A stretch of DNA of 64,000 nucleotides from Dioscorea cayenensis subsp. rotundata (Eukaryota > Streptophyta > Magnoliopsida > Dioscoreales > Dioscoreaceae). Shown here one piece after another: positions 1 through 64,000 of this stretch. The notes below the pieces were generated by a model. The model ran no database searches, was not told the DNA's origin, and was given only the letters and a program-made list of their open reading frames with translations. The position numbers were made by a program, and so were the translations under genes. Each line of letters begins with the position of its first letter. Within the stretch, counting starts at the first letter, position 1. The stretch spans positions 1,585,501-1,649,500 of the forward strand of contig NC_052474.1 of the NCBI RefSeq assembly GCF_009730915.1, in the 5' to 3' direction.

Positions 1-229
1 AATATGAAGAATAAGTTAAAGACTTTGCTTGACTCTCTATTTTTATTTCAATTCTAAAAATTATATATAAAACGGATATATTTTTAGACATTAAACACTC
101 TCATGAGAAAAAAAAAAAGTCAGATACTCTTTAAATAGAAGATCATAATGGAGAGATATTTTTAAACAATTTTTAGTATAGATTTTATGTAATAGTATAT
201 ATGTACTTAGTTTATCTCATTTATTTATT
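1..229. other. AT-rich flank with a copy of a repeat also found at 6944
   Basis: This AT-rich stretch has no coding potential. Bases 182-217 resemble 6944-6979 (shared pieces ATTTTATGTAATAGT and CTTAGTTTATCT), so the same AT-rich repeat lies on both sides of the GC-rich LINE block. The run of TTTA units at about 217-240 would be the tail of a minus-strand LINE. Confidence 0.4.
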
Positions 230-3200
230 TATTTATTTACTCAAAAAGTGGACAAAACCACGCCTCATCAATATAAAAGAGATACAGCAAACAAAGGCCA
301 TGACTCATAAATGCGAAAAGTCCACAAGGAGTGGACAGAATCCGCTGCCTCGAAAGCAAGTAGATATAATGTATGATCACAAAGATCCTGGATAGCAAGG
401 AACAAAATGACTCCTACCCCTCGCCTGGGATGAGGGACTCGCAAGGAACTCAGGAACCGAATCAGTCGAGGAAATCCAGATTCTCTCGATTTTAGCCAAA
501 GGTCGCATGCTCGCCTTCTGGTTTCTCGAGCCGTGACTATCACGTGATATAATCATACGTACGACCCTAACAATACTAGATTCCGACGAGAGACAATTGG
601 AATTGAAAAATGCGCGGCATTTCTTCTAGCCCAAATATTCCAATCGAGGATCACTTCTAACAAGCATATCCCAGTGGGGATAGAGGGTCTGGGAACTCGT
701 GGCCTGTTTCAACAATTCACCCAAAGATCCTTGAGATCTTGTCACGCATGCTGGGCTCCAAAGTAATACTGCATGTGCGCCATGAAGGCAATGCAGGAGA
801 TTACCACATTTTCAATCCTCACAAGGACACATAACACAAGCGGTGGTATCTAAGAAGGTCAGCACACGCATTAAGTTTCCAAGTTCTCCCGTGTTAAAAT
901 CTTTGTTGTCCCAAGCTAACCAAACTAGTGAAAAGGTGCGATCTTCTTTATGGTAAAGCGACCTTTCAAAATGGTAGGGTGTCCTCGCTTTACAGACTAG
1001 CAATCCCATCATTTTATCAGAAGGTTCTTACGTACTGCCATCATGCGGAGGGTCAGCTTTCTAACATCCTTAACGGAGTGGTGACGATGTTAAGATGGCA
1101 TCAGAGAAGTTTTCCTGGCCCTGAAAATCACCGTAGTAGGGATCAATGTGTGCCTCAACGCATAAGCTTGAATCGAATCCTCAATATGTTACTAAAGAAA
1201 AATAATGAGGCGGATATCGGCCGTGGGCCCGTCCTCAACCCAATTATCTAACTGGGAGAGTGTTGGATCCATCTTGCGCAGATGTGATGATATGTTTTCT
1301 CGCGAAGGGAGGGAGCGCAGGATGCCATTCAAAAGAAGGGATGGTCTCTTTTATGCTTATGGAAGAGGTTCCACATTGGAACATTCCTAAAAAGATAAAT
1401 TTCCTGATAATATTCTCACCACACTGCTTAGAAACCAGAATGATTTTCCACTCCACCATTTTCCCCAACAGGGCACTATTGAAAGTGCGTAGGTTGAGTA
1501 TACCCCATCCACCTTGTTCTTTGAACGACACGTACCGTCCCAATTAACTAGCCTCGATTTTCACTATCTTTGCCGAGAGTCCGGCGCACCAAAGAAAAGT
1601 CTCTCGATGGATCTTATCAATGTTTTTGGCACACGGCACTGCAGAAAGATCGACATTCAGAGGGTGGGATGGCGTCAAGACCGAATTGACAAATGTGAGT
1701 CTTCCACCGCTGAAAGCAACTTGGATTTCGGGAACAAGTCTAGATAACTCTTGCTCACCAGAGATCCCAGTCTGCTTCCTCGTCCACCCAAAAATAGGTA
1801 TGCCAAGGTAAGTATCGAGCATGAGCACACAATGAATCGTCGCAGCAAGAGTAGTGTGAGGCGTGAGATCTGAGAGGCATAGCAAAGCAGAGTCTTATCC
1901 GATAATGAGTCCCAGATACCCCTGAATAAGTAGAGATAAGCATTGATGACACGCAGATCTTCCCTCCTCCGGGTTCGCGGGAATGAGAAGATCATCCGTG
2001 AATTGAGGTGACATCTTGACCCCGATGATCTCCCCGTAACAACCCCATGAAGAACCCCCGAGTTCAAAGCATTATTGATCATCATGCTAAGAACATCAAC
2101 AACGACAAGAGGGAGAGGGAAAGAGGGTCCCTTGTCTTAATCCCTCTCCAGATCTCGCCCATATAGCCGCATTAGCTACCATTGATGAGGAATTTTGCTT
2201 TGGAGGATGAGAGAAGAGCATTAATCCACCCATACGCACTTTTCAAACAAACCCTCTCCTGATAGTTCAATACAAGAAACCCAGCCACGTTGTCAAAACT
2301 TTTCAAAATCAACTTTGAGAATAAAACCAGGGAAGTGGTTCTTTTGCATGAAGAAAATGAGTTCATTTAGCAAGTGACATAATGTATCATGAATACATCT
2401 CCCTTTAATGAACGCAGATCGAAAGGTCTATCAACTAAAGAATCAATGCTTAGATCGAGTCTGCTCGCCAAGATCTTGGAAATAATCTTGAAAGAAGAGT
2501 TACATCAAGCCGAGTGGGCGATAATAGAGGAGGATTGCTGGGCAAGGGATTTCAGGAATTAAGGCAATGTGGGAGCCCGTTAATCCTTTCAAGATTAGCT
2601 TTTACCCCGAGAGAGTCCTCACAAAGGTTGAAGACATCGCTCACACTATCCCATATATACCGGAAGAAAAAGATCGGAATCCCATCCGCCTGTGGGCTTT
2701 ATCGTGCACCAAATCAAAGATCGCCTTTCTGCCTAACTTTCTGCAAGAGTGAAAGGAATATCAAGAGATGATGATCATGGTGATACTTAGTACCAAGAAG
2801 ATTGGCCCCAATTAACTTGATACGAAAGTCCTGGGTCGAGCCACGCAGTTTTTGGTAAAAGAGGGGCAAAGATCCTTATGCATATCATTATATCGACTAC
2901 GTTGTTATTGGTGATCCAAGGGATAAAATTCTATTCCGTCGCCCATTAGCACAGAGTGGAAAAATCTGGTATTTTCATCACCTCCCGGCCGCAGTCTGCC
3001 TGCTTCCAATACTTCGTGTTTGAGTATTATGTGTAAGTCTAAAATGTAGGTGGCCTTTTGGCAAGTTCCGCTCAGCAGTGGTAGGGATTCTTTGAAATTA
3101 TCGAGTGAGGTCGATCTCATGGCATTAAAAGCCAGCTTTTTGAGTTTGATCGAGTCAAAGTCCGCCTCTTTAGCCCAATGCACGAATACAAATTCTAGTC

Positions 3201-6200
3201 TTCAGCAATGTTAGCTATGACATTAAGCCCCATCCTTGAAATAGATTGCGTATTCCACCACTACGATTAGATCAGGAAAATGATCCACCGAGCACCAGGT
3301 TCGCTCAAAATGGAATGGGCGCTGAAAGGAGGGATGATTACCGGACTCTAATCTGATAGGGACATGATCGGATCCGAGCACAGGAAGGCGGTTTTGGAAT
3401 GGTTTTGGGAAAGAGCGTTTCGATCCAAGGCTGACTAAGAAGCGGTCTAGCTTTTGCAGATTGATTTACTTGACCATCGTCCCGATAAACCTTTTCCCAA
3501 AGCCAGTTCTCAAACAACCCGGATCCCTCACTAAAAACTAGCGCTTAATGTCACCCATAGTTAGGGCAACCCGAGTGGATTTGTCCTCAATAGCGAAAAA
3601 TAGAGTTGAAATCACTCAGTGCAGCCCATGGAACTCCAACCCCACAGGGAGGCAGAGTCTAATTTCATTCCAAAAATCAGATTTCGTGTAGCTCAGCATT
3701 TGGTCCATAGGCGAGAGTATAGCTCCACTAACATCATTAGATTTGAACCTAAGTTTAGCAGAGAGACGAGTGGGCCCCTCAGCAGCAAACCAATCCCTCA
3801 AGTAAAACAACTATTCCACCCACCCGATCATACCACCGTGGAACAGGGCTGGGGTAGAGGAATTGATCAAGTTTGGTGCCAGCTCAGTGATCTCAAGTTA
3901 TTGAATCAATTGAGCAAAGTTTGGATTCGTAAAACGAGATATCTCGCATGGTGAAGGTGTAGAAAGTCTTTGACTAGGAAGCGTGAGGGCCTTTCCCAAC
4001 CTAACATTCCAACTAATAATGTTCATTGGGAAACTATGAGGGCACAGAGTGGAACCTACGATTGAGGTTTCCCACTCCTGAGTTTGAAGAAGACATTCTA
4101 GTTGACTCTAGCATGAGTGCGACAAACAAAGTTATCTCCTATGATGCAAAAGAAACTGCAAAAGAAATACCACAAGCATTGCAATAGTTGAAGGAGTTGC
4201 AAAATCATTCCAATCATTAAAGAGAAGGGATCTGGGATTGTACCTTGGTGTTGTATATTGGAGTTCCCCTTCTTTTTGGAAGATCTGGGTGGTTGTGGTA
4301 GGAAACCAGCTTCCTCATTCCATCTTGAGGATGGTTTCTTCCGTCTCGCTCCTTCTTGTCCCTTGGCTGGGTCCTCCCGTTTGTCTAGAGTGAAGTAGTC
4401 GCTCGACTTTAGCTCAAATCGCCGATTCGAGTCTTCCATCTCGAACAATTTAGGCTTATCGCCCCTCCTGACGCAGACCCCCTCGGATATCTGGACAGCA
4501 GGGTCCACGAAACATCTCGCAGGGGATGTCGGGCATTCCCTTGTGCCATGTTTCCTCGCGCCATAGAAGATGTCATCCCTTTCCAAGAAGCGGGGTTGAG
4601 ATCTCCTTGGAAAAAGTTGATGGGGACTAAAGACCAAAAACCATGGTTAAAAATCCAGCTAAAATCTGGTGGAGAGGAAAGGTTGGCGGATAAATGCGAT
4701 TACAAAAGGGATCAAATTCTGGGAGCAAATTCACCATAGAGAACATCCTTGGACATCTGTGGATGAGTTTGAGCTTTTGTTTTCTCGTTGGGCCTCGTAA
4801 ATAGGCCCGGGGAAAATCGTTAGCGAGGGGGTCGCGCCATCGAGTTTTCTTAAAAGCAAGATGGGCCAAGAGAGGAGCCCAAGATCCCACGAGGGTTAAG
4901 CAGAGCCCAAGTGAACGCTGCACAGTTGCGCGGTTAAGGTGTGCAAGGTGGCGGACCACTTTGGACATCCGGATGAGAAGAAGTCAGCGAACACACGTGA
5001 TCTCCTTGCAGCGTTGCCACTTGGAATTATCTCACCCGACTGTGCGGCAGCATGGTCGCGTAGCCGTCATCGAGGGAATAAAAACCTTGACCAATGCATG
5101 GTCGACGGCCGACACCCCTCAACATCGACCAGTGCGATGGTCGACCTTACACCCCTCACATCGACCGATGCATGGTCGTGACGCACTTCCCTTGATCCGT
5201 TCGTGACGCATGTAACGTGAGCGCGCGGGTAATACCACGATTAAAGGCTCGGGACCAGCGGTCCGAAGCAGAGGCGCCGAGCGTTGGCCATCTTTTCGGT
5301 TGGCATGGTTCTCATCGACCGGGAGCTGGGCTCCCGCGGACGGGTCTCGAGGAGAGTTATTGATACCCCCTGGGAGTCCACTCACCGTGCGCAAATTTAG
5401 AAGACGCACGTAGGGACCCGGGAGGCGGAGCTCACCGGGCGGTCAGTCTGGTGGGGGCGAGGCTTCCACACCCCCGATATTTGCTGGGAATCGGTCTCCT
5501 GGCTTCCCGGTTGTTAGCCTGCGGATCTGAGTCGCCTTCACCACTCTTACCTTTGATCTCTGGCGGCGTCCAGGTGGTCGATGGAATTAGCGACCGGTCT
5601 TCATGCTGGGAGAAATCACAACACACTTATCAAGATCACGTCGAATGTCGGAAAAGGAAGGCGGTTAGCTCGGTGATCAAGCACGATGAATTTCTGCATG
5701 CAAAGCTCGAATGAACTTGTGGAAGCACCACCCTTGGCGGCATGAGCGAGACCCGAAGCAAAGATTTGTAGAGTTTACTCGGCGCTGGAATGGCTACCAA
5801 GTCGCTCTCACGTCGAGGATGTCTACAAGCTGGAAGCCACGTCCATGCGATGGAGGAATTCGACAGAAGGACTGAGATTCCCCGAGCCAGAGCCCACGGA
5901 TCCAATTTCGCGACCAAGGCTTGATGGAAATGACACACTAGGACCTAACTCGCTGGGAGACTTAGTTCACCGATCTTGCTAGCTTTTAATGGCTTCCTCT
6001 TCATCGCAGAGGGTGGCGAGATAGGAATTTTCCCTGAAGTCGTGAGACGACATCCACTCGGGAGTGTTCGGGCGTGGGAGGAACCTCCTGTGAGATATCT
6101 TCGCTTGTCTCGACCCGAGATAATATCCAGCACAATTATCTTGGCCAAGTCTTTCCTGAGTTTAGAGGTTTCTTGAGTTAGAGATGGAGATGCAGGATCA

Positions 6201-6860
6201 AGCTGCCACTTGGGTTTTTGAAGGAAGATCATCCATCGCCTCTCTCGAACCTCATCCAGTGACAAGTAGCGGTAACGTGATGGCCCCCGATTGGCCTTAG
6301 GCCGGACACGCAGTGTCTCGGAGAAGCTTGGAGTTCTACTCTGACTTTAGCACGCCGGTGCCCGGCCCCCACACCGCTTGCAAGTTAATCGATGGCGGCA
6401 TTCGAAGTTTTATAGCAGAAGAACGGAGGCGGTGGTTGCAGTCGAGATGAACGGGTCTCTGGGAGCGTGGTGGAAGAAAACCACGAGAGGCGAGGCGGGT
6501 TACTGGCCAATCGAGGTCGGACTTTCGACTGGATCTCACGCGGTCTAACGGTTTCCCAACCAGAGCATTAGGATCCTCGGTGGATGATCCAAGTCCTCGA
6601 ATCTCCTCCCGGCGATGCTTAGTGCGGTCTGTGAGGGCTCACCGCCTTAGCGGGAAGGAGTGCCTCCAGTGAGGTCACGATGGGAAGCGAGGGCACGGAT
6701 CCAAGGCCCGACTGGAGTCCTGTTGCCGTTTTGGTTGTAGTTACAGCGAGTCAACCTCCTCTACTACCTCCAGCTCTACCTTGTCGATCACGGCTCACGA
6801 CCTCCACTCACCGGGAAGATCATCGTGAAGCGAACCTCCCATCGCTCTTCACAATGTGAG
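230..6860 (-). mobile_element. Decayed, near full-length L1-type LINE retrotransposon
   Basis: This block is markedly more GC-rich than its surroundings and reads as LINE on the minus strand. ORF2 starts near 4026 with MNIISWNVR followed by LGKA, the usual start of the plant L1 endonuclease. Endonuclease remnants lie at about 3100-4000. Reverse-transcriptase remnants follow at about 1550-3100. A C-terminal segment at 1244-1543 contains GGWGILNLRTFNSALLGK, closely matching GGWGILNLHDFNKALFGK in the LINE at 59266-62222. The section from about 4100 to 6300 is the expected place for ORF1 and contains ORF1-like fragments, but I could not confirm a domain. The section from 6300 to 6860 would be the 5' UTR. 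Every frame is broken by stops and shifts, so no active product is expected. The TTTA repeats near 217-240 fit a 3' tail. The boundaries are estimates, and 4900-6860 could include another element. Confidence 0.65.
1244..4026 (-). pseudogene. LINE ORF2 (endonuclease/reverse transcriptase), decayed
   Basis: Decayed ORF2 of the LINE, read from 4026 downwards. The start MNIISWNVR is typical of plant L1 endonuclease. Fragments include DWFAAEGPTRLSAKLRF near 3750 (endonuclease region) and AFNALNSGVL-type RT remnants near 2050. The post-RT segment with GGWGILNL is at about 1500. There are many stops and frame changes, and no complete YADD catalytic motif was found in a continuous frame. It is much older than the LINE at 59266-62222, whose frames are long and nearly continuous. 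Confidence 0.55.
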
Positions 6861-7260
6861 AGGTTCTAATTTTTTTAATCTTTAATAAAAATAAGACAGA
6901 TGTAACTAAATTCTAAATAATAGATAAGTAGTATTTAATAAAAATTTTATGTAATAGTGTACCTTAACTTAGTTTATCTAATCTTTTAATTTTTAATAAA
7001 AAATAAAATAAAAAGAGATATAATTAATTCTGAATAATTTGGACTAATGATTTGTTATTGTATATAATTAAAATGATATCACATAGAATTTATTAGTTTA
7101 TCTAATGTTAAAATTTTTAATAAAAAATAAAAATATATGTAACTAATTCTAAATAATTGGGAATAATGATTTGTTATTATATATAACTAAAATAATATCA
7201 TATCTAAAATGATATCACATAAACATGAATTTTCTTTCCCGTAATTAAGGTGATTTTATT
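6861..7260. repeat. AT-rich tandem repeat, unit about 124 bp
   Basis: Two clear units begin at 6969 and 7093 with TTAGTTTATCTAAT, and each runs on through a TTTTTAATAAAAAATAAAA segment and an ATGATTTGTTATT segment. A diverged partial unit lies at about 6865-6968, and a further piece lies on the far side of the LINE at 182-217. The LINE therefore probably inserted into an existing array. No gene is present. Confidence 0.6.
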
Positions 7261-7499
7261 TCATTTCGTTGTACAGTAGCAAAATGATATAAGTGACACA
7301 ACATAGAAACGCCCTTGTATTCATGTGTCCATTGCCATTTAGACTTAATTATCAATTATCCCAATTGTAAAATGACATACGGAGATGACACCACATCAGT
7401 GACATCTGCCATGCACTTAAGGGAAGAAGGTTATTGCGTAACGTAATCATTACTAGTTGATACCGGAACTTAATGTGATTAAAAATGTTTCAAAAATTT

Positions 7500-7581
7500 G
7501 GGGTGAGAGGCTCGAACTCTCGACCTCAGGATAACTCAGAAGCTATGAGACCTACGCGCTAGCCAACTGCGCCACCACCCC
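7500..7581 (-). tRNA. tRNA-Met (CAT) with 11-nt intron and a damaged acceptor stem, probable pseudogene
   Basis: Read on the minus strand, the sequence starts GGGGTGGTGGCGCAGTTGG, the 5' half of plant elongator tRNA-Met. The anticodon CAT is at 7545-7547, in the loop CTCATA. It is followed by an 11-nt insertion (7533-7543) at position 37/38, where plant elongator tRNA-Met genes usually carry an intron. The T arm is complete (GAGAG, TTCGAGC, CTCTC). After it only ACCCC remains, where seven acceptor-stem bases are needed. Two bases (a CT step) are missing compared with the usual CTCTCTCACCCC, so positions 66-67 cannot pair. It lies about 430 bp upstream of the DGAT2 start. It is either a recently damaged tRNA gene or a sequence error. 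Confidence 0.8.
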
Positions 7582-8006
7582 TTTGTTGAGTTTTTATTAA
7601 TTGCATTAATTTTTTTAATTTTATTCTTTTGATCATATGGCTGTCATTTACTAGTGAAGTTAAGGATCGAAAGCTTTCCCAGAATTTCAAGTATTTAAAG
7701 CTCACGCAGACTGCATTTCACGTAATCTCCGGCCAGCATGCTTAACACTGCATCAAATGCTTTCCTAGATAATATTCACACAAAATAAGCATGAGATAAG
7801 CACATTCCCATGATAACTCAGCATATTTTCTCTTCCAAATATAGAATCATTTTATTTATTTAAAAAATAAATAAGTAAAGAAATAAATTTTCGTCTAAAG
7901 ACACTCTCATCCAATAATCTTAAATTAGTATTCAGATATCAAACGCCCCCCATATATCCTTAGAAATAACACACTCCATTGAACCTCAAAAACTAGTTAG
8001 GATAGA
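7582..8006 (+). promoter_or_regulatory. Upstream region of the DGAT2 gene
   Basis: AT-rich, non-coding. It should hold the promoter and 5' UTR of the acyltransferase gene starting at 8007. I saw no individual element that I would assert. Confidence 0.3.
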
Positions 8007-9071
8007 ATGAAAGCAGAGAAGGAAGAAGGGTCAAGCTCTGAGCCAATGGTGATTCGAACAAGATGCCACTCCATAGCTCACTGCTTCATAGCCATGCTCA
8101 TCTGGCTCGCTGCCATTCATCTAAACATTCTCCTTCTCCTGCTTTCTTCTTTCCTCTTCTTCTCCAGCTCCACCCATGCAGCACTCCTGTAATCTTATAT
8201 ATATATATATATATATATACTTTTTGAAATATAACTTCTATAATCGATGCTTTTATTTAGTTATCTATCTGTTCTTATTGTTTTTTTTTAAATTTTTTGA
8301 AGAAACTATTTGTTTTTATTTGCACTGACTTATGATTTTCTTTAAATGAATGAAAAGGATTGTAGGACTTCTTCTTGTTCTCATGGCCATTCCATTGAAT
8401 GAAAATAGCAAGCTTGGCCAGGCATTTGCCAGGTGACACTCTTACACTCTTTTTCATCCTTTTTACCAGTTTTATGGTCAGTTTAAGCTTAAGTTTGTCA
8501 ATCTTTTGTTAGACAGATATGTAGGCAGATATGTGCCTGGTTATTTCCCCATGACTCTGCATATTGAAGAAACAAAAGCTTTCAATCCAAATAAATCTTA
8601 TGGTATATAACCTAATGCATTTTTCAGTGTATATGATAAGTATCAATTTATTTGAAAAATAAACTTTTTTTTTAATTCTCTCTCTTTCTGCAGTGTTAGC
8701 TCTTGAGCCACATTCAGTGTTTCCTCTTGGCTCTCTATCTCTTTTAAGCATCACTGGCTTGATGCCTCTTGCTAAGACTAAAGGCCTTGTTAGCAGTGCC
8801 GTAAGCTTTAACATCACTTATTATTTTCAATTCTCATCAACTTATATCATAGATCTCTGAATCTTTTACAATGTGTTTAAGTTTCATTCAGGTGTTCTAC
8901 ACTCCATTCCTTAGACAAATAGCTACTTGGTCTGGTCTCATATCAGCTACAAAGGAGAATTTCGTTAAATATTTGGAAACTGGACATAGTTGTATTATTA
9001 TTCCTGGTGGAGTTCATGAAGTTATGTATATGAACCATGAGTTTGAGGTTTGTGGAATTGGTGATTATGTG

Positions 9072-9109
<38 letters not shown>

Positions 9110-9790
9110 GGAACTTCATGTGTTCTTGTCTTGGTTCTAGGTTGCATTTCTGAAGCAGAGGCATGGATTTGTTCAAGTTGCTATTGAAACTGGCAGTCCT
9201 TTAGTCCCTGTGTTTTGTTTTGGCCAGGTTTGATGATTTATAGTTCTGGTTGTTATTTGGTATTATATTTTGGAACCTTTTCTGTTAATTTTCCTTTTTG
9301 TTTCAGAGAAATATTTATAGATGGTGGAAACCGAAAGGAAAATTATATCATCATATTGCTAGAACTCTCCGGTTTGCACCTTTAGTATTCTGGGGAGCAT
9401 TTGGGTACTTCTCTTAATAACAAAAAGATTTCTTAATTTTAAATTTGATGTGTTGTTTTTTTTTTAATTGTGCTTAAATTTGTATAGATCTCCCATTCCG
9501 TATCGTACACCAATACACATTGTAGTTGGAAAACCAATTCAAGTTAGACGAAATCCAAAACCTACAAAAGTTGAGGTAATTTTTTTTTTTTCTAAATTTG
9601 AAAAGCATTTCAGAATGTAAGACCAAAAAGTTTAAGCAATTCAAATTATCTCTATGACATTTAATATTTCCATTGATATTTTTGCCAGGTTGCAGAAGTT
9701 CATGCTTGCTTTCTATCAGCAATTGAGAAACTATTTTTGAAATATAGAGATGTCACAGGATGCAAAGATCTTGAACTGAAAATTCTTTGA
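8007..9790 (+). CDS. DGAT2: Diacylglycerol O-acyltransferase 2 (DGAT2)
   Basis: Makes triacylglycerol by transferring an acyl group from acyl-CoA to diacylglycerol in the ER membrane, the last step of storage-oil synthesis. Nine exons: 8007-8188, 8358-8432, 8517-8602, 8694-8800, 8892-9047, 9141-9227, 9307-9404, 9488-9575, 9689-9790. All have GT-AG borders and join in phase into 326 residues, the usual plant DGAT2 length. A hydrophobic membrane hairpin lies at about residues 22-70. The YFP motif is at 95-97. The active-site block EPHS is at 119-122, the plant form of the family's HPHG. PGG is at 188-190, and [19 protein letters not shown] starts near 209. The ATG at 8007 is the first that opens the membrane segment in frame. 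No frameshift or stop was found. Exon 3 has a possible alternative acceptor 12 nt downstream (8529). The length match to other DGAT2 proteins around YFP favours 8517. Confidence 0.93.
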
Positions 9791-10200
9791 CCAAATATTA
9801 TTTTTCTCTTATTCTATGCACATATACTGACATTTCTAATTGATGTAAATTCAGTGATGAAATTTAATTTCTTGATTTTTTTTTTTTTAATAGGCCCTTG
9901 TAAAAGTGGGCAACTTTACAAAATATTTTTATATGATTGCATAAAAATAAATTAAAAAAAAATAATATTTGATTTATGGTTAAAGGGTCAAATTTATAGA
10001 TAGTTAGTAAAAATATATCCCATAAAGACAAAAAAAATAAAAGACAACTTTATAACGGGTTCGGGTATGGGTATGAGAAGAAGCTGAATTAGATCCGACC
10101 CGATTAAAAAACGTATATATACCTACTACGCAGTGATTAGTCTGCCGCCATTGCCAACCCTAATTTATCGTCTCTCTCCCTCAAACCCTCGTCTTTCTCC
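9791..10200 (+). promoter_or_regulatory. Intergenic region and NMD3 promoter with a telo-box-like motif
   Basis: This interval separates two plus-strand genes. It holds the acyltransferase 3' UTR and the NMD3 upstream region. AACCCTAA at 10156-10163 resembles the telo-box common in plant promoters and 5' UTRs of ribosome-biogenesis genes. A TATA-like GTATATATAC lies near 10111. Assignment of these motifs is inference. Confidence 0.4.
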
Positions 10201-11765
10201 TTGCGATCCATGGACATGGACATGGCGTCTTCGGGGATGTTCGTCCCTCCTCAAACCCTAGGGACCGTGCTCTGTTGCATCTGTGGCGTGCCCATGGAGC
10301 CAAACCCGGCCAACATGTGCGCGCGCTGTCTCCGATCGCGCGTCGACATCACCGAAGGTCTTCCTCGCCACGCCGCCATCGTTCATTGCCCGGAGTGCAG
10401 CTCATGGCTCCAGCCCCCGCGATCATGGCTCCGGGCTGAGCTCGAGTCCCCGGCACTCCTCTCCCTCTGCCTGCGCCGCATCCACAAACCCCTATCTCGC
10501 CTCGTGCGCCTCGTCCATGGCGAGTTCGTCTGGACGGAGCCCCATTCCAAGCGAATCCACGTCAAGCTACGTGTCCAGCGCGAGGCCCTTCACGGTGCCA
10601 TCCTCGAACAATCGCATCTTGTCGAGTTCACCGTCCAAGACCGCCTCTGCGAGTCTTGTTCCCGCGCACAGGCATCTCCCGACCAGTGGGTGGCTGCTGT
10701 ACAGCTCCGCCAGCACGTCCCCCATCGGCGCACCTTTTTCTTTCTCGAGCAGCTCATCCTCCGCCACGGTGCCGCCGCACGCGCCGTTCGCATCAAAGAA
10801 ACCTCCTCCGGCGTTGATTTCTTCTTCGGTCACCGTAGCCATGCCATGAAGTTCGTCGAATTCGTCTCCGGCGTCGTGCCCGTCCGGAGACGCTCCGACA
10901 AACAGCTCGTGTCGCACGATACAAAGAGCAACAACTACAACTATAAGTACACATTCTCCGTAGAAATCTGCCCCCATCTGCCGTGAGGATTTGATATGCC
11001 TCCCTCCCAAAGTCTCCAACAGCCTGGGAAATCTCGGCCCCCTTGTTATCTGTGCTAAGGTCAGCAATAGCATCTTGCTTGTGGATCCAGAGACTCTCCG
11101 CACTGCTTTTTTAGACGCGGATGAATATTGGAGGACGCCATTCGGTGCTCTGCTCTCAAGTCGCCAGCTTGTGGAATTCATTGTGCTTGATGTGAAGGAA
11201 AAAGACCCCTGAAGTTACTGTCTCTGGCTCAAGGTATTGTCTTGCCCGTGTTGAGGTTGCGAGGATGTCTGATTTCGGCCAGAACGACACTACATTCGAT
11301 ATAAAGACTCATCTTGGGCATCTATTGAAAGAAGGAGATGTTGTGCTTGGTTATGATCTTTATTCCGCAAATAGCAATGATGTGGAGATGGGTAAATACA
11401 AGGGATTTGAGTTGCCCTATGCAATCCTGATAAAGAAGAGTTATGAAGAGAAACGGCAGAGGAAACATGGGAAACAGAGGAAATGGAGGCTGAAGAGGAT
11501 GCAGATGGAAGTGGATGATGGTGCTAGAGGTAGAGGTTCTGAGGAGAAGAGGAATAATGAGTATGAAGAGTTCTTGAGGGAATTGGAGGAGAATCCAACA
11601 GGAATGCTTGATCAAATGACTATTTACAAGAATAAAGATCACAGGCCATCCGAGACAGCATCTATGCTTAGTGGGGATGATGATTTGCCTTTGGATGAAT
11701 TGATTAGTAAACTTGAGTTGAGTGATGATGAGGAGGGGGAAGAGGATGAAGACATGGCACAATGA
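10201..11765 (+). CDS. NMD3: 60S ribosomal export protein NMD3, single exon, two +1 frameshifts
   Basis: NMD3 is the nuclear-export adaptor that binds the pre-60S ribosomal subunit and connects it to the exportin CRM1/XPO1. The N-terminal zinc-ribbon cysteines are C25/C28, C40/C43 and C63/C66, with C-x2-C near 147. The C-terminus is acidic (EEGEEDED), as usual. The reading frame runs 10201-10984 and breaks in a C5 run at 10971-10975. It resumes in the next frame to about 11211, breaks again at a C4 run (11206-11209), and resumes to the stop at 11763-11765. Removing one C from each run gives about 520 residues, close to known plant NMD3 (about 510-520). The segments at the two breaks (EICP then ICREDLICLPPKVS; VKEKDP then EVTVSGSRYCLA) join as in homologues. 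No intron is visible. The 5' half is GC-rich. Several in-frame ATGs lie in the first eight codons. It is either an intact gene with two sequence errors or a very young pseudogene. Confidence 0.88.
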
Positions 11766-12310
11766 TCTGTGCTAAGTCTTCTGTAAGTTGTTTCCTTTAT
11801 GTTGAAGTGTGCGATGTTATAGGTTTTGGCATGTTATCCGAAATTTTTGTTTACCAAATTTATGCTTGTTTTCTCTGTTCTTAATTTTATAATGTTTACT
11901 TGTTTCTCTTGCTTAGATATTTTATTGACCTTCTTTCACATGCACGTTTTCTTATGAGAGATGAAATTGCATACATTATATCAATCATTATACAAATAGT
12001 TGAAGGCCAGGATATAATATAGAGTTCTTTAAGTTTGTATATTGATTGAAAAAATGTTATATTTCTTTGTGTATTACTCGGTACATTTTGAACTTTCTGA
12101 ACAAGTTTATTGCACAAAAATATCTGAATGTGTCTTTATGTTGATGAAGTTTAATTCTTGACATCGTGATCGGTGCCAAATAAGTGTTGTGTATTGAATA
12201 AATGAAATGTTTTTCTTTCTATGTTGCCAGAATGATCTTGTCATGCTAAGTTCCTTTGTTGTACAGATGCTGTAGTCCCAGGTTTTTGAACTTCTGAACA
12301 AGTTCATCGT
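11766..12310. other. 3' flank of NMD3 with degenerate repeats
   Basis: AT-rich 3' UTR and intergenic DNA. A unit beginning TATCTGAATG at 12121 resembles units beginning TATCTGTAT at 14404 and 14532, beyond the LINE fragment. No coding potential was recognised. Confidence 0.4.
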
Positions 12311-14402
12311 CGCTCGAAATATTAATTTATGTTTTTCAATTTATGAACATCTTACTGGTCAGCGAGCCAATCCTCTCAAGTCTGAAATCTTTTTTCCTTC
12401 CAGATTTAATAACAGGCTTAAGGTCAGTATCTGTAATATCCTTCGTATTAAATCTGGGACTTTTCCTCTCAAATATCTGGGAGTTTTGATCTCTCCTAAG
12501 CGTCTTGCACTGACTGTTTTTCAGAATTTGCTGGATAAGATCAATAACTCCATAGCTCTTTGGAACCATTCTAGAATCTCTAAGGCTGGTAAAACTGTTC
12601 TCATTAACTCCTCCATTCTTTCTACTCCTATATACTATCTCTCAGTGTATCCTGTCCCTGACTCTGTGTTGGATGGCATTTCTAAAGCAGCTAGGTCTTT
12701 CTTTTGGGCTAAGGGTGGCAATAGAAAAGGCATGAATTCAGTGAGTTGGACAGATATTATGTTGGATAAGGCTGAGGGGGGTTTGTCTATTCGAAATCTT
12801 CGTATCTCTAAAAATTTCGTTGATGGCTAAAAAAATGTGTTCAAATATCTTAACAAGCATGATTCCATCTGGGTTGACATCCTTTACAACAAATATGGCT
12901 CTATAAATTTCTGGTCTAGTTCTATACCTGCTAGTTGCTCTTGGTTCTTTAGAGGTCTGTGCTTAACTGCTTCTCATATTAAGCCTTTCTTGTGGATGAA
13001 TAAGATTAACCCTATTTATACCAAGTTTCTTCTGGACCCCTGGTATTTTTGAGATTCCTATTGCTTTTTAAACCCTACGATCTTAACATGGATATCTCTT
13101 GAGAATTTATGCATCTCTGATTGTTTAAATGGGAACTCTTGGAATTTGAATAGCCTCCTATTGATCTTTGGTGACAACATTAATCTTACTCCTATTAAGT
13201 CTGAGAGAATCATTGCTGATTCCAATAACCTGTGGGTTTGGCTTCCTCAATCAAATAAGCACTCCATTCCTTCCAAGGTTTATCACCATCTCTGTAATGG
13301 TGATGCTTATTCTGATTCATGGGAAGGCTGGGCTATTTTATGGCATCTCAATATAGCTCCAAAGGTAAAGCATTTCATTTGGCTTCTTCTTCATAATGCT
13401 ATTAAAACCCATGAGTTCCTCTACCGATTAAACTTGGGGCCTCGCTCTTTCTGTGGTTTTTGTAATCTTGATTTTGAGACTGCAGAACATCTTTTTAATT
13501 TATGTCCAAAGGCTCAACGTATTTGGGGTTTGATTAATGCTGCTACTGGTAAAAATATTTCATTCTGCAATGATTTCACATCTGGATTCTGGCTCTGTTC
13601 TAATCAGAATAACTTTGACTTGATGTCTCAATCCTTTATTGCTGTGACTGCTTGGCTTATTTGGAAAGCAAGGTGCAATCTCATCTTCCAGAATACTCCT
13701 TTGGATTGCATTGCCCTTTCTTCACAAGCTGTGGCCCATGTCAGGGAGTACTCTTTCAATCAATCTTCTGTTATTGGTAGGAACCTTTTAATTAATAATT
13801 TCTCTTCTGCTGATGCTCCATTCCTGTTTGTTAATGCAGTCTGGAATATTGAATCTGTCAAGTCTGGAGTTGGCTTTTCCATCTCCAACTTCAACTCAAG
13901 CTTCGTTCTTGCCGGTTGCGGACCAATGATTGCAGAATCCTTTATTGTTGCTGAAGCCTGCGCCCTTCTTTTTGCGTTGCAGAGTACACTGAGTCAGAGA
14001 ATTATATGTAAACAGATTTTCCTTGCTAGCTATGATCTTTTAGCTGCCATAAACCAGAATTCCCGGCTTGCTGATTGGCGTCTTGAGACATTGATAGAGA
14101 ATATTTGCTATCATTTGGAAGAGTTCATGTTTCCCCAGATCCACATCATTCCTCTTCGTTGGATGAAGTCTTCTGTTGACTTGGCCATATTTGGTTCCAG
14201 CAAGCATGCTCTGATTTTGTATCATCAAGGAAGAGACCTTCCACATTGGCTTATGAAGCATTTTGTTTAATGCTTTCTTTAATTTTGAAGTCTGTTTTCT
14301 TTCTTTCAGATTCTATGAGACCTTGTAATATCTAGACAGTTGTAAGTTTTTTGTTTTTTGAATAAATAGCTTTCAGAGCTCTTTTCCCCCCAAAAAAAAA
14401 AA
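12311..14402 (+). mobile_element. 5'-truncated LINE (L1-type) with RNase H domain
   Basis: The element begins inside the reverse transcriptase, just past the YADD site, with LTGQRANPLKSEIFF near 12350. It continues through the RT thumb (FPLKYLGVLISPKRL; SKAGKTVLINSS). Next come the zinc-binding zf-RVT segment (CGFCNLDFETAEHLFNLCP) and an RNase H-like segment (VWNIESVKSGVGFSI, IVAEACALLFALQ). The 3' end carries an A-run at about 14389-14402 after an AATAAA-like signal at 14361. One stop near 12828 and another at about 13050 break the frame. The 5' truncation is typical of LINE insertion. It sits inside the degenerate repeat downstream of NMD3. No clear target-site duplication was found. Confidence 0.8.
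13146..14270 (+). pseudogene. LINE ORF2 C-terminal fragment (zf-RVT plus RNase H)
   Basis: The longest open piece of this LINE is 374 codons. It contains the zinc-binding box C-x2-C-x8-H-x4-C (CGFC to NLCP) about 110 residues in. An RNase H type-1-like domain of the plant non-LTR class covers the last 180 residues. Upstream pieces of the same ORF (12486-12830, 12837-13052) are separated by stop codons. It is a relic and not a cellular gene. Confidence 0.7.
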
Positions 14403-15650
14403 ATATCTGTATTTATCCTTTATGTTGAATGAAATTTCATAGATTACATCTTGTTTTGATGCAGAAAGCTGAAGAGAGCTACACGTAACTTCCTAACAGC
14501 TTTAACTTTTGTACAAATTTCATTCACAAGATATCTGTATGCATCTTTTCATTATGAATGAGACTTCATAAATTGCTTCTTATTTGAGGCAGAGTAGTTG
14601 ACAGCTTTTAGTATTATGTACTGAATAGATAATGTTCTTTTTTTGTTTTTTAATCTTGCTTCGGGTGCCATAATAATTTAAAGAGTGCTAAATTTCTTTA
14701 TTGGTGTGCATAATGAAATTTCATATGTTATTAATTTTATTTCGGAATCTTCAGTTATGGTCATGATTATCGTATTGTTTGTTGAGTGGTGGTAGCTTGA
14801 TCATCCCTGATGTGGAGCCATGTATTACATTTGTTTAGTCCTTGATTTAGTATTGGTTGGTTCCCTATTTTTCTGTCTCAATTGCATCTTCTTGATTTTT
14901 GTTTTAACGCTTTTTTTTGGAAAGATGGAAGTAATATCTGTGGTCATTACTATGATTAATATTGCCAGAAATGCAAATTAATCTGTGATGCAATGCTGTC
15001 TTTCATTCTTGAATTTCACATTTCACAGTTACAATACTCTGAATGAATTAATTATTACCCAAATTACTTGGCTTCCTGATGTGAGGCGTCTAGATATTTA
15101 TGCTATATCTGCATTACCACCATGCTCTTGAGACATGTATTGGAGCTTTGGTGCAAGCCTAAACATGGGAGTGCTGGTATTCCCTTCAATGTATTATAGC
15201 TCCTTTTGCTTAGGAATGATCCTTCTCATTAACTTTTTCCCATTTCTGTGTTTTAATTTATTTTTTAATTTTTTCAAAAAAAAAAAACATTTATTTAACT
15301 GTTATATATATATATATATATCAAATTTAAAACAGTACTCTAAAAATTCAATAGTGAGATAAAAAGGCTCAGTCAGCTAACCATTTAAGCTTGCATTGAG
15401 ATTCGTGTGAGTGGTTAATATGGATCTCCGTCCATTCAATATTCTGGATTGATGTGCACCTGTGTAGCAAGCACGTGGCGAAAGCTCGCTCTAGTGCAAA
15501 CAGAACAATGGGTGGCGGATTAACCAAAGTTTATTTGATATCTTCTTCTTCGCTTGATTTTCTAACCCTAATAAACAACCCCTGATTTCTCTCAAGCCAG
15601 CATCTCCTCTTCATCCCTCCTCTCCAATCATTCGAATCGAATCAATCGCC
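14403..15650 (+). other. Intergenic DNA and promoter of the YtxH-like gene
   Basis: AT-rich sequence. Degenerate repeat units lie at 14404 and 14532, a (TA)n run at about 15303-15322, and a telo-box-like AACCCTAA at 15564-15571 shortly before the start codon at 15651. Nothing else recognised. Confidence 0.35.
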
Positions 15651-17928
15651 ATGGCTGCTTCCTCCGCGACTCTCTCCATCTCTGGTGAGCTCCTTCTCTA
15701 TTCTATGCCCTCTTCATTTCAACTTCAACTTCAACTTCAACTTCAACTCTAGGGTTTGTTTCGCTTAGTCTCAGGTTTTTACTTCTTGAATCCGCTTGAA
15801 TGACAACTTCAATCGATCCAAATCGATGCACTTGCAGATCGCTAGTTATTGATTTCGTTTCTTTCGATTGATAGTTCTAAAGAAAAAATAAAATAAAATG
15901 CAAAGTTATGAAAGATTGTTTCTTGATTGAAGATTGTGATTAGGTTTAAGTTTAAGGCGTTGATCTTCGGTTTTGTTTCGTCTTGTGTTCGTTTTCTTGG
16001 ATTTTTCAGGTGGATCTTGTTTGAAGTTGAGTGGTCTTCAGTCTGAGAAGCTTGAAGCATTTGGCGGCCGCCGTTCACAACTTGTGGTTCGTCAGAGCTC
16101 GAAGAAGAACAATCCAGGAAGGTTGTCTGTCCGCTCTGAATACAGGTATACTACTCTTTGAACGGCTTCTTAGAGTTCATCCTCTGAAAGTAATCTTTGT
16201 TAAATGCTAGAAGTTCTCTTTCTATTGGGCATGTTATTTCTACGAAATTGCTAAAGTGTGCTCTCTTATTGAGTTCTTAATGTGCTGCACAATCAAAATA
16301 ATTTCCTTTCTCATTCAAGATTTCTTCTCGCCATCCTCTTAGGACAAGGCTTTTATTAGTAATTCCTTTTGTTTCATTTTCTAATTGATGTTTCCCTCTC
16401 TTCCCTATCCTTGTAAGTATTACAGACAGTTTACTAGATATGAGATTTCTACTGCATTTTTGTCTTCAACAAAGAAGACTTTCCACCATGAATTTGGGGG
16501 TTTGTACAACTTTCCTTGAAGTGTGAAATGAGACAGCCTTCAGTAGTTCTTCCTAAATTTTTTATTTCTTGATAAAGCTGATTGTGTTCACACTGCACAA
16601 ACCAAGGCCATACCTGTTGCTGGATGTTGCCTTTCCTTGTATTGGTTATGTTCAGTTGTCCATAATTAAATTCAGCGATATGTTCACATGAATTTTAATC
16701 AGCATCAATTCACAGAAGAACCACAGACTGCTCATATGAGTTTCTGAATCAAACTTAACTATATGTATCAAGTTCGTCATCTTAAATATTTGCATGTTAA
16801 AATGGTGACTGTATGATATGCCTTTTGGCCTTGTTTTTGGTGTGCTTTCCTTTACTCTGGTCATATTTCTATTGCAAAATGACATTGTCATTACAGTGAT
16901 TGTTTATATTTGTCTTGCATATGCAGCAATGGCTCCAGTGGTGGAAGTGGTGATTTTTTTGCTGGTTTCCTCTTAGGAGGAGCAATTTGTGGAACATTGG
17001 CATATGTCTTCGCACCTCAGGTGAACATTCTTACTTTTGTACAAAGTACATGATATCAATAAATTTTTTTTTTGGGATTATTCACTTGACTGACATTCAT
17101 GTGGCTGTCCTATGTCCATCTGTGATCTTGTCTGATTGTAATCCTCTCCTATGCTTCAAAGCATGTATCATGTCATCATTTTATGACCCTTAAATCTGTC
17201 AGTATGTTGTTTTAAGGCTTATAGTTGGATGCTCTATTTTACCGAGGAATTTAGTCTGCATGGTTTTGATGTTATGACATCATTTTCACAACTTTCCAAA
17301 TTCCAATGATGGCTAATCAACAAATTGAATGGGTTTACTGGTTACCTGTTAATTATGAGGTTGAAGATGCAACTGCTTTGTCTCTGTTGGCTTCTTGCCT
17401 GGTGAATGTTTTCCTGCTATGGGTTGTTCATTGAATGTTCTCATATTCTCTTGTTGGTGTTTTTAAATTCCGCTCTCAATACAGCGCACACTTTTTGCTG
17501 CCATTGCTTGCCTCAAGAGTGCAGGAGTACCTTTTGCATATCTGGTGATATGCACTGGGTGAAGTACAGCATTTAGGGTATCATCAGCAAGTGATTAAAG
17601 TTTCATATCCTTTGCAGATCCGAAGGTCACTGCTGAATGAAGATGAATCTGGATTTCGGAGGGCAAAGAGACCCGTCTATTATGATGAAGGTTTAGAGGT
17701 AACCACCTTTCCAGCTCCACTGCCTCTGTTTTATCTAGCATGATATAATTCTAAATATCTGTTATCAATACGGATTTTGAAAAGCAGAAGACTCGCCAGA
17801 CACTGAATGCAAAGATCAGTCAACTTAACTCGGCCATTGACAATGTCTCTTCACGCTTGAGAGGTGGTGGGAACAACCCCGTGCCAGAACCTGTTGAAGC
17901 TGACCCTGAAGTGGGAGCCACAATGTAA
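15651..17928 (+). CDS. Plastid-targeted YtxH-like membrane protein of unknown function
   Basis: A small protein of 161 residues. Five exons: 15651-15684, 16010-16145, 16927-17020, 17618-17698, 17788-17928. All have GT-AG borders and are in phase. The first 45-50 residues are rich in Ser, Arg and small residues with few acids, typical of a chloroplast transit peptide. A glycine-rich hydrophobic segment (FFAGFLLGGAICGTLAYVFAPQ region) at about residues 65-86 looks like one membrane span. A charged helical tail follows (RRSLL, KTRQTLNAKI, SAIDNVSSRLRG), ending DPEVGATM. This is the layout of YtxH-like plant proteins such as those I recall as At5g16660/At3g02900, which are placed in plastid membranes. 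The molecular role is unknown. It is tail to tail with the AIPP2-like gene. Confidence 0.85.
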
Positions 17929-18921
17929 CTGCGGTCATGAGCAGTTCAATTTTCAAATTTCATGGACATCAATTTACATCACATGTAAAAGTTTTCCTGC
18001 AAATCTTCATTGTTGGAGTTGCATGTCAGGGCTTTTCCTTGCTGTGATATTTGCAATCTAAACAGTTTTTTCCAGTTAGTTAAAGATGCGTGGATAATCT
18101 TTTGAATTTTTTTATGATAAAAAGTTTGTTTTGAGTACAATGTATAGCCTTTTGCTATCATGTAGTACCCTCTCAATTTTTAAGCCAGCCACAAAATGCT
18201 TCTTGTAGAAAGAAGTGCTTTAAGAACCAGCAAAATAAAGGACCACAAAAATAGGATTAAGTTATATACATTTGAATGACAATACTCATTTAGGCAAGGT
18301 GCGAGTTCCTAGGTATTCTCAAAGTAAGGGTGTGGTTGCGTGTCAAATTCCCCAACAAAGATGTTTAATTGATTGGGTATATCTACATGCTGAACTGGTG
18401 TCAAGCGTTCTCCGGTCTCAAATGTTCAGGAAGTCTCCAAAACTCGGGGTAACAAGAAAAACCACCTTGCAGACAGAAGCAGTCTGCCGTCGGCTAAAAT
18501 TGAAAACATACAGCTGAAGAGATATACTTCTCAATTGTCAGTTGCCGAAAGGGCTACACTAACATTTTGATCTAAAAGACAGGAACACACGTAAAATGTA
18601 TTTAAGTAATAATAAGCACAAGAAAATTTATAATTATGGGAACTTACAGAGAAACACAATTCAGAGAGTTAACACCCATGGCAGTAACAGAGCGGCCTTC
18701 TCTTATATACAACCAGCCGCGACTCTGATCTGTAAACCAAGACCTAGGGGAAAAAGGAAAGTAAAACAAATTGGGAAAAAGGTGAAGACACCCATGTTGT
18801 GCTGTTATAAACATATAGGCTAGAGGCTCCTTCTTGATTGATTATCTTCATATCAGTATATTTCTAACTAAAAACCCTTTGGTGATAATTTACAACGCAA
18901 CCAAGAAAACTCCCAGTGAAA
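17929..18921. other. Convergent intergenic region (two 3' UTRs)
   Basis: Lies between the stop of the YtxH-like gene (+) and the stop of the AIPP2-like gene (-). It should hold both 3' UTRs and polyadenylation sites. No separate gene is supported. Confidence 0.4.
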
Positions 18922-21900
18922 TCAGATGTCATTGAAGCCTCCAAATAGAAGCAAAGATGTGTTAGGTAAAAGCTGTTCTGTTCTCGGAAGGGGTTTTGCC
19001 TTCTGCTCCTTCTCCAGGACAGGAAAGCCGAGAGAGAGAGAAAGTGAAGCTGGAACATCATCATCCCCATGATTTACCCGCATCTTATTTTGATTATTTC
19101 GTCTGTCAAACAAAGGAAAGAACAGGGGCAACATCTCCTGTTTAGCAGGCTTCTTCTTGCCTCCCAAAGCTAGTTCTAGATCAGGCGAGTTATTTTCAGG
19201 GGCTTCTTCATCATCCGAAGAAAGAACATGAATGACATTCTCTGTTTCGGCACCACAAACAGAATTCAAATCCACCGGGAAGACATACCGTTCAGCACTT
19301 CTTGAGCTCTCGGCCATCATCGTCGGTTCACTAGAGATGCTATCTGTATGTAGCTGCGCGTTTGCAAAACTACCTAACAGAGGATTTATTTTGGATGATA
19401 ATCTACCACTCATATTCTCTTCTACAGAACCGCAGCTACCCGACATGCCGTTCTGCATGAAACTTCATCTTCTTGTTTTCTGTGTCATTATTTAGACATG
19501 TCAAATTTAAGCTGTCCTTCCACAACTTTGTTCCATCCATGGTCTTTGATGTTTCACCAGAAACCTGTGAGGCAGTATCCACTAACCACGAGCTTACACG
19601 TTTTCTCAGAGGCTTTGGTTCACAGCTGAGGTGGTCAGTAGTTGGCAGAAGTTTATCCTGGTCATTATCAAACAAAACGTCATTTTTCACACGGGCTGAC
19701 TTCTCCCTCATTTCTTTATTCCTAAAGCCGCATTCACTACCTGCACAATGAAGTAATACAGTAAGTACCAGGAATGCAACCAAAATTTTATTCTATGCAC
19801 TAAAACTGGAGAAAGGTCACCTTCTCTGCCATTTTTCAAAGTCCAATCAACAGGCGACGAAGGCAATGCATCATACTTGCTATCACTGAACTGTGCATTA
19901 TGTTGCTGTCCAACACCTCTTTCACCCTCAGAATAACTGCCCAAATTCATCTGCATGATCAACTGTGTTAATGCCAAGAAACAGCAGAGCATGATAGAAC
20001 ATAAAAAAGTAGATGTTACAGGCCACAAACAATGGATGCCCAGGTCAGCCTTTAATGCTAAAGTTTCAACAGAAGTTGATAATTACAGTCACTGATGATT
20101 CAGGCAGCATACATATGCAAGTTGCATAGTTCACAAGAGAACTTAATGAGCAAGAGAAGATTGTTGTTTTGCAGTAAAACAAATGTTAATGACAAGGAAC
20201 TCAATGTATAGCGATGTACATCAAGCATTATCCGCAAGGGACCACATAACGCCTGTACAGATGGATACTGGGTACATGTTCAAGAGTACCTACCTAGACT
20301 AAGGAAACATATTAAAACTATATAAAGAAATAACAATATTACACAAAGCCTTCAATAATCTAAAATATGGGGTGCATGTGGTTATTTCTCTTTAATAAAA
20401 GAAAAAGTTATGAAAAGACAATAAAATAATTGAAAAAAGGAATAAAAACAAGAACATGAAAAGATAAAGTTAGAGATCCATCCCATTCAATAAGAACTAC
20501 TGACTTGAACACTCTATCTTAATCAGCCATTCCATAAAAACAGCCCAAATGGAGCTGACTTGAGAACTACTATGCAAAATGATTTAAGATCCGAGATAGA
20601 GTATATGCAAAGCTAAGACTGTTTCTGAAAGTTGAGAGTAAACAGTGAGAAAATTAGTAAGGTTAATGTCAGATCAAAAGGTGGAAATGAATGGTTTAAA
20701 CAGAAGCACATAGAAATGATGTGACAACACTTCCCCTGAAGAATAAAATGTAAACTTAAACTTTCCAGATATGCCCACGACGAACCAGAGATAAAACCAA
20801 CCAAAAGCAAATGATTTCATAGACTTCAGAAGGTAAGCAAAATAAATTAACAAAAATAAAACCTTACCGGGTGAGTGACAACACATTCCTGCTGAAGGCA
20901 CAATTGCGGTGTGTTCATCTGAACCCCTGAATCAGGACAAGATTTTATATGAGTTTGCAGCGAGCCAGCTGTGGGACCTGATGGCCGAATAAGCAGACAT
21001 GTTTGTGTCTGGAAAATCATATCCTTATCTCCTGAAATTGAAACAGGCAGCATATCCACATCAGAACTGGACCCAGCTGCCTTTGCCTGTTGTGATATTT
21101 CAAACTTGGGTGAAGTCTTCTCGGGAATCTCATGCATATCTATATTCCTGGAGGTGGAAACTTCAGGAGCCAAGGGACAGACAGAAACAGAGACCAAAGG
21201 CTCAATCTCAAGACTGGACTGGCAAGGTTTTGGCAGGCTAGGCACTGAGTTTAAGCAATCTATGCTCCTTCCCCGAAATACACCCCAGAGGAAAAACAAA
21301 TTGTTCCAACCTGAAAAACAAAGATGATTTTGGTTATGCATGTATGTCCCAATATATAGGCATTAGTACTCAGTAGTTGCCTTAAGCCTTTTACTGAAAT
21401 GACAAATTGAACTTTTGATCCGTACGCTGGGATTTCTCTGGAAGCTTAACAGAGGGAAATATTAAAAGCTCAACCCCATCAATAATCCCTTTAAGGGCCA
21501 AGTCATTTTTCAGCATATTTTCCACCAGCTTCTTATAGTTCTTCTCATAACTGCATCAGATCAAGCAGACAAACTATGAAATATCTATACTTACCCAAGA
21601 TTTTAATGAACACAAATAACGGTACTATAGCCAAACCTTTCAATATCCTTTGCAAAGAAAAAAAGAGCAATATTATCTTCTTTAGGACTGGTCCTCAGAA
21701 ATGGTAGTGGCCATGTGTTTCGACTGGATACTTCTTCCAAAATGACTTTGCCAGGAAACTTGGTCACAACTTCAAGTACTTTAGGTGATGCACATGTTGA
21801 CAAGTGAGCTTGAACACCATTAAATGGTTCAGGAAGTCTAGCGGATCCCAGCACCTCAAAATCACCTCTGCAAGGTAAAAGAAAGGAAACACAATTCAGC

Positions 21901-24900
21901 TAAATGCTAAAAAAGGTCATTAGATTCATTGAGGTTGGAAAATATGATCAAGTGGCAACATAAACAGTAAGAGGAATTAATCATACTGCCATATGTATTC
22001 CAGCTCTGGAAACACAGAAACTCTTAATGGATCTTCAAGTGCAGAAGCACAATCAGGATGCATTTGACCAAAAGACTTCAAAGTCGATTTCTCCAAATTG
22101 CTGTTTGACTCTCCAGTTCCACCAGTGCTGGCTTCCACCAGACGCATGCCTTGCTGCTTTACATTGCTGGCACTTCCAGTTCTGCCAGGACCAGCATCAG
22201 AACTTCTAAAAGCCTCCGGCTGATCACTTGTACTCTCCAGGGAAGTCAAATTCCTCGCCGAACTTGAGCAATTTGGTGAAATATTTCTAGACTCTACTTC
22301 ACTTGCCACCGCTGATTCCTGGGGTTGATCAAGTGATCTGATATACTTTTGCATTTTAGTCTTAGAAACAACTGCTTCTACTGCATCTTTCCACTTGCAA
22401 TTTTTGCTGGTCCACTCCTTCGAACAACGGTCAGCAGATGGTTTCAGAGCAGAAACACGAAACTTGTCAATGGAACAGTGCTGAGTAGCATGACCTGTTT
22501 CATTGCATTTTTGGCAGCGCACTAGCCGGCAACTAGTTGCACCTACTTGCCTTGAACCATTTGAGAAACTGGAGTCCTTCATTTTCTCATCCTGTAAGGA
22601 GGATTCTGCAGCCTGAGGTAAACCGCGTAAGGGAACAGCCTCAGTGTGAATGTTTGAACTATCAACACAAGTACGAACACCTTCCTTCAAAGGAAGCATG
22701 CTTGGCTTTTGACATTCAGAACTGCAACCATTTAAAGATCGACTTCCAAAGGACTTTTGCGCATTCAATAGCCGTTTCTTCCCCTCATTGCATCCTAAAC
22801 AATAGGAAGACAATTAGTACTAACAAGAGAGACGCTTACAGAAAAAAGCAACAGAAAACAGGATGAACATATAATTAGAAATCCCTTAGCAGGAAAATAT
22901 TTGCTTGCCCGTGTCATTTGAGTCCTCAGATCCTTTGTCCGGACCAGGATTGTTTGCTTCAGACATGTTATTTCGACTTTCCATGGTAAGGAGAAGGCTT
23001 CAGGTCTGACTTTGAAGTAACTCCAGTATTTAATATTGATGCTGGACTAGCAAAGGTACGGTCCAACTTGAAGGAACTTTTCTTTTCTAGAGAATTTCTT
23101 TCCTTCAACTGTTTAGAAGCTCTTGAATCTTCTGCCCTGGGTGAATTAAAAGGTTGGATTTTAATTGCTTTCTCATTACCAGGGCGCCCTGAACCAACAC
23201 TTCGAAAGGATGCACTTTTACCCATTGTCCTGACAACTCTATCTTTTCTCACATCTATGGGAGAAATCTCTTTGGGGTTTTTTAAATTTGCAGGGATTTT
23301 CTCAATGAACTGTTTTACTTTTCCTTTTGTGCCTGAGTTATTGAAAGAAAATGATCTTGATAAAGACCCTGTAACAAAAAACAGTTCAAAAGCAAGGTTA
23401 AAGACTGCCCAAGATACATATGAGAAAATATAAATTATAATAACAACGAACAAACAGATAATATATTAGTAACCATAACACTGACCTCGAGAAGTCTGGA
23501 GCAGGGTTTGGTATTTGGAGGGATTAGAACCAGATGTTTGCGCACGAGCAAGTGCTTTAGGACTATTTACAGTTTGATTTACAGAGGATGATCCTGTCTT
23601 GGCTGGATTAGCTTTTTCTGCATCCAGGTTCTTAAATGAACTCTCTCGAGATAAGGCAATTCTTTTTCTTGGGCTTGCTGTCCCTATGGTCCCATCATTT
23701 GATTCAGAAAGCCTTTTATTATTCATGGAAAACACCTCCAAATTATCATCGTGATTCTTAGAAGAGAACTTTGGACTGTGTATTCCCTTAAGAACCCCTT
23801 TCACTTCTTGATCTGCTGCCTTCATCTCTAACTTAGGCAAAAGCTTAAGGTGGGAGGTTCTTTCAGAGTTTTCTCTATCTTTCATGGATTGAAATTTCGA
23901 CACTGCAGGTAATTCCTCAGTTTTATCTACTTTCTTGTTTTCAGCATCCTCCTTAAGCTTACATTCTTCACATAACCACTCACTTTCTGGAACTTTCACC
24001 ATCATTATCCGCATGCAGTAACTGCTCAACAGCAGGCAATCAATGTGTTGTACTCAGTTAGTATTCAACTGAGTAAATAAAGTAAAAGCACAAAGACGAG
24101 TTCAAAATCAGAAGGCCTTACATGTGCTCAGCTCCATCACTGCATCTACCACAGATGGCAAGACACTCCTCTCGACCTGCATCACCACATATATCACAGA
24201 CTTTTACCTGTATCACAACATTAGAAATCAGGCATCCTGAGCCAAAATGGGAAAACATGAAAAAACAAGCAGCGATCTATTCAAAAATTTATTATGCTAA
24301 AAGATAACAGATGGGCATAAAATGCAGGAACAAAATGCAGGAGGTGAAGAAAAATTATAGCTTGATCATGAATGCAAAGCTAAGGCACAACAAGGACATT
24401 ATTTGGCAAATAAAAAGGTCCTTGCGAATAAAAAAATAAGGGATAAGCAAAAGAATACATACATCCTCTATGTCGGATACAGAATTTTCACGTTCATTTG
24501 TTTGCTGATGCTGCTTTGCAGACCCCTGAATTTTTGAAGTCTCCATTGGGAGTACTTGACTTCTCAGATGGCTCAATCCTTGTACTACGCTGAACATCCT
24601 CAAGCCTTTCATTAGGGATGTTCTCAGTTTCCTTGGAACTTTCAGATTCTAATCGAGGACAATTGCTCTCAAGAGCTCCTAATGAAGAATTGCCTTTGAT
24701 TTGGCATGCTTTGCCCTCTGGATGGCTGGTTTGCATTGTTCCTTCAATACTGCTCGATACTATTGGTGCTCCTAATGAAAATTCTACCTTCTCCTTGAGA
24801 TAGTCAGAAGGCTCGCCCTGAAGTTAATGGTTTAAACTTACTTCCAGATCTTTTATATAAGAATTATGATGGGCAAAATGATTATTACATGAGGTAAAAC

Positions 24901-27900
24901 AAGTACACCTTACCTTCATGGAATTCACTTTCAAGGCAGGGATATTCACAAGATCAGAATTGCTAGAAAAGTCAGCTCTCGCTGCACAAGAGCCAAGACT
25001 TCTCTTTTGCAAAAAAGGTTCATTTAAGCAGGCACTTGGTGGGAGAGATTTTATCTCATCTTCCTTTATCTCACGCTCATGAGAGATATGGCACACTTCA
25101 ACCACAGGCTCTGTTTTAACTCCTTCAGCAACCTCATTTTTGGTTGACATCATACTATGGGTAGTTTCCTTCCTGACAACATCAGCATTAAGAAGATTGA
25201 CTGCACCATTGGCATCTGTACCACCAGTAAGGCATGAAATGTTGTCCCCATGGCATTCTAGCTGACGTTGCTCTTCATTTTGGTTTGTAAATGCCACCTG
25301 ATGTAAACTGGATGCAGAATAGCTACTTGAGGATAACAGGTGGCGAGTAGACACACTAGTTGCTTTTTGAAGGACAGCATCCTTTCCACCAGTCTCCCCT
25401 GAAAACATCTTTGATGGCATTTCTACATCATCAGATACATCAAATGTAGCATTTGGAGCTAAAGCTGCTTTACTTTCAGCATTTTCAGAAAATGAATCAA
25501 GGCTGGAACTGACACTTAATAGGTTACTTGATTCACTGGCTGCATGTTGCAGATCATCACATGCTCCACTCTTGTATATAGGATGAACATCGGCCACATT
25601 GAAAGAACAGCAATCAGTTTCATCTCTCATGAGCTTGACAGCAGTGTAACCACCATCTACATTTGACCCCATGACTGATGTGGACCTATTGAAGTGCATA
25701 CAGGATGAACAGGGAGCAGAACACACGTTGCACGTCCCAGATTCTACTCTTTTACAATAACTTTTCTTCATAACCATGTATTTTTGCTCAACTGGAAGTG
25801 TAACCTATAACATAAGGAAATTAACAAAATAATAGATTGCCATATTTTATGCTCCATGTAAGAGAACACATATGATTGATGCATGTGCAGATGCAAGCCC
25901 CACTATTGCAAGAGTTCTATATGAATGCCCTAACATAAAAAAATAGGTGAACAACAGTCCCCACAATAAGCAATGGCACAAACACATATGAAGAATTCTA
26001 CTTTTTTTAATTTATTTCCTTCAAGAAAACCAACATACAAACCCAATCACTGACCAAATTCTGAGGATTTGACACCATGAGTAACATAACAAAGGTCGCA
26101 TCTGCAGAAGCCAACCGTTAGAACAAGAGATATGGAAGCTTACCTCACTTAAAATATCAGGTAAAGACTGAAAGAGAATGTTTGGTTGGGGGATATAGGT
26201 ATCGCGTTACAAAAAAAAAAATTTCAATTTTGAGTCCAAGGGAAAACTTTTATCAAAGTTGACCTAAGTTTGACTTAATTAATACTAATCAAAATTAAAT
26301 ATTTTCGGATTAAAAATCTAGTTTTCTATATAAACATAAGTGCTTATTCATATTAATATTTTTGAGATTAATTAGGTTTATAAGATGTTATAAGATGTTT
26401 CAGTGGGGGAATAGTGCTTATCCCCCAACCAAACACGGCCTACAACTCAGATTTCAAGACTCTTTAAAACCAAGGATCTAGAAAACAGAAAGTTTGTATT
26501 GTTCAAAGTGCTTACTAAGGAACATGTATCAAATTAAAAAATTGGAGACAACTAGGGTAAGCATTGGGAAAAAAAAAAGAGAATGCTTGTTTCACCAAAA
26601 ATGATACACACATGCACGCACACAAACACACACAAAAGGTTTTAAACTTCAAGATAGATTCGAAACTTGTCTTTCTTTCCACATGGTAATCATTTGAAGT
26701 AAAAAAATGAAAGCACCTACATGTTGTCAAGGAGAAAAGGAAACCATCATTTTCTTTGTAACTCTTTCAGTGCAAGTTTCTCGCTGATCTAGTTTTGATC
26801 CAAAGTATCAGTAATGATTGCAATGTACACCATTTTCCCATCAAGAGTATTTAAAAGGAAATGCTAAACGCTTTCAATCAAATGCAGCATATTGTTTATT
26901 TACTGCCTCCACCTAGGAGAAAAGGAAAGCTAGTAACGACAAATCATATCATGATGCATACTAACAATGATAAACTTTTGAGCAAAAACTAGATCCGCCC
27001 ACTAAATGCTTGTGTTACTTCACCACCATTATTTGGAAACTATTATAAATTAAAATTTTAAGTGAAAAATTTATACTGTATCAGCCTTAAAAGATATAAT
27101 GCCAAAGACACTTATTATATTCATTTTTCCTCTTGAACAAAAGTTCATGAAATAATGTGATAAAACCCACAAAAATTGTCATTCAGGAAGTTTGCCTGCA
27201 ATTCATCTTCCACATATACACAACCTTCAACACAAGAAAAGAAGTCCAAGAGAATCCACGACTACATGAAAAATCAAATAAATAACCGTAAGATGGAAGC
27301 AAATTTGACAAAACTTCATACTAAGATTTGGAAGACCAAGAAAATTACCAGGTTTTTGTTATCCTAAGACTGAAATAAGTGACACTACAGAAATCTGACC
27401 TGCACACAGCCAAAAAGTATAAGGTTTACACAATTTTTCAAGAGGTTTACACAATTTTTTAAGAACTTCACAAATCCCTTGAGAGGATCAACTACATGCA
27501 AGAACTAATTTTGTGACAGTTACCTGTTATAGCTTTGGCCAAAATTACACATCAAAAGTATATCTGAGTGACATAAATTGAGTAGCTACGGTTAAATAAT
27601 GCATGTGACGTTAGTTTAGATGTGCCAGTCCATAAATTTGACTGCATACAATATCTATTCTTGCATGAATTAATTTTTTCAGGCTACAATTATGTACATT
27701 GATTTCGAATTCATGAAGCACCAAAACATGCCTATAAAACAAAACCAGAACATTCAGGTAAGCCAGAATTGAAGATTTAGTTCAGAGCACGCATATAAAT
27801 ATCAAATCATTTCAACATTCATTAAAACAAATCTCTACAAGGATTTTGTTTATTAGTATGCATTACGCAGTCAGTTATCCCAGCTGGAGGACAACATGAA

Positions 27901-29663
27901 AAGAGGACTTTACTATGGTAATAAACCTGTGTTTGCAACGACAAAGTAAAATTTATTCCTTACAAACTCCAACTTACTATTAACTGATTTAATCAGGGTC
28001 TACATAACTGCATATGCTTGCAAATCAGGATCTACATATTCACACAGGCACTATACAAAATTGGAATTAATCTTTTTGGGAAAATATATATTAATGCAAG
28101 CGGGAAATATCACAAGCCACAACAGAATGATCAGCATAAAACAAATAAAAACATGCAGTTCCATGGATATAATGAATTCTAGTTAGCCAAGGAAGAGTTC
28201 ACAATTATCTTGCTTTAAACCAAAACAAAAGTACATACCAGAGATCACCATTGTCTCAGTAAATTTTCATCATTGACTAGCAATTTTTACAAATTTAATA
28301 CCATTAATAAGGAAAAGAGTGCTCACAATCTGCAATAGTAAATTATATTTACTTATGTGTTTACCTCAATATTGAGTTAAGAAAAATTTAAAAAAATTAA
28401 CAGTGAAAAACCTCTTGAACCAACATATATTAGCTGGCATGGAACTACAATATTGTCAAAATTATGAAAAGATCCAATTTGTGATTCCACATGCATGAAA
28501 TGCACAATAAGAAAAGAGCGTAAGGCTTTTTTAGGATAATAATCTAATGTTGCCAACTCTATGCTCACATTGTCCAAACCTACAAGAAAAAAATACAGAA
28601 TTTCTATCTCTTTTACCCACAAAGTTCACATAATGTCATTCAAACACATGGACTACCCAAGCAAACTTAATGCATCACCTTTCTCCTGATATCTATCAGG
28701 GAACTAAAATGATCCTCACCTTATTTAGTGTGCTTTTAGTGAAAAACACTTAACCTATTACAACTTTAAAATGCATCCAAACCTACATATGCATGAGTGA
28801 ATAACCTTTTGAGTACTGCATATTTAGGGCAGAGAAAGACTAGCAACATAATCTTATGAGCGTTTATTTATTTTATTTTTTTTTGAAATTATACCTATAC
28901 TTATACATGTATCATTGTAATAAGTGAAAACAAGATGGACTTTAACAGCTTTCCAAGAAACTATTTCAGAAAATCATTTCAAAAGATAGTGAGATATTTA
29001 CCGAATTTCATCCCCTGGAACTCAAGGTCTGACTCATCCACAGGCCCTTGGATGCGACAACTCCCTTCCAGAACTGGTGTGATCTAAAAAACAAATAGGA
29101 ACCACATAAATTACCATATTCTGTGAGGAAGCACTAGACGAATCAACAAAACACCAGAGACCACCCCTACTGTTAACTATAAAATCAATAGAGGAATAAT
29201 ACATAGACATGAAGAAGTAGTAGTAGCTAAGCAAGAAAACACTTCATCCACTCCACCGGTAGAATCATAAGGAGTGAGATCAAAACCAGAGAAATCCACA
29301 AACTGCAGGAAAAAAAAAATACTGGAACTAAATACTAAAGTTAAATCGTCAAAGAAGACAAAACCCCCTAATTTTCACTTCCACCATCGTCTCCATCAAT
29401 CGTCTAATCAACTAAAAACCGCCACAGATCCCCGCAACACAGCCCCATGAGACTACTCTCATCATCAAGAAACAACCACTACTTACAAAATAAGGAAAAA
29501 CCAAACCGATTGCCAAATCACGATTGATCAAACAAGAGCACGAATTCCAAACCCTAGAAAAAAAAAAGGCGGCAAAGAAGTCATCGTTGCATGCCTCGGG
29601 GTTAGGAATCTTTTGGGCGAGGTCGTACAGTTCTTTGATGCTCTTCTCGCTGCGTTTCTTCAT
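18922..29663 (-). CDS. AIPP2/PAIPP2-like PHD-finger transcriptional repressor
   Basis: Resembles Arabidopsis AIPP2/PAIPP2. Those are PHD proteins of the BAH-PHD-CPL2 complex, which reads unmodified H3K4 and H3K27me3 and represses flowering genes. Exons from the 5' end: 29595-29663, 29002-29083, 24914-25804, 24463-24817, 24122-24207, 23486-24021, 22909-23368, 21987-22794, 21637-21867, 21426-21550, 20868-21310, 19821-19950, 18922-19740. This gives about 1,670 residues. The N-terminus is SIKELYDLAQKIPNPE then ITPVLEGSCRIQGP. A Cys cluster CNVCSAPCSSC follows at about 66. The PHD finger (CDICGDAGREE, CGRCSDGAEH, YCMR, WLCEEC) is at about 468-515, and a zinc knuckle CQKCNETGHATQHC near 920. The AIPP2-type SPOC-like domain (YIWQGDFEVLG, QAHLSTCASPKVLEV, LFFLWGVFRGR) is at about 1090-1240. 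Exons of 355, 460 and 819 nt each carry one extra base. Introns 1 and 7 appear to be GC-AG. Exon 2 to exon 3 phases do not match, so a small exon is probably missing from this list. Confidence 0.85.
25805..29001 (-). other. Large (3.2 kb) intron of the AIPP2-like gene
   Basis: AT-rich DNA between exons 2 and 3 as listed. It contains a MITE-like inverted-repeat element (26179-26435). It probably also holds an unrecognised small exon, because exon 2 leaves one base over while exon 3 starts in phase 0. An open stretch at 28377-28622 was considered and rejected. Confidence 0.5.
26179..26435. mobile_element. MITE-like element with 17-bp perfect terminal inverted repeats
   Basis: TGTTTGGTTGGGGGATA at 26179-26195 is an exact reverse complement of TATCCCCCAACCAAACA at 26419-26435. 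The 257-bp interior is AT-rich and non-coding. Size and ends fit a small non-autonomous DNA transposon. No clear target-site duplication was found, so the superfamily is open. It lies within the large intron of the AIPP2-like gene. Confidence 0.65.
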
Positions 29664-30160
29664 CCTCCGACGAGAAACAAGATCAGCTTCAATCAGACTA
29701 TAGCGCGGGTCATCACGTCCACCGCCGGAACAATCAGAGCTAGGGTTTCAAGCTTCCTATAAGAAGGAATTGATCAGAGAGAGTGGGAGACAAGGAGAAT
29801 GGGAGCAATTGGGATGGCGATGTCGAGCGCTGGAGAAGGGTTCATCGGGCGGCGAATTGGGGCGGATCTGGGCGGCGCGAGGAGCTCAGGAGAAGGCTTG
29901 GATGGGAATCCATGGCGCAAAGACGAGGGAGACGAGGAAGCGAGACATGCGTGTGAGTGAGGACCCTTTCTCTCTCTATCTAATTTCAGGAAGCGTTTAA
30001 AAAAAATAAATAAATAAATAAAAATAAATGACGGGTTTTTTTGAAATTTGAGAGTTGGCACGTGCGAGGAGCGTGTGCTGGGGGATGGGGAGTGAGAGGA
30101 CATTGGAGCGTTGAGCGGTGCCGTTGGACCTGAGGCTAATGAGATGATGCCACGTGGTCT
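29664..30160 (-). promoter_or_regulatory. 5' UTR and promoter of the AIPP2-like gene with two G-boxes
   Basis: Upstream of the minus-strand start at 29663. AAACCCTA (minus strand, 29741-29748) is a telo-box-like motif in the probable 5' UTR. CACGTG G-box cores occur at 30059-30064 and 30151-30156, the second as CCACGTGG. G-boxes bind bZIP and bHLH factors; use by this gene is inference. Confidence 0.45.
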
Positions 30161-33100
30161 TGATGATGAGATTTCATTTTGCAGATAAATCCCTGACTCA
30201 TGTCTTATTTACCTTGTTACATTAATTTTTTTTCTGAAAATTGTTTCAACTCAGTCCTTGGTAAAAAAAAAAATACATATATGTCCTGATTTTATTTTTT
30301 ATTCCATTTATTCTGAACATTCTTTTCTTCTTTTGTTGGGCTCTGCTTTTTCAACGCTATCTTTTTTTTTTTTTTAATCTTTTTACTATGCATTTGTTTA
30401 AGGTTGCTGATCATTTTTGGGTTGGGCGGTGAGTCTTTGGTTTTTCCTTCAATCCATCTTTGTTTTAATAGTTTAGGAGGAAAATATAATTATATATTAT
30501 TCATAAAATTCCATGTAACTGCTCTTTTAAAAAAAATATATATATGATTTTTCTTTTAATATAAATAGGTGCCAAATACTACAACTTAATAAAAAGTTAA
30601 TATTCCTGCACAAACATGGAGTAAATTTAATAATCACATTTGTTTCTATTTTGTGATTTTGTGTAGATTTTGAGGTTAGACTTAGTGTTTTTTTTAAATA
30701 AACATTATATACAAGAGATTTTGTGCTAATAGACGATGAGGCTATGAGTATTCAAAATAACTTTTTTTTATTAAATAAATACTCCTTCTGATATTTTTTA
30801 CTTATCAATTTTAGTTAAATCACATAGATTTTAAAAAATTAGTTAAATTTAGTTGATAATCTAAAATTTATAAAAACTATACTCCATCCGTTTCTTTTTA
30901 TTTCTCCTTGTTATTTTTTTACTTGTCCATTTACCAAATTTATGAAACATTAATTTTTTTAATTTATATTTTATATTTAATATTTCTCTCCAATTTCTAA
31001 TAAATTATACTTAACTACATGTTTTTAAAATATTTTTAAATTGGTAGTAAACTTTAAAAATTAATATAATCTTTATAAAAATTAAAATGTCAACAAAAAT
31101 TGAGAACAGATTTTCTTAATCAATGTGACTTATCAGAATGGACAAGTAAAAAACTGAAAAGAGTACATCAATTTTTATTTATATATAAATAACAATAAAA
31201 AGATATATACAAATATAAAACAAACTCGATAAGTACTTGTGTACTTATTATATATATATATTAAGTTTCAATCACATGTTTTTATCAAAATAAACCCTCA
31301 ACATAGAAATCTGATGTGAATAGGCCTCAATGCAAGTTTCTGATTAAATATATATATATATATATATATAAATCTTAAAAAAAAACCCGTTTAAATTACA
31401 GGCTAATTGAGTTGTTCTCGTCCTTGTTTTGGATTTACTGTCTATATTCAAACAGCAAGGACAGCTGCCCCCCAATAATATCCGTACACACGTCACTTCC
31501 ACAGTTGCCAAAAATGATTTACTTGAAAACACAAATCACAAGGCAAAATTAAAGGTCAAGATCTCCCAAAAGATTTACACGCTGTTCGTAAGCAAGCAGC
31601 GGATTCACCCAACCGAGAATGGCGGTGGGAGGAGATCTCGGGGAGCCTGCTTTTTAATGTGCGAGCGAGTGGCACGTGCGATACCTCGTGATTCGTGCAA
31701 ATACGATTCTAGGCCCACGACCGTCCGATTAGCGGACCACTTTGACATAATAACACTAAAGTACTCGAATATTATCTTATTTCGAAACAAGGACTTGAAG
31801 ATTTTTTTATTTTTTTTCCTTGCTTTCTTTTTTTTTATTAAAATATATATTTATACATATGATTATTTTTGTTTAGCCCCTCAATCACGTTTTCCTTCTG
31901 GAAGGTTCTTATGGAGGGAAACATGGCATGAGAGAGAGAACTCGTTTTTCTCGGACGGGCGGGGACAAGATCGCTGTCGTACTACTCAACGAAAATGCCA
32001 CGTCATCGTCTTGTTCATTGCTCTTGAAAAAGTTAGGTCCCCATAAATTATATAGAAAAGAGAGTGCTCTATACTATTCAAAGATCAAATGAGCATCTTT
32101 CTTTCTTTGTGTCTTTCTTGTTTTATTATTATTATTGTTATTTACTAATTTTACTTTTTCGTTTTTTTTTTATTTTATTTTTAGGTATGGTTTTGATCAT
32201 GGATGTGATTTATTCTAGTCTTCAAAGTTCAGTGATGTTTGATTTTTTACTTGTTTAATTGTTGTTGTTTTTTTGTTTTCATGGTAAGTTTTGCAATTTT
32301 TCATTATGTCAAAGTTAAACCATTAAAAAAACATTCAAATTTAATTCACTTGAATACAGGTTAGGTAAAGGCATATCTAAAATTAGTATTTATTAGCCAA
32401 ACATAAATGTATTAACTAACAAAGTATTCGTTCAAAGTAATAAACATTTGCATAACATAAAGGTTCAAATTTATATCCTCACATCATCTAAAAAAACACA
32501 TGAATATATCCTAAAATGCTTTTAGTATTTTGTTTTAAACTGATGTAATTTAGAGTTTGTTTTTTCTAAGATATTGATGGGTCAAAAATCTAAAAAAACA
32601 CTAAATACGTTGGAAACATTGGTTCATGTTCATAAAGTTGGGATTCAATTTTTAATACCTATTTAAATAAGTAAATATTTCACAATATTTTATCAATCAT
32701 TCTTGAAAATTAGTTTTATTAAGACTTGAAAACTATATATTGTCATATGAGTTTTCATGAAATATTTCCTTTACATATAATTTTCAATAACAAAAATCTA
32801 TGTTCACATATCATAAAAATCAACAAATTATAATTGTCTTAATTAAAAATAACAAAGGAAGAATTAATTAAACTCGTTGATTATATCATTATTTACATAT
32901 TATTAAAAACCAACAAATTGTAATTGTCATAATTAAAAATAATAGAGGAAGAGTTAATTAAACTAGTCTATTATATCATTATTTCATGTTCATTATCTGT
33001 TTAATGAAAAACTCTATTTAAAAAACAAGCTTTTTAATAATTTTTTTTTTTCTTTCTAGAGTTTTCCTTGCATCTTTTTCTTTTGATGGAAAAAGCCTAG

Positions 33101-35216
33101 CAATCTTTTCCTTTTCATTTTAGCTTGTGTTTGTGGTCTTGACTTCCTTCTCTTTAACTCATATATGCTTATTTATCATCTCTCACTAGTCACTATATAT
33201 ATATATTAAGATATATATATTCATGCATGACAGTGCTAGTGTCATTCTCAATCAACGTAGTGTCTCACTTACATGCACTATTGTGCATGAAAATAGAAAA
33301 AAAAAAGCCAAGTGCTGAGTGCTAGAGAAGTTGGTTTCATTTGATGTTCATCATGAAGTGACCCTTGAGTGCACGTAAGGAGCTAATTAAAGCCACAAAA
33401 CCAAGTTAATTAAAAGATCAACTTCTTGATAATTCATAAAAGGCATTTTAATTTGAAATTTCAAGCAAAGGTATATATATCTTGTAAATGAGAAAGTTGA
33501 AAATTATCTCAACATTGAGTATTGTGATTCTTGTTTCTAAGTAATTGTTTATATTATAAGCTCATTATGGATTTTGTTGTTGTTTTTTTTAATAAAATAA
33601 ATAAATAAATTTTATTAATTATCAATGGGGGGAAATCCTGTGCATCAGTATTAATGCATTGTTTAATTTATACATATTTATATTTATATATTTAGCCATC
33701 CTTTTGTGTGCCTTTTTTCTTAATTAAAGCAGATAAAAGATGTTGATTATTATGATTATTAATCCTTCATTAATTAGGGCGAAAAAGATAATCTTATACT
33801 TAAAGAATTTTTTTTAATTGTTTAAGATAGATTAACATCTTTAACTTGAATATATATTTTTGTTAATTTGTTTTTATACTTCAGGTATAATTTTTATTAT
33901 TTAAAATTATAGAACAATTATAATTCATCCATTTTATAACATAAAAAATGATGGTAATGCAAGACTAATAGAAAAAGACAGCTGGACCAAAAATAGAACA
34001 TGTAAAACTTTTATACTAAATATTGATAAAATAAATATTAAAGCACAAGTAAAAATGAGTGATAATTTAAAATATCCTTTTTTTATTAATTTTTATTGAA
34101 TTAAAGGCATGGAATAATCAAAAATTTATCTACCATTTTTCCCCCACATTAATCCTTAGATATAATTTGGTGTTTATTTATGAAAAAAATCCTTAAAAGC
34201 AGTCAAGATTTTGGGCAAAATTCAAGTACAACCCTAAATGAGAAATCAAGAGGAAGGCTAATATGGAAAGCCCTCATTGGAAACTTAAAAAGAAGTATAA
34301 AAAGATATGCAACATTGAAATAAATTTTCTTTAGAAATTTCAATAAAGTTGTTTGTTAGATGAAGACATTAATTAATATAGTCAAAGTCTTAAACAAAAT
34401 GAATGGTGGGTATTCAAACATCAGCCACACAAACAACTATAGTCAATGTTGAAATATAATGCATGTTAGTTCCATGCAAGTTGCATCATTTCATCAATTC
34501 ACATTTTAAATTGGAAGCTCACTGTTTGCTTCTATATATAAGGTAAGGACAAGATGGTCATCAAAATCACAATTCAAGGTTGTGTTTTATGATTTAGTTC
34601 TACTTCCAATCACCTTTCATGGCTTTTATTGTTTTCTTTGATGATTTTGTCCATTCAATTTTTAAATTCTTCATTGGTCTATTTTCAACGATTACATAAA
34701 CAATATGATCTCATTTGACATTAATCATTCCATTCATATAAGTTTCATATGATTTAGTATGTTTTTATTGTTCGTAATTATGAGTGGCAACTAAATTTTA
34801 ATTCAAATTTGCTTATGATATTGAATTCGTTGTTTTTGTTTTGTAAATTTTAGAATTAAAATTTGAAAAATTTAATTTTGATTCCGGTTTGAGTTCTCAA
34901 GCAGTTTTGATTTGACTTTTATCTCAAAAAGTTAGGTTTCATTTTTTTTTAGTTTTTTTGGTTTCAAATTTTATATCTTAAAATTAAATTGGGCAAATTT
35001 AAACCAAATTTCATATTTATATAAAAAATAAAATAAATTTGTGTATGTTATTTTTTAAAATAATTGGTCCATCTATTTTATTTAGCCAATATTAAACTAT
35101 TGCAAACATGGGTGGGTGGATGATGATTTGCATTTTATAATATATTGTGTTATTAATTAGAATATATATATATATAATGCAATAAAAATTAATTAATCAT
35201 AATATATAAGTAAATT
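30161..35216. other. AT-rich intergenic DNA
   Basis: No gene recognised. The stretch contains poly-T and poly-A tracts, (TA)n runs (for example about 31349-31369) and a 90-bp tandem duplication at 32815-32995. A less AT-rich patch at about 31430-32050 holds an open frame of 205 codons with no recognisable domain; another CACGTG lies near 31674. No tRNA, rRNA or organellar insert was identified. Confidence 0.4.
32815..32995. repeat. Two-copy tandem duplication, period 90 bp
   Basis: CAACAAATTATAATTGTCTT at 32821 recurs as CAACAAATTGTAATTGTCAT at 32911. Both are followed by AATTAAAAATAA, a GGAAGA(A/G)TTAATTAAACT segment and TTATATCATTATTT. The copies differ at scattered sites, so this is an old local duplication. 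Confidence 0.7.
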
Positions 35217-36139
35217 ATTGTATTATATATTATATAATTTTTATTTAAAATTTTAAAAATAGAATGGAAAATCTGTTTGGTTCATGTTCTAAATTTTTAA
35301 TTTGCAAAAATTTTAGCTACAACGTTAAAATTTGAGTTAAAATTTCTCATTTGAAACCACAACCATAAAAAAAAAAAAATAGTCCATGTTCAAACAATTG
35401 ATGTGTTAAGCTCCAAATTGAATTGCTTACTCATAATTATATTGTTTGAATGAGAGATTTTATAATAAAAAATCATAGTTACTAAAAGCTTGTTATCAAT
35501 ATTAACTATTTTTTTAAAATTTAATTTAACTTAGTATATAAATAACGTCACTTCTATGGAAAAGATATTTGATAATGGCTGAGGGAAGTGAGGGATGACT
35601 TTGACCATTCCAAATATTTTTTTGTTTTTTGATTTTTAATTTTTTTTCATAGCCCATTATCTATTTTTATTCGCACTCAAAACGTTTTTTTTTGGGGACA
35701 CGCTTTGTCTACTATAATTAATAAATCAATTGTATTTTTTTTTCTTGTAATTAATTATGATGTTGAGTTGCTGATCAAACTTAAAAGTCAAAATTAGATC
35801 TTAATCCATCCTCTCATCACTTGGCTTTGTGTATACATCCAACAACCATTCAAGATCACAAAAAAGGTGATTGAAATAGAACAACAGACTTTTACAGGTT
35901 GCTTTATGCCCTACCTCATTTTCATTTTGACTTTTTTTTTTTATATAGTTTACTTTCACAAATTATGATAAAAAAATTTCAAATAAAGTATTTAAATAAA
36001 TGTTGACACGTCATATATGTTTAGATTTGAATCGATTTGATATGAAACATTTATTACAGAGATACCATATCTAACAAAAAATACCACTAAAAAAAAATTC
36101 ATATTAATTAGAGATAAAACATTAGGAATAAAAAGCTCT
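35217..36139. repeat. Direct repeat copy A (partner at 39301-40149)
   Basis: About 920 bp closely matching 39301-40149 in the same orientation, 4.1 kb downstream beyond the scaffold gap. Shared landmarks are TCTGTTTGGTTCATGTTCTA, CAAACAATTGATGTGTTAAG, GGACACGCTTTGTCTAC and ATGTTGACACGTCATATATG. This copy has longer homopolymer runs than its partner. Confidence 0.85.
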
Positions 36140-36544
36140 GCGAAAGGGTTATGTTCTTTCTGAATCTGGTTTATCTCCTCACTTGTTCCAATACCCACCA
36201 TGGCCCGTACAGTGCCCAGAGGGTGGCTTTGTTGTACAGCATGCATAAACACTTACTCTTCAGATTCTGGTTCTTTAGTTATTAGTTTCCTTGGTTTAAA
36301 CCAGTGTTTGATTTACCAGATTGCCGGTAAACTTGGTGTGTGGTTGTCATAATTGTGGTTACACTGGCATTGATTACAAAACGATATGCATGAAAACCAC
36401 AGTACCTAGTAAAACTTTGAACTGCGAAACCACTAGATGCTTTAATCAAACACCTAAAACAAGAATGCACACAACCTTGAGAAATGCCGATACAAGTAGA
36501 GGAACATCCCAAGGCATTTTCTCTTATGTTGACATAATCCAATT
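36140..36544. other. Sequence left of the scaffold gap, unidentified
   Basis: The match to the 39301-40149 copy stops at 36139, and this stretch is different. It is less AT-rich. A minus-strand frame runs through it and has no recognisable domain. Function unknown. Confidence 0.3.
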
Positions 36545-37544
36545 NNNNNNNNNNNNNNNNNNNNNNNNNNNNNNNNNNNNNNNNNNNNNNNNNNNNNNNN
36601 NNNNNNNNNNNNNNNNNNNNNNNNNNNNNNNNNNNNNNNNNNNNNNNNNNNNNNNNNNNNNNNNNNNNNNNNNNNNNNNNNNNNNNNNNNNNNNNNNNNN
36701 NNNNNNNNNNNNNNNNNNNNNNNNNNNNNNNNNNNNNNNNNNNNNNNNNNNNNNNNNNNNNNNNNNNNNNNNNNNNNNNNNNNNNNNNNNNNNNNNNNNN
36801 NNNNNNNNNNNNNNNNNNNNNNNNNNNNNNNNNNNNNNNNNNNNNNNNNNNNNNNNNNNNNNNNNNNNNNNNNNNNNNNNNNNNNNNNNNNNNNNNNNNN
36901 NNNNNNNNNNNNNNNNNNNNNNNNNNNNNNNNNNNNNNNNNNNNNNNNNNNNNNNNNNNNNNNNNNNNNNNNNNNNNNNNNNNNNNNNNNNNNNNNNNNN
37001 NNNNNNNNNNNNNNNNNNNNNNNNNNNNNNNNNNNNNNNNNNNNNNNNNNNNNNNNNNNNNNNNNNNNNNNNNNNNNNNNNNNNNNNNNNNNNNNNNNNN
37101 NNNNNNNNNNNNNNNNNNNNNNNNNNNNNNNNNNNNNNNNNNNNNNNNNNNNNNNNNNNNNNNNNNNNNNNNNNNNNNNNNNNNNNNNNNNNNNNNNNNN
37201 NNNNNNNNNNNNNNNNNNNNNNNNNNNNNNNNNNNNNNNNNNNNNNNNNNNNNNNNNNNNNNNNNNNNNNNNNNNNNNNNNNNNNNNNNNNNNNNNNNNN
37301 NNNNNNNNNNNNNNNNNNNNNNNNNNNNNNNNNNNNNNNNNNNNNNNNNNNNNNNNNNNNNNNNNNNNNNNNNNNNNNNNNNNNNNNNNNNNNNNNNNNN
37401 NNNNNNNNNNNNNNNNNNNNNNNNNNNNNNNNNNNNNNNNNNNNNNNNNNNNNNNNNNNNNNNNNNNNNNNNNNNNNNNNNNNNNNNNNNNNNNNNNNNN
37501 NNNNNNNNNNNNNNNNNNNNNNNNNNNNNNNNNNNNNNNNNNNN
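36545..37544. other. Scaffold gap of exactly 1000 N
   Basis: A run of undetermined bases of round length, the usual mark of an arbitrary gap between two contigs. True distance and contig order are unknown. Any open frame crossing it is meaningless. Confidence 0.99.
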
Positions 37545-38449
37545 CAACGTTTGAAGACGAAATACAACGACAAGTAAAAGTTGAACACATATTATTATTT
37601 TGAACAAACAAGAGGCTTGGTTTGATTTTCAAATTTTCACCCTGGCCTGTCCACCCCTGCAGAAAAGCTTTTCCCTTGTCGGTTGTTCTTCCTTGAGGCC
37701 TGGGTCGATTTGATTGCAAACCAGCACGATCAACCGTCACCACAGCCCGCTGGCCCGATAGATCTGCCTGGTTCCGAACCAAACCAGCCTGGGATCAACG
37801 AACGGTCAACGAAAAATGTTCAACGTCCATCCAACAAGTCCGGCGATTCACGTCGAACATCAAAACATTCCAACCGGTTATTTGACCAAACCATAACGAA
37901 ATGAACACTGTCGCCCACCAGCTCATCAGCGTCAGGCAGCAGCTGGCACTTCTCAACTTATTTGCCTCACGGCGGCTTATCGCGTCACTCTTTTGACAAT
38001 TGAAGAATGCCACGCATCATTTTTGTTCTTTATTTTGATAGCACAATCATTATTTACAGGCCCGGCCCGTACAGCGACATGATGAACCGTTGGTTACGCC
38101 AACGACGGCCATCTCCAAAGAGTATTTCGATACCGATATCCGCGATAACGTATTTCGTTTCTTCAACTTGCTGTCACCCCATAATGCCGCGTACGCCTGT
38201 TCACGAGCCTCGACAACATCGTCAACGCTTTGGCGATTGCACCGAAAATCATATCTATTATAACATAACGGAAGCCAAACCCTTTCCTGCCTGTTACGTA
38301 CATTCGGTTGAATCATCTTCGTACTGCACCACCGATAACAATCAGTCTGATGTGAAATACTAGTTAAATAATATTGTGTTAATATATTATTCTATTTATA
38401 AATGAATAACCAGTTACAAAACACGAGCAGTCAGCAAAAATAAAATGCA
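37545..38449. other. CpG-rich unidentified segment at the contig edge
   Basis: Directly after the gap the composition changes: many CG dinucleotides and less AT than the neighbours. One plus-strand frame from about 38060 reads EPLVTPTTAISKEYFDTDI and then DNVFRFFNLLSPHNAAYA before a stop near 38263, preceded by an acceptor-like TTATTTACAG. I do not recognise a family. It could be an exon fragment, a transposon piece or foreign DNA at a contig end. Confidence 0.4.
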
Positions 38450-38871
38450 GATTTCAGGTCTCATCAAAATCAATGATACTTACCAGGGTCAATCCTATTA
38501 TTATTATCGTGCACTTTGTCTGTTGTTAGAAACATTTACAAACAAAATATACATCATCGTTAATCTCAATTGGCTTCAGTTGGCCGCAAGATTTTTCCCC
38601 GTTTGTTGAATCAAAAGTATCACTATGGATAACCTTTCTGCATAATTCATTAGGCAGCCATTGCAGAAGTCAATCTTTGTTTGTACAATAATACAACAAA
38701 TGATAGTAATCAATCTCTCTCGGTAGTTTGTAGCCATTGGTTTCTTTCCAATGTTCAGCAATACAATTTGAAAGGGAGAAATAGTGACATTCTTTCCTTT
38801 TGCCCATTAAAGTAAAATGTAATCCCTTACAACGAGAAAGAGCATCAAAAGAAGATGAGGAAATAATGCAA

Positions 38872-38905
<34 letters not shown>

Positions 38906-39300
38906 CATAACTTTTACAAGAACAAGAATAAAGTAGTATAGAAAAAGCACTCTCCCTTTAACCTTCTTTTATGCCTTTTTATTTTGAAGTCATCTCATCT
39001 TATTTCAGAATCAGATTATTTCCTGATCCTCCCCTATCATAGTTTAATACTTATTTTTTAACCACAATATAAAAAAATAACATCATATGAGGATACACCA
39101 TGTCAGGCTGTGTTAGAAGAAGACCGTATCGGGCTAGTTCTGGAACCATACGAGACTTTTTTATTTTTGAGCACCCCAGTGTCTTTTCTTTACACACTTA
39201 CACACTGCCTCAATCAAAGGTGGTCTTCAGTTATAAATGATCAATTTTGAGAAGTTGATCATAGACTTTGCGTAAAGCATGCATGGTTATTTTATTGCTA
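38450..39300. repeat. Inverted-repeat arm B (left), partner at 40370-41290
   Basis: The reverse complement closely matches 40370-41290. For example AAAGCACTCTCCCTTTAACC near 38944 pairs with GGTTAAAGGGAGAGTGCTTT near 40731. The (TA)n/(TG)n tract near 38872-38906 pairs with the one near 40790-40820. Differences are mostly small insertions and deletions. The arm has no recognisable gene. Confidence 0.85.
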
Positions 39301-40149
39301 TTTGCTATATTATTATATAATTTTACTTAAAATTTTAAAATAGAATGGAAATCTGTTTGGTTCATGTTCTAAATTTTAATTTGACACAAACCTTTAGCTA
39401 CAAACGTTAAAATTTGAGCTAAAGCCCTCATTTGAAACCACAACCACACACAAACAGTCCATGTTCAAACAATTGATGTGTTAAGCTCCAAATTGAATTG
39501 CTTACTCATAATTATATTGTTTGAATGAGAGGCCTTTATAATAAAAATCATAGTTACTATAAAAGCTTTGTTATCACGGCTAACTCATAAAATTTAATTT
39601 AACTTAGTATATAACAACGTCACTTCTATGGAAAAGATATTTGATAATGGCTGAGGGGAAGTGAGGGATGACTTTTGACCATTCCAAATATGTGATTTTT
39701 AATCATAGCCCATTATCTATTTTATTCGCACTCAAAACGTGGGGACACGCTTTGTCTACATACTAATTAATAAATCAATTGTATCTCTTTCAATTATGAT
39801 GTTGAGTTGTTGATCAAACTTAAAAGTCAAAATTAGATCTAATCCATCCCTCTCATCACTTGGCTTTGTGATACATCCAACAACCATTCAAGATCACAAA
39901 AGGTGATTGAAATAGAACAACAGACTTTTACAGGTTGCTTTATGCCCCACCTCATTTTCATTTTGACTATATAGTCTTTCACAAATTATGATATTTCAAA
40001 TAAAGTATTTAAATAAATGTTGACACGTCATATATGTTTAGATTTGAATCGATTTGATATGAAACATTTATTACAGAGATACCATATCTAACAAAAATAC
40101 CACTAAAAAAAATTCATATTAATTAGAGATAAAACATTAGGAATAAAAA
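39301..40149. repeat. Direct repeat copy A' (between the two inverted arms)
   Basis: A second copy of 35217-36139 in the same orientation. Most long T or A runs of the first copy are shortened or replaced here, giving about 75 bp less. It forms most of the spacer between the two inverted arms. Confidence 0.85.
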
Positions 40150-40369
40150 ATATGCGAGACTAAATTATAATTTAAGATTTCAAATTAATTTAGATTTATC
40201 AAATATGTGTATTGCATTCTCTAGGGGCATGGTTTTGCTATGATGTATTTCTCTATTTTTATCTTGTGTGCTATATATATCACGTGATCCATTAGAAGTA
40301 GACTCGTTTGTTTATAACTTGTCTCATTTAAGAATAAATACGCGCTTTTATCTATTTTTATTTATAATC

Positions 40370-40786
40370 AAATATAAATATAACCAAATGGCAATAAAAC
40401 TAACCACGCACGCAAAGACCCATGTTTCCACGATCAACTCTCAAAATCGATCATTTATAACCGAAGCACCTACCTTCGATTGAGTAGCGTAAGTGTGTGT
40501 AAAAGACACTCGCAATTTAACTCCAAAAATAGTCATCTCACGTATTGCCCTACTAAGCTTATTCTTCTTTGGCCTTCTTCTAACACACCTGATCATGACG
40601 TGATCCTCATACGACGTTATTTTTATATGTGGTTAAAAATAAGTATTAAACTACGATAGTGAGGACTCGGGAAATAATCTGATTCGAAATAAGATGAGAT
40701 GACTTCAAAATAAAAAGGCATAAAAGAAGGTTAAAGGGAGAGTGCTTTTTCTATACTACTTTATTCTTGTTCTTGTAAAAGTTATG

Positions 40787-40820
<34 letters not shown>

Positions 40821-41290
40821 TTGCATTATTTCCTCATCTTCTTCTTTTGATGCTCTTTCCTCGTTGTAAGGATTACATTTACTTTGTGGGCCAAAGGAAA
40901 GAATATGTCACTTTCTTCTCCCTTTCAAATTGTATTGCTGAACATTGGAAAAGAAAACCAATGGCTACAAGCCTACCGAGAGAGATTGATTACTATCATT
41001 TATTTATGTGTGTACAAACAAGATTGACTTCTACCAATGGCTACCTAATAGATTATGCAGAAAAGTTATCCTTAGTGATGTCTTTTGATTTAACAATGTA
41101 GGGGGAAAAAAAATCTTGCAGCCAACTTCAAATAATTGAGATTAACGATGATGTGTGTGTGTATATATGTTTTGTTTGTAGTATTTTTTAAATAAATGTT
41201 TCTAACAATACAATATTTTCTTTAAAATGAGATAGGAATTATTTTGATAATAAATAATAGGATTATTTTAAATTTAAATTATCATTGATT
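40370..41290. repeat. Inverted-repeat arm B (right), partner at 38450-39300
   Basis: Reverse-complement partner of the left arm. The arms are about 850-920 bp with a spacer of about 1.07 kb, so the whole would fold as a long hairpin. A frame of 119 codons at 40742-41101 exists only because it is AT-rich and has no recognisable domain. Confidence 0.85.
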
Positions 41291-42823
41291 TTTTTTTATG
41301 AAGTTTTTAAATTATCCTCTATGTCTTATGTGCTCTCATTTTTTATTTTCTTTGTACTCTCGTGTTTTATTAACAAGTTTGTATTTATTCATTTTATATA
41401 AATAGAATAAAATATAATAGCCACAATATTTTATTTAACTAAATTTAATTTTTCGCATAGATTATTTAGTTATTTATCTCAATTGTTTTAGTGCAAAGAT
41501 GAACCTAATTATTGAATAATATAAAAATATATATACATGTAAACATATAAAGGAAAAAAGTTTAAACTTCATTTATATTATAATAAAATATAATTTTCAA
41601 TTTTTAATCCTCATACAATCATAAAAACATTGAGAAACATTAATCACATATATTATCCGAAAAAGGCTACATGGACAAAATGTTATTATATTACATATTG
41701 ACACATTATAAAAATTAACTGTAAATTTTGAGAAAGAAAACAAAAAAATATACTACATTATATGGATATCAATCAAAATACTCTTTTTGAATAGCCATCG
41801 TTACAATAACCAAACAGTTAAGACATTGAATCGTCATAATAAAACCCTAATACACAATTTAGATATAAATAAATGTGTTGTGCTCCTGTATACATATTAT
41901 CAAAATAAAATAAAATAAAAAAATAAATAAATGGCATTCACTCTAATTTCTATCAAAATAAATAAGCATGATGCATGCATACATGAAATAAAAATAAAAA
42001 TTGAAGTACCAATATGTACAACCTTTAATAAATACTAAATGACGTTTGGCTTAATTTATTTATTTTGTTATTTATTTTATAAATTTGATAAACTACTTAC
42101 ACTCTATTAATGAGTTAGAATAATTTTGAACTTCAGAATGTTCAGCGAGAAAAATGAAATACCGGACTTATATTAATGTTGGAATAGACATTTAGCAAAA
42201 AGAGCTTATTTTTCATTAATATAATTCATTGTCCAAAACAGACGTTCAGAATTGGGCGTCCAAATCAAGGGGGCCCAGCATTACATGGGCTGTATGGGCT
42301 TAACGTTGGTTGATAAATGTACTTTAGTTTTTTTTAATCAAATTATTTAAATATTAAAAAGGAAAGACAACCACAATAAGAAGGGCTTTTCTCTTTAGGG
42401 TGGACCAGGTTAAGGGGTGTGCAAGAAAATTTGAAAAATCAAACCAAAATATTTGTTAACTTTTATTCAAAAAAAAATATATATATATTTGTTAACTTTT
42501 ACTTGTCATTTTGTATTTTTATTTCATCTTTCAAACCAATTTTTTTTATTTAAAAAAAAATCACAAAGTTTTACCTGTTATGTATATATACATTGTGTAA
42601 AAAGATTTTTAAAAAATGGTTTAAACCTTTGAGCAATTAAAAAATATTTAAATAAAAAATATTTTTCATAAATAAAATCATTTCTTATTTATGAAATGAT
42701 ATATTAACAATCAATATTTTTAAGTTGATATATATATATATATATATATATTTTTTCAAATCACCAGTTTTGGAGGTAGGGTAAAAGTAATAGAGTCCCA
42801 TAAAATACAAACCTCTTTTCGAT
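41291..42823. other. AT-rich intergenic DNA
   Basis: No gene or RNA recognised. It contains long A/T tracts and a (TA)n run near 42728-42751. Confidence 0.4.
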
Positions 42824-43341
42824 GAGTAATGATATTTTTACCGAATAGATTTCCCGAATGACGTGGATGTTAAGTTGGTATCCATGTCAACATCCACGTT
42901 ATTCTTTCGTTATTTTTTTTAAAAAAAAATTTAATTTCTCTTTATTATCTAAATCCCAAATTTAAACATTTAATCGTAAAAGATAAACATATAAATGATA
43001 AACCGAAAACCCCTCCCTAAACCATAGATTAGAAATCACAAACCCCTGCTTGTTTAGGGTTTAGGGCTTAGGATTTAGAGGTTAGGCATGTTAGGGTTTA
43101 GTATTTATTATTTAGGGTTTTTAGATTTTTAGTTTATAGATTTTGGAGTATTTGGGTTTATGATTTTAGATATAGTTTTATAATTTTTTTTAATTTTAAG
43201 TATTTAAGAATTTTTAAAGTTCAAATTTGAAGTTTATATAAAAAAAATAATGACGTGGATGAGGATGTGAATGACAAGTTGGGCATCCACGTCATTCGAA
43301 AATCTATTTGGTAAATCAATTCGATAAAAATAACATTGCTC
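42824..43341. mobile_element. Mutator-like MITE with 9-bp target-site duplication
   Basis: A 518-bp non-coding element. The left end starts GAGTAATGATATTTTTACCG. The reverse complement of the right end starts GAGCAATGTTATTTTTATCG, and the similarity continues inward to CGAATGACGTGGATG. It is flanked by a perfect direct repeat CTTTTCGAT (42815-42823 and 43342-43350). Nine-base target duplications and long inverted ends are typical of Mutator-like elements. The interior carries several TTTAGGG/AAACCCT-like pieces (about 43015-43125). No transposase is present. Confidence 0.85.
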
Positions 43342-44997
43342 CTTTTCGATAAGTTTTTTTCATATATATAATGATTATTTAAACTCAAACCAGTTATTTA
43401 ATCGACCTCTATCACATGAATCATTTTTTTTTATACATTGATATTTTTATTTCATTTTTTTTACTTTTAACATACACTGTTACTCACAGAGGGTGTATAT
43501 ATATATATATAAATTTTTTAAAATTCTAATGATATTATGCATTATCTAAAAGGGCAGTACACTTTGGTTATCCGAATCCTACATGGCATGATCCCATTGG
43601 ATGAATGAATTCCATAAGATTTTAGAAGTGGAGCTATACCTAAAGCAATGGGACCAGCATTCATTGAGGATGTGGTTGCTTTCATAATTCATTGAGATTA
43701 TAATCCATGGAAGTACGTAGAAAGCACTCATTTTATTGAAACTTAACCAAATTCTTCTCATATGGCTCCACTTCGAATCTACATCAATCTCTATTGAGTT
43801 CTTGACAACAAATGTCACATATTAATTATCTTAAGTTGATTTATACACCATCTTGGTACTTTTCTTGCTAGAAATATCAAATTTAAAGTGCATTATCGTA
43901 GTAAACTTAACTATGATTTGATAATTAAGTTTTCATAATTAAGCTTATCATAATAATGCAGCATCCTGTTTCTTTAAACAGTGACAGTTCAAAAGGAATT
44001 TGTCTTCTATAATTGGAGATACCCTTTCTCAATTTTTTTTTTCTTGTTTTGTTTCAAAAAATGGTAATTTCTTATTGAAATTGTAAATTTTCTCATAGAA
44101 TTTTAGTTTGATTAGTGATATGTATATATATCCATATCAATTTCTATCACAGCTAGCACATGTTTTGTGTCATTTAATTGTTGAAGTGTCAATATTGAAG
44201 TCTTACTTTAAAAGAGTTCAAAGAAAATCTTGATACTATCTACAAATAGAGTAGAATATGACTCGATAAATTCTCACATTTGATAGTTAGGTTGTTGTAT
44301 CTTATTCTATCATATAACAGGCAAACACAATTCAAAAGAAATTCGAATTTTTGAACTAAAATAATCATGTTTTTGTAATGCATGAACAAATTTATAAACT
44401 TTGATTATTTTTATTAAAAAAAATAAATAAAAATTTATCAATAAATTTTGTCACATAAAAAAAAGTGATTTTGAATTCAAATCTTTATGTATGAGAAAAA
44501 AAAATACTGATTCAAAAATATTTTTTTTATAAACTAAAAAAATTACAATAATTTTATATATTATATTTTATATTAAATTCTCTATGTGAAGAAAAAAAAA
44601 CATATATCACCAATACGTAAATATACATATACAGCATTAAATATTAAATATTAAATATATAACCCAGCATAATAAAGTTAAACAAACCCCTGACAAAGCC
44701 CACAGAAAAACACACACACACACACAGAGAGAGAAGAATGAATCAGTTAATTCCACGTGGCAAATGAGGAGCAAGCATATGATGAAGGATATTTCCCGCC
44801 TTCTGTTAAAAGGCATCGTGATTGATTCAATGATCGTGCGGTGGAGAGATGAGTGTAATCCCCCACTCCAACCTCATCCGCATATATGAGATGCTTTGCC
44901 ACGTGGAGCCGAACCGAATAGTCGTCGTCTGTGGTGTGGATATCATCTACCTCTCTCGCTCTCTCTGTGGGCGGAGGAGCTCACCAGCTCTTAATCA
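43342..44997 (+). promoter_or_regulatory. Intergenic DNA and promoter of the CPBP gene with two G-boxes
   Basis: Mostly AT-rich with no gene. Near the gene, CACGTG cores lie at 44754-44759 and 44900-44905, about 240 and 95 bp before the start codon. Close pairs of G-boxes are common in light-responsive promoters of plastid-protein genes. Their role here is inference. Confidence 0.45.
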
Positions 44998-47696
44998 ATG
45001 GCGGTGTGCCCCTTGGCCTCCCCACGCTCTTCAACCTCTCTCGATCTCTCTCCCTCTCCATTCATGGAGCTTAGCTTCGTCTCCTCTCGATCTGTTTCTC
45101 CGATCCCTTCTTCGTCTTCATCTTCGTCTTCGTCCTCGAGTCTTGGTATTTGGATCGGGGAGAAGAGGAAAGGGATCCGAAAAACTAGGGTGACGTTTAG
45201 GATTAGGTCATCGGCGGAAAGAAGCGGGGATAGAATCGATGAAGATGATCGCCGGCGAGCTGGGTTCGTCGCCGTCGATGTCCCGACGCCGGCGACCACG
45301 ACAACGGCTATCAATCGGAGCCTCGGCGCTGCGGACACTGAGTTTCCTGTTTGGGAGAAGCTTGGCGCTGTTGTGAGACTGAGCTATGGGATCGGTGAGA
45401 TCGATCATCCATTCAATCTCTCTCTCTTTGAGGTGTTGATCTCTTGAAATTTTTGTTTGAATTCTTAGTTTGGTGTTGATGGGGTTGTTAGGTGTGTATG
45501 GGGCGATGGCGCTCGCCGGGAAGTTCATTTGCGAGATGACGGGGATCGATTCCACCGGAGGGTTTCATCCATCGCTGAAAGCCATCGTCGATGGTCTTGG
45601 CTACGCTGCGCCACCGATCATGGCTCTGCTTTTCATCTTAGACGTATGTGCATCTGATCTTCTTAAAATTTCAAGTAATTTGCAAAAAAAAAAAATTTAA
45701 ATTTCTAGTGACCCATTGATTCTAATTTCTTGAGAAATTCCACTGTTTATTAGAGATTTTAATTTAGATCAAAATGCATTCAATGACACGCTTTCGTGAG
45801 AATGATTGATATATATATATATATATATTGGGTGAAAAATTCTATAAATTAGGATGAGGTGGTTAAGCATTCACCGCATGCTCGTGCCATTAGAGATGTG
45901 GAAGATGAGGAGCTCAGGAGCTTTTTCTATGGCATGTCTCCTTGGCAGGTATAGGCTGTATAGCTGAAAATGATGCACGCTTTTCAAATTTTTTTTTTTT
46001 TCCCTTTTTAATTTCTTTTTGATGGGATTTCTCATGGCTGAAAGGATATTAAACTAATTATATATATTTTTCAATCTCGTACTTAGTTCATACTTATTGT
46101 GATTGCAAGCTCAGTAGGTGAGGAATTGTTCTATCGAGTGGCTGTTCAGGTATGTCAAGTGCTTGGTTATTCTTACTTTGTTCTCCATTTTTAGCGTACT
46201 GTAAACATGTTTGGTGTTTGATATACATAAATATTAGGAAATATTAAATTCGGGAGGAGATGATTATCAAGCAATATTAATTTGTTCATATGTGTTGTGC
46301 CGGTTTAAGAAATTATTAATAAAGTGATTTTAATGATGTATTTTTTTTTTGAAATAAATATTAATAAACCACATATTTATTGAAAAAGAAAAGATCAACA
46401 TAGTTTAGATATCTGTTTCTAAAGATTTTTTGTCTGAAAAATTATCAATTCAGACATCAATAATTATGGAGTATGGGAAATAAAGTAGCTTCCAGAATTT
46501 GATAGTCAAGCTATACATGCTAGCTTTGTTGGCTCAAATATATATTAATTTAGTCGCCGAATAGAACGTGTGATGTGGTCTGATGCGTGAATGTAATTGG
46601 AAATGTTTTACATAGACTAGGTCGTTGCTGAACTTTGAACTATATTAATTTCAGCTGCTCTATGTAGGTAATTAAACTAAAGTGGCAGGTCTGGAATGAT
46701 ATTAATTAAAATAATCTTTGTACTAAAGTGTCTCAATTGGTCTATATTCTCATGGCACTAGGTGACAAGAGTAGGTTCAAAACTGAATTATATTGTATGA
46801 ACCAGACAGCACCATGTGATACAGCTGTGCCTCCACCTTCTAAAAATTGCTTATTATATAAGAGAACGGGAACAACAACAAACCTTCCTTCTAAATAAAG
46901 TTCTCGGTCATTATATAAGAAATTGAGAGCAAGTATTTTATTCTGTTAATTAAAAAATGAAACCCGGAAGTGGTCATGAACGGCATCACAGAAAATCATT
47001 GCAACTTGCTATATCTTTTACATAGAACTAAAAGCACTCATCCTCGTGATGATTCTAATGTTTTAAAATTAAATCTTTGCAACAACACAGGGAGCTTTAG
47101 CTGATATGTTTCTGAGAGGTGCTGATCTCATCAAGGATGCACGTGGGATTGCTTCTCTGGTAAGTGCTGGTCTAAAATTTAATTTTCCATGACAGCCAAA
47201 TATCTAGTTTTACTAACTCTCAATATATCATTTTTTTTTTTGCATGTAGACTGGGATGCTACCTCTCTTTGTTCCATTTGCTCAAGCATTTGCGGCTGTT
47301 ATCACAGCTGCACTTACGGGTTCGCTCTATTATGTGGCCACTGCTCCAAAAGGTGCGCTTTTAGAAACTATTGTCGCCTAGACTACTGCTACTCTATTAG
47401 TAATATGCCATAATGTATATAATGGATTGTTGGGAATGAGACCTTTGTTGTTTTGTTTTTGCGCAGATCCCACCTACGTGGTCGCTCCAGTATTACGTTC
47501 TCGGCCTGGCCGTGAAGATCTCAAGAAGCTTTTTGCAGGTTTGCTTCTTGCCATAAACATCACATGATGTTCCATGATGATATTCTCAAGTGTTTTGTTT
47601 ATATGTTTATTTATTTATATGTATAATCATTATGTAGGTAAATATGTTTTATAAACAACCACAACTTAATATTTAAAAAAATGATCATGTAAAAAC

Positions 47697-47742
<46 letters not shown>

Positions 47743-48649
47743 TATTATTTATCTAGTTTTATTTTATCATCATTAAATGATAAAATGTACTTAATTTAGA
47801 CTCACACACAGGTTTAATTTTTTGAATAATCACTAAAATTTGGTAAAATTACAGTTTGCTCATTCAAGTTTGATTTGTTTCTAAATAATCACTGAAGTTA
47901 CTAATTATTTCAAATGCCAATCACCCGAATGATTACCAGCTTCATTAGCTGACGTGGACACCGTGAAAAGTCCAATCAACATTTAGAAAACTGTGTACAC
48001 GTCAGCTAATGAAGCATGTAATCGTTCGGTGACTGACATTTGAAATAATTAGTAAATTCAGTGATTATTTAGAAATAAATCAAACTTGAGTGAGCAAACT
48101 GTAACTTTACTAAACTTTAGTGATTATTCAAAAAATTAAACCCACACACACACCAGGTGGACTATCATATTTTCAAGAGAAGGGAATATGTAAAAATATG
48201 TATGATATCATGTATAGAGGAGGACATATAGTAAATTTAGAAACAGATGAGTGAGGCATCATGTTTCCACAGAGGAATATATTTGAAAAAACCTTTGTGT
48301 AATAAGTCAATTATTTTGATCGAGAAAACGACCTGGGTAACTTTTTTTTTTGTGTGCATGCAGCTTGGTACGAGAGAAGGCAAATGAAGAAGATATACTC
48401 TCCCCTCTTAGAAGGCTTGTTGGCTTTGTATCTCGGTTTTGAATGGATTCAGGTAAATTAAATATACTGCCACTTACAGTGATTTTACACTGAAGATTAA
48501 TATAAAACACATACACACAAACACATAATATATTGTTAACCTTTTTGTGTGGATGGATGCAGACTGATAAAAATATCCTTGCGCCCATGATAACACACGG
48601 CATATACTCAGCTGTGGTCCTTGGCCACGGGCTGTGGAAAAATCCATGA
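44998..48649 (+). CDS. Chloroplast CPBP-family (CAAX protease-like) membrane protein
   Basis: Belongs to the CPBP/ABI family of integral-membrane glutamic proteases (CAAX amino-terminal protease-like), probably in a plastid membrane. The substrate is unknown. Nine exons: 44998-45394, 45492-45643, 45853-45948, 46087-46149, 47091-47159, 47250-47352, 47467-47538, 48364-48452, 48563-48649. All have GT-AG borders and are in phase, giving 375 residues. The first 60-80 residues are Ser/Arg-rich with an 11-Ser run and look like a transit peptide. Motif 1 (E-E-x3-R) is GEELFYR with E227, E228 and R232. The motif-3 His is in THGIYSAVV (H359). Hydrophobic helices lie at about 150-182, 216-236 and 262-290, and near the C-terminus. 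The ATG at 44998 opens the transit-peptide frame. No stop or frameshift. Intron 7 contains a fold-back element. Confidence 0.9.
47811..48142. mobile_element. Fold-back MITE inside CPBP intron 7
   Basis: Almost the whole 332-bp element is one inverted repeat. GGTTTAATTTTTTGAATAAT at 47811 pairs with its reverse complement ending at 48142, and pairing continues inward through TTACAGTTTGCTCA and ATTATTTCAAATG to GCTTCATTAGCTGACGTG. It is non-coding and would form a long hairpin in the pre-mRNA. The flanks are CACACA-rich, so a target duplication cannot be read safely. Confidence 0.75.
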
Positions 48650-49884
48650 ACACAGGCGTCGGCTACGTCAAAGAATCCATCAAGTTAGGGTCGAAGCCAG
48701 AAACTCTAATAAATTATAGCCGAGTATATATACGCTGAATGTAAGCTTGCATTCCGTTGAGACCAAGTTCTATAATACGCTGGAGGGATGGGGGTTTCAT
48801 TTAAAGTAGCCCAAAGATAAAGGAATGTAATTATCATTATATTATATATTGAAATAATATACTGCTAGAGTTGAAATATTGGTACTCCCACTATGTACAT
48901 TTGTATGCAATGCATGTATATGCCTTAGGGCCCTGGCTTATACAGCTAGCAAGAATTTTGTAGTGTGAGGTTTTGTATGTTTATGTATATTCTACGTTGG
49001 TTGAATTTAATAATTTTTTTATTTTTCAAAAAGAATTAATCATTTTTATTTTACTATTCGACCAATACTTGAAAAAAAAATATATAGCTACTTCAACTGT
49101 TTATTAATTTTAACAAGTGTTATCAAATGACAGGATAAACTTTTTTAAAAGGTTACCAGATTATTATTATATTATTTTAGAGTCCTAACTTCAAATTGAA
49201 TAAAAATATTACCTCAACATCTATTTTGATAATTTATAATGATGTTGCGCCAAAAATCCTATGTCGGCATCTGATTTACATGTTGACACACCCAATTGGG
49301 ACTGCCATGTCATTGAAGTTGGCCACCTCAAAGAAGCCACGCTGGCAAACCACTACATTTTCATACTTAAAGCTTAAGAGTCCCTGGCCTTTCTTGAATG
49401 TACCATAAAAATCTCAAAAATAAAAATTATTCGTTCAATTAGAACCCATTAATCTTTTAACATTCATTAATCAAGCTTACCATCTCGCCAGACCACGTAA
49501 GATAGCACAGTTGTCTAATTCAACGCTTTATCAGTTGAACAGAAAAGATGTGATATGTAAATCAGTAAATGTCATATCCAGCCATCTAACAAAAAAGATG
49601 TGATGTGTGAGGGTCATATCCAACCATCCTCGGAATATGTTTTTATTCTAATATTTGAGGATTTTAATGAAGAAAATGGCTCCTAAACAGCTATTAAACT
49701 TAATTAAAAAAGCCCAAGGCAGGCAGCATATGTTGACCACTGAACAGTAACCTGACATAGAAAATATTGGTTGATATAATTAGATTAAACTAACGGACTA
49801 TCATACTTTAAATAAAACAGTAGTTCGAAGTGGTAAGTCAGTAGCACCCGGCATCAAACCCTGGAAATTAACAGCAGCGCACCT
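48650..49884. other. Intergenic region between convergent genes
   Basis: Holds the 3' UTRs of the CPBP gene (+) and the acetylornithine deacetylase gene (-), followed by AT-rich DNA. A small frame at 49196-49408 has no recognisable domain. Nothing else seen. Confidence 0.4.
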
Positions 49885-52800
49885 TCAGGCACTGCCCACT
49901 TCCAGTTGGGAGATAATACTGATGAAAACCTGGAAACCTTGGCACATATCAGAGAACAGGCAATACTCATTCCTTGCATGGTATGTAGCCATTATTCCTG
50001 TAACAGTAGAACAACAAGAACAATAGAGCAAAATATATTCAATAAGTTGAGGTCACTGTAAACCATTGCCAAAGGGAACCCGAACGTGAATTTCAAAATT
50101 TGATAATTATTTTTCATCTCTTGCTTTCGGATGATATCAAATCAATACAAAGGCAATATCAGATATTTAAATGGCATTTTCCCCTTTCGATAATTTGAAA
50201 ATATCATATGAGCTAATATTTAGTTCTTAGGGAAAATCACCAGAAGAGATAGACACCCAACTTCTCACATCCCCACAAACTTGTTGAGACCTGAATCTTA
50301 GAAACCACCCCACCACCCAACCACACACACACACAATTTACTAATACCTCAGACAAGCTTTGTAATCTAGAAAACTTCCATTTTTCAAAGTGGCTTTCTT
50401 ACCTCCCTAGCTGATAACATTTCTCAAGTTTTCTAGAAAAATCTGAGTAATGCCCACAATCATCCTACGGATGGGGCAATCAAAGAAATGCTACTAAAAT
50501 TGATAGCATGTCTTTTTTCATTGTTATTTTTATTTTTAATTTTGCAGAACAGGACAAGGAAGACACATACCATAACCGGATGTTTGCACATCAAAGCCTT
50601 CATCCTAGAAAAAAATCATGAAGAGTGAGTCAGCAACATTGGAAAATGGATAACGAAATGAATGAGTGAAAAGAGGTGGGATGGCAACCTGCAACTCTCG
50701 AATCAAAGGCAAACTTCCTGTGATTGAGTAGGGGCTTGACATATCCAACCACTCTCAGTCGCTTTACATAAGACATGAAACCCAGGTGATTCAAGATTAC
50801 ATGCAACACCAGACATCATCGCTTCATCAAAACTGATACTTAGCCTACCAAAAATCAAGGGGCATAAAATGAGTATCTCCAGCTTATCAGTATCTACAAA
50901 GAAATTGAGCACAATCAGAAAACTACAAGATATCAATACATAATAATTCAATGATCATTCCTGGATTCATTAATGTCAGGAACTCAGGAAGTGTATGTTT
51001 TGAGTTTTTAATTTTTGATAAAAATGCTACAGGCCACCTTGGTGAATTTTCAAGAGAGAAGTTTGTTCTTTTGAGAGGAAAAAGAAATACTATACCCATG
51101 GTATAATCAGTATTCAAACCTATCTGCAATTGCAGTCCCTACAATTGAAAACGAATTAACTATACAGTCTATACCCATGGTATAATCAGTATTCAAACCT
51201 ATCTGAAATTGCAGTTTCTACCATTGAAAATGAATTAACTATAGAAGTTGAAATTTGGTCATACTTTCCCTCAAATTTTTCATCTGGGAAGCACATAATT
51301 TGAAACTGGCCCTCGGGAATCCAGCTTCTCTATATTTGCATTTAAATCATCTACATATTCCTGCAATTTCTTGACCACATCGGTTGTGCTGCATCAAACA
51401 GAATCAAATTCAGGTTTTTCCCTATTATGTTAACCTGAGATGAACAGTCAAAACACAAAAAGTAAAAAGATATGCTCACCTGTGAGAATGGGAGTTAACC
51501 TGCAAACACAACAAATAGCAAGTTACATAAAAATTACAACCAGAAAATAGCAACTAAACCAGCAATGCAAAAAATTGAGTCAGTATTAACAGAAGCACAT
51601 GAATGATCATAACTATAGTACAACATTATAAAGGAATAATAGCGTGTTTCCTCCAAACTACTAATTTAGTTGGAAAATCATCATTTGAGCTTTGGAGTCA
51701 TTCCAGACTGAAAGAACTGTGATTGAAAGAAGCACAGGAAGAAGCAAAGGCCACCCTTAAAGTGAAGTGAAATCTCTTTCTGAAGCTGAGATATATCAAG
51801 ATAACAGAAGGAGAAAAGAATATAATCAGAGATTCAAGAACTTGATTCTTTAAAAAGCATGAAATTAACTATACCCTGCCAGTTTCTATTATAGAGTAAG
51901 TTTTATTTAGTTTAGTATAGAAAAAATTTTGAGGATCTCTATGGATCCTGAACTTGAAGAGATACTTCTGAAGCAATCAACTGGACTAGTTCATAACCAT
52001 TATATTGAAATCTCAATCCCGATAAGATTTTGACTAAAGTATGCCCACAAACTTTTGGAAGCACTTGATAATAGCTTCTATCATACAACTTTATGTTAAG
52101 AAATCAGGAATTAATGAAAATTTAAATGAAAGGTGATAATATCTAAAGAACATACCCCTCTATCTCTTATGGTTCTTCTGTAGAACCTCAGACTGAGCAG
52201 CAGATGATAACAGTAACCAGTGTTAGTTCCTATCCACATGAAATTTATCCAGCATATTTCTTAATCTAATCTTTCAACTGGAATCACATGGTAAGAAGAC
52301 TAATAATTTTGTGATTACTACTTCTGCATAATATTACAAATGTGGACAGGTATGGTCTAAAAAAATTTAAACTAACAAGACAAAAGCAATTTAGAAAATG
52401 ATTCAGGTAATTTCTTGAGACAGGGTGAGAAAAAGTTATCATACCTTACATCCCTGATATGTGTACACTTGCACCTGGAATCTGATCTGAGCACCTCACC
52501 TCCAGGATCTGCAGTACATGTTTAATCAATAGGGACAGAAACAATTAGAACTACCCTCTTTTCAGCTACCGGTATCACACACACTTTCCTACCAGTAATA
52601 ATCGAGCAATCAAAGTTAGATACAAATGCAACTTACAGCCCCATTGAGTTGGTTTTAATGGTAGATGGTGTCGACCGTAGACTTCTTCCTTAGGATGTGG
52701 AGGAAAAGTCTTTATAGAATCTTGACTGGATTTCTCTAAAGTGCCTCCATGGCTAACTCCAAAGGATTAATAGCCTGCAAACATTATATATAAGCAGCAA

Positions 52801-54697
52801 GCCTTTACCATTCAAGATTACAACCATGGCAAATATTACCTTGTTCCATCTAAATGAGGATGGAGACATTGAAAATGACAACCAAATAGACAAACCTTGG
52901 TTCATATCTGAATAAACACACTGAAATATGCACAGCAACTTGAGAAACCACATCTAAAAGAGAACATTTCACCTCTATGGATAGATCCTAAAATTTCTGC
53001 CTTAACCAATATGCTGGCAGGATTAAATTCCTCATTCACCGTTTGTTAGATAGACTTAAGGTATAGGAATTGACACAGTTGGCAGCAGTACAACAGAATT
53101 TTAATATAAAAATTTACAGGACAAACATAATGAATTGTGACCAAACAAGCATCATACTCATTTGTTTTTGGAGTTTCTGAGGGAGAAATATATCCAGCTT
53201 CCTCTTAGGGGATGTTCATCTGGGGAAAGTGGTTTTAAAATGAAGAACTAGAGGAAAGTGACCTACCAAACTGGTAGTTCTCATGCTTATTTTGTACAAG
53301 TGAACAAAATATGGGCAAAGGTGGGGGAGGGGAAGTAAGCTTATATCAAAATTCACTTCTCCCACTTAGTGATCTTGAAAGTGAGGTTTAGTTCAAAATT
53401 AAGATAAAGTGAACTTCGGTGAGGAAAGCGCCACTTCCTCTCTAAAGTGGAAATCAATCCACTTTAATGATTTTCCCACCATTTTAGAGTAAATGAACCA
53501 AAAGTATACATGAAGGCCTATAATTTTTTTTTAACACAATGAGTAATGGGAAATTTCACTCAGACACAAGAACTCAATCAATATATTCAACAGACAATAT
53601 CAAGACCAATGAACCAGTGAACAGGCAAATCGTTCTAGAACACTCAAGCAGATGGCCCCTTGAGCAGCATGAAACTTTAAATCCTTTCCTAATAGAAAAT
53701 CCAAACAAGGCCAACAATGATTTTACTTGTGTTGTTTAATAAATTTTGACAACAGAAAGTTTATGACAGATCAATGGAGAGCAAATGTATTTGATACTAT
53801 GTAACAGTGAAGGTTCAAGATGTACTACCTTGTGAGGCAGACCACTGTGGAAAAGCTTCCCAGTGGCTCGAAGCTTCCAAGCAATCATCCCTCCAGTGCC
53901 AATACAGGGTTGCTTATCTGCAGTATCGATCCAAAACCTGCGAAACATCCAAGAAAACCATGAGAGATTCTCAAAACCAAATATCATATCCGTAATCAAA
54001 ATCGATCTACAGATACCCATCAGCGATCACTCACAGCGGGCCCTTCTTGAGTTTGTTAAGAAGGCCATCCTTGACCAGTGCATCAACCCCAATGCCAAGA
54101 ACAGAGGAATTCTCCTCGTTGGCGATGAAGACGGCGACAACCGTGTTCTTGAGCGCTGGCCTGGTCTCCCCGAGCCGCCGCATAAGCTCCGCCACCAGCG
54201 CGACGTGCCCTAGGCAATCCGTCGTCCCCCGTCCTCTCAGCTTATCCCCATCGACACTCAACGAGAACGGATCAAAATCCTAAAAATTCCAAGAAAATTC
54301 AACAAAAACCAAGAAAATCAAGAAAAAGAGAAAACCCAAGAAAAGAGTTCGGGATCGAGGATCACCCAATCGGAGGGATCAGCGGTGACGACATCCATAT
54401 GGCACCCGACGAAGGAGAGAATGCGATCGGGATCACAGCCAGGGTACTCAGCGATGATATTCCCACGGCCATCGGAGTAGGAGACGTGGGAGACAATGAG
54501 AGGGCCACCACCGGTGGAGGTGGAGAGAGGGAGGAGAACATCAAGAACGTGGCGGGCGACGCGATCCTCTTTGGGGGACCAGTTCCGGCGGGGTTGTTTT
54601 GGACATGGCGGGCCTCACCGATGATCTTGGAGAGGAGGGAGACGTAGGAGCCACGATCGAGAGGTCCCACGAGATCCTTCAGAGAAGAGGACTCCAT
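49885..54697 (-). CDS. Acetylornithine deacetylase (M20 metallohydrolase), frame broken by many small insertions
   Basis: Hydrolyses N-acetylornithine to ornithine and acetate in arginine/polyamine metabolism. Ten exons from the 5' end: 54366-54697, 54035-54279, 53829-53937, 52637-52774, 52450-52508, 51480-51499, 51265-51388, 50689-50844, 50571-50604, 49885-49997. Recognisable M20 pieces in order: GCHMDVVTADPSDW (metal His and Asp); DKLRGRGTTDCLGH (bridging Asp); ANEENSS (catalytic Glu pair); FWIDTADKQPCIGTGG; AINPLELAMEAL; SISFDEAMMSGVACN; and the end MATYHARNEYC with metal His, then DMCQGFQVF. Splice borders are kept. Extra single bases shift the frame in exon 1 (54573-54577 and 54585-54586), exon 4 (52653-52656, 52704-52707, 52738-52740), exon 7 (51286-51288) and exon 8 (50731-50734), and exons 5 and 6 are also disturbed. 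An upstream in-frame ATG at 54718 is possible. It is either a real gene with poor sequence or a young pseudogene. Confidence 0.85.
51091..51245. repeat. 79-bp tandem duplication in an intron
   Basis: TATACCCATGGTATAATCAG at 51091 recurs at 51170. Both copies are followed by TATTCAAACCTATCTG and ATTGAAAA(C/T)GAATTAACTAT. Differences are few, so the duplication is fairly recent. It lies in the intron before exon 8 of the acetylornithine deacetylase gene. Confidence 0.8.
53215..53515. mobile_element. Possible MITE remnant in acetylornithine deacetylase intron 3
   Basis: The left part contains GTTCATCTGGGGAAAGTGG (about 53213-53232). The reverse complement of the right part gives GGTTCATTTACTCTAAAATGG (about 53480-53500). 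Imperfect matching of the ends and a size near 290 bp suggest a small DNA transposon. No target duplication was identified. Confidence 0.3.
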
Positions 54698-55769
54698 TGG
54701 AGCACTCTCGAGCTTCAACCCTCGATACGACTCGAAGAAAAAGGAAAATCGAAGAGTGTGGGCTTAAGAGGATGCTTTCCAGAGTATTTATATACCGTTC
54801 CCGGGAAGAAATTTACATAAAACTCCTTTTATTTATAAATATTTAATATATTTTGAAGATGGTTTGTAAATATGTTAATTATAGGCTGGATTCTGGAATA
54901 CAACAACAGGCCCAAAATAGATGTTGGGCTTGGCCCATAACATGTAACACATCTTCTATATATGGTGGTTGTATATTTTAACAAAGATGGAAAAATTATA
55001 TATTTTAGATTTTTTTTTAGAGATTAAGATATTATGATGTATTATATTAACTAAAAAAATGTTTATATAAAGACAAGAGAAAATGTTTCATGTTTGAATA
55101 CAATTGGATATAGCATAGAAGAATATCAACTCAAATGAATGTGACTATTCAAAGAGATTATGTCTAATATTTCTTTCCCTTCTTAACTTTAATTTTTTTA
55201 GATTTATTTTTCACATTGAAAAGTTATGCTTTTTTTTTTAGGATAATATTTTGATTTTGATTTAAAATTAATTGATGAAATGTAAAAAGAAGTTCTATGA
55301 TCGAGAGTTTGAAATACTTACAACAATCCAATATGAAGTAAAAAAGAATTATACGTTAAACCTTTGGAAATAAAATTTTTATGATTATAACCATCCTGTT
55401 CATGTATTTAATTAATTATTATATATCATAATTAATATATCACAAAGCATCTATCATTATATATAGGCGGCATGTGTCATTTTGTGTAATTTGGTTAGAC
55501 AAATTCTGATAATTGTTGCATATTTTTTAATGATGTGGCACATGATGTTTATTTTCTTATAAAATCAAATCACTTTTGCCAAATATAAAAAATAAAAATA
55601 AATCACTGCTTTGGCTTTGAGATCAAATGAATGAGAAGGCAGATTGGTTATTTATTAGTGTTATCAATGTTTAGGCATTTAATTTAATAATCATTTTATA
55701 TCCATATATATATATATATATATATATATGAAGCACATTTTTAGCAATTTGAAGTTGTTTAATTAATTA

Positions 55770-55834
<65 letters not shown>

Positions 55835-56161
55835 CGCAACTCCAGCTTGCATGCATTGTCTCTTTCAGAGAGTAAACCCTAAAAGGACAAGAACCATCAC
55901 GTATAGCAACTTATGACCTTGTTCATAGTAGTACCGATTCTTTTAAAAAGTTTGTCTTCATCGATCCATCCTGGTTTTTATCTTCTCGTTCTTATCACAT
56001 TCATCTCTTTTGTTCAAACTGCATCACTTGCATTTATTCTCATAAAAACTACATGACTAATTTATATATATATTCAAGAAATACAAACAAAACATAGATC
56101 AATGAACAGATAGAGAAATAAACACAAACACATATGATATGGATCTGCTTAAAGTTATTAA
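54698..56161. promoter_or_regulatory. Acetylornithine deacetylase promoter, then AT-rich intergenic DNA
   Basis: The first few hundred bases should be the promoter of the minus-strand deacetylase gene. The remainder is AT-rich and includes a (TA)n run (about 55704-55729), a (TAA)n run (55770-55832) and the 3' UTR of the zinc-finger gene. No other gene seen. Confidence 0.35.
55770..55832. repeat. (TAA)n microsatellite, about 21 units
   Basis: An uninterrupted AAT/TAA trinucleotide run of about 63 bp, directly after an AATTAATTAA stretch. Likely variable in length between individuals. Confidence 0.95.
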
Positions 56162-56719
56162 TCACCATCCAAGACGAAGCTCTAAATCCAGTTCTTGAGT
56201 ACTAGTACTACTTGCACTTGAATCAGATTTGATTGATTCACTGAAGGAGGTTGTTGGGATGAAAGTGCAGGTGACCGGAGTTCCAGTGGATGGTGTAGCT
56301 GCAAGCACTGCACCATTTGGCACTGCAGGTAAAGGATAAAAGAAGCACATGCCACCGTTGGAGATAACAAGAGGGGGAGGAGGAGGAGAAGCAGAAGAAG
56401 AAGAGGGATCAGAGACCACCATGGGTGACTGATGGAGCTTTGCGCGGTCTCGCCTGTGAACGTTCATATGTCCACCGAGAGCTTGAGCTGAACGGAACTC
56501 TCTCCGACAAAAGGTGCAAGTATAACATCTTGGTGGCCATGTTGCTAAATAGCTCTTGGAGTCGTCAGCAAAAGCTCTCACCTCTGAGGAGTTGTCGGTG
56601 TCCCCCGACCGGAGGCTAGGCCACTGCCACATGCCGGGGAGGAGTTGCTTCTGTTGATGTTGCTGTTGTTGCTGCTGCTGTTCTTGGGCCATTGAAAAGA
56701 GACTTAGTTGTGTTTGCAT
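56162..56719 (-). CDS. SUPERMAN-like single C2H2 zinc-finger repressor
   Basis: A plant-specific nuclear transcription factor of the SUPERMAN/RABBIT EARS/ZFP10-ZFP11 group, which represses transcription during floral and other organ development. It is an intronless 185-residue frame, as usual for the family. After a Gln-rich N-terminus (residues 13-24) comes the zinc finger at about 66-88: [19 protein letters not shown] and H88, with C68, C71, H84 and H88 and the plant signature QALGGH. WPPR directly before it is typical of the SUPERMAN branch. A Ser/Pro-rich middle follows. The C-terminus LDLELRLGW (177-185) contains an LxLxL EAR motif that recruits TOPLESS-type co-repressors. Translation could also begin at Met10. 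Paralogue identity cannot be fixed without a tree. Confidence 0.92.
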
Positions 56720-59265
56720 GCTATTTGGTTGGATAATTAGGGCAAGGAAGCTCTCTGTCTATATATATACAACAAGAAGGAAGAAGAGGAGAAGATAACG
56801 TTGTGGTTGTTGCAGTAGAAGACAAGGGAAAGCTATATCTCCAAGTGCATCATCAGTGTTGGAAACTAAGTTGGAGTCTTGTTAATTGATTAGTGTTTAC
56901 AAGCATGCACAGCTAGAAAATTCTCCATCTAACGTATTATTTATATTTTTATCTTAGTTTATGTTTTGGAATAACAAGGATCAAAAAGAAGTGTTGAATA
57001 TGCTTCTTTTTGTCTTTTAATTAAGAATTTAGGGTTTCTGAATCAAAGGTATATATAGTTTGTAATTGTACCTTGAGTATACCAACATCTAATTATAAAC
57101 TTATTTCATCCATGTGATCTGAATCAAAGTTAACGTTTGTATCTTGAGTATATTAACATCTTATAAACTTTTTCATCCATGCAACTGGATAAATAAACCA
57201 AGTCAGTTTGAACAAATTTCTAACAACTACTGCAAATTAATTAGTCTCAAAGATAGGGAACAAAAATCAGAAGACGAGAAAAACAAGCATTTTCAAACAA
57301 GTTACTTTATATCAATACAAAGGATTAATTAGAACATAGATATTAAAATGACGTCACATTTACACCCGGTAATGGAGAACTACAACAGATGTTCATATGG
57401 TATCAAGATTTTCCAGCATGCCGGCCTTGTAAGTTTGATTATTTCAAGATGATATGAACTCTAATCCTCATTCAAATTTTCTTTGACAATGGACTTTAAT
57501 TGGCTCTAACTCACTGTCTTCTTTCACCTAATTCTTATCAAATTCCAGCTTTCTGCTTTTTCACACTCAAAGAACTCGCTCCATATACATGATGCTCCAT
57601 CCTTTCTTGTCCTTAACCAAATGTTTATACATTTCAATTATAAATCATGATCATATATATATATATACTAATTAACTAAAGGATAATGTTCTTCAAATCC
57701 CTGACCATTAATGTTGTTAACTTGATGTCTTGTAGCTATTGGTGCATTGCACCAATATTCCTAAACTTCTTGTGATTTTCTTATCTTCTGCTTGGTTTGA
57801 CTCAAGCCCTTGCTTCCTACAACCATGACAAGGGTTCACATTTCTACATCACCTTCAACTTCAACTTCAAAGCAAGCTAATTAAACAAATATAACTACCT
57901 CTTCATCAACTAGCTAGACTATTTCAACTAGTTGTTATATATGTTTCCAATATATGGTTTCATGCAATCCATGAGGTATTACTATTTTCTTAGAAGTAAC
58001 AGAGAATATCTTGATTAAACATTGACTAACTTTTCCAAGATCATGACCTTGATGTGTTGATAAGCTTGACATATTTGAAGTATCACATGTTTTGTGAACT
58101 TTACTTTCTATTGAGTATTGACAAATATGATGATTTATTGGTATAAGGAACATATATAAAGTATGTAAAAATTATTGAAAACATGATATCAGACTTAGGA
58201 TAGATAGTGATTCTATGTCCTTCTCATGCATGCATATGCCTCTCTCTCATTCTCCTGCATGACATGAATTGCAATCATACAAGTAAGATAACAAGGAAAG
58301 ACAATAATAGAATGGCATTGAGACGTACGGCACCACAACTCCTTTTGAGGTTGAAGAAAGCCCGAAGGCTTGACTTGATCAACCAACTATATAATAATGC
58401 ATGCATCTCAGTTATTATGCGTCTCAATGTCATCATTGCTTGCTTTATGGATTGTAATTCATATAAAAATGGATAAAATTACCTTTACTAAAATAAAAAA
58501 TCAAAACATTACAAAACAAAAATATAAAGTTAAAAAGGATCCAAAAATAAGTCTAATAATCTACAATAAATGACTGTTCTATACATCAATTGTTAATCAC
58601 GTCTCTTGTTGAACAACTAGTTTCATGCTTTTGTCGGTGATGGATGGGGGAGAAAAGGAAAAATTTGTGGAAGATAAGGGGAAAAAATCATGAAAGGAGA
58701 TGGAGGGAGGACAAGGAGATGATGATGGAGGAGGTGAAAGGGAACAAGAAGATGATGGAGATGGAGACAGAGAGAAAATTGAAATGATTTTTTTTATATG
58801 CGCCCATATGGTATGCCATGAGATTGGGGGTACTTGATTATGAATGGGGTTGTGAATCTATTTCAAATTTTCAATTCGTGGCTTGTACACTTTTTTTGTT
58901 TTTCTTAAATATTAGTATGTAAGCTTTTATTTGTTTATTAATTTATTTATATGATAAAATTAATAAGTCACCTCAAATATGTACAGTTTTTATTATTTAT
59001 GTTTTATTGTGTAGTGAGACAAAGTCAAACTCTTTAATAATGTCTTAACTGTTAACCATTGCCGTGGTAGTTGTATATAATTAAGCTTTAAATCCTCATC
59101 TGATCATTACTATATAAATTTCTAAAAACACATAAACATGATGGAATTTTCATATGAGAATGATGTCAATGATGTGAACCAAAGTGAATATCACACCAAA
59201 ATGTAGAAGTTGTATTGAATATTTTTAAAAATAAAAAACAAAAATAGATATTAAAGTACATATAT
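56720..59265. other. Promoter of the zinc-finger gene and AT-rich intergenic DNA
   Basis: Nearest the gene lies a TATA-like TATATATATA (about 56759-56769). The rest is AT-rich with no recognised gene. A weak inverted repeat, ATGGCATTGAGACG at 58313 and CGTCTCAATGTCAT at 58420, brackets about 90 bp. Small frames here (58207-58476, 57144-57332) have no recognisable domain. Confidence 0.4.
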
Positions 59266-59479
59266 CGATTTTTTTTTTGGTAAATGTGGATATACCACAG
59301 ATTTATTAAAAAAAAAAACAGTACAAGGAGAAACGTAGAAACAGTGAAAGAGTCATCTCTCACCAGAGGTGAGGAGAAACAAAGAAGACGAATACAGTAA
59401 AAAAACAGACAGTGTAAGGGAGCTTAGAAGACGGAAGATGTCGTCTGATATCTCAGGCCTACTAAGACGAACAACAGGA

Positions 59480-60727
59480 TCATCTACTCCATAGCAGTGT
59501 CGATGTCATGATCGTCAGCTGAGGTGGATTCTCTAGCGCTGAGAAAGTTGAGTGCACTCTTGATTTTCTGGGTTGCTGGTGCCTATCAGCTACTGTAGAA
59601 AACCAAGAAAGAGTCATATTAGCTGACTTAAAAATAACGTTGAAATGCGGTAAAGCTTTCATTTGAAATATGCGAGCATTTCTTTCTATCCAGATATTCC
59701 ATAGAATAGAGCGGGAGATGAGATCCCAGAGAATACGGTGCTGAGGGGTAAGAGAAGGCAACCAGGAGGTCCAGAGTGAGGGGATTGATTGTGGGAGAGA
59801 ATTAAAGTCTAGTGCATGAGAGAAGAAAGCCCAAATGTATTTAGAGAATTCGCAGTTAAGAAAAAGATGATTCAGGCTTTCGGTAGCGTTGTGACATAGG
59901 ACACAGGTATATGAGATATTAAGAGTGATACACCCTTTTTTGAACAGATTTGCAAGGGTAGGAATTTTGTCCTCCCCAGCAAGCCAGCAAAAAAGGGAAA
60001 TTTTTCTAGGGCAACGAATCTTCCAGAAAAGTGGGTAATGCGGGTTTCTCAATCCACCGTCAATAAGGTATTTGTAGAAAGATTTGACTGTGAAGATACC
60101 ATTTTTGTCTGGGGCCCAAAGGGTAATGTCGTCCTGATTAAGGGAACAGTCAGGGATAATTTCCATGAGCGATGATAACATATCAGGTGAGTCTAAGGAG
60201 AACAAAATCTCAGTATTGTTTAGATGTTGGGAAAATTGTTTGATAGTTATCCAAGGAGATGTGCATTGTGAAAAAAGGTTCGGCCAAAGATCTTTGAGTA
60301 GAATCCCAGAGTGCCAGCGGTCAAGCCAAAGAAAGGATTGTGAGCCGTTTCTGATAGTTTTATTAATACATGAGCGAAAAGCAGGTAAAATGGAGGTCGT
60401 TACAGCCCAAAAGATTGATTTATTTCTTGGTGGTGAATGATAAAAGAGTCCGGCTGGAGAGAAGATGGAGTAATTGGCTTGAATGATTTTGGCCAAACAA
60501 CTGTTCGGGTTACAAGATAATTTCCACCACCACTTCCCGAACAGAGCTTTGTTGAAATCATGGAGATTGAGAATTCCCCAACCTCCCATGTCACCGGGCC
60601 TAGTGATCCTGTTCCAGGCGATAAGTCTGATTCCTTTGGGTCCTAAATCAGGATCTTTCCAAAGAAAATCTCTTCGGATTTTATCGATTTCATTAATAAC
60701 CCAAATAGGAAGTTTGAAAATAGACAT
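59480..60727 (-). pseudogene. LINE ORF2 C-terminal part (post-RT, zf-RVT)
   Basis: A 415-codon open frame starting MSIFKLPIWVINEIDKIRR, which normally continues from the RT thumb. The codon just before it is TAG where related LINEs have Trp, so the ORF was once continuous. It contains GGWGILNLHDFNKALFGKWW and the zinc-binding box CVLCHNATESLNHLFLNC. There is no RNase H domain, unlike the LINE at 12311-14402, so the two belong to different L1 lineages. Confidence 0.8.
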
Positions 60728-60735
60728 CTAGTAGA

Positions 60736-61867
60736 CTAGAACAGTAGAGAGAACTGAGTTGATGAGAGAAAGGCGGCCTCCAAGAGATAGGTACTTTGCT
60801 TTCCAAGATTGAGTCTAGAGCGAACCATGTTAGTGAGCTTAGACCAGTCTAAACGTCTAGATCTTCTGCCAAAGAGAGGGATCCCTAAATAAGTGATAGG
60901 AAGGCAATTCCTGGAGCAATTAAGAATTCTAGCTGAAGAGTGATGTGGTTGGAAGTCAAAGTTTGTGGAGTATAGACAACTTTTTGTGAAATTGATAGAC
61001 AAGGCAGAAGATCCCTCAAAAAGATAGAGGATAAGTTTAATGATTATAAGATCTTCTTGTCCTCCAGCAGAGAAAATTAGAAGGTCGTCCGCATATTGGA
61101 AATGACAGATGTTGAACGACTGATCTAGAGGAACACCCACAAGAACTTTAGAATTGAGTGCGTGATAAAACATAGCGCTCAAGACGTCGGCTGCAAGGGC
61201 AAAGAGCAAGGGGGATAAAGGATCGCCTTGTCTCAGGCCCCTTTTACATCTGATATATCCCTGAGTACTCGCATTAATGATAAATTGTGATTTGGCAGTA
61301 CTAAGGATAACACAGATCCAAGAGAGCCATTTGGGTCCAAATCCTCTAGCAACAAGAACTTCAAGGAGGAAATCCCAATCAAGAGAGTCAAAGGCCTTTG
61401 CGAAGTCAACTTTGAACCCGTTTCTGCAGGTTGAAAATAATTTCTTGGGCTCCAACTATATTGTCTACGATACACCTTCCTTTGATAAACCCAGATTGGG
61501 AGTCGTCCACAAGTGCGTTGATGACAGGTTTAAGCCGGTTAGCGAGGATCTTGGAAAGAATTTTGCAAGTAGAATTGATTAGACTAATAGGCCTAAAATC
61601 CGTGACTTCACTAGGGGAATTATTCTTGGCAATTAAAGCAATGTTTATCCAGTTTATAAGCTTAAGATTTAAAGAACCGTCAAAAAAGTCTCCACAGAGT
61701 TTGACTAGGGAATCCTGAAGGAGGTTCCAGCTTCTGAAAGAAGAAAATAGGAAAACGGTCGGGTCCTGGGGATTTATCAGGATTGAGATCGAAGACGGCT
61801 TGCTTGATTTCCTCAAGAGTAAAAGGAGTTTCCAGATGAGAGAGAACAACTCTTTCTCTGTAATCAA
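60736..61867 (-). pseudogene. LINE reverse-transcriptase domain, frameshifted
   Basis: RT domain of the LINE. The frame used at 61867-61406 (DKSPGPD region truncated by a shift; GFIKGRCIVDNIVGAQE) shifts near 61405-61420 into the frame that carries VDFAKAFDSLDWD, GLRQGDPLSPLL and YADD. It shifts again near 60800, where NLGKQSTYLL should read as a WKAKYLSLGGRLSLINS-type thumb segment. The catalytic Asp residues of motifs A and C are intact. Confidence 0.8.
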
Positions 61868-62222
61868 AGAGGAAATGCCAGTCGAAAAGAAATCTGCTAG
61901 GGATAGGGGTACCTAGGAGGGAGCGGAAATGATCAGTGAAAATTCTACCAATTTGATAATTTCCATCTATCCACCTGTCGTTGTGAAAGATGCGAGAAAT
62001 GTGGTTAAGGTTTTTCCTACCGTTAGCAATCTGATGGAAATATTTAGTATTGACATCTCCTTCTCTAAGCCAAGTAATCCTGGATCGTTGTTTCCAATAA
62101 ATTTCCTCCTGTTTAAAGATAGAAGATAGCTCATTTCGGACTTGAGAAAAACAATTGGATTCTTTCTCATAAAGAGGTCTGCTTTCACTAGTAATATCAA
62201 AAGAGTTAAATTGGGAAAGCAG

Positions 62223-64000
62223 ACATATATGAATTTTTATAAAAATTATACTTAAATTTTTTTTTTCAAATTAAGTGAATATATATTTAAAACACAATGC
62301 CAGACAAACGGAGTAAAAATAAAAAGCAAAGTACAAAACAAATTTGAAAATAAAGTACTTAATGAAGTCACATTTATTCTCTCCCGCTAAACTACAATTT
62401 TAATTTTCTCTTTTCAGCTCTAAATTAGCCTTAACCATAACCTCAAACCCCAAGAACGAGGATCTATCATAAATTAATTTAATAAATCGATTTTTTTAAA
62501 TCAACTTGTTAACATTAAAAACCAAATTGGAGAGGCTAGCCCACTGCATTTTAACCAACCCACATTCTTTTCAGAAAGAATAAAGTGCCCCTTGTTAGGA
62601 AACAAAATAAAAATTCGGTATTTCATTCTTAAATAAAAACATGATACTTCATTGTTTGATAAAGAACCGAACATACTAATCAATGAGTTTAATTTCAAAT
62701 CTTAGTTTGGCAAACATCATTATTTGTTAGCTCTACTAGGATCAAAGACTATCATATATCTCAAAAATATAGTTTTCCTAAAATTCCTCAAATAAGCATA
62801 AACTAAGCAATAAAAAAACCATAAATCATTTGTCTTTGTTATTATTTCTACCTTAAATTTACTTGGATCTAAATGTTTTTGGTGGCACTCTGGAAGAAAA
62901 CTCTACCTCATCTCCTCCCAGGGGATCTTGCATGTTTTGCTTAATGTTTTCTAATGAAGTTGTTGTATAATAATAATAATAATAACAACAACAATATAGG
63001 AAGCAATAAAAGTTCTAAACTACTTTGAAATATTACCTTGACTGGTGCAAGGATTATACCCAAATTGTATATAAAGCTTGGTTGGCTATTAAGTATTAAC
63101 CCTCCAGTCGCCCACTAGCTATGGAAGCTTCCGCCCAGCTAGGAACAACTGGGCCATAGTTGGGCCAGGCCCATCATTCTAGTTCAACTAGGATGGCTGA
63201 GCTCAGTCCAAACCAATTGGGCTTAGCCTAGCTCATGTCAGTTCAGCACGGTCCCACAAGCCTTAATTACCTTGGCTCAATCCAGTTAACTAGGCTTGGC
63301 CAGCTGGGAGCTGGAATGACTGGGCTCAACCCAAAATGGACACAACATCACAATCTAAGAGAGAAGACTCTAGTTTGGTTCTGTTCAGATTTTGGTTCTC
63401 TGGTGAATATAATTTTGTAAACTTTTGAACCCAAACTTGAGTCTTATAATGTTATAGTTCGGTTTGAGTTCCAAGGTTGTTTTGATTTTGAATTCTAAAT
63501 GGTTTAGTTTCAATTTTTTATCTTATTTTTTCAGTTCCAAGTTTGTATTTAGAAAAATTAAATTACATTTATGTATATAATTTTTTTTTAAAAAAACAAG
63601 CACAGTAAAAAGCGAAAGGAAGAAAAACAGGAAAAATCTGTCTCTTTTTTTCGTCTCCTCTTTACTTCATCAACTTTTTATTATTTCAAATTTTAAGAGA
63701 TTGTCAAATATATATATATATATATATATGATAAGAGATTTTCTTAAAAAATTTGTAGGCCACCATAGCTAGTATATCACTTATGCCTAATATTTATATG
63801 CTTGAACTTATGCCTAATATTGTGTAAGATCATAAACTAACGAAAATCAATGCTCTCCAAAAGAGTAGCACCACCACCACTGCTCCCAAAGAAAGTCACA
63901 TAATCCAATAAAAACTGGTTGTAGTGAAAAATTGGAGCACTACGCAGATTATAATATTTTTTTAAATTATTTTTATTAAATAATAAATAAAATAATAAAA
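62223..64000. other. AT-rich intergenic DNA
   Basis: No gene recognised. 63100-63330 is less AT-rich and full of CTGGGC/GGGCC/GAGCTC-like words with an irregular repeated look, perhaps a decayed transposon. A (TA)n run lies at about 63710-63729. The segment 63433-63590 has wording similar to 34870-35060 (TTCGGTTTGAGTTC against TCCGGTTTGAGTTC), so a dispersed AT-rich repeat may be present. Confidence 0.35.

Follow-up and report, generated by a model that had tools for sequence, protein, structure and literature searches.

Clustered frame changes in three genes of a Dioscorea scaffold probably reflect residual indel errors of the assembled consensus

Sequencing errors and pseudogenes in described systems

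Insertions prevail among the errors of PacBio sequencing. For the PacBio RS instrument, PMC4719071 lists rates per 100 bases of 15.57 for indels and 1.10 for substitutions and describes these errors as little affected by homopolymers (section 8). According to the same paper, the errors of early Nanopore reads are mostly deletions, and 454 sequencing errs in homopolymers. PMC12007338 describes long-read draft assemblies with gene-fragmenting errors (Kastor), in which indel frameshifts, many of them at homopolymers, mimic pseudogenes; most of the indel errors in a MinION draft of P. syringae treated there were false deletions. As a reference for the mutation spectrum we used Arabidopsis, for which 236 resequenced samples (magnetic-field-treated samples and controls pooled) yielded 946 SNVs and 109 indels, the latter comprising 47 insertions and 62 deletions (PMC10731980).

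We analysed a window of 64,000 nucleotides from Dioscorea cayenensis subsp. rotundata (contig NC_052474.1, positions 1,585,501 to 1,649,500; all coordinates below are those of the window). The DNA of the window is nuclear and of plant origin, and a gap at 36545-37544, exactly 1000 N long, marks it as part of a draft scaffold. The reading frame changes within three of its genes, which code for NMD3, an AIPP2-like PHD-finger protein and an acetylornithine-deacetylase-like M20 protein. The locus resembles these long-read drafts in its indel frameshifts. Unlike in the P. syringae MinION draft, however, most of the changes are insertion-like when the genes are read by homology, and the changes are clustered. 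With ordinary plant pseudogenes the locus shares frameshifts inside otherwise recognisable genes, but nonsense codons, which pseudogenes are expected to accumulate in proportion to their indels, were not met here. We conclude, with a probability of roughly 0.8, that the frame changes are residual indel errors of the assembled consensus, distributed very unevenly, and that the genes are probably intact in the plant.

Frame changes in the NMD3 and AIPP2-like genes

NMD3 is a ribosome-export factor and probably essential. In the window it is encoded on the forward strand by a single exon (10210-11765) that passes through three successive reading frames. These frames carry the Pfam domains PF04981, NMD_SH3 and NMD3_OB, respectively, so that the N-terminal, SH3 and OB domains of the NMD3 family are present in the proper order, and the read-through protein matched the solved NMD3 structure 6lu8 (residues 11-501, 3.6e-132). 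We delimited the frame changes by the stop codons of the old and the new frames. The resulting intervals, 10964-10986 (23 nt) and 11196-11212 (17 nt), each confine one change of the +1 class, a class that may also include 2-base deletions. The first change is of +1 rather than -2, because an X inserted at the junction is surplus in comparison with 6lu8. The two extra bases originally predicted for NMD3 correspond to these two +1-class changes. The first interval includes the runs AAA (10964-10966) and CCCCC (10971-10975), and the second includes AAAAA (11199-11203) and CCCC (11206-11209). No nonsense codon was present among the 514 NMD3 codons in the frames read.

The AIPP2-like PHD-finger gene lies on the reverse strand at 18922-25804 and was modelled with 11 exons; a further 5' exon near 29.6 kb likely belongs to it, outside this model. 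Its product matched the SPOC-like domain of AIPP2 (Pfam SPOC_AIPP2, PF23121; 163.9 bits, 2.8e-48) and the PHD finger (PF00628; 26.0 bits). While eight of the 11 modelled exons match their flanking intron phases as read, those of 355 nt (24463-24817), 460 nt (22909-23368) and 819 nt (18922-19740, the last exon) do not. As had been claimed from the sequence, each of these three is one base too long, i.e. +1 modulo 3 for its flanking phases. The changes lie inside 24494-24648, 22968-22999 and 19436-19464, respectively. All of the 1,623 codons in the frames read were free of nonsense. With exon boundaries picked at such sites, nine of the ten introns are of the GT-AG type and one is GC-AG, the GC donor of the 460-nt exon being located at 22907-22908.

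It had also been proposed that the shifts reside in short homopolymers. For NMD3 this agrees with the CCCCC and CCCC runs included in the intervals. In the AIPP2-like gene, by contrast, the homopolymers named earlier are possible sites but their involvement is unproven, because the intervals are 155, 32 and 29 nt wide and contain either more than one run or none longer than three bases.

The acetylornithine-deacetylase-like gene

The third gene occupies 49885-54697 on the reverse strand, comprises ten exons and reaches its final stop. Its read-through product carries Peptidase_M20 (70.5 bits) and M20_dimer (44.5 bits), as an M20 deacetylase should; the original label of a plant acetylornithine deacetylase is putative. 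The strict NCBIfam cut-offs for acetylornithine deacetylase were missed (TIGR01892, 60.9 against 297.7 bits; TIGR01910, 102.3 against 217.6 bits), both models having been built for bacteria and archaea. All nine introns are GT-AG, with GT or AG at 18 of 18 dinucleotides. Splice sites are therefore kept in this gene as well as in the AIPP2-like gene, in agreement with the original prediction; since the boundaries of both genes were picked at splice dinucleotides, the tally shows only that such sites are present in phase.

On the homology reading, we infer from inspection by eye approximately 17 frame changes in the deacetylase gene, 13 of the +1 and four of the -1 class. Exon 1 (54366-54697) has a net shift of +2 modulo 3, corresponding to two +1-class changes on this reading or to a single -1. 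Exons 2-3 (53829-54279) and 9-10 (49885-50604) leave the frame unchanged, and these four exons, 501 nt in total, are all in phase. The other changes, 15 of the 17, fall into exons 4-8 (52774-50689), which contain 502 nt of coding sequence. By eye, we assigned three +1 and one -1 to exon 4, two +1 and two -1 to exon 5, two +1 to exon 6, two +1 and one -1 to exon 7, and two +1 to exon 8; the assignments in exons 5 and 6 are the least certain, and one change in exon 8 is likely a 2-base deletion. A few of the joins were guided by relatives. No nonsense codon was met by eye in the frames read.

A fewest-changes, reference-free path (Viterbi) gave only five changes in this gene, four of them of the -1 class, because the path merges neighbouring changes. 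The training data of its codon table included the clean genes as well as parts of NMD3, of AIPP2 and of the first LINE described below. Elsewhere, the path returned +1 twice in NMD3 and +1 three times in the AIPP2-like gene. The predicted number of about ten changes in the deacetylase gene corresponds to neither reading, and the claim of one likely deletion in all is at odds with the four -1-class changes of the homology reading.

We compared the fit of both readings to the M20_dimer profile. The 44.5 bits of the many-changes read-through extend over positions 1-105 of the 107 profile positions, whereas the fewest-changes path reached 26.4 bits (1-44) and the sequence without changes 24.3 bits (1-39). 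With exons 4-8 alone, the many-changes reading still matched M20_dimer with 21.7 bits (cut-off 21), and neither the fewest-changes nor the no-change version of these exons gave any M20 match. This support needs exact joins, because the score falls to 26.3 bits when an X is placed at most junctions. A scan of genome contigs in which residues 1-261 of the read-through served as query gave a single locus, which at 30% identity is too distant for counting indels, and a search of solved structures with the part from exons 4-10 returned a best M20 match of only E = 0.66.

Read by homology, the three genes together have 22 changes, 18 of the +1 class and four of the -1 class; if the least certain deacetylase exons 5 and 6 are left out, 14 of 16 are of the +1 class. 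On the fewest-changes reading the +1 share is 6 of 10. The bias depends on the reading, because the fewest-changes path puts four of the five deacetylase changes into the -1 class. The proposal that nearly all changes are +1 insertions is therefore retained as a majority on the homology reading, but the bias is weaker than had been claimed. When the classes are treated as insertions and deletions and our own deacetylase reading is adopted, 18 of 22 differs from the Arabidopsis insertion share of 47/109 with P = 2e-4, a value that is partly circular because open frames were sought.

Consensus error, rival explanations and the remainder of the window

The changes are distributed very unevenly along the scaffold. 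Outside deacetylase exons 4-8, we counted 7 changes in 9,860 nt examined (~0.7 per kb). At this rate, the probability of at least 13 changes in 502 nt is below 1e-15, and that of at least 8 changes is 5e-9. If the homology reading is adopted, this dense patch is incompatible with one error rate throughout, and a uniformly unpolished consensus would not distribute its errors in this way. The DGAT2, YtxH-like, CPBP and zinc-finger genes had been described as unshifted; indeed, the Viterbi path placed no event in the 2,587 nt of them that it covered (two of the genes only in part), but chance alone would give this result with P = 0.13. The DGAT2 label is backed by a Pfam match, and for the CPBP label a Pfam match was absent. 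A 75-bp tandem duplication (51090-51164 and 51169-51243) is located in a deacetylase intron within the patch. Its copies are 93% identical, with five mismatches and no gaps, as compared to 4.6 indels predicted by the patch rate (P = 0.01). Since the duplication is free of gaps, the changes either cluster even inside the patch or occur there at a lower rate than estimated. A census of homopolymer runs along the window showed no clear error signal.

If the changes are consensus errors, the assembly would have retained one surplus base at most of the sites, in several cases within a run that thereby became longer, and polishing would have been missing or unsuccessful there. A low background rate of this kind could have produced the two changes in NMD3, the three in the AIPP2-like gene and the two in deacetylase exon 1, and a local collapse of quality at ~52.8-50.7 kb could have produced the remaining ones. 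Sequencing or polishing error would then be the cause, and the reads would be expected to contradict the consensus. We most likely deal with a matter of data quality and not with new biology. The data do not support a cause as specific as the unpolished long reads named originally, as the fit to each platform is incomplete. We considered naming PacBio, 454 or another platform and refrained from doing so: Nanopore and MinION are deletion-prone, PacBio RS has little homopolymer bias, and none fits fully.

The strongest competitor, which we nevertheless regard as unlikely, is that some or all of the three genes are genuine recent pseudogenes, e.g. redundant copies from a genome duplication with intact ones persisting elsewhere. 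Under the Arabidopsis spectrum (PMC10731980), about 7.5 nonsense codons would be expected to accompany 22 indels in the three genes, and none was met (P = 6e-4). This test treats the classes as insertions and deletions, depends on our own reading of the deacetylase gene and is partly circular, as open frames were sought. Taken gene by gene, the probability of zero nonsense codons is 0.003 for the deacetylase gene, 0.56 for NMD3 and 0.36 for AIPP2. Almost all the power of the test thus comes from the deacetylase gene, since no nonsense codon is expected in either of the others. The earlier argument that missing nonsense codons speak against neutral decay holds over all 22 changes but is powerless when NMD3 or AIPP2 is considered by itself, and the five changes in these two genes are too few to exclude recent inactivation. 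Likewise, the insertion excess that distinguishes the homology reading from decay fades on the fewest-changes reading. Over the three genes, however, nonsense codons and splice-site losses did not occur in proportion to the indels, and the deacetylase gene combines its 17 changes on the homology reading with no lost splice site. Uniform decay is furthermore disfavoured because exons 2, 3, 9 and 10 of this gene are clean beside heavily changed exons.

Much less probable still is that the shifts in the AIPP2-like gene represent unrecognised introns or an alternative splice pattern instead of indels. Cut-outs of 70-400 nt with GT..AG borders reopen the frame in each of the three exons (32, 30 and 137 cut-outs), and one of them, 19597-19453 (145 nt), has the donor GTAAGC and the acceptor ATGCAG. 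Such frame-restoring cut-outs are commonplace, however, with 166 of 70-600 nt in NMD3. Moreover, 19597-19453, the best candidate, is exon-like in composition: it contains 24% T, whereas introns in the two modelled genes have a median of 41%, and its open frame has a coding-like score of 0.12 (introns: mean -0.27, sd 0.12); two hidden-intron candidates in the 460-nt exon likewise have ~25% T. We give hardly any credence to the idea that the indels are real and stem from a locally intense, insertion-biased and substitution-poor mutational process striking several neighbouring genes.

Consensus error as the preferred explanation has practical consequences. Taken at face value, the sequence would have NMD3 and a metabolic enzyme called lost, and annotation would split these genes or drop them. 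Claims of gene loss from this assembly need a check at the level of reads, especially around 50.7-52.8 kb and next to the gap of 1000 N.

Non-coding repeats adjoin this gap (35224-41154). Two repeat pairs there contain 81 gaps and 92 mismatches, as compared to 27 gaps and 91 mismatches in the five other repeat pairs of the self-comparison (P = 4e-5). The closest pair has 37 gaps versus 22 mismatches, and 18 of its 24 single-base gaps are in runs. Gene decay cannot explain an indel excess in non-coding repeats, although part of it might stem from natural variation of run lengths in AT-rich DNA. The repeat pairs sit 9-15 kb away from the dense patch and are therefore evidence that such stretches occur in the scaffold, not that the patch belongs to them. 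For an excess of indels over substitutions in coding and non-coding DNA alike speak the missing nonsense codons and the two gap-rich repeat pairs; against it speak the gap-free 75-bp duplication within the patch and the partial circularity of the nonsense test. As to the individual repeats, 35224-36134 and 39306-40149 are near-identical with mainly indel differences, and the former has A/T-run expansions of several bases that are absent from the latter. An inverted repeat of ~0.8 kb (38551-39332 and 40356-41154) consists of an almost identical core of ~200 nt and diverged flanks.

The window also contains two LINEs, which we dropped as evidence on errors because the Viterbi and by-eye counts disagree. 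A LINE remnant 3' of NMD3 (zf-RVT, RVT_3; 12276-14272) has homopolymer runs that, by eye, look expanded around 12807-12832 and 13051-13095; in this first LINE the Viterbi path found no change, as opposed to five by eye, four of them of the +1 class. The second LINE lies on the reverse strand at 59485-62270 (RVT_1, zf-RVT) and has frame changes and a stop, with four +1 changes according to Viterbi and at least three changes plus the stop by eye. A tRNA gene with an intron-like insert was detected on the minus strand at 7499-7581 (Rfam RF00005, 35.9 bits), where ARAGORN reported none. Finally, a perfect (AAT)21 microsatellite is located at 55770-55832.
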